Shown piece by piece: positions 1 through 64,000 of a stretch of DNA of 64,000 nt. The translations under genes and the position numbers were made by a program. Location of the stretch: the NCBI GenBank assembly GCA_014871385.1, contig CM026426.1, forward strand, positions 16,182,183 to 16,246,182, read 5' to 3'. A model generated the notes under the pieces. It saw nothing but the letters and a program-made list of their open reading frames with translations. It was not told where the DNA came from and did not search any database. This stretch comes from Ceratodon purpureus. Taxonomy: Eukaryota; Streptophyta; Bryopsida; Pseudoditrichales; Ditrichaceae. Each line of letters opens with the position of its first letter. The stretch's first letter is position 1.

Positions 1-2577
1 ATTATTTGTGATACTTTTCAATGTATGTGTACTTATTTGCTCTGCAAAATAACATATTATAGTTGGTATAGGAAGTTTGTACCTCACTGTACATGTCTTG
101 CACAACTTATCTCTGTTAGATATGATCGGTTTGGTATGTGTTTAGACTTCTTCCTAATTGTAAAACTCCAACTAGGGGTGGAAGTACACTAGAGGTAGTG
201 CATTTTTGGCAAAACTCCAATGTACCATTGGGACCTTTTAGTACTAAAGTGTACAATAAGTACTCTAACTTATTCAATCTGAGCCGTTGAAATTCCTTGA
301 AAGAAGCGGGATTAGGCGATTGGTATCAGCCAATCAGGATAGTCTATTCTGACACTAGGAATTCGCTTTGATTTAGATCCATATGGGCCAGCACATCTCG
401 ACATGACATGTGGCGGAATTCAAATACATGGAGTGGCGGGAGTTGATGTCCAGCCTCGGCGGCAGGATCTGCGATTCATTGAAGCATTTAGCATCCTAGC
501 CTTTTTAGACAAGGTTTCCGAGATTGGTCATTTGATTACAATCATCCTTCGAATGTGCAATCATCCTGCTCCTAAAAACTATATATTTGTTAAAGGCCTC
601 AGAGTTATGGACTTGTCTCCACTTCAGGTTTTTTTTAGATGAACTTGGGATGAAGTCTAGTTCAGTCAAGTGATTGGTTGTTTGAAGCATTTCAGAAAAC
701 TATACAAGCTATTGAATTTAAATTATAGCATGGCTCTAATAAGATTTTCTTTTCAATACGTTGTTATACTAAAATATAAATTCAAAACCATGATTGTTGA
801 TTATTTATACACTTTTTTTTTTTAGAATTGTATATGGTTCCTAATTTAGCATCTTGAAAATAAACCTCCATACGTTGAATTGAGAGTTTTTTCTAGAATT
901 CATCATTTTATAAAAGAGAAAATGAGAAGTTGAGCTATTAGCATGGTGGAAAAGGAGAATGCAAGAAAGTACTCTATATAGCATGTTTATTTTTGGGTTT
1001 TTTAATTTTTTTTGTGTATAGCTTTTTGAAGTTTTTTTAATAAGAGAAAAATTTAAAAATTGAAATATGGACATCATTTCCTTCCCCCCCCCCCCTAAAA
1101 TTAAATATTAAATATTAAAATTAAAAAAGGAAGAAATTGAAATGAAAAAAAACTTAGAAGAAGAAAACAAAAATAATAGAAGGATAAATAAAGTAGAAAC
1201 AAATATGAAATATGGTGATAAAAGAACAAAGGGGAAAAAAATTTTAAAATAGAAGAAAAAATAAAATAAAATAGAAGGGTAAAAAAAAAGGTTGCAAATA
1301 TGAAATACGGTACTATGAGACATCTGGAAGAAAAATAAATAAAAGTAGGACACAGAGAGATGTCTAAGAAAAAAGGGAATGAAATATTAAAATAAAAGAA
1401 GGTGGGAAAACAAAAGGATGAACGATCTTATGAAGAAAAAACAGGAAAAGAAATATTAAATAAGAGATGGTCAAAAAAGAAAAAAAGAAAAAGTTTAATT
1501 AAATTTAAAAAAATGAAACAAATTAGTTGAAGGATGAAGGAATACCCTGTTGAAGTGTAATGTAATAGAGAAATGAAACATTATTCATCAGAGTTATGGG
1601 TGCCAGTGGATTCTTAACATAGCAATTTGAAAATAGAATATTCTAAAATGAAGGTAGATTTGTTTATATGTAATTTTTCTTAAAATAAGGCATGGGACGT
1701 TAAATATTAGCATGATGGAAAAGTTTAACGTGAAAAATTAACCTATGAGATAGTTAATATTTTCATTTAACATGTACAGCTACTTTAAGATATTTAATTG
1801 ATAGGAAAATAAATTTAGAAAATAAATGAATGAACGTAATTTTCTGCGCCCCTTCTTAGGAGTTGATATGATATATTAAGAAAGAAGAATTAAAAACAAA
1901 ATAGATCAATATTGTTAGAGAAAATTATATCTCTTCCCCCCTTTAAATAAAATATGAAACATTAAAAGAAATAAAAGAATTGAAAGAAATGAAAAGGACA
2001 TTTCTTCAAGGACAAAAGAACAAGATATTGTAGAAATTACTTTATATATGTTGTTCATTTTTGATTCTTTTATTTCATCGTAAACTATTTTAAGTTTTTT
2101 TGATGATAGGAATTTTAAAAAAAACATCAATGGATGGACATTAAATAAGGTGGAAATGCCATATTTAACTATTTCTGGACTGTCCAGAGTCCAGAATTAA
2201 GTAATCACCTATCATAGACCTGATAAATTTAGACCATTCATTAGAGATTATTTTGGGTCTGTGAGAGGCCCTGCAAGGGCTTAAGGGGCAGGGTAATCTC
2301 TGTACAATTTTCGAAGTGGGCAACTAGCCAGCAAGGCTCGGGCAGGGAGGATCGATCATGAGAAGGCTATGGTGTACCAACCATGCCTCGAGGTTTCCAA
2401 ATTATAAAACCGGAGTCACCCAACGTGTGGAGTGACTGATACTATATAAAATTCCAAGGTCAACGAACTGTACCCAAAACCAAGGAACTAGAATATTGTT
2501 TTGAGCTTTGTGTACCCCGCACTATTTCCGCAAACTATTGTTTCTGGTTCAGTTGTACCCAGGAAAAATAAGTATTC
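1..2577. other. AT-rich flank without a recognisable gene
   Basis: No open frame here looks protein coding. Most of 840-2130 is AT-rich, purine-skewed low-complexity sequence (runs of A with scattered G), and short open frames inside it encode only Phe/Leu/Lys-rich strings. A solo transposon-end-like sequence lies near 176. The segment 2200-2570 is more GC-balanced but holds nothing I can identify. This is the left flank of the giant transposon that starts at 2582. Confidence 0.6.
176..300. repeat. Solo terminal sequence related to the giant transposon end
   Basis: The sequence GGGTGGAAGTACACTA at about 176 differs by one base from the first 16 bases of the giant element at 2582. It is followed by GTAC/AGTACT motifs and by GAGCCGTTGAAAT, which parallels TAGCCGTCGATAT near 2687 in the giant element. 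No matching inverted end was found within the window, so it is either a truncated relative or an end whose partner was lost. Confidence 0.45.
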
Positions 2578-2581
2578 TAAA

Positions 2582-2680
2582 GGGTGGAAGCACACTACAC
2601 CGGGTACACTTTGGGCAGATTTTGGAAGTACTTCTGGAGTACTTTTCTGGTAGTATGTAAGTGTAGTACTTTTTTGGGAG
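2582..2680 (+). repeat. Left terminal inverted repeat and GTAC-rich subterminal segment of the outer element
   Basis: The segment begins GGGTGGAAGCACACTACACC and then carries closely spaced GGTAC, AAGTACTT, AGTACTT and TAGTACTT motifs within 80 bases. Repeated short motifs next to a terminal repeat are typical binding sites for a transposase. Confidence 0.75.
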
Positions 2681-3395
2681 AATCCTAGCCGTCGATATCA
2701 TCACCGCGATCCTCCTGCGCCCATGCTCAGATCGACCTATCAGGAAGCACGTGACCGGTGGTTCTAGGTGACCAGATTTGGTTATACTTGTTGTAGCCGG
2801 TAGTCACCGTCTCGCACCTCCTAGTCACTCTGGTCTCGTTGGTGTTGCTGGTGTCAATGTTGTCTTGGTAGTGTTTTTTGGTTTATCAATTTGGTGAAAA
2901 CTTGGGAGTTTATGGTACGAGGTTCAATTGTTTTGTTGTTTGTTCAGATGGAGGGTTAGAGGGATTGAGGGATAGAGGGATAGGGAGAGTAGAGGAATCA
3001 GGGGTTAGAGATATTGAGGGTGAGAGTTTCTGTGAGATGCTTGTGTTGTGCTTAGGGTGTTGTTTATTGTCGGAGTTTCAGGTGTTTTTGCGCCATTGTT
3101 TACGTCTTAGTCTTTTGGGAAGGAGTTTTGCTTTAGAGTGTGCTTGCTGAGATGGGTATTCAGGGTTAGAGTAAATTACGTTTTCAAAGTTCCTGGTTTT
3201 GGGTTCTCTTCTACGCCTTGTAGTTTTTTAGGATAGCTCATTTGTTGTTGCGGTAGTATTGTTGGGGTGTCGGGGTTACATGTCTTCTTAGTGTCTTTGT
3301 AGTTCTGTAGACCGTGAGTGTTGTGTAGAGTGCGAGTTAGGGTTGAGGTTTTGTTACTTTCTGTGTTAGGGGAGGATTATTAGACAACAACTGTC

Positions 3396-3407
3396 TAGGG
3401 TTTAGGG
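3396..3407 (+). promoter_or_regulatory. Telo-box-like motif in the leader of the RING-SUVR gene
   Basis: TAGGGTTTAGGG lies 27 bases upstream of the ATG at 3434. Telo-boxes (AAACCCTA or its complement) are known plant promoter and leader elements, common in growth-related genes. A similar motif precedes the coiled-coil RING gene at 28224, so this may be a shared expression signal. Function is inferred only. Confidence 0.35.
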
Positions 3408-3433
3408 TATTCGTTTGTCGTGGGCATTGTGCA

Positions 3434-6400
3434 ATGTCGTCAAGGTCGAAGTCTGTGGGTGGAGACGGTGCTCGGACTAGTTCAAAGGGTGGGAAGAGTA
3501 GGTCCAAAGGAAATGTAGGATCTGCTGTGGGAGTGAAAGTCGGGAAGACCAAGTCGGGGGGAAGTGATGTAGTTGGGGTAGGTGTGAAGCAAGAGGACGA
3601 CCATTTCCTAGACGTCGAGGATTTGCAGGAGCTCATTTCTAGCTTGAAGTCCCCTCCAGATTTGTTAACCTGGGAGGACTTTCGGGATAGATACAACTTG
3701 GAGTGTGGGCCTAATTCTATCAACCCGCATCGATGCCGGAAGGACAAGGAGATTTCGGACAAGACAATGCAGGATTTCGGGTTGAGGCCGGAGGGTGTTA
3801 GAGGTCGCGGTGGATACTCTTGGGCAGATTGCAACAATAGGGATATTGTCAATCGCATCAGGTACTTGCATCCTATAGTGTATCAGCACGGTCCAGATGA
3901 GATACCTCGGTGTATCACCAAGCAGTTTGCTGTGGGCGTAGTTCTAGAATACCAGAAGAATCTAGTAAACTGGGCTTTGTATGGTCAAGAGACGAACCAT
4001 AGCCAGAGAAGAAAATTCGAGCAGGATCTAGGAAAGCTCCAGTACGCCATCAACACCGGGGCGAAGGTGACGAAACGAACATGGAGGGGTTTGAAGGTCG
4101 ACTCAGCGGTGAAGTTGGAGCTCATGGTCGGGGGAGATTCTTCAACGCCCACAAAGGTATGTTTTTGCGGTTCTTTTGATTGGGAAGTTCAGGTTAATTG
4201 ATGCAGGGTCAGGTTGAGGTTGTGATTAGGATTCAGTTTCAGGTTGTGCTTCAGGGTCAGGTTGTGATTCAGGTTCAGTTTGTGATTAGGATTTAGGGTG
4301 CGATTTGGGTATAAATGGTGCTTGTATAATATAGAAAATGTTCCTGACTGTATTGAGAATTTAGGATTCAATAGTTTCTTTTAATGACACATAGAAAATT
4401 CGTTTAGGCTTGGGGTTGCATCATCCTAGCGTAATCAGTCTTTTTCCAGTTCAGGGTCATATTGTATCTCTTTGCTATGTTGTACAACCTGTCCTTTGCT
4501 ATAAGTCGTTATGTTGCTTCTAACTTGCATTGTTTCCATTGGCTAAGTCTTTGAAATTCGTCTGTTTTCTAACATGTGAATCTTACCTTCTTTGTGTTAG
4601 CAGCGTAGGTCAGTACCTATGCCGAGCAATGTACCGACGACTTGGAAGGTGGGAACAAGGGCAGATTGTGTCAACCAGTCGGTGAAGGCAGAGGACCGGG
4701 GGATAGCATCTATGTCGAAGCTCGAATATTTCCAGACGATGCACACGATCCTACTGATGGAGATAGAGGGGTTGAAGCTCGACGAGGACTTGGCGTTGAA
4801 GGCAAAGGAGTCAGCTGCACAGGACACGCGTCTTGCGCTCTTGATGGTAGAGTCCTATGAAGCTAACCTGGCTTCAATACCAAGGGGCGAAGGGGGAAAT
4901 CCTGGTTTAGAGGGGAAGCGGGGTGTTCTGGTGGAGCTTCTGGAGGAGCAGAAGCAGTCGCTTGCAACAAAGCAGAGTGTGGCTCTACAAAAGGACTTAG
5001 AGGTAGTGGAGTGTAGAAGGTTGCTGGAGCAGAAGATCCGTATGTGTGAAGGTGTGAAGACCGAATGCGAACGTATTAAGTATGGGAGGCACTCGGCAAG
5101 CCTGAATCCAGTACCACTAGTCTACCCGGACAGCGCATTTGGAGAGGATGCGTCTCCTGAGCGCAGGTTCCTAAAAATCACCACCTGTGCCCTTTGTGGA
5201 TTTGGATTTCCTAAGAGTGATATCGTTATTGCTAGCTGCAAGCACATGTACCATCCATTCTGTGCAAAAGTGACCTACGAGAGTGGTTACAAGTGTGCAG
5301 CCGCAAACTGTAGTGATAAGTTAGTGGACCCAGATTGGCATCGTAGTTTCGGATGGGGAGGTCCAGGGACAGTTGTCGTCGAGGATGTTGCTGCTCAGAT
5401 GACCGTATGCGACGAGGAAGTGGCCCGCTTACTTGCTAGTCGAGCTGAACGAGCTCGTCTACGCTGTCCAAACACAGGTCAGTACTTGAATCATCTCCAA
5501 AAAGTACTTGGGCTTTTCATATACCTTGGCTTACATTACTTCTCTGCGTTTATTTAGGCCTTGTTTCAGAACATAAGTACTTTGTGGTGTTTCTCCTTTT
5601 CCACTGTATTCTGGAGTCACTAATCAATAGTACGTGTATTGCAGAGGCTCAAGGAAGAATACATTCTCCCTCACTGTTTATACTTTTAGTAACTCGAGTC
5701 GTGTTCTGTTACTCTGTGTTTAATACTTGTTTTGTACTTTGGAATTTCTGTGTACTGCCGTGTATATGTTTGTCCTTTTACATTGTACAATGTGTATGCC
5801 AAGTATCTCAGATGAATTTGAATGTACATTGATACGGTATGGATGATGTACATACAGTACTTACCTTAATCTTTAAAATACGTGAAGGGTAGTACATTCT
5901 GTAAATGTAGTTCTCTTATGTAGTTCTAATAGAAGTGAAAGTACTTTGGCAACAACAAAGTACAGTATTGGGTTTAGGATGTATCAGTAGCAGATTGTTG
6001 TAGGTACTCACATAGTACTTTTAGACCGCATGTACTAATAGTATGTTCTTTATTACTAGACGTACTTCTAAGTACCTAATGTACTCATGATCATCTGACT
6101 AATTCATTTCTGTTGTTGTAATGACAGATTCGTCATTGAAGCCGATGTCGGGTCTCTCTCACGGCGTTGCTAGTTTAGGAGAGCAAAGTCAAGCCGTTTG
6201 CTCAACAAAATTTAGGGACTCAGCGGCTGGAGACACTATCACTAGCAGTCTCATGCAAATTCGGGAGGATGACAGAGGTCAGAGATTTGGTAGTCCACGG
6301 AGGGTGCACTCAGTAGCCTCGAAGCCGGGCACGTCGTCGGGGAAATCTGGGGGACGCAAACGTCAGGGTGGGTCGCAGGTAGCCCCACAGATGGTATTTG

Positions 6401-9308
6401 AATGCCTTCAGAAGGATTCACGTAAGGGATCAATAGTGAAGGAGACCGAATTAGAGGAGGAATCAGATGAGGAAGACTCTGAAAGTGAAGGTATGTCATT
6501 CCCTCATTGTAATTGCCGACTGTAACAATGTGATAGGCATTATATGTTTGTAAATTTTGGGGTGCTCTTGTCCATAGTGAATGGTCTCGCATGAACCTTG
6601 CTGAATTAATACCTGTTGGGTTGCTAATTTTGACAGGTCATGATCCCGACTTGCAGTCGAGCTCTGGGACTACTGTATGCGGCAGCGGAGACGAAGATAG
6701 TGATGCTGACTCAGAGGAGGGAAAAAGTGGGCATAGACGCAGCCATCATGAAGAAGATGGAGAGGGATCTGAACCAGAAAATATGGGGATAGAGATTCTG
6801 TCTACTGAGGTGGACAAAACTAACCACGGAGATCAGTGTGTTGCAGGTGCAGACCAGGCTGGGGCGACGCTGCATGAAGAAACCCCTACGGCCGGGGTCG
6901 TTGAGACCAAAGGTAATGGCGAGCCAACCTCTGACATGGAGATTGATGTGGAACGGCAGATAATAGTGGAGGGTGAAGGCGAAACGAAGGGGAAGGGAAT
7001 GGGGGTTGTGGAGTCTGAGGGTCTAGATGACGAGCACGAAGGTGTATTGAATCAAGACAGTCTGGAGATATGGGGTAGGCCGTGGTCTTCGTTGGTGCAG
7101 ACCATGGCGGCAGTGACGGAAACCACCAATCTCGATGATTGCATGGAACTGTCAATTCCATCAGACGGACACCGTAATCGGGGAGAGAATGAAGTCATCC
7201 CTGGTGTGAAGAGATCCGAGGGAGATGAAGTGGTGGAAGCTCCTGTAGTCGGGAAACAAATGAAGGGGAAGAGGAAATCGGAGGAGGGAAGGCGGCTGCA
7301 GGAGGAGTTGGAAGGCCAAAGGATGGCTGGAAGACTAAGTGTCGCGGATACAGGGCCAGCCCAAAGAACTCGGGCGAGTAGGAGATCATTGGGCGGAGAA
7401 GACGACGGGACTCAAGCTGAAGGCGAAGGTGAGGACCAACGAAGGGCCAAAAACAGGAAACCAAAGAAGAGGGAGGTGGAAAAACTGGCATCAAAGTCAG
7501 GTGGCAAACGGAAGTCAAAAGAAAGCCCAAGTCTGCGCAGTGGCCCCAACTTCGCAAGTCCTGTAGACAGCCCAAGCGGAAAAAAACTTAAGCCGGTTAA
7601 GTCTGTTTTGGAAGCCTCTAACTAATCGATGCAGTAGAATTGTATACGATGCAATAGAATTGTGATGCCCGGATTTTAGTGGGAGCAAAATATGCTTTCA
7701 CCTTGTTTTGTGCCATGTAATGTACATACCTGGAGCTTATTCGGGTTTGTGGTTTTTTTTTTGCCACAATACATTCTATATGTTTTCTGTCTTGCAATCA
7801 AGCAATTCAGACTGCAGACACGTGTCCCATTTTTAAATTGTGAATTTATCTACTTGACAAAACAGGAATATGTGTTACTTAAGGATCTTTCGTATGGCCA
7901 GGAGCGGCATCCTGTGCCAGTGGTTGCTCCAAGTCAATCCCCAATCTCCCCTCCTCGGTTTTGGTACACAAAAGAGAATATGGTGCTAGTCGAAGAGCCT
8001 ACTGAATTATGGACTACGGTGGGAAAAGCATTCGGCCCCAGAACAGGGTGTACTGGTTGTGGGAAAAATTGTATAAGGGATAATCCTTTTGGGTGCAAGT
8101 GCGCCTTATTATCCGGGACTTTTGCCTACACCAAAACAGGGCTCCTTCAGGCTGACATCATAAAGCAACTGGATGACGACTTACCTTTGGAATTTTGTAA
8201 CAAAGGGTCAGGTTGCTATTGTGCGAATCTCCCGTGTGAAGACAGTACCACTGATGAAGATGGAGTTTGTCAGGGCCACCGGCCAAGGACTTTTATCACT
8301 GAATGCAACTCTATGTGTGCTTGTCATTCCAAATGTGGCAACCGTGTGATACAACATGGCATGGCAGTGAAAGTCCAGGTGAGATGGACGGTGCATGTAC
8401 ATCGTAATTTTATTTTTTTTAATAATTCCGATGAGTATTTTACCTTTACGTTATGCTTGGCAGATTTTCAGGACTTCTGCTCGAGGCTGGGGTGTCCGGA
8501 CAGTGGAGCACATTGAAGCGGGTAAGTTCTTATTTGAGCTCGCTGGGGAGATAGTTTCTAATAATGAACTCATGGAGCGAAATCACCTCGTCCACAAACT
8601 GCTCGGGTTTCATCAAACATACACTTTACAGCTTGATGCTTGCTGGCGCTCCGAAGTAATGGCCAACGACAGGAACTCCTTGTGTATCGATGCCACTCAT
8701 TATGGCAATGTTGCACGATTTCTGAATCACAGGCATGGACCACTTCAGCTCAATGTCCATGATCTATTAGACTGTATAGTAAAAAAGAGTAAACCGTAGA
8801 CTCGAACTAAGTACTTGCGGTGTTTCAGGTGTGAAGGGGCCAACGTGGTGGATATGCCGGCACAAGTTGACTCGGGAGAAGACCGTATGTACCATGTAGC
8901 ATTCTTTGCCTCAAGAGATATCAACCCAGGAGAAGAGTTGACGTGGGTAAGTTCATCGTGATTCATCATTGACTTGTTACTAAGTGGTAAATTTAAAAAT
9001 AATCTGCTCCTTTGAGCACCTCTCCCCTCATAGATCCCTCTCCCCTAACACAGTGCTAATGGACATGGCAGGACTACGGAGAGGACTTCCAGTCTGATAA
9101 CCAGGATGTCCCGGGGTTCAAATGTCAGTGTGGGAGTAAAAACTGTCGGGACATGAGAGGTCGGTCGGGCCGGAAAAAGCCTTTGAGGTCGTCACGGGGC
9201 AGGAAACTAAACACAAACAAGGAGAAACCAGCTAGGTCGTTGAGAAGCAGTACACAACTGAAAATGCATCCTTCCTCATCTAAACACACTCTGAAGAGGC
9301 GCAAGTAA
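3434..9308 (+). CDS. RING finger-SUVR-type histone H3K9 methyltransferase fusion
   Basis: My spliced model has exons 3434-4156, 4604-5477, 6128-6490, 6637-7595, 7866-8378, 8464-8732, 8829-8946 and 9072-9308. All phases agree, giving 1,351 residues. Order: basic Ser/Gly-rich start; a domain with the VNWALYG motif; coiled coil; RING-H2 (about 436-476: C-x2-C, CKHMYH, C-x4-C); a long acidic/basic linker with Lys-rich nuclear signals; Cys-rich pre-SET (about 1035-1130); SET (GWGVRT, NVARFLNHRCE, ELTWDYG); post-SET CQCGSKNC. The NHRCEGAN and YHVAFF..RDI signatures are those of plant SUVR1/2/4. The SUVR WIYLD domain is absent, and a RING stands in the N-terminal half instead. Expected role: nuclear H3K9 methylation, perhaps coupled to ubiquitin ligation. 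It is transposon cargo, lying 850 bases inside the left end. The intron at 8733-8828 is GC-AG. The 7596-7865 intron is the least certain junction. Confidence 0.85.
5478..6127 (+). repeat. GTAC-rich intron of the RING-SUVR gene
   Basis: This 650-bp intron runs from AG|GTCAGT to GACAG|AT in phase 1. It is packed with AGTACTT and GTAC motifs (for example AAAGTACTTGG, AAGTACTTTG, AGGTACTC, AAGTACCTAATGTACTC). The same motif dominates both ends of the transposon, so the motif array extends into the cargo gene. An alternative exon could use the acceptor near 5645, but direct joining to 6128 keeps the frame. Confidence 0.6.
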
Positions 9309-10655
9309 AATAGTTTCACTATTCTGTAGGATCATACAAAGAACATATGGAGCATAGAGAAGAGAACATGGGATGTAAATTCAAAACCTCTAAGTAAGAA
9401 TTGAAACCAGTGCGGCTTCAGTTCTAGATTGTGCTTACACTGAATTTACACTAAGTATGCTTGCCTACCTTAAAGAGCGTATTCCAGAATGTCGGTTCTA
9501 GACTAGAAACCTCCATGTAGGCTGTAGCACAGAATTTAGTAAAAAAACAACAAGCACAGTGCTCCTCTAATTCACTTAACACCTACGCTGCAAACAGAAT
9601 CATTAGAATGAACTAACCACACAACTCTCGGAATGGAGGAACTTCACACTACTGCAATGAACAGAACCAACTGGCCACTACTTGCTAAGTCTTCAACCTG
9701 CACAGCGACAGAGCTTTCGTTCTAGAAGAGACACCGCTCTCTTTTGACATGGATAATTGTAATAGATGCGTCAAAAAGCTTAATCAGTCGTGCAAGTGAC
9801 GCACTATCAAGACAATGATGACCTACGCCATAGAAAGAGGGTCGAAGAAAGAAGGTACTGAAACACATGCCAGAAGCAGGTAACTCATGCCACTGGGCTG
9901 GAATGTTGCCATGAAAGCTACGTGACTAGAAAGAGACTCAAACGCAATGGCATGCCCTGAACTGACCATATGTTTCTAAACGGACTCAGTTGGGAGGGAA
10001 CTAGTTCTCCTTTGGCCCCGTCCCTCTCGGACTTCAAAATCGTTCCCTCCACTCAGAATCCTTCCCTCCATTCGAAATCCATCCCTCCAATCACAATTCT
10101 TCCCGCTTTAGCTTCTCCCGCCTTAGTGAGCCGTTACAGATCCCCTATTCATGTAGGTTTTAGCCCTTTCGACTCCTCTTCAATATCAACCCCCCAACCC
10201 CCCCCCCCCCCCCCAAAAAAAAATTTGAAAATGTAGATCAAAATATAAAAGTTAGACTTGGAAATAAATGTTAGATAATGGAAAAAAATGATGCCAAAAG
10301 AGAATGGGAAGAAATTAAAATAAAAAAACAAAAAAAAAACAAAAAAAATTTCAAAAATTAAAAAATAAATAGAATGGAAAAAAAATGGAAGCAACAAATG
10401 AATAAAAATTAATAAAAGAAAAAGAATCAAAGACAATATGGAAGAAAATAGTGAAAAAAAAAAAAATTTAAAAAAAAAAAAACAATAAGTATAATGGAAC
10501 AAGTAAAAGTGAAGAGAGGATCAGAAGGTGAACCATGTGGAAGAATTAAAAAAAATAAAAAATGATGTTAATAGAAGAGATTGGAAGGATAACAAATCAA
10601 AATGGCATAATGGATGGAGGATAAAATAATAATAATAAAAAAAATGTGGAAAATT

Positions 10656-10682
10656 GGGGGGGGGGGGGGGGGGGGGGGGGGG
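10656..10682 (+). repeat. Poly-G run of about 27 bases
   Basis: An uninterrupted G homopolymer is followed by CGGCGG. Its length should be treated with care, since homopolymers are often miscounted in assemblies. Confidence 0.85.
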
Positions 10683-10934
10683 CGGCGGTTGAAGGTGATA
10701 CAAACGATAACTACTGGAAGGATAAAAAAATATCAATATTAATCATGGAAGAAGAATGGAGGCATAAAGAATCAAAAAGATATATAATGGAGAGAGATTG
10801 GTAGAATTAAAAACCATGCCAAAAGAGAATATGGTGACGGAATGGGAAAGAAGTTGTAGAATTAAAATACCATACTAATAAAAATGGAGAAATGATGGAA
10901 GAATAAAAAATCAAAAAAGTACCTACGAGTTGAA

Positions 10935-11057
<123 letters not shown>

Positions 11058-12748
11058 ATAGTAGAATAGAGGGAAAATAAGGGGATAGAATGGGAAACGA
11101 GTTGAAGAATAAAATAATAATAATACTAGTGAAAGAAGAATGGAAAAATAAAAAGTCAAGAAGACATTTTGGAAAGAGATTGGAAGAATTAATAATATAT
11201 TAGATGGGATGTTAAAGAGGAATTAAAAAATTAAAAACAAATAGAAGAAGAAGATATGAAATATTAAAATTTTAAAAAATGAAAGAAGATAGAATGGAAG
11301 GAGATGGAAGAATAAAAAATCAAGACGATATAATGGAAGATAGAATAGATGGAGGTTGGGATGGAAAAAATAGAAGAATGTGAGTGAAATAGAAAATAGA
11401 AATTCAAAAGTAAGAAGAAAGTGACGGAAAACAAATTAAATAAACTAATAAATTAATAATAAATGTGGAGGAAAGAAAGAATTTTGGGAAAATAAAGAGT
11501 ATGCCATTATCTGTTTCATAATTGCTATTTTAACACCTTTACACTCTCTTTTTTAAATTTAAAAAGGTTATGTCCAAATATTTATACATACCTTTGGTAA
11601 ATTTGGTCATGGCGGGGATGTTATACACCAAATATTCTCATACTTATTCTTAGCCTTATAATTGGACATTTGGCATTCACTTGAATTGACATATGACATT
11701 AGCCTATTACCGTTCACACATATATAAATGCATGTGTACCAAATTCATTGAAGAACTATATGTGATCGTTATTTAATAGTGTCCGTAATTTATATGAGAT
11801 TGTAATTGAATAGTCTTGGTAATTTATGTTTTCTATGTTTTTTTATTTTTATTTTTTTTAATTTAAATATTTGAATTTTTTCCATTCCCAATGTTATCTT
11901 TTTCTTATCTTAGAATATTAAACATATTTTAAGTGAGAACATACATATTTTTTAGAAAACCTCGCTTTGCTGGATGTAAGTTCATGTGTTTATCAACAAG
12001 GTCTTATATGTATTTACTGATCCACTGTATGCGCTGCTGAGGAAGAATCCTAAGCAGAGAACAAGCGGAGATCCTAATCATCTCTGATTTTGATATTTTT
12101 ATCTTTTGTCTTTTCACCAGTTGGAGAATGCGAACGGTGTTATCTAAATTTGCAAAAGGGGATTGTCTGTACCAGCTCCAAAATAAAGTGGGATTAATGT
12201 TATTATATCCACAACAAAACAACAGCTCGCGACAGTTCTTTATTAGGGACTACAGTTGTTGGATACTGTGTCTAAAGTTTGGACAACCGTGCGGGAACTT
12301 TGAAGCAGCTCTTTTTCCATTACAGAGTCGATGTCTTCTCCTGGAGCGGAATGTGCATTTAATCTTTTGGTGACTTTCCCGGCCCTGGGTTTCCCCAATG
12401 AGGGCTTGTATTTTATTCTTTGTAAAGAATTTTGCTTCCAAAAAAATAAAAATAAAATGCATTTATACGAATCAATCTTTTCTAGCTATATTTAGTTGTT
12501 CTGCTTAAACTATGTTCAGTCAGACCTTTTCAAATACTTGAGCACTGGGGTTGTAATGGGATGCGACAAACCGACAAGCAGGAGAAGACATGAGGCCTGC
12601 ACAACAACAAGGCATATTCCGGACACAGTAGATAAAAATTCATACAACGCATAACACATTCACTCACTAAGAAAATGATATAACTTGTAGTATAGTATAA
12701 AGATAGGTCCAGTCTTCTCTCTCTCAAGGGATACGTTATGGATGTGAA

Positions 12749-14738
12749 CTATTCGTCGTCACTATTTTCCCATACTTGAGCTAAAGCATGCCTCACAACT
12801 TCGACCACCTCAGAAGATATCTTGTAGACAGGGTCTCCACCTTTAAGGCAGTATGGGGCGAGTTTCATTCGAAACTTGCAGGCTATAACCAGGTGCGATG
12901 AAACATGTGCTACGACTGACTTTTCAAGATATGTGTAAGTGTAATCACCCCGGCCAGACTTTTTGTAATAAGTGCCGGCAATGACAAAATCCCCCGCCTC
13001 AAATTCGGCCCCCCAAGGACACGCAAGAGGAGCCCGTAGTTTATACTTTCGTCGTTGGCATTGCAGTACATAGAAGTCAACACCCTCTTCATTTGGTTGT
13101 TCCGCGGGAACCACAAAATTGTCACCAATGTCAATGACGTCGTCTAGCCTCTCACCCTGCTGAACCTAGAAACAGGAAGTAGACAGACATTAGAAAATCA
13201 TCCTACATTACTGCAGCCATCTAGTTAACGTTATAGACTTTTAACATGAAGCAAAATAGAATTTTACAAGAAAAATACACGGATATGGCAATACCTGTTC
13301 CACAGCATCGTCGTCGAGGGAGTCAAGCGCTTCTGTTGGGGATTTAGGATGCAGCTGTACTGCACGCCATGGAGGAACATGGGAGGATTGCTCACAATTC
13401 TCCCAATCCTTCTGTATGCATGATACACAGAAGCATGACAGTGGTCTAACTAGTAAGCATGTATTATTTGTGGTAGAGTTCCCCATAATTGAATGAAGAG
13501 ATCTCGAACCAGAAATAGTGTGGCACGCCATCGGTGAATCCCTACAGATCTCGTTTTCACCAACGTGCCAAAAGGTACGGTGAATATCTCTGCCTCTGGT
13601 CCCAACATACGAAGAAGGGACCCTAGTAGAGAAACCTTGCTGGAGAAACTCAACACATTGGAGTGCGTTCTGCAACTGCCTGTCAGGGTTCCGAATTTGT
13701 TCAATGCGTAATGCACGCTTTACAACTGCCCCTGCGCCATCCCATTCCCCTGCATTTGCATCCAGAACTGTTTCGTTAATCCATATTGCACAACATAGCA
13801 CATCATTCTAAATCCCCTACATAATACACAGTATGCTCCAGTCGCAGATGTACATAGAGTACATAATGTATACTTCAAAAGTACAAAGAGTACAGAAAAT
13901 CCACTCACATAAGTACAAAGGTACAGATGAACAAGTACCTTTCCCGTGTCCAGTTGCGAAATAGTTCCAGGTCATGGAACAGCCTCCAGTGAGACTAGGA
14001 TATCTAGCAACAAAATACATTGCAGTAGCTCCTTTAAACTGACCTGCGCAGCCATCAGAGAATACCCAATGCTCCCTCGGTTTTTCCCCGTTAGCAATCA
14101 ACCACCTCCAGTGAAGCATAAGACAATGCTGAACAAACAGGCTATCATGTTTCTTATCGTCTGAAATGTAGTAGTGTGTATGTTTTATGGTGATCAAATC
14201 ACCACTCACATCACGAACTCTCTGCAAAGTGATGTGGACCAATAGGGACACATACTCAGACATATAATACATGCTTTGGACTTCATTTTGAATCTGGAAC
14301 TCATAGTTCTCTGCAAAATCGATGTGGGAAACTAGAACTCCCTCGGGCAAACCTTCCATCATCTCCTTGCACTGCCAATCCTGCCAATTGGCAATAAAAT
14401 TATGCTTGATAAAAGCCTTTACCTTGGGTTTCAGGTACGTAACAAACTCCAACGGATTAGTCTCTTGATATACCTCCTGCAGCCTTTTCTTCGCCTTCCC
14501 TGTCTCACGATCAGTGCCAATCGTAACATACGAGAAATGCTTCCACCTTAGTTTCGGTTCCTCCAGTGAAGACATCTCCTGGGGGCAAAAACCTAGAGTA
14601 TCTACGCCACACTCTAGACAGTCACCCATTAGACAATCGAGCTTGTGCCATTCATCGAACTCTGGCTTTGAGCAAAGACAAGCTTCCCACAATTGAGTGA
14701 TCCTCTTGTATACTCTGTGATGAGCATCACAGCCTATA
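12749..14738 (-). pseudogene. DDE-type transposase of the outer element, 3' part (cut by the hAT insertion)
   Basis: Exons on the minus strand are 14738-13939, 13749-13295 and 13159-12749, with phases that join cleanly (donor AAAG|GTACTT, acceptor TGCAG). The protein shows SHIDFAENYEF, then HYYISDDKKHDSLF, FSDGCAGQFKG, and FATGHGKG spliced to EWDGAGAVVKR. This order of acidic motifs is what I recall from a widespread RNase-H-fold transposase family in animals and algae, with aspartates in HIDFAENY and FSDGCAGQ as likely catalytic residues. The final exon is a 130-residue domain ending in an acidic tail at a TAG stop. The upstream half continues at 38152, beyond the nested hAT element. The intact gene would be the natural mobiliser of the outer transposon. 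The family name is left open. Confidence 0.72.
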
Positions 14739-14746
14739 CCCTCACC
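14739..14746. repeat. Left copy of the 8-bp hAT target duplication
   Basis: CCCTCACC immediately precedes the terminal CAGGG of the hAT element and is repeated exactly at 38144-38151. Eight-base duplications are the hAT signature. Confidence 0.92.
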
Positions 14747-15417
14747 CAGGGTTTTCTATTCCGTCGCGACGTGCCCCTCTCGCGTCATAATGTCGGGACG
14801 TCACGACGGTGTACAGTCACGACCGGACGTCCCATTCGGTCTTTATCGCGACGGCCCAAATATTTACGGCAACATTTTCACTTTTACATTTCCGCCCCGG
14901 CGACACCTCGGACAGCCGATGTCCACGTCTGCGATAAAGGTGGTCTGATACTGGTGGGCCCCAGTACCAGTCCGCTTCGTCCGCGCCACCCTGTACAATC
15001 CGATACCCAGTCCGATGTCCGATCCGACATCCGCTTTCCGCCGGATCGATGCCCCGTCGTCCGACGGGTCTTCGTGATCTCGTCCGCATTCCGGCATCCC
15101 TCAAGGCGCTTATCCGCCATCCGATTGCTGTCGGCTCCGACGAAGTCCGCCACATTCTACTGCACTCCTCGTGGTCGGACCCTGGTTCGGCCACTATCCC
15201 GACATTGTACCTTCGACGGCCAAGTTCCGACCTGAGTTCGGGTCCGACGCATATCGAATTCGGATGTCCGGCAACATATCCCGGTGGACTCCCATCAAAT
15301 GGACTGGCGTTCTATGCTACGCCTGCTTTATCTTCATGGTCGTTCTAGGAATCGGTGCATTATTTTCCACTTCGGTAACGGCTCGTTGAAACGTGACACT
15401 TTGAGTGCATTTCAACG
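14747..15417 (+). repeat. Left end of the hAT element with subterminal GTCCG motifs
   Basis: After the terminal CAGGGTTTTCTAT come CGTCGCGACG, GTCGGGACGTCACGACGG and a dense set of GTCCGA/ATCCGAC motifs (for example around 14995-15050). The right end (37500-38143) shows the mirror arrangement with CGTCACGACCC and CGTCGCGACGG. Such subterminal repeats are expected transposase binding sites. No gene is visible before 15418. Confidence 0.7.
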
Positions 15418-15765
15418 ATGGCTCACAGTGCTGGGATTCCAGGGAGTCCTATCGCCTTGTTCGGGCCAGCCCAGTTTAGGAACGACTCTGACTTTAGCGA
15501 CGATGAAGAGTATTTGGCGATCGTGGAGATGGGGACGAGAGTCAGGCCGAGTTTCTTACCTGCCATCCCGGGAGACGTCTCGGAGGGCATCATCTGGAAG
15601 ATGTTGATGGTCGAGGACGACGACATCGAGAACTACAGAACATGCACACTCCTCCGTTGTGTTTGCAGGGGGTGGAGGAACTTTGTGGATATTCAGCCAC
15701 GTTGGTACCAGAGCCGATTTGCATTCAACCTGCGGCCTTTTATGGATTCTGAAGACGAATCCTAG
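15418..15765 (+). CDS. F-box-like protein (115 aa)
   Basis: The ATG has a good context (ACGATGG) and the stop is TAG. Residues about 48-100 read as an F-box: PGDVSEGIIWKMLM, then an acidic spacer, then TLLRCVCRGWRNFVD and a Trp about ten residues later, matching the family pattern LP.E....IL..L...D...L..VC..WR.L. F-box proteins link substrates to SCF ubiquitin ligases through SKP1. No substrate-binding repeats follow, so it is a minimal or truncated F-box protein, or a first exon. It is the first gene inside the hAT left end. The call rests on one short motif. Confidence 0.55.
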   Translation: MAHSAGIPGSPIALFGPAQFRNDSDFSDDEEYLAIVEMGTRVRPSFLPAIPGDVSEGIIWKMLMVEDDDIENYRTCTLLRCVCRGWRNFVDIQPRWYQSRFAFNLRPFMDSEDES

Positions 15766-16457
15766 GATATTGTTCGTTGAAACACTAAGGTGTAGGGTAC
15801 CAAACATCGCAGTTTAGTACATCAAGATCCGCAATGCTTAGGGTTTAGCGTAGTTGCAGGTCTGCGATGGTCGGATTGGTGTCGACCATTGTCCGGCGCC
15901 TATCGGACAACGGGTCGGACACTGCATTGCAGCGGAATAAGGCTGGTTTATCATGATATTGAATCCGTAAGTATTGGAATCATGAAACTTTAATTGTTGA
16001 ATCATTGATGATACTGTAATCATACTTGTACATGCGTGGTCACTAATAGGTTCATGATGCCAATACATGTCCGGGGCCGTCTATCAATTCTGTTCTCGAG
16101 TGATACTCGTGTGATAGGGTGTATTATGAATGATATCATACTCCCTAGACATATCGAGCGTGTTACGTTTTATGATTATACCGTCGGCCCTGTTATAACT
16201 GCGTGTACGTCTGTTCGCAACTTGGGATTGATTTCATAATCCCAAATCTAGGTGGATTATAAGTTTTATTGCAACTGAGAGGGAAAATTAAATGCCCATT
16301 TGGAACTATGATGATCATCGCCTCCCTTCTTCTATGTGTTGAGCGCCGTTGGTAATGCAGCACCATTGCGGAAAACGTTCTTCCTCCGTGGTGTAGCGTT
16401 GTCTATTCTCCGCGCGCTGACCTGCACCAACCTCTGTCTACTTTCGAGCCGTCCCCG
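15766..16457. other. Intergenic segment of the hAT element
   Basis: The first 150 bases contain TTAGGGTTTAG (telo-box-like) and GGTCGGA/TCGGACA motifs; the rest is ordinary sequence with no gene recognised. The motifs may serve the neighbouring promoters. Confidence 0.45.
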
Positions 16458-17297
16458 ATGGCTTGCTCGCGCGAGTGCCCTCCATCTTGTATGGAAGGGA
16501 GTAGCCGGTGCCTAAGCGAGTTTCTCCGATCGGACTACGAATCCAAGGATTTGCCAGTGTGGGTTGATGCAGCGAGGAGAAGGGGAGGGGAGTTTCAACA
16601 TGCGAAAGATGTGCCGAGATCCAAGGAATGTCTACGGACTTGGCTCGAATCCGTCGACGCGTTTCAGGAAGAGTATGGCCTCTTGTGTCCCGATTTCTCC
16701 GCCGTGCCCCTCATGGAGACCCGTCTGTGGGCGTCGAACTGGGACCCAGTCGCAGTGTTGCAGTTCCAATCCGTGGCGAATTGCACAGGCATCATGCATC
16801 CGATACGCGGGCGCATTCCAGCGGAACGGGTGGTGCAAAGTTGGGTCCGGGGGGACGAGGAGGGTCGGAAGATCGTGCGGACACAGACTGGAGGTCCATC
16901 GAGCGATCGAGTGCGTGAGGGGTGTGCATGCGCGCATGCCCGATGGTGGAGGGCTGGAAGTCGGACGAGGACGACGCCACTCCGCCGGGATAGAATCAGA
17001 GGACTTGGCCAGGTTTCATTGCATATGGAAGCGGGAGGCGCTGCGTTGGAATCTCGTAGATCCATAAGGGCGGATGCAGAATCCCCTAATGCGACACGCG
17101 GATCCTCCGGTGATGCTAAGAAGCGTAAGGTGGACGAGGAGGAAGACCACTCCGAGCATGAAAGTGACGAGACCCGCAAAATGACGGACTACGAGTTCCA
17201 ACGGTATTGCTGGAGAACGATGCCTTATCTCGGTGAGATGTCGGATATTGTGAACAAACAGGAGGGTTTTCAGCAGAGTTTTTGGGAAAACGCTTGA
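16458..17297 (+). CDS. Unknown nuclear-type protein of the hAT element (279 aa)
   Basis: I do not recognise this protein. The ATG context is good (CCGATGG) and the stop is TGA. The N-terminal 120 residues are Trp- and Cys-containing and look globular (LPVWVDAARRR, LWASNWDPVAVLQF). The middle is Arg-rich and the C-terminal third carries a clear nuclear signal, AKKRKVDEEED, followed by an acidic stretch. It lies between the F-box-like gene and a minus-strand ORF. The coding strand is the only frame with an uninterrupted 280 codons here. A DNA- or chromatin-associated accessory protein is possible but unproven. Confidence 0.5.
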   Translation: MACSRECPPSCMEGSSRCLSEFLRSDYESKDLPVWVDAARRRGGEFQHAKDVPRSKECLRTWLESVDAFQEEYGLLCPDFSAVPLMETRLWASNWDPVAVLQFQSVANCTGIMHPIRGRIPAERVVQSWVRGDEEGRKIVRTQTGGPSSDRVREGCACAHARWWRAGSRTRTTPLRRDRIRGLGQVSLHMEAGGAALESRRSIRADAESPNATRGSSGDAKKRKVDEEEDHSEHESDETRKMTDYEFQRYCWRTMPYLGEMSDIVNKQEGFQQSFWENA

Positions 17298-17673
17298 TTT
17301 TAATAGACGACTGTTGCAGCTGTTAATGATTCTGCTCACTACCAATCTTGGAATGCTTAACTCTGGCCTTCTCTTTCTCTGACTATTTTGTATATGGGAC
17401 GAGAATTTTCGTAAATTTTCGGCCTTACTATAATATTTATTCCCCGTTTATTATTATGCTGATCTTCCGATGATCAGAGTATATTTATGTTTTATAATGA
17501 TGGAGCTATTCCGAACGTCCCCCGTAGTTTGATATCTCCTTTCTGTTTCGGAAATATCCATCCAGTGCAGTTTCTAAGCAGACATGCATCTTCCAACCTC
17601 TTGTCTAATTGCTAATGCATTGCGTCGATAACGGAGATTCTCCGTATTTAACCGGACACTATTTACTTCGTAA
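17298..17673. other. Short AT-rich gap between convergent genes
   Basis: This gap separates the 3' ends of the plus-strand ORF ending at 17297 and the minus-strand ORF ending at 17674. It is AT-rich and lacks the TCGGAC motif, as expected of two facing 3' untranslated regions. Confidence 0.4.
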
Positions 17674-18132
17674 CTACCTAGATTTCCTAGCTTGTTCGAT
17701 GTCATTCTTAAGTTTCTGGTACTTGGATGGCCAAATCGCCTCCAGTTCCTCGACGTAAGTCTTAGGCTTTGAAGTTTCGGTCTCTACGAATGCGGCTGGT
17801 CTCCTCCGCGTGTTCCTTCGTATCGGACCTATCGCGGTCGTAGCACCGATGGAATGCTTCCTTTCCTGTGCTGGGGATGACCTCCCATTACTACTTCCTC
17901 CGGGCTTCCCGTACTCATTGTTGTCCTTCCACTTGCATCCCTCGTTAGCTGGAATGCATAGACCTCCCCCCAATACTTGTACCTTGTCTACGCCAATGTC
18001 CTTGTCTCCACTGCCCGCTCCTGGAGCAGTTTCCTTATCAGTGTCCCCAACGACTTCGTTCCTCTCGGGATTCCAAGAGAGCAAGAACTCTAATACCTCA
18101 TCCTCTAGACTAGTTATGTCACAAGGATCCAT
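17674..18132 (-). CDS. Unknown small protein of the hAT element (152 aa)
   Basis: The minus-strand ORF starts at an ATG with context AAGATGG. It begins with an acidic segment (DITSLEDEVLEFLLSW), has a Gly/Asp-rich middle, an Arg-rich stretch (GPIRRNTRRRPA) and a C-terminal amphipathic segment (WPSKYQKLKNDIEQARKSR). I see no known domain. It is transcribed toward the 279-aa gene and away from the transposase, with a TCGGAC-type motif array on its 5' side that could act as a shared divergent promoter. Confidence 0.45.
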   Translation of the reverse strand: MDPCDITSLEDEVLEFLLSWNPERNEVVGDTDKETAPGAGSGDKDIGVDKVQVLGGGLCIPANEGCKWKDNNEYGKPGGSSNGRSSPAQERKHSIGATTAIGPIRRNTRRRPAAFVETETSKPKTYVEELEAIWPSKYQKLKNDIEQARKSR

Positions 18133-18239
18133 CTTGTAACTGGAGAGGACTCGTCCACAATAACTTGCGGGCTAACTGCATCAAAAGGGACCTGTGTTAT
18201 CGCACTTCCCGTTTATATATCATGGCATACCTCGCGCAC

Positions 18240-19000
18240 TATAGTCCGCCATTCGCCCTTTGCCGGACGACGCTGCCTCGGATTGAATCCGAACGTCCGT
18301 TGCCTGCTGCCCCTATCCGACCGTACCGGATCACCATCCGCGCTATACCGGACCGGCACAATCTCCTGCCAAAGGGCGGATGCGCGGGGTTCGTATTATC
18401 CGGCGCCGTTTTCACTGTCCAGACACAATCCGCCTTTCCGAAGTCGGATTCCGCTTCGCAAAGTTCCGACCCCTGACCTATGCTCTAGAAGAACGACGCG
18501 ATATTGTTTAATCGTTCCTGTAATCAACTATGTCCGCCTTCGCCGCATTACTGCCCCGAGGTCGCGTCCGACCGATTCCGGAACGCGCACGTTTCGATCG
18601 GCGGACCACGTCCGAGCCTCTAATCCGTCGGGGTACCTCGTCCATGTCCGATTGCGGAGTTACCACATTCCGCGAAACGATCGGATTTCAGGTAGTCCGC
18701 CCGTCCGTGGTTCATCCATCTCCGTACACGGGCCAATCTCACGGAGTGCGAACCACCTCCCCGATGTCAGCACACGACTGCCATAATATGCAGATCCTGA
18801 CCATCTTTTTCCTACAACGCGGACCAAAATCGAATCTGGTTACTGGACCGCCATCGATCCCGCTCTCGTCCGACCTCGTCCGCAACACCCGGAACAACTC
18901 CGCGATGTTCCGCTTCCTGGTCCCGGACACGCTCGGGGAGTGCCATAAAAGATGCGACTCACCAGGCTTTGTTCTCCCTTCTTTGCACTGCGTGTCTCAG
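18240..19000. repeat. GTCCG/TCGGA motif array upstream of the hAT transposase
   Basis: The segment is dense in GTCCGA, ATCCGA, TCCGCC and CGGAC words on both strands (for example 18290-18360, 18560-18720, 18860-18900). It lies between the minus-strand ORF at 17674-18132 and the transposase, where a divergent control region would be expected. No gene is apparent. Confidence 0.6.
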
Positions 19001-19245
19001 GACTCTGGGGTCTCGACTGAGGTTCCTCTGCATGAGACCCAAGTGTGCTCAAGGGGTCAAGCATAGCCCACTGGAACGGACCGTCCGAACTCCATCGGAG
19101 ATCTGGAACATAATCAGGGCAAGTCCATCCCTCCACCCTCGTTCAACGACGCTAGAAGTGCGTTGTCGGGCGCAATTTCTGTAATAGGTCCATCTCGCCT
19201 TAAATAGTGCGTTCACCCTCCAGATTCTTGCTTTCTGTCGCAGGC

Positions 19246-21717
19246 ATGCCGCGAAGAGTAGATGCCTGGGATCAGTGGTGGCAAGACTTGGGCGTGGTGG
19301 GTGCGAGGCCTCAGAGACAGGTTAGGTGTAGAATTTGTAATGTGACTATTGTGTACCGTCGGGATAGAATGTTCGCCCACTTTGGATACAGACCTTTAGG
19401 TGGTCCAGGTAACTACGGTATACAAGTTTGCAGGTTGCTAAGTGCGCGGGTGAGGAGGTTGTTCGTAGACTGCGGAGGTGAAGTTCCTAGAAGAGAGCCC
19501 GATGATGTTCATGACATTGGCTTGGGAGGTGACGGGGTCCCAGATCCAGTAATACCTCAAGCTCCCGATAACGAGGGGGCGCGCGCGAATGATGGGCCAG
19601 CTATGCAGGAGCCCGATATGGCACCCCAGGGTTCTCCGCCCAGGGAAATGCGTCAAGTGAATCTTGTGCAAGGATTCAATGCTACCACGAAGCTTCGATT
19701 AGATAAAGTGTGGGCGACGGCATTCTACGAAGCCAATATCCCATTCAACGTTATTAAGCATCCTGCCTTCATTAACGCCGTTCGGGAAACAGTGCGAGCC
19801 CGCTTCCCGGCATACCTGCCGCCATCGATGAATGCTATTCGCACAAAACTGTTGAGCGCGAGAAAGGCGGAAATGGTGAGACAAGTAAGGGAACTCACGG
19901 GCAATTCCACAGAGAAATACGGTGTTACGATATGTGCAGACGGTTGGGACAACGTCCAGAGTCGTCCTCTTCTGAATGTTATCCAGAGTGGGACCAGGGG
20001 CGACGTTTTCCTTGGAACCATAGACACGACGGGACACTACAAAGATAGCGATTACATCGCTTCTCAGATCCGTCCGTTTGTGGAACGGGCCGGACCGCAA
20101 CATGTGGTCCAAGTTTGCACTGACAATGCTCCGAACATGCTTGGATCCAGTCGGATGCTCGAGACACGATATCCTCACATTTATGTTCAAGGGTGTGCCG
20201 CACATTGCTTGGATCTGTTGCTCGAAGATTGGGGGAAGCAGGATTGGGTGAAGCACATAGTCAGAAAGGCGAGACTTATTTGTCTATGGGTTAGAAATCA
20301 TCATTCATCAATGGCTTTGTTTCGCAGGATGTGTCCCAATCTGACCATCCGTTTGCCCGTTGAGACGCGGTTCGCGACGAATTTCATTATGATCGAGCGT
20401 CTTGTGGAACTTCGGAATGCATTTGAGAGAATGGTCATCGATCCGGCGTTTGCAGGTATTTTAGCAACCTATCCTGATGTGAACAGCTCAGCAGGGAAGA
20501 GGGTCCGCCTATTTCGGAAGTACGTGCGTGCGGACGGTTTCTGGAACACGTGCCATAACTTCTTATACATGGTCATCCGAGTGGTGAAGGCATTACGCCT
20601 TTTTGATGGGAAGGCACCTGCGATGGGCCTAGCTTGGAGGGCGATGTACGATTTGAAGAACCACGTCCGCAGTTTTTCCTCCCATCCGTTTAGATTGAAC
20701 GCGGACCTGGCAGCAGACGCCATGGTCGCATTCGACCACAGATGGGCTATGATGTTGACAGATCTTCATTGGGCAGGTGCGATGCTCAACCCGACCCTAC
20801 GTGGATGGGCGCCACTTCATAACCACGAGGAGTCGAGGATCATTTTAAACCGGGTTTTTCGCAAGTTATCCTCTAACGAGGAGAATTACGTCCAGATCCT
20901 TGTCCAGTATCAGGATTTCCTCGAGAATCGGGAGGCATTTGCTGATTCAACCGATTCCCAGGCGCACGGCACTGCTATCCACGAATGGTGGGACGCAATG
21001 GGAGGTGGAGCCCGGGCTCTCCAAACAATAGCTAGACGTATACTTGGACAGGTTTGCTCCGTGTCTGCGTGTGAGCGCAACTGGAGCATGTACTCTTACG
21101 TGCACAGCAAGGTGCGCAATAGATTGAAACATGTACGAGCGGAGGACCTCGTGTATATCTACACGAACAGTAGACTCGTTCGTCACCGCCGGGCCCCGCG
21201 TCCGGCACAGTGGTATGGCTTAGAGGAGGTTCATTCCGACGATGACCTCGATGGCGAGGATCCGGACGAGGACGACGAGGAGGAAGACGTCGGACGGGGA
21301 GGAGACCATGTAGCGGACGATGTGGCGGACGATGCCCGCATGGATGGTGTCGGACAGGGCGGATTGGGCATGGGCAGTGTCGGACTTGCGGACGACGATC
21401 CGCCCGAGAGCGACTTTGAGGAATCTGGATCGGACGACGCAGGATCTGACGGTGACGACGGTGGCGATGTCCGGATTGCCGAGCTCTTCCACAATATGTT
21501 CGACGCGGGACATCGCCGAGATGCGGTTGAAGATATCCTCCGCCAGGATAGTCGCGTCGGACGGCAGGCGTATGCAGGAGGTGAGCGTCGAGCTCAGAGT
21601 CCGATCAACGAAGCAGAAATACAGTCGGACAGAGGAGATGGTAGTCCGGCCCGGAGGATACCTATCGTCGACGCGGACTTCTCGCAGCCTTGGAGTGATT
21701 CTTTGTCATTTGGCTAG
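19246..21717 (+). CDS. hAT transposase (BED-type finger, DUF659, hAT dimerisation)
   Basis: The start is the ATG after GCAGGC at 19246, giving 823 residues to a TAG; a weaker upstream start exists in frame. Domains: a BED-like zinc finger (about 25-65, CRICN then H and C); a DUF659/RNase-H core with ICADGWD (Asp232), VCTDNAPNM (Asp293) and CAAHCLDLL; and the hAT C-terminal block with VSACERNWSMYSYVHSK (Glu610) and VRNRLKH. All three acidic catalytic residues are present. A long acidic tail follows, encoded by many TCGGAC repeats. It catalyses cut-and-paste movement in the nucleus and most likely moves this 23.4-kb element. The frame stays open past the TAG into the next ORF. Confidence 0.93.
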   Translation: MPRRVDAWDQWWQDLGVVGARPQRQVRCRICNVTIVYRRDRMFAHFGYRPLGGPGNYGIQVCRLLSARVRRLFVDCGGEVPRREPDDVHDIGLGGDGVPDPVIPQAPDNEGARANDGPAMQEPDMAPQGSPPREMRQVNLVQGFNATTKLRLDKVWATAFYEANIPFNVIKHPAFINAVRETVRARFPAYLPPSMNAIRTKLLSARKAEMVRQVRELTGNSTEKYGVTICADGWDNVQSRPLLNVIQSGTRGDVFLGTIDTTGHYKDSDYIASQIRPFVERAGPQHVVQVCTDNAPNMLGSSRMLETRYPHIYVQGCAAHCLDLLLEDWGKQDWVKHIVRKARLICLWVRNHHSSMALFRRMCPNLTIRLPVETRFATNFIMIERLVELRNAFERMVIDPAFAGILATYPDVNSSAGKRVRLFRKYVRADGFWNTCHNFLYMVIRVVKALRLFDGKAPAMGLAWRAMYDLKNHVRSFSSHPFRLNADLAADAMVAFDHRWAMMLTDLHWAGAMLNPTLRGWAPLHNHEESRIILNRVFRKLSSNEENYVQILVQYQDFLENREAFADSTDSQAHGTAIHEWWDAMGGGARALQTIARRILGQVCSVSACERNWSMYSYVHSKVRNRLKHVRAEDLVYIYTNSRLVRHRRAPRPAQWYGLEEVHSDDDLDGEDPDEDDEEEDVGRGGDHVADDVADDARMDGVGQGGLGMGSVGLADDDPPESDFEESGSDDAGSDGDDGGDVRIAELFHNMFDAGHRRDAVEDILRQDSRVGRQAYAGGERRAQSPINEAEIQSDRGDGSPARRIPIVDADFSQPWSDSLSFG

Positions 21718-21744
21718 AGGGATTTCGACGAGAACCTGGCGAAC

Positions 21745-22491
21745 ATGGAGGGAGAGATTCGAACTGTTCTTCAGGAGGATTTACCACCTATCAATCGCCG
21801 GAGAGATGAAATGACGGAGGAAGATTCGAGAAGGAGGATGGCCGACCAGGAAGTTCAGACCCCGTCTGAGGAAATACGCCGTCCCGTAACTCGAAGCCTT
21901 GCTAGTACGTCCGGAAGTATGGCTGTAAACCAGCAACAGCCAGCTTCTGCCCTGCTCTCCACCCCCGTTGGTAGGGGTCACATCCTTCCGCAGCAGACCT
22001 CCGGCCGGGGTCGCAGACGCCGAGCAGTAGGATCTGCTGTAACCAACGGTAGCCAGTCCGTTGTTCTGACCGCGTCTTCTTCACGCAGCCGGCCCGTGCG
22101 GAGAGGGGTTCCATCTACGTCGATCCGGGACCCTGCGGCACGTGCATCTAGTTGCACGACTGGGGAAAGAGTGTCCAGTGGTCCTGCAAGGGGAAGTGTT
22201 ATCCAACGAACAACAAGAGGTGTAAAGCGAAAGAAAAGGTTCCAGGGGACTGCGTCGCGTTTCGCCCCGTACGAACCTGACAACTCCGAAGGTAGACCAG
22301 AACTCGATGAAAATGGAATACGCGACCCTCAAGGATCCCGTCCAACGAAGAAGCTAGTTATCACCAGAGACGATGAGTTGCGGCTAAGCACTAGAAGTCC
22401 GCGGTCTGATGACGACATGAGCACAGATGAATCCGAGGAGGACCGACGTTGCGACGAAGCCAACGACCCAACTGTTCGGATCCGAGAGTGA
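21745..22491 (+). CDS. Second ORF of the hAT unit, or C-terminal extension of the transposase (248 aa)
   Basis: This ORF is in the same frame as the transposase and separated from it by only the TAG at 21715-21717; the intervening codons read RDFDENLAN. Its own ATG has an excellent context (AACATGG). The protein is Arg/Ser-rich and likely disordered, with nuclear-signal clusters (GRGRRRRAV, RGVKRKKRF) and a Q-V-Q-T-P motif resembling the Q-G-T-Q-T motif of the ORF at 25927. It ends at a TGA. It may be a separate accessory protein, or part of a longer transposase broken by a nonsense mutation or reached by readthrough. Confidence 0.55.
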   Translation: MEGEIRTVLQEDLPPINRRRDEMTEEDSRRRMADQEVQTPSEEIRRPVTRSLASTSGSMAVNQQQPASALLSTPVGRGHILPQQTSGRGRRRRAVGSAVTNGSQSVVLTASSSRSRPVRRGVPSTSIRDPAARASSCTTGERVSSGPARGSVIQRTTRGVKRKKRFQGTASRFAPYEPDNSEGRPELDENGIRDPQGSRPTKKLVITRDDELRLSTRSPRSDDDMSTDESEEDRRCDEANDPTVRIRE

Positions 22492-22529
22492 ACGCTCGCC
22501 TAGTCTTCATACTACGATATGAGGAGACC

Positions 22530-23000
22530 TCCATTCCGTACTTATCCGAGCCGTGTCCGACAACCTCGTCACCCGTCCGCGCATGAATCGGTCTGCTCCG
22601 CGACAGATGTGCGACCTCTGTCCGCCCACGATTAATATCCCCTTTTGGTGGCTCTCCGACCTCGTCCGCCGTGGATCCTTTAGTGTTCTGTGTCTTGCCC
22701 CTCCCACTCCCCCTCCTCGCACTCCCCTCCTCGCACTCCCCTCCTCGCGCCATCCTCACTTCTGTGTCAGACATGCACTCTTCGCTACCCCGGATATGGC
22801 ACTGTCCGACTCACTGTCCGGCGCCTATACTGATTGGATGATCTCGGAGGCTACTCGTCCGATCCCGTTGCCGGATGTCCGCTGCAGGTCGGACGGGTTG
22901 CATTGTAATCTTCGTCCCCGTTTGCGTACAGTTCACTTCCCTTCCGTCCGTATTAGAGTGCACCCTCCGCGGTCCCTCAATTTTGTCTATTTTATCCTGT
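22530..23000. repeat. GTCCG motif array downstream of the transposase unit
   Basis: Many GTCCGA/GTCCGC words occur (22550-22690 and 22800-22960), with a short tandem CTCGCACTCCCCTC near 22715-22745. No gene is supported. Confidence 0.55.
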
Positions 23001-23494
23001 TCCGAAAATAAAATCATTATTTCGTAGAGCATGCATCGTGGGAAGTCCCATTTGGTATAGTATTCCACATGTGGATGTTGTACGTGATTTACAAACAGAG
23101 TGAGAATATGTATAAAAAACTAATGGAATAAGGATATAACATTGGAATTTTTTGGTCATCCGTTTTATAAAAGCCCAAATAACAAGTTATTAAGAGCGTG
23201 TGGACAATCATTTACTAATTACGGCATTTACATTCCAAGATTCTTGTAAAATCTCTAATCTCTTTTTTAAATATTTGTTTATGCAACCAACACATGAGTA
23301 TAGTAATTACGTTGATTTTGCGTACATGTGGCATATAACAAACATGTGCATATAAGACCATGTGCATATAAGAAAACATGTGCATATTAGAAAACAGTGC
23401 ATACGTGCTCTCTAAAACCCAAATCCCATTATCCTCATTGTACGAAAGGGGGGGGGGGTGGGGGCTGCGGTGGGGTAGTGATACCTCACAATGC

Positions 23495-23582
23495 GGTTAA
23501 GTTTGCGGTATGTTGCGGTAAGTTGCGGTAAGTTGCGGTGCGTTGCGGTAAGTTGCGGTGCGTTGCGGTAAGTTGCGGTTAA
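23495..23582 (+). repeat. Minisatellite of about ten bases, TTGCGGTAAG
   Basis: Eight or nine units of TTGCGGTAAG or the variant TTGCGGTGCG occur in tandem. A second array of the same unit lies at about 24580-24670. Units are contiguous with no unique spacers, so this is not a CRISPR array. Confidence 0.85.
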
Positions 23583-24579
23583 GATTTAATAGAAACGCCT
23601 TTCATATCCAAAACTATTTGCCTACATATGTTAACCTTTGCCTACACGCCAACCAACTTTGTCATACCTAGTTAAATCGTAGTATAATTTATACGGTCGT
23701 TATATTTTTTTTTGGAAATTTAATTGTCCTCATCGGAATTGTAGTTGGACTTCTATATTATTTTTTAGTCTACTTTCACTCTTATGCCATCTAATTGATC
23801 ATTGCCACCAATTAATTCTAATTTTAATATCGTTGCAATACTCCCGTTAGTAATCACTCTGTATTTATCAATAGATTGGGGAAGGTGGGGGGGGGGGGGG
23901 GGGGGGGCGATGGGCTACTGCTACCTCACAATGCACGTGCAGTCGTCTCTCTACTTCATTTCTTCATGTTATCCGTGTGCACATGGCTCCGCTTAGTTGC
24001 GAGGTTCGGCGAAGGGAATTTCTCATTGCCGTTCCATTTACAACGAACTTCTTCTCCAATGATGGCCATGGCTTCTGCTACGTTTGAAACAATGGATATT
24101 GACGAATCATTTGCTGAACTCAAGCGCTTAGAGGATCTTCAGGTGACTTAGGGTCGACCTGCAGATTTGCTGGCTTTAGTATATTAGCTTTAGTATGATA
24201 TAGCCAATTGCAAGCCCTGTTGGTCCAGACGTTAAACACAGCCAAGTTTAACATAGAGTTTAACAAGAGATACATGTATTTGGTCAAATATGAATTAAAA
24301 AGGTAAAGAGAAACGTATAATAAACACATCAAATTTAACATTGCTGAAGAACTCAATTTGTTAAAAGTCGTAAATTGTTTGTGAATCATTCTTTGAATAC
24401 ACAGAATATTTAATCGTCATCCAAGAACAATAATGACGCTAAAAACTTGTAACTTTAGCAAATAATTATAGTATAGAGAGGTTGGGCTTTTTTACTACCA
24501 CTGGATTGGACGTTGTTGTACCACTATACTCGTCAAGAAATGTGGCAACTTACTGTTTAAAGCAAGTTACATTACGTTA

Positions 24580-24670
24580 CGTTGCGGTAAGTTGTGGTTA
24601 AGTTGCGGTAAGTTGCAGTACGTTGCGGTAAGTTGCGGTAAGTTGCGGTGCGTTGCGGTAAGTTGCGGTT
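24580..24670 (+). repeat. Second TTGCGGTAAG minisatellite
   Basis: Same unit as the array at 23495, with a TTGTGGTTAAG variant at the start. The unique sequence after it (24664-24965) matches the sequence after the first array, so both belong to one larger direct duplication. Confidence 0.85.
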
Positions 24671-25926
24671 AAGATTTAATTGAAACGCCTTTCATATCCA
24701 AAACTTTTTGCCCACATATGTTAAACCTTTTACCTACACGCCAACCAACTTTGTCATACCTAGTTAAATCATAGTATAATTTATACGGTCGTTATATGTT
24801 TTTAGGAAATTTAATTGTCCTCATCGGAATTGTAGTTGGACTTCTATATTATTTTTTAGTCTACTTTCGCTCTTATGCCATCTAATTGATCATTGCCACC
24901 AATTAATTCTAATTTTAATATCGTTGCAATACTCTCGTTAGTAATCACTCTGTATTTATCGTTTTTAACCCCTAAAGGACAATCTGCCACATTTGGGCAT
25001 TTTTTGAATTTGTGCATGTACGTATGTATGCAAATTATTGAAGTTAGCTACAAGATCTTTTGGTTAGATGTTAAAAAAAAAACCCCCAAGTTTACAGAAT
25101 CAACCTTGCTTCGAAGAGGAGCTGTTTTCAGGCAGTTTTGATGAAAAATACCCTCAGGACTTTAGGGCTTAATATATTCTTTAGCCGCTCAGTATTCTAT
25201 TATGTACTCCCACCTCATTCCTTTATCATTCACGATTTTGTTTCTATATCATACTTATTTAAACAGTATTTCATAACTTCTCTATAACTTTCCCTTATAT
25301 TTATTTCTTATTAAACGCTTATTCGTCCTTCTTCATTCACAGCGTTTTCTTTTCTCCACGAATTTCGTATTTTTGTTTAGTTGCGGCTGCGTGGTCCGTA
25401 ACAGTCGCTGTGATCGGAGAATCGGAGCGATTGAGCCATCGGAACCTGCGTTCAACACTAGGAATTACGCGGTCAGTGGGTCGGACAGGTCGGGAGCGTG
25501 CTCTCGTCGGATCCAAATGCACACGGGTTCATGCGGACGGGATGCGGAGAGCGCGGATACGAAGGTCGGACGACGGATGGCAATGTTGGATTTGAGTGGA
25601 CGTTCTTCTTTAAGTCATGCACTAACATGTCTCCACTCCCACCAAAACAGCAGTACTTATGATTAACATGCTTGATCTAATCATTGTCACTCTTTCCCTG
25701 CTCTCGGATATCATGTCAAATGCATTGTTCAGTCATTATTCACTCATTCTTCTACAACGGCAGTCTACTGTCTACACGGTAGATTACCTATGCTCTTCCA
25801 CGATATGCGTATAGTAATTTTGGTTATTCTTGAGACTCTCGTTTTAGAATGAACAGGGTGCTTATTTTTGAGACTGTCATTTGAGACTCCCACTTGACTC
25901 TCTTGATTTCCGCATCGTCTCGTAGC

Positions 25927-26541
25927 ATGGCCGGGAGCTCCTCGTTTAGAATGCCTAGTCCGACAGAGTCCTCCCCGCACCCTGAGTCCGCCACGGATGT
26001 TTTGCAGTGGCTGCTTGTAACCCGCGTGATGCACGAGATTAGAAATTTCCGGTATTTACCAGATCACCAGGATATTGTGAGGTCTTTGTTGAATACTTCT
26101 CGAGATTTCCAGTGGACGCCCATTATGCAGGAGCAGTTCACCAACGTCAACAATGTGTTGAACTACACTTGGGTGCGACGGAGTCTACTCTCCGCCGGAG
26201 CTGCGAACTCGGGAGATCAAACTGCACACGGCTCGGCTCACGCGCAGAGCGGAACTCCCACGAACTCGCAGACCGTATCACCTAGAAGCGCGCATCGCGA
26301 GACGGACATCTCCGCTCCAATCCGACCGGACATATCTTCTCGGACTCTCGCCGGGGGTGACCGAGTCGCACGGCATCGCAGAGGTCGGGAACGCCGGCTT
26401 AGTCGCGATTACGAAGGTATGCGTCCTCAACCCCCTGCTTTTCGCGGATCCACGACGCCACGGCGCGTCACTCGCGACCAGGGAACGCAGACCGATTTCG
26501 TGGATCTTCTGTCGGAGCCGGAATGTACGTGTAACTATTAA
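25927..26541 (+). CDS. Unknown protein of the hAT element (204 aa)
   Basis: The ATG at 25927 (AGCATGG) is preferred over an upstream non-ATG start. Residues about 18-85 look globular and helical (DVLQWLLVTRVMHEIRNF, YTWVRRSLLSAG); the rest is Ser/Thr/Arg-rich and basic, with DQGTQTDFVDLL near the end, reminiscent of the QVQTPS segment of the ORF at 21745. The ORF ends at a TAA, after which the frame stays open for 19 codons to a TAG. No known family is recognised. It has GTCCGA-type motifs on its 5' side around 25390-25580. Confidence 0.45.
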   Translation: MAGSSSFRMPSPTESSPHPESATDVLQWLLVTRVMHEIRNFRYLPDHQDIVRSLLNTSRDFQWTPIMQEQFTNVNNVLNYTWVRRSLLSAGAANSGDQTAHGSAHAQSGTPTNSQTVSPRSAHRETDISAPIRPDISSRTLAGGDRVARHRRGRERRLSRDYEGMRPQPPAFRGSTTPRRVTRDQGTQTDFVDLLSEPECTCNY

Positions 26542-27116
26542 TCCATTTGTAACTGGACACTACGGAGCCATATGAAGTGGAACAGTTTACGGGCTTATTA
26601 GAATGGAGCGGGTATTTGCGCAATGGAAGGGTGGTCCTGCATTCGAACGAACAATTTTGTTGGAGTATGAATCCGCCAGCGATGCAATGCAACTTCCTTC
26701 GAACCCGCCTCTTTTGAGGGCAAGCTGGAACTGCGGTGCATAATGAGCTTTGCTTTGCAGTTTTTAAGCTCCATTTTGAGAACTTTTCTTCACTGTAACT
26801 TACGTCTCATAGATCCCTTTTTTGCAGTTCCTATTTTTGATTTACGGAAAGTGATCCTGGGTTGGATTACTCGGCTCTTCTAATCCTGTACGAACCTTTG
26901 CTAGACATCTTGTTACTATCAGTTTACGTGCCTTTTTACTATGTATAGAACAATGCTCTGGCAACGTCCAATAAAGTCCCAATTTCGTAAGATTCTCGTC
27001 CAATGGAATTGGCGGCGTGCATTAAATCTCGGTTCATTCATTGTCGTGATATGGAGTCCGCGTTGCGTTATGGAAATCTGGCTCTGACGGCTGTCATGTG
27101 CCTGCCTTACCCCTAA
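26542..27116. other. Intergenic gap in the hAT element
   Basis: Convergent 3' sequence between the plus-strand ORF ending at 26541 and the minus-strand ORF ending at 27117. I see no gene, repeat or motif array in it. Confidence 0.4.
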
Positions 27117-27581
27117 TTAGTTTTTGCGTGTGTTGTGTATCCTCTTCATGTACGATACTGGTGTTCTAGCCAGGGCAATGCGTGATAGACTCTTGAATGC
27201 GGGCTTGTAATCTATCTTTTGCAATGGAATTTCTTTTTTGTCAAAAATAAAATAAAATCTTGCATGCAACCTCCATCTGTATGGTTCCTTCCTTTTTTTC
27301 TCGAACACGATTCTGAATGTGCAACTGTCCAGTAAGAACTCAGTGTAGAGCTGATCATCACAGAGAACTTGTGTAACGATTAATCTAACATTCGGTCGGA
27401 CACATCCTTGCAATTCGAACTCATCCTCATCGTGATCCGTAACTATAAACTTCAGGAATACTTCCGAACTAGTGATGCATTTGTACATGTACAATGCTGC
27501 AGTATCCTTTCTTTTATGTGAAAAGTCGTCCGACGAGGACCTCAACCCCCTCTTTGAGATGAAGTTTGCTCTTAGGCACAA
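27117..27581 (-). CDS. Hypothetical minus-strand ORF or exon of the hAT element
   Basis: The open frame reads as a plausible globular protein (SEVFLKFIVTDHDEDEFELQG, then a basic C-terminal third) but does not begin with ATG; the first in-frame Met is about 30 residues in. It may be a terminal exon of a spliced gene with its start further upstream, toward the motif-rich region at 27690-28030. The stop is TAA. No family is recognised. Confidence 0.35.
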   Translation of the reverse strand: MCLRANFISKRGLRSSSDDFSHKRKDTAALYMYKCITSSEVFLKFIVTDHDEDEFELQGCVRPNVRLIVTQVLCDDQLYTEFLLDSCTFRIVFEKKRKEPYRWRLHARFYFIFDKKEIPLQKIDYKPAFKSLSRIALARTPVSYMKRIHNTRKN

Positions 27582-27689
27582 AAAACATCCGAGAAAGATA
27601 ATGAAAAAATAATAAGGAAAACTTTAATCGATAAAAAACCAAGCCGGATGGACGCAGCGGAACCCTGTCCCAGATGGCGTGTTAATTGG

Positions 27690-28030
27690 GGAGCACCAAA
27701 GCTTGGAAGAGCGATACGACGGACGAGGTCGGACGAGGTCACTCTGGAACGTTCGCGCGTGTCCGCGATGCAGCGGACTACAATCCGGATTGTAGCGCGG
27801 ACTGCGGACTGCAAGCCGGACTGACAATTACGAATTGGAATGCGGATCAGTAGTCGGACTGGACGTCGGATTCCTGGGAACGTTGTGCACTTGACAGGGA
27901 GCGGGGGATGTGGAAGGGAGCGAGGAATGCGAAGGGGCAAGAGCAGGATGGCCAGTGGGTCGGGCGGGTGCGGAACGGAGAGGCGGACTTGTATAAAATG
28001 CAAGTTCGGACGCACATTCGTTCTCCACAC
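27690..28030 (+). promoter_or_regulatory. CGGAC motif array and TATA box upstream of the coiled-coil RING gene
   Basis: The array carries many CGGAC/TCGGAC words (27720-27870), then a purine-rich block and a TATAAAA box at 27992-27998. A telo-box-like TTTAGGGTTT lies at 28222-28231, about 65 bases before the ATG at 28296. The spacing fits a promoter with a leader of roughly 270 bases, possibly with a small intron. Confidence 0.5.
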
Positions 28031-28295
28031 TTCTCAACTTTTGCGCCCAGACCGCTTGCCTCTCTCTGAGTGTGCGGGCGCGCGGGGTGCGGGGTGAGCG
28101 TGGGGTCCTTGTACGACCTGAATATTCTGTAAGTACTAAATTGACCCTATTCGTGTGCTCTGTCACATTATATACTTAATGTTAATTTTTTCCCCTGAAC
28201 CCAGCATATGCGAAGTGTCCGTTTAGGGTTTAAGAGTAATCGTATCAGGATCTAACCAAGATACTGTGAGCAGGTCCGAAGTTCGCAGCACGAGG

Positions 28296-31200
28296 ATGTC
28301 CACCGGATCGGGCACTCCCTCTAGGAGGAGGCCGAGCAGACCGGGCGGAGATGAGTCCGCCGGCGGATCGCAGTCCGCCAGTGGTTCCGGGAAGAGAGCC
28401 CGCAAAGAACTGGATTTGTAGCTGGACGTTTTCCACAATAGAGCAATACTGGTTGCTAATGGCTAGGAGGAAGTGCCAGAGCCTTGGGACGCTGCGACGG
28501 CTATGCATTTTGTCGACTTTCCTCATTTCGATCGGCTTTGGCCAGATAGTTCGCACGCACAACACTGTAAGTCGAAGAACGCGAAATATGCATCCTTGAC
28601 AGACGTGGACGTGAAGTGGAGATTCCTCTGCATTCTTCGGGCAATTTCCAATGAATCGAAGTGGCCCAAGAACGAGATCCCGAAGGCTATTCTTTCCCTG
28701 ATGTATGCCGAGCATGTGTTGAAGAAGAAGGTCGACTAGTCTACCTTAAAGACTCCAGGCTCCACTTTCGGAGGTCTAGGAGAGAAATTGACAGCGAAGA
28801 AGCCGGTGCACATACCTTATATAGATGTGCCCGAATGGTTCAAGCGTAATCCTTCCCTTGTTGAAGATCCAGGGGGGCCGATACCGACAGACAGGGAACC
28901 GTCGAGGGCCGGGAGACCACGGCAACGCACAATACAGAATGCCACGTACGAGGATCAGATGGCTGGCATGCTCGGATCCGATTGGCAGGGAAGTGGGTCG
29001 GACCCCATCATTGGCGGGAGTGCGGGAGAAGGGTCGGGCGCGGCGACTGCAATACATGCGAGGGACGGGGGGAACGATCGGACGGGATCGGCATGGGGAC
29101 CATCCGAGGCAGGTGAGGGGAGTTCCGGGCCAGATGTGGCTATGGTCGGATTGGAAGAAATCGTCAACGCGACAGTAGCCTCCTTTTCTGGAGCTGACAT
29201 AGACCTTGACATGGCGCACGGTGGGACCGAGAGCGCGAATCCGGGTTTAGGTAGGTCGGACGAGGGTTTGGGTGCGTCGGACGAGGGTCTGGATGCGTCG
29301 GACGTGGGTTTAGGTGGGTCGGACCACAGATTCGATGGGGGAATCGCTCCGACGACCTCACGGGATTGGCGGATGCCCGGCTCGGAACACGGGTTATTCG
29401 GACGAGGTGCGACAACTAGCACTGGCCATCACGATCCTCCTCAGCCGAGAGGTGCAGCAAACGTTGTATTGGGAGCAGACCCGGTAATGCGGCGTCTGCT
29501 AGAGGAAGTTTTTGCCAAACATGATGCGGACGTTCGGGAGTTAAAAGCAACGATAGGTGGTTTGGAACTGAAGATAGAGGCTCTTCGCGTGTCCGACAGC
29601 GGGGACCAGATGGCAGGAACATCGGACACAGAGTTGATGCGAGAAAGGGACGAGGCGCTGAGATCCGCTGAGAGAGCGGAGGCACGGGCTAATGCATGGG
29701 AAAAGGATATGAAAGCCTCCATGTACGCAGCGAAAACGGCCGAGGACCTGACCACGCAGTTAAATGGCCAACTCACGGACGCTGAGGAACGCATAATTGG
29801 GTTGCAAACGGAAATGAGGGAGATGAGCGTCCGACTCGAAGATGCGGAAAAGCGAGCAACAGCGGCGGAAGCCACATCCACGGAGCGGGCTGTCCGACTA
29901 GAGGAATCCGAGATACGTGCGAAGGCAATGGAAGACGAATGTCGGAGACTGTCTCGCCAATTGGAGGAGGAGAAGAAGAATACATCGAAGCAAGGAGAGA
30001 TAATCCTGCGACTGGAGTCCAAAATGGAAGATAATAAGAAGAAGGCTTCGGACGCAATAGCTTTGGCAAAGAAAACACAGGAAGAACTAAACGAGCTCCG
30101 GGAAGTCGCTACGACGAGCGACAACTTGATACGTGCGGAGGCAGAGGCGGAGAAAGAAGCAAACAATGCCAAGGTGGTGGAATTGGAGACAGAGAACCTG
30201 CGACTACTAGAGGAGGTAACACGGCTTGGGAAGGCCACTGGCGCTGTGAGTGAAGGTGGTGCCAACGATGATCCAATCCAGGGCTGGTCGGAGTCATTAA
30301 CTCAGGAGCAGAAGGCATTACTCGTGGGTGCGCTCCAAAAAACGGAGGATATGTACGTGATCGCTATACTTGCATTAGCGGGGCGACTTCAGTACGAGAA
30401 GGAATTCGAGGCAATTCAGAAAGAGTGGACGGAGAATGGACGATTGCGACACTTGCTCCTCACCTCCTGGCCGCCTTTATAGACGATGTACCCTCCGGAA
30501 TGGGAGGACAGTCCGAGGATCCGGTCCGACACGGGCAGCATTCAGTGGGAGAATGTTGCTGAGATTGATCATCACTGGAAGCGGGATCAGAAATGGGGGA
30601 TGGGCAAGACCAAAGCGCTGCGGGCGGCGCTGACTTGGCCCGTCCCGCACGACATGACAATCGACGGAACCAATTGCATCGTGTGCTTTAATCCTTTTGG
30701 CCCGGAGGGGTGCTGGCAACTGGGGACGTGCAAACATGGATTTCACCCATATTGTTTAATCCCGATGATGATAAGAAGACGTGCGTGTCCAATCTGCGCA
30801 GCCCCTCTCCATCCTCGCCTGTATTTGACATTCGGATTGAGGGATTTCATGCCCAGGGGCTGGGCGTACGATCCAAGGGAGTTCCCACTTAACTATCCGC
30901 TCGGGACTTTCGAGGGAAAACCAATGGAGTGGGTCTGGCAACTACACACGTCGCAGCTCGAGATGTGGCACCAATTTCAGCCTACGGACTTGCTAAAGAA
31001 ACCGAGGACCATTATGCAAGCGGCCGATTTGTTGTACCCAGGGAAGCCTGTCGATAGTGGAATCAGGCAATACTTTTACCAGATGTGCAAACACTACTGG
31101 GACAGTAGAAAGGGCCAGCTGGTTCCAGGGGAGAATCCAAATCCAGTGAATTCACAAGGATTGCCTGCGACATCTGCCGACGTATTGGCAGGATTTCCAG

Positions 31201-31619
31201 GAGGAGGATATACGGGTGCTACCAGTAGTCGCGAGATGGATTACGAACAGGGTTACCACACGATGCGGCTAGAGATGCTCGCTTTAGAAGAATTGTTATG
31301 CAAAATTCTCCCCGCTACCAAGAGGTGGCTGGATAAGAAAGGACCGAGGCCCAAGCCGAAGGAGCCATCATGTCGTGGACGCTTGTTATCGAGTGGTGCT
31401 TCGACTTCAGGAACTTCAGGGGCCACACCAAGGAGCGCGACACCGCCGGGGAATTCCACGAGGAACGCGTCACGAACCCGTTTGAACCCAAGCCAGTCGG
31501 CACCTCCCTCCAGAGTCCCGACACCGCCGATTCCGCCGTCCGAGGGCCCAACGCAACCTGGCCACAATAGTGCAGCGTCCGGATCAGGTGATACATTGCA
31601 AATAGACGATTTGGAGTGA
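28296..31619 (+). pseudogene. Coiled-coil RING-H2 protein, one long frame with four in-frame TAG codons
   Basis: From ATG 28296 to TGA 31619 a single frame of 1,107 sense positions contains no TAA, TGA or frameshift. It is crossed by four TAGs, at 28419, 28464, 28737 and 30480. Order: basic N-terminus; a conserved-looking segment (VPEPWDAATAMHFVDF, SKWPKNEIPKAI); a Gly/Asp repeat region; about 250 residues of coiled coil (roughly 397-645); RING-H2 at about 794-835 (CIVC, CKHGFHPYC, CPIC); and a Pro/Ser-rich tail. This is the layout of the other transposon RING genes here, so the parts belong together. Likely an E3 ubiquitin ligase when intact. The TAGs could be decay of CAG codons, small unrecognised introns, or readthrough. 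Confidence 0.75.
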
Positions 31620-31789
31620 GATGAACTCCTAGAACTGTATAGAGTGTAAACCATTAACAATGTTTTATTTTCTTTCATAACTATAGTAACCATTGCATAA
31701 ACATAACTTCATTTGGCTTTTTCCTTTCCCGAAGACTCACCTAGAGTCACCAACGCCTAAGTCTGGATATATGCCATATAAAGAGTATC

Positions 31790-32060
31790 ATCCCTTCAGT
31801 CCGCGCATGCGACCGAGTCCGAGTCCGCCCATGCGTCCGAGTCCGAATCCGCCCGTGCGTCCGGGTCCGAGTCCGCCCATGCGTCCGAGTACGCGTGGTG
31901 CAATCACCGATCGACCCATCCGTTCGCATCATAAGATCGCGAGCCCATGCGGACATAGCAACCCACCCGTCCGACGACCCGCCTCGTCCGCATTCACAGT
32001 CCGCCAAGTCCGACTGTGCGATCCGACCAACCCGCTAACCCTAATTCGCTCACAGGCCTA
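31790..32060 (+). repeat. Short tandem repeat of GTCCGAGTCCGCCCATGC units
   Basis: Around 31798-31900 a unit of roughly 28-30 bases built from GTCCGA, GTCCGCCC and ATGCGTCCGA is repeated about three times and followed by scattered GTCCG words. It lies between the RING gene and the kinase gene and may contribute to the kinase promoter. Confidence 0.65.
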
Positions 32061-32150
32061 GATCCTACGTCTGCCACCCGACCGATCCCTTCCAAGGGTG
32101 ATCGCCAAGCAATCAGTTATCGTCCCAGATCAATGATCTTCCTCGTCTCC

Positions 32151-32158
32151 TATATAAA
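32151..32158 (+). promoter_or_regulatory. TATA box of the kinase-like gene
   Basis: TATATAAA is followed by AGGTGTCCC. The ATG is at 32390 directly after an acceptor-like TTTCCAG at 32383, so transcription probably starts near 32185 and a leader intron is removed. Confidence 0.5.
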
Positions 32159-32389
32159 GGTGTCCCTTTATTTTCCGCTCACTTTCCCATCCTCTCTAGG
32201 CCTCTCGTTGGGATCCGAGACTCTGTTGCGTCCGTCGGGACAGCGACAGTGCGCGGGTCCGGAGGGTCAGTAGAGCACGGGACCGATTTCAGAGACAAAC
32301 CCTTGCTAATTTATATCAGGGTTCTGAACTGACTCGCCTACCGAAAAACCAATTGCTGATTGTTCTGTTTTCTTCCTTTCCAGGGTACC

Positions 32390-34324
32390 ATGGCAAACGA
32401 GAGTGGAAGAATACATCAGGAATGGCGATCCGACGGGAGCCCCGTCGGAGCACTCGGGGTGGGCGGGGGGCGTGGCGGAGAGAGAACCAGGTTTAATCAG
32501 GAATTCACCCCGATGGAAAACCTCGGAGGAGGCCACTTGCAGCGAGCGCGGGGAACGCGGGGTGGCCATGGTTCCCGGAGTCACGACTCTCGTGCAACCC
32601 ATAGATCTGGGGGGCGACACGGTGCGATAGAAAGCCACGCCGCGGAAAACATCGGCAGCCAAGGCACTAGGTCTGGTCCAGCGAGCTCGGGAAGTTCTAG
32701 CGGAGTACAAGCACCCGCCATGGAAATCGTCCCGCCACCTAAACCACTACCTAGGGTATTGTGGACATCGGCACCGTCCGACCAGTGTCCGCCGTCTACT
32801 GAAGAGCGTAGGGGAAGTAAGCGGGCAGGGGGGTCGCAAGGAACGGAGTCTGGGTCGACCGCGTCCGGTTATGAGGTTAGGAAGCACAAGCATCGGAAGA
32901 AGGTAGCCGCGTGTGACCAGCATTCCACGGAGGCTAGGCTTTGCTGTAGAAAGATAATCCTGGACTGGTTTGCAAGCCACGACATGCCATACTTGGAGAG
33001 TACATTCTTGAATGATGGTCCGGCGGGACTCGAGAAAGCTTCGAATGCTCTGAGGTTACTACTGCAGGAGGGCATGGCGGGGGATGAGTTCCAAGAGGAT
33101 AGAGGGAAGAGTAATTGGGGACAGTGGATCGAGGAACAGGTGCAGGAGGCATTGTTCAATTCGACAGTGCCATTTAACATGATATGTGGACCTGGTTCGG
33201 GATGTAGTGGGGGAAACTCCGAGCTCCTTCAGAAGCTGGAGAATTGGAAAAGAGGTGCTATCCTCGCGAAGGGGAAGGGAAGGACTACACTGCCGAAGTT
33301 CGTCGGGAGAGCTCTGGCCGACGACATCGCTTCTCGGGACAGAAACGGTCTGAAGTGGCTACCGAAGGGTTCTTACGCCATCCCCGTAGACGAAAATAGT
33401 TTTCAGGGTTCGTTTGGAATCGTGCGAAGGGTGCGAATTGCAGAGGCATGTTTCATCCCGGAGTGGCTTCATTTTGCAGGGAAGACCATGAAGGTGACTG
33501 ACTTCAAGACAAGTCGCGATCAACGCTCTATCGAGGCAATGTCGTGTCCAGTTGATCACCCTGGTGTGATTAAGCTGCAATACCTAAACCGGAAGACGCT
33601 CGAGTCGTACTCGCTATGGTGGAACGGAGGCTCGTTGAAGAACATGCGTGCGTTCGATTTGAAATTTGGGGAAACCCATGAAATGGAACTCCTCAAAGAC
33701 GCAGGTCTGGACTTCGAGGCCCGGAAGAAGCTGGTCGTTTACCGAAAAAATCGAGCTCACTTGGCCTGGGCTCTCATGTGCATCGTGGATGTGGTACACG
33801 GCGAGGAAGTGCTACACTGCGACCTGCACCCTAACAATGTCATGCTCCACTTTCCAACAGACCGCGACGGAGCTATTTTCATAGGTATATGTGACTGGGG
33901 AATGGCTTCTTTCATGCCCGAATCGGCCCCTTCGTACTACGGAGTACAGAGCGAAGACGCGATAAAGAAGCACATGGAAATGTACAGTTGTGCCGCTCCG
34001 GAGTTGTTCCATGTGCATGGCTCTAGAGGCTCATCCCAATCCCCACGTCGCATGGCAAAGCAGCACCCTCACACGTACAAATCAGAGTCCTATAGCGTTG
34101 GAGTACTCGCAAGGCAGATTTACAACTCCGACTCGACATCGGTTCTATTTCAGCAGAACCGCGATCCTAACGGGGTTAAGATGCGCTTTGAGCAGGGTTT
34201 AGACGAAATGACCCAGATCAACCCGGCTGCTAGACAAACCGTCACACACGTCGTGAGGACGTTGAAGTTACCACCTTACAATCTGCAAACACCGAATATG
34301 TGTTTCCGGGACACCCATTCATAA
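32390..34324 (+). CDS. Protein-kinase-like protein of the hAT element (644 aa)
   Basis: The ATG has context TACCATGG just after a splice-acceptor motif. Residues 1-180 are Gly/Ser/Arg-rich and probably disordered; 180-310 are helical. A kinase fold follows: glycine-loop segment GSFGIVRRV (about 340), candidate ATP-binding Lys in FAGKTMK, HPGVIKL, catalytic loop HCDLHPNNVML (Asp about 478), metal motif ICDWGMA (Asp about 502, where DFG is usual), and CAAPEL in place of APE. The key Lys, Asn and Asp residues are present, so activity is possible. HCD and DWG are unusual forms. It lies downstream of the RING gene on the same strand. Its target is unknown; it could modify the transposase or host chromatin factors. 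Confidence 0.78.
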   Translation: MANESGRIHQEWRSDGSPVGALGVGGGRGGERTRFNQEFTPMENLGGGHLQRARGTRGGHGSRSHDSRATHRSGGRHGAIESHAAENIGSQGTRSGPASSGSSSGVQAPAMEIVPPPKPLPRVLWTSAPSDQCPPSTEERRGSKRAGGSQGTESGSTASGYEVRKHKHRKKVAACDQHSTEARLCCRKIILDWFASHDMPYLESTFLNDGPAGLEKASNALRLLLQEGMAGDEFQEDRGKSNWGQWIEEQVQEALFNSTVPFNMICGPGSGCSGGNSELLQKLENWKRGAILAKGKGRTTLPKFVGRALADDIASRDRNGLKWLPKGSYAIPVDENSFQGSFGIVRRVRIAEACFIPEWLHFAGKTMKVTDFKTSRDQRSIEAMSCPVDHPGVIKLQYLNRKTLESYSLWWNGGSLKNMRAFDLKFGETHEMELLKDAGLDFEARKKLVVYRKNRAHLAWALMCIVDVVHGEEVLHCDLHPNNVMLHFPTDRDGAIFIGICDWGMASFMPESAPSYYGVQSEDAIKKHMEMYSCAAPELFHVHGSRGSSQSPRRMAKQHPHTYKSESYSVGVLARQIYNSDSTSVLFQQNRDPNGVKMRFEQGLDEMTQINPAARQTVTHVVRTLKLPPYNLQTPNMCFRDTHS

Positions 34325-34589
34325 ATCACATGTGAGTATGCAAAACTCCTTAGAAACGTTTTGTCCAACGCGCAAGTACCGCTTCTAAGTGGTCTGACAA
34401 TTTGAATATAACTATATCATTCTGAACACCAGGGTCCGAGTTTGCATTCGCCCAGGTTAGGCGCATAGGAGGTCATGTACCGTCTCTGAACAGATCAATT
34501 TGTAAATAGAGTTTGTTTGTCAAATTCCTGACCCCGAAGCCATGATAGAGTGATTATAATTCCACAATATTGGGACCAGAGCCCTAAAC

Positions 34590-34990
34590 ACCCAACGTTT
34601 ATTCCACGCCGGACCCTCTGAAAATGGTCCGGCGACGCGGACCACCCCCTTGCCCACTGCACCCGCGGATGGTGCTCGTTCACCTCGAATCCGTGCGATC
34701 CGACACCCTCCTGCAGTGACCACTGTCCGACATCTAGTCCGCCCACTCCGCGTACTCGTTGTGCCCGCTCTCCGATCCGTCTTACTGGCGTCCGAATCAT
34801 GTCCGCTTACCGGTCCGCCCCAGCCGCGTCCGCATATAATTGCCTTCCGACTCTAAACCCCGATCCGCATCCGCCTGTCCGGCCTCAATCGTCCGCTACA
34901 TTAAACCACTTCGGTCTTCAAACCTGGCGACGAGGAATGTCGGAAAGACCGGACGACTGGCCGAGAAATACGGCTCGTGTCCCGTGCTTA
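34590..34990. repeat. GTCCG motif array after the kinase-like gene
   Basis: GTCCGA, GTCCGC, GTCCGG and ATCCGAC words recur every 10-25 bases from about 34610 to 34960. No open frame here is convincing. Confidence 0.55.
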
Positions 34991-35096
34991 GGCAGAGACA
35001 ATGTCACAAATCCTCTTCAACAACGTGAAATTCAAACTCTGACCAACTCATGAACGAAAATTCCCAATAGAACTTACGAACACAAGATTTGATCGG

Positions 35097-35112
35097 TGTG
35101 ACACTTCAGTAG
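35097..35112 (+). repeat. Left copy of a 16-bp direct repeat flanking a RING gene
   Basis: TGTGACACTTCAGTAG here is identical to 37404-37419. Between them lie 2.3 kb holding the RING gene at 35563-36744 and relatively few TCGGAC motifs, so the block may have inserted as a unit. Confidence 0.6.
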
Positions 35113-35562
35113 AATTACAAGGTGCATAGATTTTTTTGAATGCAATGAATTTCGTGTTCATCCATCTATTAAACCGTCTATTACCCACAGCCTACAAGAC
35201 ATTTGAAACACCATATTCATGTTGCAATGATGGAGCCTATTTGGATACACTGAGTGTTGAAGGAGGAGTACGAAGACAAGAAGTCCTGAAAGGTATGTTG
35301 TCAAGTCACAGTCGCCAATCCGAACTCAACCCCTCAAATCACCATAATGAGATGACCACCTTGGCGTTAAATATGGCGGCTGCCTGTAGGGGTAGCCATG
35401 GCCAGCCATGGCGAGGGCAGTTCCATTCAACCACGCCATCGCTGAGAGTTTTGGTTGGAGTCGCCATTGCATTCTGGTTCCAACTTGTAGTTCGCTGGTC
35501 TGAGGTTGCCCCGGTCCGATCGAAGAGGAGGGATATACCTATTGCGAGTGAGAGGGGTCAGA

Positions 35563-36744
35563 ATGGGAGAAGTTGGGAAGGAGAATTACTTTCACGTGAA
35601 GGTTGGGTTGCCAAATGCAGGTTTGGACCCCGCCTTCGACTGCAACCATGTCAGCAATGAGGAGCTAAGGTCCGTATTCGGAGAGAGGGTTCCTGGGAAG
35701 GGATATCTCTTCGACGGAGCGAAATCAGGAGAGGTCAAGGCGAGAGTGTTGGAGCTGTACCCAGCAATCTCTCAAATTCCCGAGCTTCCTGCGGGTTTGT
35801 TCCTCCCGGAGAGCTTCGCGAGAGCGGTCGTTTCGGAGGTCTTCCATCGCTACCCAATGAACTGGGCAAAGTATGCGGAGGATCGCTGGAGGGGTAAGAA
35901 AATCGAGAGCGGAGACGAACTCACAGTCCTGTATCGCACCCCTGACCGGAATGCCACCTACGTCGAAACCCTCTACAAGGGCCTGGAAGCCGAGATTGCG
36001 ATCGCTGAGAAGGACTTCGAGACGGCCGTGGCAATCCATAGTGTTGCACACGAACGGGGTGCGCTTCTGAGGCAGACGGCCAAGCCACCGCTCACGGATA
36101 TGGAGAGGTACAAGCTTCAGATCAAGCTGATGTACATTGAGTTATCTATGGACTCCTCCGAGGCGAAACTGCAGAAGTGGGGGGCGATGAAGTCCGTCGT
36201 CGAAGGCTCTGCTGATGAAACATTCCTGAGGTTCTTCAAAGACGAAATTTTCGGGGAAGAACAGAGAATCTTGGAGGCTGGGGAGGAAGTGCAACGTATG
36301 AAGGAGGATTTAACTGAAACGTCGGCGAAGGATCTCGCGGTGGCCATCGGGGTTGAGAAACGCCTGTCTTCTGCATTGCAGGATGCAAGGGACAAGGTGA
36401 TGGGCTTGAAAGAAAATCTCCGCCAGCTTCAGATATGGTCGTCTACATCAATGTTCCGTGCCCCCAGTCCTCGAATCGCAGCGCCCACTCAGAACATCGA
36501 GTCAATTACCCTTACAGTGCAAGGTTGCTCCCTTTGTAACCAAGGGTTTCTGGCGATGGACCTCGTGACTGCGTCGTGCGCTTGCCCATACCACCCGTGG
36601 TGCGCTGCAGCGCGGACGTCGGTTAGTCAGAACTGCGCAAAATGCGGGGAGCATTTCGCAGAGAACTGGTTGAACAGCTTCGGCTTTTTCAAGTGCGAAG
36701 ATACGTCAATGTCGCGCATGTGCATTGATTTCCAGTATTGCTGA
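35563..36744 (+). CDS. RING protein of the hAT element (393 aa)
   Basis: ATG 35563 is the first good start; the frame is open a little further upstream. Residues about 60-130 hold the shared N-terminal domain, with PMNWAKYAEDRW matching the N/D-W-A motif of the other RING genes in this window. A helical coiled-coil region covers about 140-300. The RING is at about 322-361: CSLC, then CACPYHPWC, then CAKC. The position usually held by the first His is Cys. The stop is TGA and there are no internal stops, so this copy looks functional. Probable E3 ubiquitin ligase; the substrate is unknown. Short direct repeats flank the gene. Confidence 0.72.
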   Translation: MGEVGKENYFHVKVGLPNAGLDPAFDCNHVSNEELRSVFGERVPGKGYLFDGAKSGEVKARVLELYPAISQIPELPAGLFLPESFARAVVSEVFHRYPMNWAKYAEDRWRGKKIESGDELTVLYRTPDRNATYVETLYKGLEAEIAIAEKDFETAVAIHSVAHERGALLRQTAKPPLTDMERYKLQIKLMYIELSMDSSEAKLQKWGAMKSVVEGSADETFLRFFKDEIFGEEQRILEAGEEVQRMKEDLTETSAKDLAVAIGVEKRLSSALQDARDKVMGLKENLRQLQIWSSTSMFRAPSPRIAAPTQNIESITLTVQGCSLCNQGFLAMDLVTASCACPYHPWCAAARTSVSQNCAKCGEHFAENWLNSFGFFKCEDTSMSRMCIDFQYC

Positions 36745-37403
36745 ATCCGTTGCGGAACCGAATATGAAAAACTTCCGACTTATGAGTCTGTATCTTGCAT
36801 CTGATAAGCAATTATTTTTTTAAATTCGTTTTTGACATGATACTGTGCATTAGAGTGTCCAGGGCGCTGGTCCGGAACTGATATCTGAGTTTTGCTACAA
36901 CAGCGCGAGTGGGGATTAGCAGTGCGCCAGATACCGGAGAGGGAGAAAAGAAGCGCAAGCATTTGAACTCGGACATTGGAGGGTGGAATTATGCGCGCAA
37001 GGACAAGTCGACCTCTACAAGCCGCCGGAAATCAAAATAGTGTTTTCCACCTCCGATTTCTTGGAAGACTGCGACTGTATCTCAGCGACGGAATGGATTC
37101 ATTGTGACTACGCAGTGAATTTTCTTACAGTAGCTTAGACACTTTACCTTTTTTAAACTCCCAACTGTGCATCCGAACCAGGAAAACTTTGATCAAAGAC
37201 TGTTTGTAAGGAATTTTCGGACCTATACTCGTTTGATAACTAAGCTACTATCACGGAAGTCCTGTTTTTGATAAGGAACCTTCAGAGCTATACTCTTTCA
37301 CTGACTAAACTTCTACCAAGACAGCCATGTTTTAATGGATTCATCTCGATTACAATATATAATCTGATGGAATTCAATGTCGGTTTGAGAAGTAGTTGGT
37401 CAG
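36745..37403. other. 3' region of the RING gene, no further gene
   Basis: AT-rich sequence with near-repeated phrases (AGGAATTTTCGGACCTATACTC and AGGAACCTTCAGAGCTATACTC around 37210-37290). It ends at the right copy of the 16-bp direct repeat (37404-37419). Confidence 0.4.
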
Positions 37404-37501
37404 TGTGACACTTCAGTAGTGTCGGATGGTTCGAATTTCATATTTGCTCGTGAAGCAGTTGAGCTGTATGAAAATTGAAGACAATATGTTCCCAATCACA
37501 G

Positions 37502-37805
37502 CATCGCGGACCACCCTGTATGTGTTCGTCCACATCGCGTCCGCCCGGTCCGAAAGCCTCCGTCCGCAATACGATCGGCATGAAGTCCGCCCACCCGGAT
37601 ACGCATTATCCCGCCTACAGGCCCGTCCGAGCCATGTTCCCAACACCCCACTGCATCGCGGACCACCCTGTACGTGTTCGTCCACATCGCGTCCGCCCGG
37701 TCCGACAACCTCCATCCGCAATACGATCGGCATCAAGTCCGCCCAACCGGATACGCATTATGCCCGCCTACAGGCCCGTCCGAGCCATGTCCGCCTACCA
37801 GTCCG
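37502..37805 (+). repeat. 152-bp tandem duplication in the right subterminal region of the hAT element
   Basis: The block starting CATCGCGGACCACCCTGTA at 37502 is repeated from 37654 with about 90-95 percent identity. Each unit contains several GTCCGCCC/GTCCGA motifs, so the duplication doubles the number of presumed transposase-binding sites near the right end. Confidence 0.8.
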
Positions 37806-38143
37806 GCCCACTCGCGGACTTCCCCGGCATTCAACGGTCCTGTTCCTCCTCAATCGTCCGCCAGGCCTAAACACGTCCGCCCCTGAACCCTAAATCGGTT
37901 GCCCGTCTCTGTCCGCCCGACTCCGCCGTCGGAACTCCTCCGGACATCCACGTCACCGTCCGGGGCCACCGCAATTCCAAGTAGGACGCCACGTAACGGG
38001 GCCGAGTAACTCTTTTACCCACGCTACTCGCAGGACCTAGAGGACCCTACGCTGACCCCTATTGTGACGTCGGAGGACCCCCGTCACGACCCATTCGGAC
38101 GTCGCGACGGAAAAGTCACGACCCGACGGCATAGAAAACCCTG

Positions 38144-38151
38144 CCCTCACC
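38144..38151. repeat. Right copy of the 8-bp hAT target duplication
   Basis: CCCTCACC directly follows the terminal ATAGAAAACCCTG and matches 14739-14746. Confidence 0.92.
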
Positions 38152-40597
38152 CGTTGCAGCCTCCACAAAAGTAGAACAAACATCACAGTCACAGGAACAA
38201 TCTTGCTGTGCATGCAGTCCCCTCTTCTCCTCCCTGAGAGTGTTCAGTCCTACCCTCATGAGATCCATTTCTACATGGTAAATACAACAGCAAACATTAC
38301 GGTCCCTCAAAGGTTTCACATACCATGGCTTCAGGTTCTCAAACCTTCGCTGGCCAATTTTACACTCTGGATGAGCCTCCTTGAATTGCAGAAAGAATGC
38401 TGTCTGCAACCAACATACAAGTATTATTAGTACTACCGCATTGTATAGTTAGTACTACCTCATAGTATTATTAGTACTACCGCATTGTATTAGTACTACC
38501 GCATTGTAAAACAGTACAGTTACAAGGTACAAATAGTAAGCAAGGCATATCACTCCAAAATACATCTACAGTACTCATATAGTCACCACAAGTACCCTTT
38601 CAGAAGCAAGTACTAATTAAACGTACATACTGACCTTAAAGTAGTGTGATGAACACCACAACCAACATAAAGTACAACGTCTAATTTGAAAAGTACATGT
38701 CCATAAAACCTTAGTGTACTAGAAATACAAAGTCCATGTATCCAATGCCCTGAAAGTACTTATCATACTACACCTATAGGATAGCTAGTACAAACAGTAT
38801 TACAAGTACCGAAGTTGTTTATATCAAGGGTGATACTTTTTGAACTTTGAAATCCAAAAAGTATTGTAAGGGGACATCTGCGACTCTACTAGTACTTCAC
38901 TGCATTTAGGCTGGCTTACAAAGGGAGTCAAAGTACATCAACGAACAACCACATTGTACATTAGATTTCAGTAGTACACGCGGTCCAACACAATTTTCAT
39001 GCAAAGTAACTCGAACATACCTGAGTGACTGTCAAAAAGTGCTTCGCGTGTGTCTCTCCACCTCTCTTCAGCCCACCGTCCTTGTTGACGACGTCCTTCC
39101 TGTTTGGCGAAACTCTAGTTTGACTGTGCCACCAGGCTTGCACTGTAGCAAGAGTGTATTGTGATGATCCATCTGTTCTTTTCTGCCTGCAAAGTGGTGC
39201 AAATCGAGAAGCTCCCTCCTCGTATTCCTCTCTCCTTTCCAAGGCGGCTTGAATATTTTCTGGCTTGGTTCCTAAAACACGTGAAAGAGCCCTAACACCC
39301 CCAATATTCCCACTCACAGCAGCATCCAGAAGTGCTCCTTTTCTAGACAGCATGTTATTTGAGAACGGTATGGACACAGACTGTAATTCGGCTCTATAAC
39401 TTTGAATAAAATAATGAATACTCTTAGCTTCTAAATGCCGTGGATAATAGTAAGGTAACAAAGGCCAAACAAGACTGTGTCGAAGAACCTTCTCAAACAC
39501 AATCTGACGACAATGGGGACCAGGAAGTAGGTTGAGCTCATCACACATGCTGTGCACAATTTTTTGAGCAACCCTAGATGCATCTCGTGTAGAAATGACA
39601 TCTGAATTCTCAGGCGCTGTGTTCATCGTAGACGTCTCTCCTCCTTCCGAGTCCATTGAAATTCTCCTGCGACGGCGTTCCTGGTACAGCCGATTGCGCT
39701 CTGCCTTCTCTAACCGTGCAGCCTCTACAGTTTCCATTTCTGACGCCCTCTCCGCAAGACCAGCACGTCGCGGCCTCAACCTCTGTCTCCGGGCTTGGTC
39801 CCCCATGCTACAAGTGATGAGAGCCGTGAACCCACAGAAGAGACTACGCGGTTAGAGAAGGTAGATCACATTCTGGAAAATAGAGGTTGGAAGAACGTTG
39901 TCCTGGACTTACGTGCAAATACAGTGGAAAACAAGTACAACATGTTTCCATCAAATAACATTAACTGGGTAGCATAACAAATACATAATCGAAACTCAAA
40001 AGCTCTGGAAAAACTTGACGATTAACTCACCTGAAGCACAGGGGAAGGAGTCTGACAGTTGGGGTAGCTGTCGAGTTCTTCTCGATGGAGACCGTCCTCA
40101 AAGGTGTAGGATCCAAATAACGTGTTCGGATTCTGGACAAGGCGCTCACGAGACTGTAGTGCCTGGTTTGAATGATGCAGGTACCAGCTAATATCTCCAA
40201 CCTTAGAAGTTGGTGTCTCGGATACGTGGGTACTGCTAGACACATCATCTGAGGGACTATCACATGAATGGGTGGTGAAATGCTGTCCTACACTCTCAAT
40301 CCCTTCGTCGACGAAGTCGCAGACAGGGTAGTAATGGGTTATTCGCTGCTGAACAAGATGCGGAGGATCTTGCACTACGTAGTAAGAAGTTATGAGGGAC
40401 TGGACTAGTGTAGAGCTCGGAAGATGCCCTTCCCCAGACATTTGTCTCGCAAACCCTGGCGATGGCTGCGCCGCAGCTAAGCCTCCTTGCAACTCCGAAA
40501 AACAACTTCGGTCGACGTCCACAACCCTTGCATGCACTGTAGGCGCATGCAAGAGAAACGAACTTGGGATGGACAGATTCAAGTAAAATACATCCAT
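38152..40597 (-). pseudogene. DDE-type transposase of the outer element, 5' part
   Basis: On the minus strand, an N-terminal exon (40597 to about 40031, ending CAG|GTGAGT) is followed by a 39806-39022 segment (MGDQARRQRLR start, basic and helical) and an exon 38403-38152. The last joins 39022 in phase (VTQ then TAFFLQF). That exon encodes CCCIYHVEMDL and a Cys-rich CSCDCDVCSTF stretch, a probable zinc-binding region, and is cut at the hAT insertion. Deleting the hAT element and one CCCTCACC copy gives an unbroken frame into the 14738 exon (VEAATGEG, then IGCDAHHRVYKR). How the 40031 and 39806 segments join is unresolved; they may be separate genes. Confidence 0.65.
38410..39015 (-). repeat. 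GTAC-rich intron of the outer-element transposase
   Basis: Between the exons ending at 39022 and starting at 38403, GTAC words are very dense; 38501-38600 alone has four. A phrase ATTAGTACTACCGCATTGTA is repeated three to four times at 38425-38510. This mirrors the GTAC-rich intron at 5478-6127. Confidence 0.6.
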
Positions 40598-40689
40598 CCA
40601 TTAACTAACAGAAGATCCACCTGCATTCGAAACCGGCTAGATCCCCTTATATCGGACCTTATCAACAACGCGTACGGCTGAGATCTGAG

Positions 40690-41316
40690 CCCAATGTAAT
40701 CCGACGGTCCAAAATTCCGCAGAAAAGTACTCTAAGTACTTCTCATTTTGGAAGTACATTTTCAACTACTCTTAGTGGCGGCCGCATAAATTCTGAATGT
40801 CTAATAAAACAACTGATAAGAATGAAATGGCCGTTAGCCAACATGGGGCACACGTCCAGAAAGCCTTCTACGTAGGAAAATCACGAAAGATGCTTATATT
40901 TTAGGAATTCTAGGCTGCGAAAAAAAAAGGCAAAAGGCAGCGAATATTTCCATGGATCTTCTACTTCTTCCAGAGTTTTCAAGTGGGATCCGTAGCCTTT
41001 TATGAGTCCCATACCCTGTTACAAAATTACAGCAAAATATAACATCTAAATATTAGAAAACCTGTACTTTGTGGAATTTTTGACAATCTGACATACTTTT
41101 AAATTCGAGAAAAGTACTACTTTTGAAGCTCCATACGACTCTTTTTCTGATCTTGGGATTTCAACAACAATGCTAGGCAATGTGCCAATCATGTTCTGTA
41201 ATGGGAAACGCATTTGCATAGTTTTTTCCTAGGGAAACAGAGTACTTTCTACCGGGTAATTTCTGAAAAGTACTTTTCTGACATACTTTTTACCTAGGCG
41301 TAGTGTGCTTCCACCC
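40690..41316 (-). repeat. Right terminal repeat and subterminal region of the outer element
   Basis: Ends with GTAGTGTGCTTCCACCC, the exact complement of the left end, preceded by AAAGTACTTTTC, AGAGTACTTTC and other AGTACTT motifs (41110-41290 and 40720-40760). ATCCGACGGTC near 40698 is the counterpart of AGCCGTCGAT near 2687. Confidence 0.75.
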
Positions 41317-41495
41317 TAAAGACCAGCAAGGCAGTTTCAGGCGGGAAGGGGGTCTCCGAAAAGGGCGGTAGAACTGTCTCGTGGCATTCTCTGGCGCCAA
41401 AGTGAATGTTTTGGCGGGTGTGCGTGTGTCTGATTCCAGATCTGCTGATTAGGAAAATTAACCGTTCCGTCGTGAGCAACGTCAAGTGCTGCAGC

Positions 41496-44400
41496 ATGGC
41501 TCTCTCTGATGTCACAAACACATGTAGTTCGTATATTCCGCAGATTAAATTGCCAAGCAAGTGTGCACCACTAATCCGGAGAGGAAAGTCACTGGATACC
41601 CAAGCGTCGAGAAGTAGTTTTCCACTGAGGAGAGCACGGGGTGAGAGTAATATCGATCTGTGGGTGGATGGACGCATATGGCCTATCGATCCTAGAATTG
41701 AGGAACCCCCGTCTTTCAGGAGTACAAAAGATTATTTAGAGTTCCTCTGTGAAGGTGAGAATGGGATGCTTGGTTATACAAAACGCTTGAAGACAGGGGG
41801 TAGTGTACAGGAATTGGAGTCACGAGTCTCGACGTTGCAGGGTCTGGTCGCGGAGTATGAGGGACAGATTCAACATCTTTGGAATTTATGCATGCGGCTT
41901 GAATCCGAGGCCAGCATCACGTTGGATGCAGCAGCCCAAGATGGGATTGACCGAAGAAACCTTTGCTTGGACGTGGAAAGGCTCGAAGCAAGATGTGAGG
42001 AGCTTAGTGGAAATCTAGCCCGCAGCGAGCACCGCACCCATGCGAATGATGTGGATCATCGTGAGAAAGTTGAGTCTATGGATACTGAGCTGCAGAGATG
42101 CAAACTGGAGTACCAAAAGTTAGAGGAGAAGCTCCGTTCCATGGTTCGAACTCCCCGTGGATTCCGCCAGAGGGTGCACGGGAAATCAATGAAGAGCTTG
42201 GCCGATCTTGCAGGCGGTAGCGGCCATGCCAAGCGACAGAGGGCCCTTATGAGAGCCATGCTCCAGCCGGCAGTCGTGGCGGCAATTCGGAGCACTAACA
42301 AGGTGGCCGGTGGTAAGAAGAGACTGGCCGGTGATTCTGCGACGCAAGCAAAGACGGCGGCATGCTTGGCCAGTATCCTCAGGCCAGCTGAAGCGGCGGC
42401 AATGGTGGAGCAGCCGAGGATGTCCCAAGCAAAGGCAAGTGTAGTAAAGGATGTTATTAGGCAGATCGGGGATAGCGTAGGTTCTGATAGCATGTTGGAT
42501 GCATGCGACAGCGCTGGAGTGACGGTGAGAGGTTACGATGCGATATACAGGACGGTGAAGAATCGCATTGGAATGGTAGCACCAGGTATAAAATGTGGTA
42601 TTTTGCCGGCGCCACATCGACTAGGGTCGTTGAGAAAAGAAATGAACTTGAAGCTCCCATAGTTCATTGGGGACTATTACCATATTGACGGACGCCGCAC
42701 AATCCTAGAAGTGCGGGTGAAAAGAAAGGTGGTCACAGCAGCAAAGGAGGTTGTTTTGGATTGCAAAAACAGTCTGTTCATTGAGTTGGAAGTTGTGCAA
42801 CGGTCGATGGTTATGTTCTACCAAATGACGACGGAAGGTAACTTTCCATTTGTGTGCATAATCGGACTTAGTCAAACATAAGCGCTTATGTTATGATTGT
42901 AGTGTACTAGATTCAAGGTGAGCTGTGACCGAGGTGTATAATATGTTCATGCTGTGCTGAGTGCAATGGCGGTCCACTGATCTTCGTGCTGAAGCTTGAT
43001 GAAGCAGAGGTTCTACAGGGGAAGAAATTCGAGAGAGTGAGTTTGACCTTGATGAATCGAGCCTTAGATCCTAGCATCCAGAAAGACCATGAGAGATACT
43101 TCTCTGTACAATCCGAACAAGAGATATGGCCCATAGGATGTTTCCAAGTAGGGAAAGAGTCTTATGATGTGCTGAAGTGGGCATTTGAGAAGACTAGGTT
43201 CTCTGAGTTGATTGCAACACAGATGGCGGGCCAACAACTTGTGGTGGAGGGAGTTGGCAGTTTTAATGTGGAGTGGCACGTAGCCGCTGATATGAAAACG
43301 ATTAAGTGCATGTATGGGCTTCAGCACGGTCCCACATGCAAGATGACGTGCATCTATTGTGAGCAGATCCATGAGGTATCAAAATCTTGCAGCAGCGCAG
43401 CAGCAGCAAGGGAATTCAGGCTACAGGGCAAGGGTAACTGGCAAGGGGGGCTTTTTGCTTCGAGGATCCCACCGAAGCCCGTCAATATTGAGACGCACCG
43501 ACGGTGGAAGCCTATTCTGCCCATTCCGCTGTCTCACACTCATATATGTACCCTCCATGCCCAGGTTCGTATTATTGAGAAAATCTTGCACCTTCATTTC
43601 ATGTTCATCTGGAACATGGAAGATCCGAGGAGGAGAGCAGAGGCTATGGATTCCATTGAGAAGACTCTGTTAGCGATAGGAGTGGAGGGGGGCAACTGCC
43701 AGCTGAAGCAGGATAAGAAGAGGTCCGGAAAGAATGCAAATGTTGTCATGAAGCCTAGTTTGAGTGGAAAGGTGGCTGCGAGGTTGTTCCGTCCAAGCAC
43801 ATGGTCCACGTATGACAAGGTGTGGAAAGAAGTGTGCATGTCAGAATTCAACAACCTCAAAGGGGGGCAAGGTCGACAAAATCGATGGCGGATTTGGGAG
43901 GCACTGGAGGATTTACAGCCGTATCTCACAGGACTTGTGCTGATGCAGGGACAGCGTGACTCTTGTAGGGCGAAGATGGATGCTTTTGGGAAGGCCTTCC
44001 TTGCAGCATTTGGAGAAACGCACGTTACCCACTATATCGTAAGGGACGGTTCTATATGCTGATCAACATGTGCTTTGGTGTCTTCAATATAGGAAGCTGC
44101 AATGGAGTTACGATGGTACCTGAGGCTCTGTTCACTACTTAGCTAGGCATGGCATGGCGCTAACTCCTAAATTCTTATATTTCTGTGTGCAGCACGTACT
44201 CGTGAAGCATGGGCCATGGTTCGTTGAAATCTACCGCAGTTTGTCAGTCTGGTCCTGTCAAGGTATGGAAAAGTCGCATCATGCAGCAATAGCAGCAACG
44301 CAAGGTCACACACAACATGGAGGGACAGCTGCTCGCACTAGCGTGATTGTTCAACAATACCAATGGTGGTACCGCTGCATTCAGCATCGGTATACCAGGA

Positions 44401-44753
44401 AGGAACAGAGGAGATTGGAAGAATCCCAGGCTATTCCAGTGGATCCAAGCGCCATAGTTGCGGCCGCAAGACGTTGGCATGCTTGGTGGGCCTCGGGAGC
44501 TGCTGAAGCTTCGGGAGTGTGGCGTCAAAGTCGTCATAGAGATGGGAATCGCAAGGTGGCTCCAAATAGTGGTTCTACAGAGTTGGCTCACACTCATCCA
44601 GATAGTGCAGGCATCGATGAAATTCCTTGTGGAATAAGCAGTGGGGCAGTGGAGACGCGCGGAACCCAGCCTGTCCGTGAAGAGGATTCCCAGGCGACAA
44701 CTGATACAGATCAGTGGGAGAATGAACATGTCACCGTCATAACAAAGTTGTAG
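41496..44753 (+). pseudogene. Transposase-like gene beside the outer element, with one in-frame TAG
   Basis: The first exon (ATG 41496) encodes a coiled coil and a basic Ala/Arg region; a TAG at 42660 interrupts it, but the frame reads on as FIGDYYHIDGRRTILEVRVK to a donor at 42838. A middle part (about 42962-44038) has VEWHVAADMKTIKCMYGL followed by CKMTCIYCEQ, a likely zinc site after an acidic strand. The last exon (44193-44753) begins HVLVKHGPWFVEIYRSLSVW and QGMEKSHH. The C-terminal His/Glu motif resembles an RNase-H-fold transposase family common in cnidarian and algal genomes, from memory. The 42838-42962 junction does not phase cleanly. It starts 180 bases beyond the outer element's end. 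Confidence 0.6.
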
Positions 44754-45538
44754 TTTGACTTGATCTGGAGGTGCCTGCTTTGCTATGGAGCATGCGTCCT
44801 ACCATACAAAGTTTGTCATATCGTAAGTCTGGAATGTGAGCCACATTGTCCCAGAATTCTTGTACGGTCATTTTGAGTATGGAAACAGGGTTCAAACTTG
44901 ATGCTTTTTAGATTTGACTATTAATTCAAAGTGCATCAGAGTATTGTGAGAAACAGTGCTCGAGCACTGAGCAACATTATCAACTGCATGTTAATGTATT
45001 TTTAATTAATCACGGAAATTTAAATTTCGAGTAAGCAAGAAGTGAATGATGATGCAATCCCACCTCAGTAAAAACCTGAACTACTACAAAATCATCCATT
45101 TCAAACAACACTCAAGAATATTGAAACAACTTGTCCTGATTGAGCTTCATTGGATGAATGTACACTTCTCACGAGAGTATTGCAAATTTCACGTTAAAGC
45201 ACATACCTTCTTGTCTTCCTCATTGTTTATAGTACTGTAGTCTGTAATATGGATTTATATAATATCCCATTCCAAATTTGTTGGTAGTAGAAGTTTCTCA
45301 TTACCCTCGTGATGCTGAAGCAAATGATTTCCTTAGATCTATATAAAACAGGACGGTAGAAACTAGAAAAAATGAACTAATTTGAGGGCCACGCTATTTT
45401 TAATTAGTTATACAAATCATCTATTCAAAATCTTAACAATTTTGAATAGACAGAATACATGAATTCCAATATAAGTAATATGTCGTAAACCTTGCGCACC
45501 TGCAAATTCAATGTGGGTAATAATAAATTTTGGCAAGA
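44754..45538. other. AT-rich gap before the TTAA-flanked element
   Basis: No gene, terminal repeat or notable structure is seen between the transposase-like gene and the TTAA site at 45539. Confidence 0.45.
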
Positions 45539-45542
45539 TTAA

Positions 45543-46770
45543 CCCGTAAGTGCCCAGGAGAGCCGAAATGGCTTTATGCTGTTTTGGGCAGCCTAGATGA
45601 AGACGTTAAAAGTAATATTTTTTCCTAAATTTTTTACCACATACACCCTTTACCGCAATGTGTACGTGGAAAAATTTTCAAAGTCAAATTCCAATTTTAA
45701 AACCTCTAAGTAGAACTTTTGGGTTTCAAGTCCAGAACATGCAGTCTAAAATTAGGTCATTTTTATAAAAGAAAATTGAAATATGTTCATAACCAAATCA
45801 CTACTCAAAAACCATAGTGACCCAAGTCAAAAAGTTTACCAATTTTAGAAGGACACCCTCCAAAAATACATGAAGAAGCTTCAAATTTTTTTGTAACATT
45901 ACATTTTCTCCTCTCCAAAATTTGTCAAAATTTGAGATTTAGGATTTTTTTCAGATATACGTGACGTCATGCATGTTTTACTATATCAAGGTTTTTAGAT
46001 GTGCTTCTAGAAAACAATTTTTATGAGAGCCAAAAAAAGGAATGAGTCTCTCAAATTTTCCATGGGGGTACTCAACCTAATTAGACTTTGGAATATAAAG
46101 ATACTTCTGGAAAGAACCTTGGATACTCAGTTGCTTAATTTAGTTTCAGAATTATACGAGACTATGCTAATGGTTGAACATAATTCTAAGTATTGAAAAA
46201 ATGGTGATAGTAAAATCTTCATATACAGTAAAAGAACACCTTAGTGAAAATAACTTATAAAAGAAGAAAAAATTAGAAAATAAAAATTATGCACGTTCAA
46301 GTGCGCAGCTGAAAGCGTGGCGGGGTGGATGTCGAAGGGAGGGTTCGAACCCGGCACCAGCACCCTGGGGCCGCCAGGTCACTTCGAACCCGAAGCCTCG
46401 GAACACCAAGCCACCAAGGCTTTGACGAGGTATGTAAATTTTCTGAGCATACTTATATCAAATCTGAGATCCTCAAAATTAAAAAAATTAAAAAATTAAA
46501 AAAATGTGCGCCATCCAATGCGCAGTGGAAAGCGTGGTGGGGTGGGTGTCGGAGAGTGAATTCGAACCCTGCATCGGTACCCTGGGGCCGCCACGTCAAT
46601 TCGACTCTGAGGCCCCAAAACATCAAGCCAGCAAGGCTTTGATGGATTGGTGTATGTTCTGAGCATAGTTATATCGAATCTGAGATTCTAAAAATTAAAA
46701 AAAAATAAAAAATGAAAAATTCTTAATCGCTTTAATTGGACGCCAAATAAGGCAAGGGAGTTAAAATTCA
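45543..46770 (+). repeat. Left long terminal repeat unit of the TTAA element
   Basis: Matches the complement of 56740-57841 along most of its length, with small deletions. Within it a block of about 217 bp is tandemly doubled (46290-46500 and 46505-46720). Each copy includes a tRNA B-box-like GGTTCGAACCC or ATTCGAACCC and the phrase CCCTGGGGCCGCCA. Confidence 0.75.
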
Positions 46771-47649
46771 AAAACTCATAGATGTAAAATGGCTGGGAAA
46801 AACTTTAGAAAGGATGGTAAAGCACGAAACGATTTTTGATAGTAAAGATACAGAACACAACCAAGAATGGTGTAAGAAGATAAAATCTTAATAAAAGCTA
46901 AGGAAAAATCATCAAACAAATTAGTTCAAGTGTAGGACCAGTGAATAAGGTTTTTGCTTCTTCAGAAGACTATTATGTTACTTTGTTTGAGTGGTGAAGA
47001 CTGTTTCTAGCGCTCTTTAGTGCAATGAAGTCTTACCCGTCCCTCTTCACATTCATCAAAGATGTAGTAACCCGCTGAATCCCGAATCCTAGTCTACCGT
47101 TATAGAGTGGTAGAATCTGAACTGCCGTGGGAATTTCACGATTCTTTAGTCCTTCCTTTCCATTATCAGAGTGAATAATGTCACCTCTTGATGTGCTCCC
47201 GTTGCAGAACAATGGAGAAACAAACAATGCAAAGTGGGGATTTCGGCGGCAGCCAGATGCAGTGGTGGAATTGCAGTTGCAAGTGCAGATGAACAAGAGC
47301 ACAACAAGGCTACTATTTAACAATGGTCCACTACTTAACAATTCAACATCACCGACTGTTGCATGTTCCGAAGGTGCTCTTGGTATCGGAGAATGTATGA
47401 CAAACACAACAAGTAATTTATTCATATGAACCGTCTATTTCAAAACATGGTAGTTTCAGCCAGGAAATTGCAGACATGCGGCAATATGTCCTCAACTATA
47501 ATGCAACTGTAACTAATCAATAACCATCGATCCTACCAATAACCTGCTGGATTGTCAACTACGGAAAGGTAAGCATGGGTAGAGATGGCACATGGAGATT
47601 GGTGAAGCTAGCCCTCGGCGGTGTCTGGTAAGTAACTACCATGTCTTGA
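46771..47649. other. 3' flank of RING gene A
   Basis: AT-rich non-coding sequence; open frames at 47033-47429 on both strands do not look coding. It separates the left terminal repeat from the stop of RING gene A. Confidence 0.4.
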
Positions 47650-49314
47650 TCAACGTTGTGCAGAAGGAGGATCTCCAGGTGATCGCTCGAACAGTTTGTG
47701 CGTATCTGAAGAACATGATACTGGAGTCTGGGCCAAGGCTTCCTCGCTGGGCAATGCATTGCCTTCCTTCGACAGTAAGAAGTCATGACATTCTGAATTC
47801 AGGTTCAAGGCCGTATGCATGGTGACTGCAGCACCATTCTGCGCTCCCACAACATTCCTAAGATTCTGCATTGTGTCTTTGACCCACGCCTCCTGCTGGT
47901 CGTCAAGTTTGCCATCGAATTGAGCTACCCACGCTGGGTCGAGGTCGCCACACATGGGGCATTGATAGAGGTTAGAGTCAATCAGTTGTGCCACACAGAC
48001 ATTGTGGAAGAGGCATCCGCAAGAACCGAGTATTGCTGCATTGGAGACAAAACCTTTGTTGCAGATTGAGCAGATATGAGTCATACGGTATACTAACGCA
48101 GGTACGGAGTATGCGCTCGGGTACACAAAAACGGAGCGTGGGCGCAGGATCAAATACTCCTGTTCACTCTTGAGCAGGCTCGCCTCCGCGGCAGCGACGT
48201 CAGCAAGGGCTTGATTGTGAGCGGCAGTGGCATCTTGAAGTGGACCCGACTTGAGCTCTAAAATTCGAGATCGCGAAATCATCTGCTCCTCTTGCATCGA
48301 CGAGAGCCTCGCTGAAAGAAGCCGCGCCATTTCCGCGTGAACCTTGTATTCTGTTGATGTCCCCTCCCGGAACAAACGCGAGAGCTCCGTGTTCGCCGCA
48401 TTGCATTCCAACTCCAGCCGACTATACTCTGCATCTGTAAAGGCATTCACAATGCCCAATGCCGAGTCGTGATCCCGCTGAAGCGTTTCTAACGCTGTCT
48501 GTGCTAGAGTTGCGGTTGCTCTGGCAGCCACTACTTCTCTGAGTGCACGATCTGCACTTCGTGGCATTATCTGGCGCTCTGGTGTGCCAGATGCCACTGA
48601 AGCCATCAGCTCGCAGAGACCTTCCACCTGCCGGCGCAACGCCACTGGTCCCAGCTTCTTCGGGTTCTTCAATGCGGTTGCGAAGCGCTTGCTTCGGCGC
48701 ACCGTGGCCTCCGCCACCCAGTTCACGTCCAAGCCATGCACAAATGTTGCATAAGCAGCCTTGAGAAAACGCATGGCAAAGTAGGCATTGTCAGGACAGT
48801 TGCCATACACACGGTAGTTGTGCTGCGAGAAAAGCTGAGCCTGCTCCTTGTCCAAGCAATTTGCAATCTCAAATCGATTCAACTGCGAACCCAGGCCCCA
48901 TACCTTCTTGATGTCGGACTCCAGAATATGTGGGTAAACCTTGGAAACATCATCTACTGTCGGGCCCCTGTCACACAACCCCACCTTGTCATGGAAAAAC
49001 ATGTTGTCATATTCTGCATTGCGGCCCAGCAACATCGGTGCAGCTGCCACCATTCGTTCACGCAGCGCCAATGGGATTGCTTCAAGGTCGAATGCTGCAT
49101 CAAACTCGGAGTTCCCCACCTCAAACGCAGGAGGGACTTCGACTGACTCGACATCTGGGCCCTCTGGAGTCGTTTCTCTATCTCCGCTGGTGGACTGTGG
49201 GAGTTCCTTCTGGACAGACTTACGTGACTTGCGAGGTTGCGGACTTCTATGACCTTCGGTGGCTTCGGACCTTCGTTTCTTGTGCTTCTTCTCTGACCCC
49301 TTCCCGTTTCCCAT
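47650..49314 (-). CDS. RING gene A of the TTAA element (554 aa)
   Basis: A single uninterrupted exon from ATG 49314 (Lys/Arg-rich nuclear-type start) to TGA. Residues about 65-230 form the shared N-terminal domain (FEVGNSEFDAAFDLEAIPLA, VGLCDRGPTVDDVSKVYPHI, GLDVNWVAEATVRR), followed by a coiled coil (about 240-400). The RING is at about 415-455: CSIC, CGCLFHNVC, CPMC, with Cys in place of the first His. A 100-residue tail begins DPAWVAQFDGKL. Gene C (61682-63175) is a close paralogue and gene B a distant one. Likely E3 ubiquitin ligase. No internal stops, so this copy is the best candidate for a functional member. Confidence 0.78.
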   Translation of the reverse strand: MGNGKGSEKKHKKRRSEATEGHRSPQPRKSRKSVQKELPQSTSGDRETTPEGPDVESVEVPPAFEVGNSEFDAAFDLEAIPLALRERMVAAAPMLLGRNAEYDNMFFHDKVGLCDRGPTVDDVSKVYPHILESDIKKVWGLGSQLNRFEIANCLDKEQAQLFSQHNYRVYGNCPDNAYFAMRFLKAAYATFVHGLDVNWVAEATVRRSKRFATALKNPKKLGPVALRRQVEGLCELMASVASGTPERQIMPRSADRALREVVAARATATLAQTALETLQRDHDSALGIVNAFTDAEYSRLELECNAANTELSRLFREGTSTEYKVHAEMARLLSARLSSMQEEQMISRSRILELKSGPLQDATAAHNQALADVAAAEASLLKSEQEYLILRPRSVFVYPSAYSVPALVYRMTHICSICNKGFVSNAAILGSCGCLFHNVCVAQLIDSNLYQCPMCGDLDPAWVAQFDGKLDDQQEAWVKDTMQNLRNVVGAQNGAAVTMHTALNLNSECHDFLLSKEGNALPSEEALAQTPVSCSSDTHKLFERSPGDPPSAQR

Positions 49315-50335
49315 GGCAACGTGATACTGTCTAACCTATGCGGTGGAGATTAAACAACAGAGACGGACCTACACTGTGATCATGTTACAACAACTACGAA
49401 AGCATGAGCACAAAGCGAGAAGACACAAACTACATATAGCAAGGTGGGCTGTGAAACGTCGCCCAGGCAAAAGAGTATTCAGGCATTGTAGAGCTCCAAG
49501 TACACTGTTAGTGGGCAAGGATTTCGAAGTCATGATTCTAATTACGGTTACTTAGACAGGGAAGAGGCGGCTGATAAGAAAAATAATCACACCTGTACAG
49601 TTACGGTCACCTCGCCTCCCATTGACATCGACGCTTTGCTACATCGGACTAGTTTATCATTCAACAATGACTTCAGCAGTGCGAGTTACGCAAGGCCTCC
49701 GCCGTCAAATATAATTTAAAAAGCATGAGGTTGGATGTGACGTGACACAGATACTACATACTTGTTATCATGTGTTACAACAGCACTGAAATCTTAGATA
49801 ATACAATTTATTTAAAATCCTAAGTCACTTACGAAAAAAATCCGCATATTCAAATATGCGCATTCTTGAATCGCTGTGGGAAGACCAGAAAATGATATGG
49901 TACTGCCTATATAAGTAATATGGAGTGCCTGTAGCCATGCCATAACTCATATGAAAACATTTTATAATCATGAATAAAATCCTTAATTGACATAATAAAC
50001 TGGGTCTTGGGAAAAATGAAGCTTGCGCAATGTAATGTCAGTGGAACTCTTAGAAAATTGTATCAGGGAGGCCTCAAAAATATTTAATGATTTTTGGATT
50101 CGCATCATTATCTGATTTCTCTAATGCAGCACAATTATTGTCATGCATAGCAAATTGTTTCAAATTAAGGAAAATGAAGGATAGCACGTCCAAATTACTA
50201 GGCCCAATATAAGCACATCCATAATTATTTGTGACGGTTTTCATCCAATTTAAAATTATCATGTACGAAAACATTTCCATCCAAGAGGGTCGCTAATTTG
50301 AAAGAAATGGCAAGGTGAAGCAGTCTTTTAAATAT
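49315..50335. other. 5' flank of RING gene A
   Basis: Probable promoter and leader of the minus-strand RING gene A, then AT-rich sequence. No gene is recognised; short minus-strand frames near 50074-50280 are not convincing. Confidence 0.4.
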
Positions 50336-51275
50336 GGATGATAAATGGATGGATGAAAAATCAAGTTTCAGGTTCACTCTCAAACATTACCAACCCTGAC
50401 TCTCAAATTGTGACAAGAAGAACTAAACTCGATATAATTCTGAGAAGAATGGAGGGATGATAAATGGATGGATGATCAATGGAAGGATGAAAAATGGGTG
50501 GATGATAAACGAAGGGATGAAAAATAGAGTTTCGTATTCACATCACAGGGAACTACTCTTGACCCTCAAATAGTTTGCAAATAAATAAACCTAAATGAAA
50601 TAAAAAATTAAATTTAAAAAATAAAATAGAATAACATAAAAAAATAGAGGCAAGGCAAGGTAAAAAGCAATATCATTAATTGTTGAAATTAAAAAGAATC
50701 TTCTTAGTGAAGTAATCAAGCAATATCCCGATGATAAATGGATGGATGATAAATGGAGGGATGAAAAGCTGCAGCTTCGGATTCACATCACAGAGAACTA
50801 CTCTTAAATAGAGTGCACATAAGTAAAACTAAATGATTTTTTATTTTATTTCTAATTAAAATTTGTTTTTGAAAAAAATCTTGGCAAGAGCAAGGTAAGG
50901 TGAAAAACAAATATCTTTAATTGTTGAAATTAAAAAGAAATGGCAAGATGAAGGTATCAACAAGGAGATGGATGATCAATGGAGGGATGAAAAATGGGTG
51001 GATGATAAATGAAGGGATGAAAAATAGAGTTTCGTATTCACATCACAGGGAACTACTCTTGACCCTCAAATAGTTTGCACATAAATAAACCTAAATGAAA
51101 TAAAAAATTAAATTTAAAAAATAAAATAGAATAACATAAAAAAATAGAGGCAAGGCAAGGTGAAAAGCAATATCTTTAATTGTTGAAATTAAAAAGAAAC
51201 TTCTTAGTGAAGTAATCAAGCAATATCCCAATGATAAATGGATGGATGATAAATGGAGGGATGAAAAGCTGCAGA
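50336..51275. repeat. GGATGGATGATAAAT minisatellite blocks and a 500-bp tandem duplication
   Basis: Clusters of GATGATAAATGGATGGATGA occur at 50336-50530, 50728-50770, 50966-51025 and 51230-51265. The longer stretch about 50470-50780 is repeated at about 50966-51275 with few changes (period near 500 bp). There is no coding potential. Confidence 0.75.
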
Positions 51276-51455
51276 TAAGATCTTGTGATTTTTCGAAAAA
51301 TCATAGATTTGATTTATGTCAAGTTTCATCCCTGGTTCAAAAAGTGAGATCTTAAATATGATTTTCCAGAACAAGTGGAATTAAATAATGGAAATTATAC
51401 CATCATATAGTTCATGTTAATCTAAATTTATAACAATTATTATCAATAGGAAATT

Positions 51456-52405
51456 ATTCTTTCAAAATTCGTCAAAATTTGAGATTTTGGAATTTTTCAA
51501 AAATAATTTGGCTCAAAAATTGAAGACTTATAAAGGCACCTAACCACCGTTCAGATTTTTCTAAAACCAAATATACGTGACGTCATGCATGTTTTACTAT
51601 ATCAAGGTTTTTAGATGTGCTTCTAGAAAACAATTTTTATGAGAGCCAAAAAAAGGAATGAGTCTCTCAAATTTTCCATGGGGGTACTCAACCTAATTAG
51701 ACTTTGGAATATAAAGATACTTCTGGAAAGAACCTTGGATACTCAGTTGCTTAATTTAGTTTCAGAATTATACGAGACTATGCTAATGGTTGAACATAAT
51801 TTTAAGTATTGAAAAAATGGTGATAGTAAAATCTTCATATACAGTAAAAGAACACCTTAGTGAAAATAACTTATAAAAGAAGAAAAAATTAGAAAATAAA
51901 AATTATGCACGTTCTAGTGTGCAGCTGAAAGCGTGGCGGGGTGGGTGTCGGAGGGAGGGTTCGAACCCGGCACCAGCACCCTGGGGCCGCCAGGTCACTT
52001 CGAACCCGAAGCCTCGGAACACCAAGCCTTCAATTCCCCACCGGGGTTAAAAAAAGAAAAGTGAAAAACAAAAACACCGGGAACCAGGCGGGTGACCGCC
52101 TGGTTTACCAGGCGGCCTCGCCGCCCGGTTTCACGGGCCCGGGCCCTGTGCGTGGAATCCAGTATCGGAAGATGCGTCATAGACTGCCATTCCTTTTGTT
52201 AAGTTCCTACAGAAACTAACAAAATTGAATCTAGAGAATCAGGGCCGCCTCGGAACACCAAGCCACCAAGGCTTTGACGAGGTATGTAAAATTTCTGACC
52301 GTACTTATATCACATCTGAGATCCTCAAAATTAAAAATATTATGTTATGCAAGATTCTTAATAGCTTTTACTGGACGCCAAATTAGGCAAGGGAGTTTAT
52401 AACAG
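51456..52405 (+). repeat. Internal copy of the long terminal repeat unit
   Basis: From about 51570 to 52028 this is nearly identical to 45950-46435, and it ends with the same TGGACGCCAAATTAGGCAAG phrase found at 46742 and, inverted, at 56763. It lacks the outermost 500 bases with the CCC end. A 218-bp insert interrupts it at 52029. With 56740-57841 it forms an inverted pair around RING gene B. Confidence 0.8.
52029..52246 (+). mobile_element. 218-bp GC-rich insert flanked by 18-bp direct repeats
   Basis: GCCTCGGAACACCAAGCC occurs at 52011-52028 and again at 52247-52264, whereas the sister copy near 46400-46417 has it once. The 218 bp in between is therefore an insertion with an 18-bp target duplication, a length typical of LINE-driven retrotransposition. 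It contains the perfect hairpin ACCAGGCGG-GTGA-CCGCCTGGT (52083-52104), another ACCAGGCGG arm after it, and TTCAATTCCCC, which resembles a tRNA T-arm, at its left edge. It may be a SINE fragment or a copied structured RNA. Confidence 0.6.
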
Positions 52406-53337
52406 ATTCCAAGCTTGTATTAAGATGTACTACTGTTCTATTAAATTCAATTTAGAGAGGCCAAGAAATGAAAGAAGACTTTTTGAGGAAATAACAATTG
52501 TAGAAAACATAATTTACTGAAAAATACAAATGCATATACAGGTGGTTGTTGAGAAATATGCATGCATGTATATATCTTCTTATACACTTGTGTGTGTACA
52601 CTGTATTAGTTGTCCTCCGTTTTCATTTATACCCCTTCACGTGTGATGCGCAGTCCACCACCATGCGTACTCATGCACTCTTCTTGTTCATTAGCGCCGT
52701 CAGGGTCCCTAGTTTGAGTACACCGTGCTTGTAAGTTATCACCCCCAGTTGACTATTGTGCGTTATGGAGTGCCACAGCCAGTGCATCTCACGTTCCGAC
52801 AGATGCAACTAATGTCCTTGTAGCTATTGGAGTTCTTCAGATTTGCTACTTTTTCCGAATCTCCATGACCCTGTCTTATTCGTGGTGCGTATCCAGATAA
52901 TACAAACTCTATAATATAATCCACACTCCAGGACGTCTGAAATTCATCAAAGACATGACAACCAGGGCATAAAATAAGGGAAGACCCAGAGGACAATGTC
53001 CAAAGTATCATGACTTGTAGACATCCGAGGCCGTGGATCTATAATATTTAAAAATGGAAACCAGTATCACTGCATCCAGCAGTGGTGAGTAGGGCACCCT
53101 TACAATTAGCTTGATCGAATTCAAGCATCCCTTCGTTCAGTGAAAGTGGCATCTATGAAACTGAGTTCTACCGCATGAAGCCATAGCGAGTTACGCATGA
53201 TATTTAGATCTTGCTAAAGCATTGTTTGTCAATTGCAGTCTTTGTTCACGATTGTAAAGTTGTTTTCTGCACATTCTAGCTCGTGGGAGGGGTACGTATT
53301 CGTTGCAGTCTTGCAGAACACACTCTCTACGTTTGGA
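52406..53337. other. 5' region of RING gene B
   Basis: Presumed promoter and leader of the plus-strand RING gene B, with possible splice acceptors (TTGCAG at 53235, 53305 and 53313). Otherwise no gene or repeat is recognised. Confidence 0.35.
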
Positions 53338-55287
53338 ATGAGCCGCACGATGAGCCGGAAGGAGAAGGCCGCTGGCAAGCGACGTGCTATTCCTGAGTCA
53401 TTGTCTGATACCGACGACGAAGTTTTCCAACGGTTGCAGCGGCCATCGCGGCCAACGAAGGCCGTGGAGGATATTCACTCCAGTCACCTCACAATCTGGC
53501 GGGAGCCTTTTGATCTTCGGAAGCTTCCGCAGACTATGACTCTAGAGTTGTTGAAGCGGGCATCCTTCCTCTTGGGAGCTGAGAATGCAAAATACAACAA
53601 GCACTTTTTTGAGAAAGTCGGTGGTCTCTGTGCTGAAGGGGTTCCATTCGAAAGTTTGATGAAGGACGAGCATGGTGTGCCACTTGATGATTTGCTTGCT
53701 ACGTATCCTCTAAACAAGCATGGAAACCGTCACTCCTTGCGATTGATGACAGATCGTGACGCAGCAAGAGACGCTTTGCACATGTACCAGAGAGTGTATG
53801 GTGGAACGCATCCTGACAATGGCGAATTTGGCACAGCTTTCATTCGAGGTCTTGTCCTATTCTATTAACGACAGACGCAAGTGGACTGGGCTAATTATGC
53901 AGCAGACTTGGCGAAGAAGCGGGTGCAGAATCCGATTGTCAATCCACAGAAACTCACGCCGCCATGTTTGAAGGAGCAGATCCAAGCTATGATAAACTTG
54001 TTCCAGCATTATCTTCGGACCGCTTATGCAGAACGGGAGGATGCGACATCACAGTTGAGGCGCGCGAATTTGCCAGTCAAGCCATCCGATTTTCCGGCAA
54101 GGCAGCAAGGGTCTGCGGATCCCACGGAAAGTAGTCCTCCTGCACGGAAAGAGGTGCGTGCAGAGGCAACGAGAGCAATCCTCCAAGGTTCACCCGGTGG
54201 TAGCAAGGCGGTGCGGCAGCAGCGATCCAGCTCTCCACGGACATCTCCATTGTGTCCCATTGTGGAAGCGGTTGCAAGTGCGCCTTCGCCGAACGCAAGA
54301 CTGGACCAGCTCCAGGCACTAAAAGAGATGAGACGGAAGACAGAGAAAAAGCTCTTCACCGTGATCAAGCACCTGGCGGATGCAGAATAGGAACTTGAAC
54401 TTCTGGGCGCCAAGAAGACAGAACTTTCTATTTCGGAGGATTCCAACTGGAAGGTCATGGTGTCGTTACGAGCCAGTAAGAAGCATTGCGCGCCGCTATC
54501 AGAGGAGAGTTCTCAACTGGAGGAAGATATGCGAGCAAAGACAGCAATCGCTAACACCATCTCAGAGTCCATCGCTAATGTTCAAAAACAGATTGCGGAG
54601 CTGCAAGATCGCATTCAGCTTCTACGGCGAACCACGAAGGAGCTGCAAGACGAGGTGGGGGTCATCATCGCAGACATCGATGTGGTCATCGTCGACAGCA
54701 GCAGCATTCGTCCAAAGCAACTCCTGGCACGCCTCCCTGTAGCATGCATGAAGTTGGTGAAAGTAGAACCAGCTGTTCCATGTGTTCTCTGCGGTCGATT
54801 TTGGGTGGACAATGCTTTTGTTTCTCTTCCGTGTGGATGCTTGCTGCATCCTTTTTGCATGTTCAAAGTAGTCCTGTCGAAGGATCCGCGTTGTCCGTTT
54901 TGCAGTCATGCACCTGGTGGGCTATGGAGAGGCCAGTGGGGATTCAGTACCGACGACGACGACATGCGTAGCGCAATCTCTGCTTGCAGAACCGGCATGG
55001 ACGAAGCGGGTTGGTTGAAGCCTCTGGATGCAGTAAGTGCGCGCGTGAAGGTGGAGGACGCGCTGAATTCTTTGATCCAAGAAGAGACTCAGAAACTTGC
55101 TGTGGAGAAACGTCTCCCTGAAGTGGACAGTTTATGCTTTGAGGAGCCTCTCCCCAAACGTGCACATCCAGACTCAACATGCGAGCCAGAACTAGATCCG
55201 GTCTCCACAGCAGAGCGTGAAGAAATACGTGCAATCGGAGCTGAAGCAGCACTAGAGGCTGAGAGCTTGCTGCAGCAGGGAATCTAG
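53338..55287 (+). pseudogene. RING gene B of the TTAA element, one frame with two in-frame stops
   Basis: From ATG 53338 to the TAG at 55285 the frame holds 650 codons without a frameshift, but TAA at 53866 and TAG at 54388 interrupt it. The first stop falls inside the conserved N-terminal domain, just before QVDWANYAADLAKKR, which aligns with VNWVAEATVRR of gene A, so an intron is unlikely. A coiled coil (about 330-455) precedes the RING: CVLC, CGCLLHPFC, CPFC, with Cys in the first His position. A 130-residue tail follows. Both stops are one C-to-T change from Gln codons. It is either a decayed E3 ligase gene or one that depends on readthrough. Confidence 0.72.
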
Positions 55288-55821
55288 ATTGGGGACCTCG
55301 TAGTGTACCGAACATGTAGAAACACGCATTTTGCGTCTCCAATGCCATGTGGTAGATATGTGCTCCGGTGATGCAGATATACTTGTATCAAAAATCCACT
55401 GACATTCCGATGACCATGCAGAAGTGTGACGACATTTTACACTGTAACGACATGTTTCTTGACCAGGCTACATTATAATATATTTTTGTTTTATTAATGT
55501 GCGCATGTAAATCCTTCAGGGCTGTCTATTCCCCCTATCATCTATGCATGTGTTTCATTAAATAGAATGATGTTTCTTTCACCTTAAAACCCTTCACCCC
55601 TAAAATTATGTTATGCATATGTAGTGTGTTCACTGGTTTACCCATGTATATGAGCATTCAAGACTGGAAGATGATGTTGTGTTGTTCAATCTTTTTGTGG
55701 AAGACCATGTCAGTACTATGAATGGAATATTTTTTCCCAAATTTTTTTGAGTAATTAAGAGCAACTCTACCACCGCCTATATATGCTGCAAATATGTATA
55801 AGTAGGCACAAAAGACCCCGG

Positions 55822-56351
55822 GGAGGCAACTCCGAGTTATTATAAGAAGATTTATTATATCTTATTTTACAAAATACTATGACTTTATCAATTATGATTA
55901 TGATGATATATAGTTCAATAGAAAATAGACGTTGAAAGCTTTCAGAATATGTATTGTGTGTCTCAAAATTGTTTATCTATAATTGGATATGATATATAAT
56001 AAATGTAAAATAAGACGATTTATTATGCATATTTTAAGACATATTATAAATTTTATTATAAACATAATAAAAAAAAATTATAATAAGGGCATAATAAATG
56101 CATAATAAGGTTCTTCACACACATTTATATATCCCACTTAGAATTTCTATGATGTATTTGTATGCTACAGTTTGTTTAGTTCTTAAATTTTTTATCGTGC
56201 AAGTTACAATAAAGCATTTAATAAGAGTGTATTTATTATGAATTTTGATTCCGTCAAAGGAAGCATACTATTTGTTATAAAAAACGGAATAAAAAGTCTA
56301 AATTGACTTATTATCCCACACAGCCGTGCCCATAATAAGTGAGTTGCCTCC
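55822..56351. mobile_element. Putative MITE, about 530 bp, with GGAGGCAACTC ends
   Basis: GGAGGCAACTC at 55822 is followed by TTATTAT, and the complement of both occurs at the right side ending 56351. The interior is AT-rich with many ATAATAA words. Similar AAAAGAC(C/T)CC sequences occur just outside each end and might be a diverged target duplication. The family is not assigned. Confidence 0.5.
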
Positions 56352-56739
56352 TGAGGCAAAAGACTCCATAGAATATGCATAGTGATTCCAATTTTATTTC
56401 TGCCATGTTTCGCAGTTCTCCTCATCTTCGGGCCCGTCTTTTGATTTTTCGTTGATTATCGAAGATTTTCCATTTCGAGGTCCTAATCCATCGTTGATTT
56501 TAGAAATGTGTTATAAAATGTTTCACGATTCACAAACATCGACTGGATAAAAACTATCACTACTCTTAAAGCTGCTATCATAACCGAAACCACCGGGTAT
56601 GTACAAATAAAAAACACTGCATGTGATATATATTCATCACAGATTACAAGCCACAAAATCATACGATATATTACTTGTGATAGTAGTCTAAGACGTGACC
56701 CGGGATTGCAGACGTAGGATTAACCTTGAAGCCTGATTT

Positions 56740-57841
56740 GTTTGGAATCTGTTTTAACGCCCTTGCCTAATTTGGCGTCCACTTAAAGCAATTGAGAATT
56801 TTTCCTTTTTGATTTTTTTTTAATTTTTAGGATCTCAGACTTGATATAAGTATGCTCAGAATACACCATAATTCGTCAAAGCCTGGGTGGACCGGTGTTC
56901 TGAGGCGACGGATTCGAATTGACGTGGCAGCCCCAGGGTGCTGGTGCCGGGTTCAAATCCACCCCTCGACACTAGAACACCACGCTTTCCGATTTCCGAT
57001 GCGCAGTTGATAGTGCAATTTTTTTTATTTTTTTTTAAATTTTCTTCTTCTATAAATTATTTTCAACTGTAACTAATCTTTTACTGGATATAAAGATTTT
57101 ACTATCACCATTTTTTCAATACTTGGAATTATGTTCGACCATTAGCATAGTCTTATATAATTCTGAAACTAACTTTAAGCAACTGAGTATCCAAGGTTCT
57201 TTTCAGAAGTATGTTTATATTCCAAAGTCTAATTCAGTTGAGTAGCCCCATGGAAAATTTGAGAGACTCATTCCTTTTTTTGGCTCTCATAAAAATCGTT
57301 TTCTAGAAGCACATCTAAAAACCATGATATATTAAAACATGCATGACGTCACGTATATTTGGTTTTAGAAAAATCTGAACGGTGGTTAGGTGCCTTTATA
57401 AGTCTTCAATTTTTGAGCCAAATTATTTTTGAAAAATTCCAAAATCTCAAATCTTGATGAATTTCGAAAGAAGTAATTAAAAAATTACTGAAAACATTGA
57501 AGCTTGACTTTGTAAATTTTAGAGGCTGCACTTGTGGAATTGGTATATTTTTTGACTTGGATATCTTTGGAATTTGAGTGGTGGTTTGGTTATGAACATA
57601 TTTCAAGATTTTTTAATTATAAAAAAGCCTAATTTTAAGCTGTTTGTTTTGGACTTGAAATCTAAAATTTTTAGATGAAGGTCTTAAAATTGGAATTTTA
57701 ATTTGCAAATATTACTACATACACTTTGCAGTACATGGAGCATCCAGTAAAAATATTAGGCAAAAATATTAATTTAAACCCCTTTCTCTAAACTGACCGA
57801 AACAGCAAAAAGTTGTTTTGGCTCTCCTGGGCACTTAGGGG
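56740..57841 (-). repeat. Right long terminal repeat unit of the TTAA element
   Basis: Complement of the left unit 45543-46770 and of 51456-52405, more diverged from both than they are from each other. It includes the inverted tRNA-like GGGTTCAAATCC phrase near 56950 and ends CTTAGGGG before TTAA. Confidence 0.8.
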
Positions 57842-57975
57842 TTAAATTGCAATAAGTATGGATTTTGTTATGACCCACCCTGGCTTCATTTTGTTATTCT
57901 TTCTTAGACCATTTCTTTGCCTCTCCCTTGTTCTGGAGACGGGATGACATGGAATTACCAACATATTAAAAATAA
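57842..57975 (+). repeat. Repeat flanking the TTAA element, copy 1
   Basis: TTAAATTGCAATAAGTATGG and the following 115 bases (ACCCACCCTGGCTTCATTTTG and onward) are repeated at 59934-60070 with few differences. Homology starts exactly at the TTAA, so this copy shows genomic repeat sequence next to the transposon's right end. Confidence 0.8.
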
Positions 57976-57979
57976 TTTG

Positions 57980-58070
57980 ATTATAAAGAATCAAAATAAT
58001 ACATTGCAACGCCCCAGAAGCCGTTCATCCATGTGGCTCCAAACACCATCACAAAATCGATGCAAATCTG
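57980..58070 (+). repeat. Segment paralogous to 63617-63780, split by two insertions
   Basis: AAGAATCAAAATAATACATT and onward matches 63622 onward. The match continues at 58387-58480, and a CATGCTGTGAGCCCCATGAC block at 59358 matches 63797. The two gaps in this copy correspond to the small elements at 58074-58384 and 58497-59234. Confidence 0.7.
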
Positions 58071-58073
58071 CTA

Positions 58074-58384
58074 TGGTAGAGCGTCCAAAAATGGCGCAGT
58101 GCCAAAAATGGAGCTCTAGTCATCTTCTTTCAGAGGTACATAATAGCTTCCCCACCCAACAGTACCATGTACTGATGGAAAACATTATAGGGTGTGCGCC
58201 ATTTTAGAAACACCTATAAATCCATCTTCAAAATTCATAACTAATTGTAGAAGAATCCAAAAATGATGATTCCACTTGCTCCAACTTTTTAATTAGTTTC
58301 CCCATGCATGAAAAATATTTGCACTGCTAATTTCGCAGTAGATTCCCCAGGCTGAAATTTGCGCCATTATTGGACGCTCTACTA
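58074..58384. mobile_element. 311-bp MITE with TA target duplication
   Basis: Ends GTAGAGCGTCCAA(A/T)AATGG are inverted at the two sides, and TA flanks both (58072-58073 and 58385-58386). The paralogous segment near 63700 lacks the insert and shows the near-empty site. A TA duplication suggests a Tc1/mariner-type relative. An internal GTGCGCCATTTTAG partly repeats the end. The short open frame across it is not a gene. Confidence 0.8.
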
Positions 58385-58496
58385 TAAACATTTGCAAGTA
58401 AACCTTGCTGCATTTAAATGTATACTTAGAACTGATTTAATATTCAATCTACGTTAGTGTTAAATTATACGTAGTATATGAACATATATTTGTAAT

Positions 58497-59234
58497 GGGT
58501 GAGAGCACAATAAAGTGGACCACAAAGTGCAACATGTGATCACTAGGAAGTGAATATAAAGTGTGCTATTTTTTAAAGCTCAAAGCTGATTTTGAGCATT
58601 TTGGTGTAGTTTTTGAGCATTTTAGTCACTTTTTAGGGTGTCACAAGGTGTCTTATATACATCTTTGTAAAAAAAACATCCTCAATTGAAACTTATTTTG
58701 ACCGCTAGTTCTAAATCACAAAAATGAACTTTTTCAAAGTCTTAATTTCTTCATTTGGGGACCTCTATTGTCTTTAGAGGATGTTTTTTTCAATTTAAAA
58801 AACAATGTTCGGTGAAAAAAAACTCCCCAAAAGTTTCACGGAAAACAGCGTCTTAAAAACGTATTTTAGACACTTTTGGCCAATCTAGAATTCCAATCAC
58901 AGCTGTCTAAGATCATTTCTACAAGCGTAGTATACAAACGGAGGTCCCCGCGAAGTCAAAAGTGATTTTTGTCGTGAATACGATGTAAAACGATCACTTT
59001 TTCAAATGACAGCTTTCACTTTGTCCGACTTTATGGTATTCGTAGAGGTGTCTAAACTCAACATCTTCTTCCGCAAATTTGGGAAGTTGTAGAACATAAG
59101 GTCTAAATTCCGTATCCCAAACTTAATTTTTAATCAATAAGTCCTACATGCCACTTTCTCTACCGTTTACACATAGGACTGAAGTTGTCAAATAGTTAAC
59201 CACTTTTTTGGTACACTTTATTGTGCTTCCCACC
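58497..59234. mobile_element. 738-bp non-autonomous element with ends like the giant transposon
   Basis: The left end GGGTGAGAGCACAATAAAGTG and the complement of the right end GGTGGGAAGCACAATAAAGT match over about 25 bases. TAAT lies directly outside both (58493-58496, 59235-59238), a 4-bp duplication. The AAGCACA core and duplication length match the outer giant element (GGTGGAAGCACA, TAAA). No coding capacity. Likely a relative moved in trans. Confidence 0.68.
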
Positions 59235-59933
59235 TAATGCTTTATGGTTTTCAAGTTGAAGCAGTCATATACTTCTGGAAATAGATTACAAATTTACAAT
59301 ATTGACCCCATGACGGTTGCTTTGAACCAAGTCAGTCGTCGTAGGCCTATGAGCGTGACATGCTGTGAGCCCCATGACCAAAGCGTTCGGCCCCATGTCC
59401 GCTACTTCTGGAGCTGTGACCGTCGCTTCAGCCCCATACCCACTATTTTCTAATCCTCTTCCCCAAGTCTTCTGTACACAACTTCAAGAAAGGGTTCATT
59501 ACTTTCTTTTCTCCTTAGTTTTTATTTAGATTTTATATTCTTACACCATTCTCACATGGTATTTGAGCAGCAGTGAGAAACTCTCCATTTGAAAGCAACC
59601 CTTGTATGAAACCCCGTAATAAACAAAAAGAGGAAACCAGTAGAGAATCCACTGTAATTAGTTCCCCCTATTTTTGGCTAATAAATCTGTAACCTATTAC
59701 GCACATTTCCAATGCACTTAGAGAAGTTGCATCCATCCACTTCCCATACATCCATATTTCATCCATCCATTTTCTGCCATCTACAGAAGAATTGGGACAA
59801 GTTCATGTTCCCTTCAAATTTCAATAGATATGGATATTGTTATTCAGCTTCACTTGCTTCACTGAGACTTTACATTGCATTCATATTGTTTTTCATCCAT
59901 CCACCAAAGGATTAGTTCACTCTCAACTTTCTT

Positions 59934-60070
59934 TTAAATTGCAATAATTATGGATTTTGTTATGACCCACCCTGGCTTCATTTTGTTATTCTTTCTTAGA
60001 CCATCCCTTTGCCTCTCCCTTGTTCTAGAGACGGCATGACATGGAATTACCAACATATTAAAAATAATTA
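59934..60070 (+). repeat. Repeat flanking the TTAA element, copy 2
   Basis: Second copy of the segment at 57842-57975. It gives a comparison for the sequence next to the transposon boundary, since similarity stops upstream of the TTAA. Confidence 0.8.
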
Positions 60071-61681
60071 TAAATTAAAGAAGGGATTTTGGCTTTTCTA
60101 GTCTTCCTTTTCTACTTCTGGTTATTTAGTGTCCTAGTTTTTTCCCTCTTCTTCATGACATGGAATCTGCACCACGTTAAAAATAAATAAATAAGTAAAG
60201 AAATAAAAGATATAGCCATAGAACATAATTTATTTATTTTTATTATTCTTTTTTCTCTATTCCCTTCCTGTACACAGTACCTCCCATTCCCCATTATCTT
60301 TCTTTATTTTCTTCATGTTTTTTTTCCCTTCTTCTTCAAAGATTACTTCCATGGTAATAATGAATCCATGGGTTCTTTGTGAAACACGTGTATTTGTGGA
60401 AATTATGTTTTTTTTGTGAAACAAAGGGAATAAAATACTGCTACAAATAGTCATATAGGTGGGTACACAGTCATGTTGTTGCTGTAGTCAATGCACGTTA
60501 GATAAAATTTATTTTATTTATTTGCATTATCGTATACAACTCTGAGCTCATATTCCGCACATATTTTTAATTGAATCGCATTGTCACATTCAAGTCAGAA
60601 CAAGTTTCCGCATTTCAGAATTGAGTAAGACTGTAAGACACATTTATGCCTACAAAGACCTTTCTTTACGAGGTACTAATTCTAAACAAAGACTCCGAGA
60701 TCATTCGAATTGATTAATACGGTTTCAGTTAAATATCTGAGAGCTTCATTTTGTAATCTCTTTTTTGAAACAAGGAATAACATTTTAGAAAGGAACAAAC
60801 GAGGGGGGACACTATAACACTGGGAAACTAGAAAAGAATGGGGAAATAAATCTTTCAGCAATTAATGATAGGTGGGAAGCAATTTCAAGAATTGAGCAGC
60901 ACAATTTTCGAGCTCTAATCATGTCGGATATCTCCAACGTTGCATATCTTAAATTTGAAAGAAATATGAAATGAACAGCCTAGTGGTTTAATTAAATTGT
61001 TATGCCAAGGACTTCTTACCTCCCAAATAAACCCGGAAATTGACTACAGTATGCCATTTCGCAACAACAGTGTGAACAGTGGATTGCTTCAGTGAGCTTC
61101 TGGTACAGTAACAATCGCACCACAAATCCAATTTTCCGATTCTAACAAATTAATCAATAACGGTTAAATTAGAATCACGCGCCCAACCAAATATACCGGC
61201 AGAATCAAAATCATAGGTTCATACAAAGTTCAGATCAAGAATCAATTCCACTCTTACAATGTAAACTCCGGGTTCATTCATACTCAGAGAATCATTCACA
61301 CCGACAGAATCTTCGAATGCAACAAACTCTTTGGCATCAAGCGGTTTCTGTGAATGTAACAAAGTATGAGATACATTCACACATATGAGATATATTTTGA
61401 GATGAATACAGTCTTGAAAATTTCCGTGGATTCAGAGAAATCAGCGAAGGAATGCAATCAGAGATTGCAGCAGTTCACTTCTAAATTGAGACGTTGAATC
61501 CCATCCGTAGGTTTAACCAAATGTGCCGAAAAAACAATGTCTCAAAATTGATCCAAGAAGAATCACGGCCCATACTGTTCAGTGGAATCCGACCCAAAAA
61601 GTATATCCTCGACTCACATATTCAGACAAGCATAAACCTATCTACAATGCCATGGCCACAGCAACGATGCTTCAGCACATG
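60071..61681. other. AT-rich gap downstream of RING gene C
   Basis: I see no gene, terminal repeat or array here. Short open frames are AT-rich and not convincing. The last 200 bases are probably the 3' untranslated region of the minus-strand RING gene C. Confidence 0.45.
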
Positions 61682-63175
61682 TCACTCAACATTTCGGCCC
61701 CCGTGGTGGTACGCAGCCCCGAGGCGCCTAACCATCTCCACCGTAACTCCCACCTGCCGATCCTGGTCAGCATTCAGCTTCCCATCCCATTGTTTGACTC
61801 ACGCTGGATCAAGCTCGCACTCGCAGTAGGGGCAACGGTAATGGCTCGACTCGATCATCTTTGCCACGCATACGTGGTGGAAGAGGCAACCACAAGAACC
61901 AAGAATTGCTGCACGAGACACAAACCCTTTAAAACACACGGGGCACCACTCGTTCAGTGAGCCCATCCCTCCATCAATCGCCGGTACAGATTGTCGTGGA
62001 GGATATTCAAAAACCGCTCGCGGCCGCAAGATCAGGGTCTCCTGTTTGGCCTTCTTGAGAGCTGCCTCGGCTTCAACACGCACGGCCATGGCCTTCTTCT
62101 GATCCCGGACGGCCATGGACAGTGGACCGTTTTCCTCGGCAAGACTTCGCATGGCAAATCTTGCGGTCATCAACTCCTCCTGCAGCTTGGCCACCTTCTC
62201 AGAACTTGCCCGCACCACTTCAACCTGGGCCTTGTATTCGGAAGGTGTCCCACTGAGGAAAACTCTTCTCTGCTCCACCAAGGCCGCGTTACTCTCGGAT
62301 TCAGCCTTCGCCACGTCCTCCTCCGTGCACCTCTCCAGCACCGCCACCGCCAAGTCCCTCTCCTTCTGAAGTCCTCGCAGTACCTCCGCCGCGGCATCCG
62401 CAGCTGCTGTAGCCGCAGTCAACGCCCCCTCTGCTGCAGTCACCGACTCTGGTAAACCAGGAGTCAACGGTTGTCCACGGGCGAGATCCTTGATGATACC
62501 GCATAAGCCCTCAACTTGACACCGGAGAGCAACTAGACCAAGCTTGTATTGATTCTTCGTCGCCGTTGCTATACGTCTGCATCGACGCCCTTGTGCTTCA
62601 GCCACCCAATTCACCTCCAAGCCATGCACAAACGTCGCGCTAGCGGCCTTCAAGAACCGCATTGCAAAATAAGCATTATCCGGGCGATGTCCATAAACTT
62701 CAAAACAAAGCTTGGAAAACTGCCGAGCCTGGATCTTGCTGGTGCAGTTGACAAGCTCGTACCGATTCTGCTGCATCCCCGGCCTCCAGATCTCCTTGAT
62801 GTCACCCTCCAACACTTGCGGGTAGACCTTCCCCACATCATCTACCAGAGCACCCCGGTCGCACAAGCCCACATGGTTGGTGAAGAACTCATCCTTGTAC
62901 TCTGCCTCACGGCCCGCAAGAGCAGGAGCTACTGCAACCATGGGAGACTGCAACCCTACTGGAATACCACGAAGCTCGAATGTTGCATCCCACTCTGAGT
63001 TACCAATCTCGTATGCAAGATCCACTTCGGTCAAATCACCTTCACCTTGCAAGGAATGTGACCCGGATCCTTTCTCTTCCTCGCTATAATCGATGGATGA
63101 TCGACGCCTCCCACCTCGAGCACTGTTTGGAGTGTTGCCGCCCCTAGACACCTTCCGCTTCCTCTGAAACACCAT
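61682..63175 (-). pseudogene. RING gene C, close paralogue of gene A with a Trp-to-stop change
   Basis: ATG 63175 follows a splice-acceptor-like TACAG. The protein has a basic start, the shared N-terminal domain (YEIGNSEWDATFELRGIPVG, VGLCDRGALVDDVGKVYPQV, GLEVNWVAEAQGRRC), a coiled coil rich in Ala/Glu, and a RING (CPVC, CGCLFHHVC, CPYC). In gene A the RING is followed by DPAWVAQFDGKL; here it reads DPA, TGA at 61799-61801, then VKQWDGKL, and the frame continues to a TGA at 61682. The change is TGG to TGA. The truncated product would still contain the RING, so it may function. The start of another terminal-repeat unit lies beyond it at 63863. Confidence 0.75.
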
Positions 63176-63616
63176 ATTGACGTTCTCTCCAACCTGTATG
63201 TACAGCAGAATAGACGAATTAGGAAACTTAGAATCAAGCAAAGGAAATTCGCAACACAAAAGATCAAGCCTGTAACTCCACAATAGAGACAGTAGGAAAT
63301 CACCTCAACAGGCTCAACTGCACTGTTTTGCTGCAGCCGCACCCAAACAGCTCGAGCAGGCACAAAAGATGTGCGTGGAGTGCCATGCATGGTTCTCCAC
63401 CTTCTCAAAATCTAGATGGGACAGTCAGGGTCTGCTTTGTTCAATCCTTGGAGACAATGCATGCTCAAGTTAATGAGATTGGACGTGTTAGTGGTGCTGG
63501 ACTGATTGAGTTGGGAGACAATGCATTCGAGGACACCCACATTGTAGTCATGTAGCCGCTGAGATTAGACGTCGTCATCGAGTGGGACCATGGCATGCAG
63601 TTATGGGGTTTGATGA

Positions 63617-63862
63617 CAAAGAATCAAAATAATACATTGCAACTCCCCATAACCCATTCATCCATGTGGCCCCAAGCAACATCACAAACCGGATGCAAAT
63701 CCGCTGAATATTTGCAAGCCATTTAAATGTACACTTAGAACTGATTTCAATATTCAATCTATGTTAGTATAAATGTATAGGTAGAATTTGTTTCTAACAT
63801 GTTGTGAGCCCCATGACCAGAGCCTTGGGCCCATGTCCGCTACTTCTAGACCTGTGACCGTC
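63617..63862 (+). repeat. Uninterrupted paralogue of the 57980-59430 segment
   Basis: Contains the AAGAATCAAAATAATACATT, ATTTGCAAGCC and CATGTTGTGAGCCCCATGAC blocks in the same order as 57980-59430 but without the two small insertions, so it serves as the reference for their boundaries. Confidence 0.7.
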
Positions 63863-64000
63863 GCAGACGTAAGATTAACCTTGAAGCCTGATTTGCTTGG
63901 AATCTGTTACAAACTCCCTTGCCTAACTTGGCGTCCAGTTAAAGCAATTAGGAATTCTTCGTTTTTTAATTTTTTTTAATTTCTAGGATCTCAAATTCGA
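63863..64000 (-). repeat. Start of another terminal-repeat unit, cut by the window end
   Basis: CAGACGTAAGATTAACCTTG through TGGCGTCCAGTTAAAGCAAT and beyond matches 56712-56860 in the same orientation, so a further right-type unit of the TTAA family begins here. RING gene C would lie just inside it, as gene B lies inside the unit at 56740. Confidence 0.75.

Follow-up and report, generated by a model that had tools for sequence, protein, structure and literature searches.

A family of DNA transposons of about 15 kb, with 17-bp inverted ends, 4-bp target duplications and empty sites, was found in the moss Ceratodon purpureus through the analysis of a 64-kb stretch of its genome (hereafter the window). 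The element carries two convergent core genes, a RING-SET gene and a transposase gene, and its anatomy as described below is nearly certain. As the best explanation overall we tentatively favour a two-gene transposon in which a captured SUVR gene, fused to a RING gene, may serve the element as an H3K9 methyltransferase.

Structure of the element and of a nested hAT transposon

The initial annotation of the window had described one 38.7-kb transposon with identical 17-bp inverted ends, TAAA on both sides and GTAC-rich ends and introns. The ends and the flanking TAAA were located as described, and the GTAC richness is visible by eye, while alignment with a sister copy ruled out a single 38.7-kb transposon and resolved the stretch into an outer element, 15.3 kb by itself, and a giant hAT element of 23.4 kb nested within it:

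2578–2581: TAAA, left 4-bp target duplication (sequence; empty sites)
2582–2598, plus strand: left terminal inverted repeat, GGGTGGAAGCACACTAC (sequence, end-motif search)
41300–41316, minus strand: right terminal inverted repeat (sequence, end-motif search)
41317–41320: TAAA, right copy of the duplication (sequence)
14739–14746 and 38144–38151: 8-bp duplication of the nested hAT, CCCTCACC (sequence)
14747–38143: nested giant hAT, 23,397 bp, ends CAGGGTTTTCTAT (sister-copy alignment, ends, duplication)
19204–21717, plus strand: hAT transposase of the nested element, with DUF659 and hAT dimerisation domains (Pfam)
32360–34324, plus strand: protein kinase ORF of the nested hAT (profile search)
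35491–36744, plus strand: RING-type ORF of the nested hAT (homology to the RING half of the RING-SET protein)

The sister copy, which has no nested hAT, is 99.7–99.9% identical to the outer element and is flanked by the duplication AGTC. Searching with the end motif at up to 3 mismatches gave 3 matches in the window, where shuffled sequences averaged 0.15, and the 16-base form of the end, at up to 1 mismatch, occurred 308 times in the whole genome compared with 23 occurrences of a reversed control pattern. The third match in the window, at position 176, is the end of another element. When both flanks were joined through a single TAAA, 23 matching places were obtained, two of which were the window's own flanks; the other 21 lie elsewhere and span the junction as empty sites, 19 of them matching over all 161 bases, including 3 at 100%.

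Of 18 end pairs compared, 15 have 4-bp duplications without any difference, 2 differ at one base and 1 has no matching duplication. The pair at C6:11743434/11776028 has no common duplication and probably combines ends of different or rearranged elements. The duplications vary in sequence among copies and are 4 bp long, a 768-bp deletion derivative, for example, being flanked by TTTA, and this variation across end pairs rules out the TAAN target preference proposed initially.

The nested element has the 8-bp duplication, CAGGG ends and hAT dimerisation domain of a hAT transposon. The outer element is not of this kind, as it has 4-bp duplications and the hAT transposase lies in the nested element. 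The ORF at 19204–21717 is the sole Pfam-recognisable transposase in the 38.7 kb and is the nested element's own; the recognisable transposase noted at first is thus no sign of the outer element, which possesses a transposase gene of its own, split in exon 2 by the hAT insertion.

The two core genes

The RING-SET gene lies in the left part of the outer element:

3434–9308, plus strand: RING-SET gene, 8 predicted exons encoding a 1351-aa protein (exon prediction, no internal stops)
3434–4156, 4604–5477, 6128–6490 and 6637–7595, plus strand: exons 1–4 (predicted)
7866–8378, 8464–8732 (GC donor), 8829–8946 and 9072–9308, plus strand: exons 5–8 (predicted)
5187–5311, plus strand: RING-H2 (C3H2C3) finger, bounded by its first and last cysteine codons (sequence pattern; weak Pfam match)
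7866–9151 (end approximate), plus strand: Pre-SET, SET and post-SET of SUVR type, exons 5–8 (Pfam, motifs)

The predicted protein has the order RING-H2, coiled coil, linker, Pre-SET, SET and post-SET. Pre-SET and SET exceed the Pfam cut-off, in agreement with the methyltransferase half of the gene first proposed, whereas the RING half rests on the C3H2C3 pattern, which is retained in subgroups A1, A2, B and C with a best Pfam score of 17.5 against a cut-off of 27.4. The SUVR-type assignment is based on Pre-SET, SET and post-SET with their cysteines and SET motifs, among them NHRC and ELTWDYG in the window; NHRC, ELTWDY and the post-SET cysteines are retained in subgroups A, B and C. RING, linker and SET follow in the same order in A1, A2, B and C, and candidate phase-0 splice sites for the fusion are present in all four. 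WIYLD is a ubiquitin-reading domain that marks the SUVR1/2/4 subgroup. Pfam found neither WIYLD nor an H3K9me reader domain in the RING-SET exons scanned (all except exon 3, 6128–6490), and within this scope the element protein lacks the mark of SUVR1/2/4. We infer the H3K9 specificity of the element SET from its family.

The transposase gene occupies 12749–14746 and 38144–39806 on the minus strand:

39021–39806, minus strand: exon 1 (limits transferred from the sister copy)
13939–14746 and 38144–38403, minus strand: exon 2, two parts split by the hAT (limits from the sister copy)
13295–13749, minus strand: exon 3 (limits transferred from the sister copy)
12749–13165, minus strand: exon 4 (limits transferred from the sister copy)

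A Pfam search at E up to 1 gave no family for the 905-aa transposase, the PDB search returned a single match at chance level, and NCBIfam gave nothing useful. No relative was confirmed among 63 viral-contig and 56 prokaryote-contig pattern matches. The motifs HID[FY]AENY and SDGC contain an invariant D. Structure prediction for the window's transposase fragment, run on the single sequence without an alignment, was uninformative (mean pLDDT 32.8).

Copies, gene pairing and selection

In the genome searches only the best candidates were scored (SET 109 of 1024, transposase 106 of 1370, right ends 40 of 121, left ends 40 of 124 and, for the nested element, hAT transposase 54 of 1410 and kinase 68 of 1491), and the copy numbers are thus lower bounds. 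Among 19 end-bounded copies, 17 enclose the SET gene and 14 the transposase, leaving 2 in which no SET and 5 in which no transposase was seen; the raw counts were 18 and 15 of 20, as the right end at C6:77788439 had been paired twice and the outer, longer pair was dropped. The SET gene is located about 5.3–6.2 kb from the left end in 14 of the 17 copies enclosing it, which answers positively the question posed in the initial annotation, whether the gene keeps its internal position from copy to copy. Subgroups whose ends have diverged carry it as well, and together these observations dispose of the possibility raised there that other copies of the ends never contain the gene.

Counting as SET places the matches that cover the Pre-SET exon (102, two of which start inside it) left out the other exon-level matches among a total of 196, many of which come from the same genes. 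Among these best-scoring matches, a convergent transposase lies within 30 kb of 59 of the 102 SET places, compared with 1 in the same-strand and 1 in the divergent control, and the other 43 have no convergent transposase among the matches listed. For a group-C transposase without a listed SET, an intact SET was found within 3 kb. Contig C6, a repeat-rich contig of 110.5 Mb that makes up 30% of the genome and is presumably the U sex chromosome, holds 63 of the 102 SET and 59 of the 106 transposase places (best-scoring matches).

The four subgroups (A1, A2, B and C) all retain the fusion, with SET identities of 42–48% between A and B or C. In chosen pairs (SET n = 30, transposase n = 18), dN/dS between intact lineages was 0.115–0.28 for SET (dS 0.3–1.75), while transposase pairs gave 0.05–0.12 (dS 0.18–1.24), with values of 0.32 and 0.37 for the closest. 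Saturation of dS affected 6 SET and 3 transposase pairs, and one pair for each gene showed a dS of zero; for SET, A versus B or C could not be measured owing to saturation. These ratios show purifying selection on both genes between subgroups.

Origin of the SET and RING parts

A host SUVR gene is located at C1:10.50 Mb, and the only WIYLD match (PF10440) among those listed for the genome is on the same strand, about 2.5 kb upstream of its Pre-SET. Sequence identity is 39–44% between element SETs and the host SUVR and, over 197 columns, 42% between the host SUVR and G9a. The element and host genes have three intron positions and phases in common. The SET-domain tree suggested at the outset was obtained in part: rooted with G9a, it grouped the element SETs into a single clade (UFBoot 93) next to the host SUVR, the only host gene of the SUVH and SUVR groups in the sample, with A2 and G9a covered over 263 aa and 198 aa only. 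The shared intron positions and the single clade indicate that an intron-bearing SUVR was probably captured, once as far as sampled, before the subgroups split, and the shared introns disfavour a retrocopy. The RING-type ORF of the nested hAT matched the RING half of the RING-SET protein at E 6e-18 among 396 window ORFs; as judged by this homology, the RING gene to which the element SET is fused belongs to a type that a giant hAT of this genome carries as well. Compared with WIYLD-bearing plant SUVR proteins, represented by the one host gene, the element protein resembles them in SET type, in the three intron positions and in NHRC and ELTWDY, and differs in having a RING and a coiled coil and, in the exons scanned, no WIYLD.

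Possible function and alternative explanations

Silencing of plant transposons relies largely on DNA methylation and H3K9 methylation. We infer that the fusion protein could act as an element-serving, ubiquitin-coupled H3K9 methyltransferase, in which the RING, standing in place of the host SUVR's WIYLD, would attach ubiquitin to chromatin proteins in the vicinity of the element, where H3K9 would be methylated by the SET. A coupling of ubiquitin and SET activity is described for Clr4 in the available part of one report (PMC8443253). The element would in this way control its own chromatin, either as self-restraint or as heterochromatin camouflage between bursts, which may help large elements to persist; such self-directed control is the most likely use of the protein, although we propose it tentatively. 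That a branch of moss transposons writes its own heterochromatin by means of a one-polypeptide ubiquitin ligase/H3K9 methyltransferase, made from a captured SUVR and a RING gene shared among unrelated transposons, is more doubtful.

A role in counter-defence, which we consider rather unlikely, would have, for example, the RING direct the destruction of a factor of host silencing, or the SET compete with host SUVR for substrate or ubiquitin, keeping the elements expressible. Transposon-coded anti-silencing has been described for the VANC proteins of Arabidopsis VANDAL elements (excerpts of PMC10398659), and TET/JBP dioxygenases of fungal DNA transposons are interpreted, in the part of PMC12730594 consulted, as an escape from silencing. 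However, H3K9 methylation is a silencing mark, and the retained SET motifs together with purifying selection are more in keeping with a working methyltransferase than with an inactive decoy.

Less probable still is a role in targeting or licensing, in which H3K9 methylation deposited by the element's protein would guide the transposase into heterochromatin or make the chromatin of donor or target sites ready to be cut and joined. The pairing of SET and transposase across subgroups and the many copies on repeat-rich C6 would suit this role, but weak purging alone can give accumulation on a low-recombination sex chromosome, the published U and V being about 80% repeats according to the accessible text of PMC9273592, and the Pfam scan of the exons covered revealed no H3K9me reader domain.

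Self-directed chromatin control also has to be set against the reading of the SET gene as passenger cargo, a captured host gene of no benefit to the element. Gene capture by plant transposons is the topic of a recent review (PMC13317346, as far as its main text was available), but the recurrence of the same fusion in four subgroups, a SET dN/dS well below 1 and the fixed position in end-bounded copies make this highly improbable. A host SUVR gene family lying between transposon ends by chance, to which the host SUVR at C1:10.50 Mb might point, is refuted for the copies tested and retains virtually no probability, as end-bounded copies and empty sites rule out host-gene synteny and the dispersed copies have duplications and a constant gene order with ends and transposase.

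Comparison with known transposons and implications

PIF-Harbinger elements have a Harbinger transposase and 2–3 bp duplications; the moss element has 4-bp duplications and a transposase without a Pfam family at E up to 1. While the initial annotation knew of no described element with such cargo, SET methyltransferase genes are reported for HarbingerS and MuDR families of the oomycete Phytophthora (Kojima and Jurka 2014, as summarised in excerpts of PMC12730594), which likewise are DNA transposons with a SET histone lysine methyltransferase gene. As far as these descriptions go, the moss element differs from HarbingerS, known by description only, in its host, its 4-bp duplications, its transposase without Pfam match and its SUVR-type SET fused to a RING/coiled-coil part. 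Sola elements are described as having 4-bp target duplications, occurring in Physcomitrella and in some cases exceeding 15 kb (Bao et al. 2009, via the available parts of PMC10741241 and PMC9033089). The 4-bp duplications in a moss fit membership in Sola, compared by description only; unlike Sola in those texts, which mention neither gene, the element carries SET and RING.

Symbiodinium and Klebsormidium retrotransposons, which carry cytosine methyltransferases (excerpts of PMC5890265), likewise incorporate a writer of a silencing mark, but there the mark is DNA methylation, the carriers are retrotransposons and the enzyme lies within the element's coding region. The fungal TET/JBP transposons share a recurrent epigenetic enzyme gene, yet one for an eraser instead of a writer. 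VANDAL is, like the moss element, a plant transposon with an accessory chromatin regulator, VANC being a sequence-specific anti-silencing protein that the excerpts do not describe as a methyltransferase. A plant transposon, moss included, with SET or RING-SET was not found in the literature searched (titles and abstract beginnings, mostly outside subscription papers and Repbase Reports), nor do 'methyltransferase', 'SET domain', 'Sola' or 'moss' occur in the main text, as available, of the 2026 review on gene capture (PMC13317346). Precedents exist for transposon-borne SET genes, whereas the same literature yielded no plant transposon with a RING-SUVR fusion as a core gene.

A plant transposon with a conserved second gene of H3K9-methyltransferase type would depart from the usual picture in which the host writes and the parasite evades. 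The sequence data suggest that a parasite may write its own chromatin marks, raising the question whether the element silences itself and whether this benefits its persistence. Since the presumed U contig holds the majority of the places found, the enzyme could also have a part in making such a chromosome heterochromatic, and ubiquitin-coupled H3K9 methylation could be studied with the RING-SET fusion as a natural construct. For genome annotation, no fewer than 59 of the 102 SUVR-like places examined adjoin a transposase in the arrangement seen in the element and are genes of transposons, not of the host.

Insertion of the outer element and a nested hAT

The window was placed at C6:16182183-16246182 in a genome of 362 Mb, and contig C6 (110,524,308 bases) is inferred to be the U chromosome of Ceratodon purpureus solely because its length agrees with the 110.5 Mb given for that chromosome (PMC9273592). 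The inverted ends of the outer element (window 2582 and 41316) and their flanking TAAA duplication, reported in the initial annotation, match exactly, and the ends lie beyond chance expectation. Joining both flanks through a single TAAA yielded a junction that is spanned at 21 other places (all 161 bases at 19, three of these 100% identical); since the joined flanks occur uninterrupted elsewhere, 38.7 kb has been inserted at this site. The insertion thus stood, whereas the description of the 38.7 kb as a single transposon was rejected, as 23.4 kb with its own ends and 8-bp duplication is missing from a sister copy (C6:88612117-88627365). This copy of ~15.25 kb shares its ends with the window element, is flanked by AGTC as its duplication, and aligns with the window element at 99.7-99.9% identity across three long blocks; window 14747-38143 has no counterpart in it.

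Features of the window element
3434-9308, plus strand: RING-SET gene
14747-38143: nested hAT, ends CAGGGTTTTCTAT, 8-bp duplication CCCTCACC, holding a hAT transposase

The hAT interrupts exon 2 of the outer transposase gene, which is therefore broken in the window copy; the RING-SET gene is still open. The nested hAT belongs to a giant, high-copy family (at least 54 best-scored transposase places, identity 92 to 100%) that looks recently active. Besides its transposase it carries two ORFs of RING type (30483-31619, 35491-36744) and one for a protein kinase. The kinase was scored at no fewer than 68 places (84-100% identical). Downstream of 31 of the 54 scored hAT transposases, a same-strand kinase lies no more than 40 kb away, mostly at 11-14 kb; an opposite-strand kinase follows none of them.

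The outer family shows the target duplications TAAA, AGTC, ATAT, AGAG, TCTA, AGGG, CGTG, CTTA, ATGT, CGCA, ACCA, ACAA, TCAA, GTCA and GCTT. Both sides were identical in 15 of 18 end pairs, differed by one base in two and did not match in one; a 768-bp deletion derivative is flanked by TTTA.

Conservation of the gene pair

Two genes are conserved in the outer family, with retained SET motifs and under purifying selection. Among best-scored matches, the SET part recurred in at least 196 exon-level matches and the transposase core in at least 120. An opposite-strand transposase followed within 30 kb downstream for 59 of 102 SET places examined, compared with one each for the same-strand and divergent controls. 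Conversely, SET partners were listed for 53 of the 67 transposases in the closer clade (76-99%) and for 6 of the 39 in the 61-63% clade. When end-bounded copies were defined as 19 left ends, each paired with a distinct right end within 45 kb, 17 enclosed the SET part and 14 the transposase. Recurrence of the RING-SET gene at the same internal position, proposed earlier as a check, was borne out: in 14 of these 17 copies the SET lay ~5.3-6.2 kb from the left end, and in three longer elements at 19-24 kb. Of the two copies without a SET match among those listed, one begins at C6:74134608 and the other ends at C6:38373853. A same-strand SET occurred within 12 kb of 22 of 40 left ends, an opposite-strand SET at none of the 40.

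The RING, linker, SET order of subgroup A1 is also found in A2, B and C.

Representatives of the other subgroups
C2:11508144: group A2, order as in A1
C6:48673209: group B, ends GGGTGGAAGTACACTAGAGG, order as in A1
C9:5.05 Mb: group C, transposase 62% identical, order as in A1

Identity to A1 was 71-75% (A2), 31% (B) and 32% (C) for the RING half, 59-85%, 41% and 41-52% for SET pieces, and 21-35% for the linker. Group B contains a convergent relative of the outer transposase (57% identical); the group C copy was chosen among transposase matches without a listed SET partner, and a SET is nevertheless present there. Between intact lineages, dN/dS was 0.115-0.28 for SET (dS 0.3-1.75) and 0.05-0.12 for the transposase (dS 0.18-1.24). 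Close SET copies with stop codons gave 0.32-0.75, a range to be expected of decaying copies where the gene is maintained solely in active lineages. The two closest transposase pairs gave 0.32 and 0.37.

The encoded proteins and their origin

Eight predicted exons with consistent phases encode a RING-SET protein of 1351 aa, comprising an N-terminal region followed by what resembles, by eye, a coiled coil, a RING-H2 pattern, an acidic and basic linker, Pre-SET (Pfam, 2.9e-11), SET (1.1e-21) and post-SET, with weak matches to Pfam RING models under the cut-off. The SET part best matched solved structures of EHMT1/2 (G9a/GLP), followed by Clr4, SETMAR and SUV39H2. At the linker/Pre-SET fusion, a candidate phase-0 donor and acceptor was predicted in all four subgroups, with other GT dinucleotides nearby.

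WIYLD (PF10440) gave one partial match among those listed in the genome, at C1:10.50 Mb, and SUVR-like Pre-SET and SET exons lie ~2.5 kb downstream on the same strand; together these were taken to be a single host SUVR gene. This gene has intron positions and phases in common with group A (Q|V/I, NH(AG|N)C, W|D), and the motifs NHRC and ELTWDY in common with the element SETs, which group next to it as a single clade (UFBoot 93; the tree included this host gene alone and, as outgroup, a short G9a sequence). Identities of 39-44% (element-host), 42% (host-G9a) and 38-41% (element-G9a) would by themselves be weak evidence for a SUVR origin. Among 396 window ORFs, the RING half has a homologue within the nested hAT (35491-36744, E 6e-18) and, beyond the limits of the element, a second, weak one at 47653-49335 (E 1e-4). 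RING genes of this type therefore appear to be common to unrelated transposons of this genome, possibly as an accessory gene of different superfamilies, and the fusion may have arisen when the SET joined such a RING gene.

The outer transposase, convergent to RING-SET and open in the sister copy (905 aa, four predicted exons), matched no Pfam family up to E 1, and PDB yielded no relative. Judged by eye, a DD[D/E] nuclease is suggested by two acidic motifs that do not vary (HID[FY]AENY, SDGC) and by a stretch rich in glycine (HGKGEWDGAG). Sola elements, listed for Physcomitrella, are likewise described with 4-bp duplications (PMC10741241, PMC9033089).

Possible function and novelty

Arabidopsis SUVR4 binds ubiquitin. 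The SET part of the moss protein would methylate H3K9, and this methylation may be coupled to ubiquitin, which a RING within the same chain could provide; the catalytic domain of Clr4 is stimulated >250-fold by H3K14ub (PMC8443253). The preferred target would be the element's own chromatin, where self-marking may temper or hide the element. We prefer such self-directed marking over counter-defence against host silencing and licensing of transposition, both of which are plausible though less likely.

The initial annotation knew of no element with such cargo, a claim that has to be amended: PMC12730594 records SET methyltransferase genes in HarbingerS and MuDR of Phytophthora, DNA transposons like the moss outer element. 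Algal retrotransposons with DNA methyltransferases (PMC5890265) and fungal transposons with TET/JBP (PMC12730594) are also on record. With SET in DNA transposons already known, the apparent novelty lies in the plant host, the RING-SET fusion and a SUVR-type core gene over several subgroups; among the literature matches listed, there was no plant transposon with a SET gene, no RING-SET fusion in a transposon and no SUVR-type enzyme as core gene across several transposon subgroups.

Neighbouring repeats and other copies

ORFs at window 53218-55287 and 61799-63304 have RING-like C-terminal cysteine patterns (by eye) and gave no match to the RING-SET profile. At C11:1006950-1012751, a copy has a left end and a Pre-SET exon that are both 99% identical, with no right end or transposase among the matches listed; it is probably truncated. 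Window 176 to ~1876 holds the left part of a group B element with the end GGGTGGAAGTACACTAG, which reaches 96% identity to other copies, and 41406-44753 contains ORFs of a further repeat, of which 42968-43665 is 70% identical to sequence adjoining a group B end at locus L028. At ten loci (L002, L006, L007, L008, L012, L015, L017, L022, L023, L029) the 16-bp end motif is accompanied by one identical flank, acaaaagaaaga, and at L010 by aacaaagaaaga; the motif therefore also lies inside another dispersed repeat.
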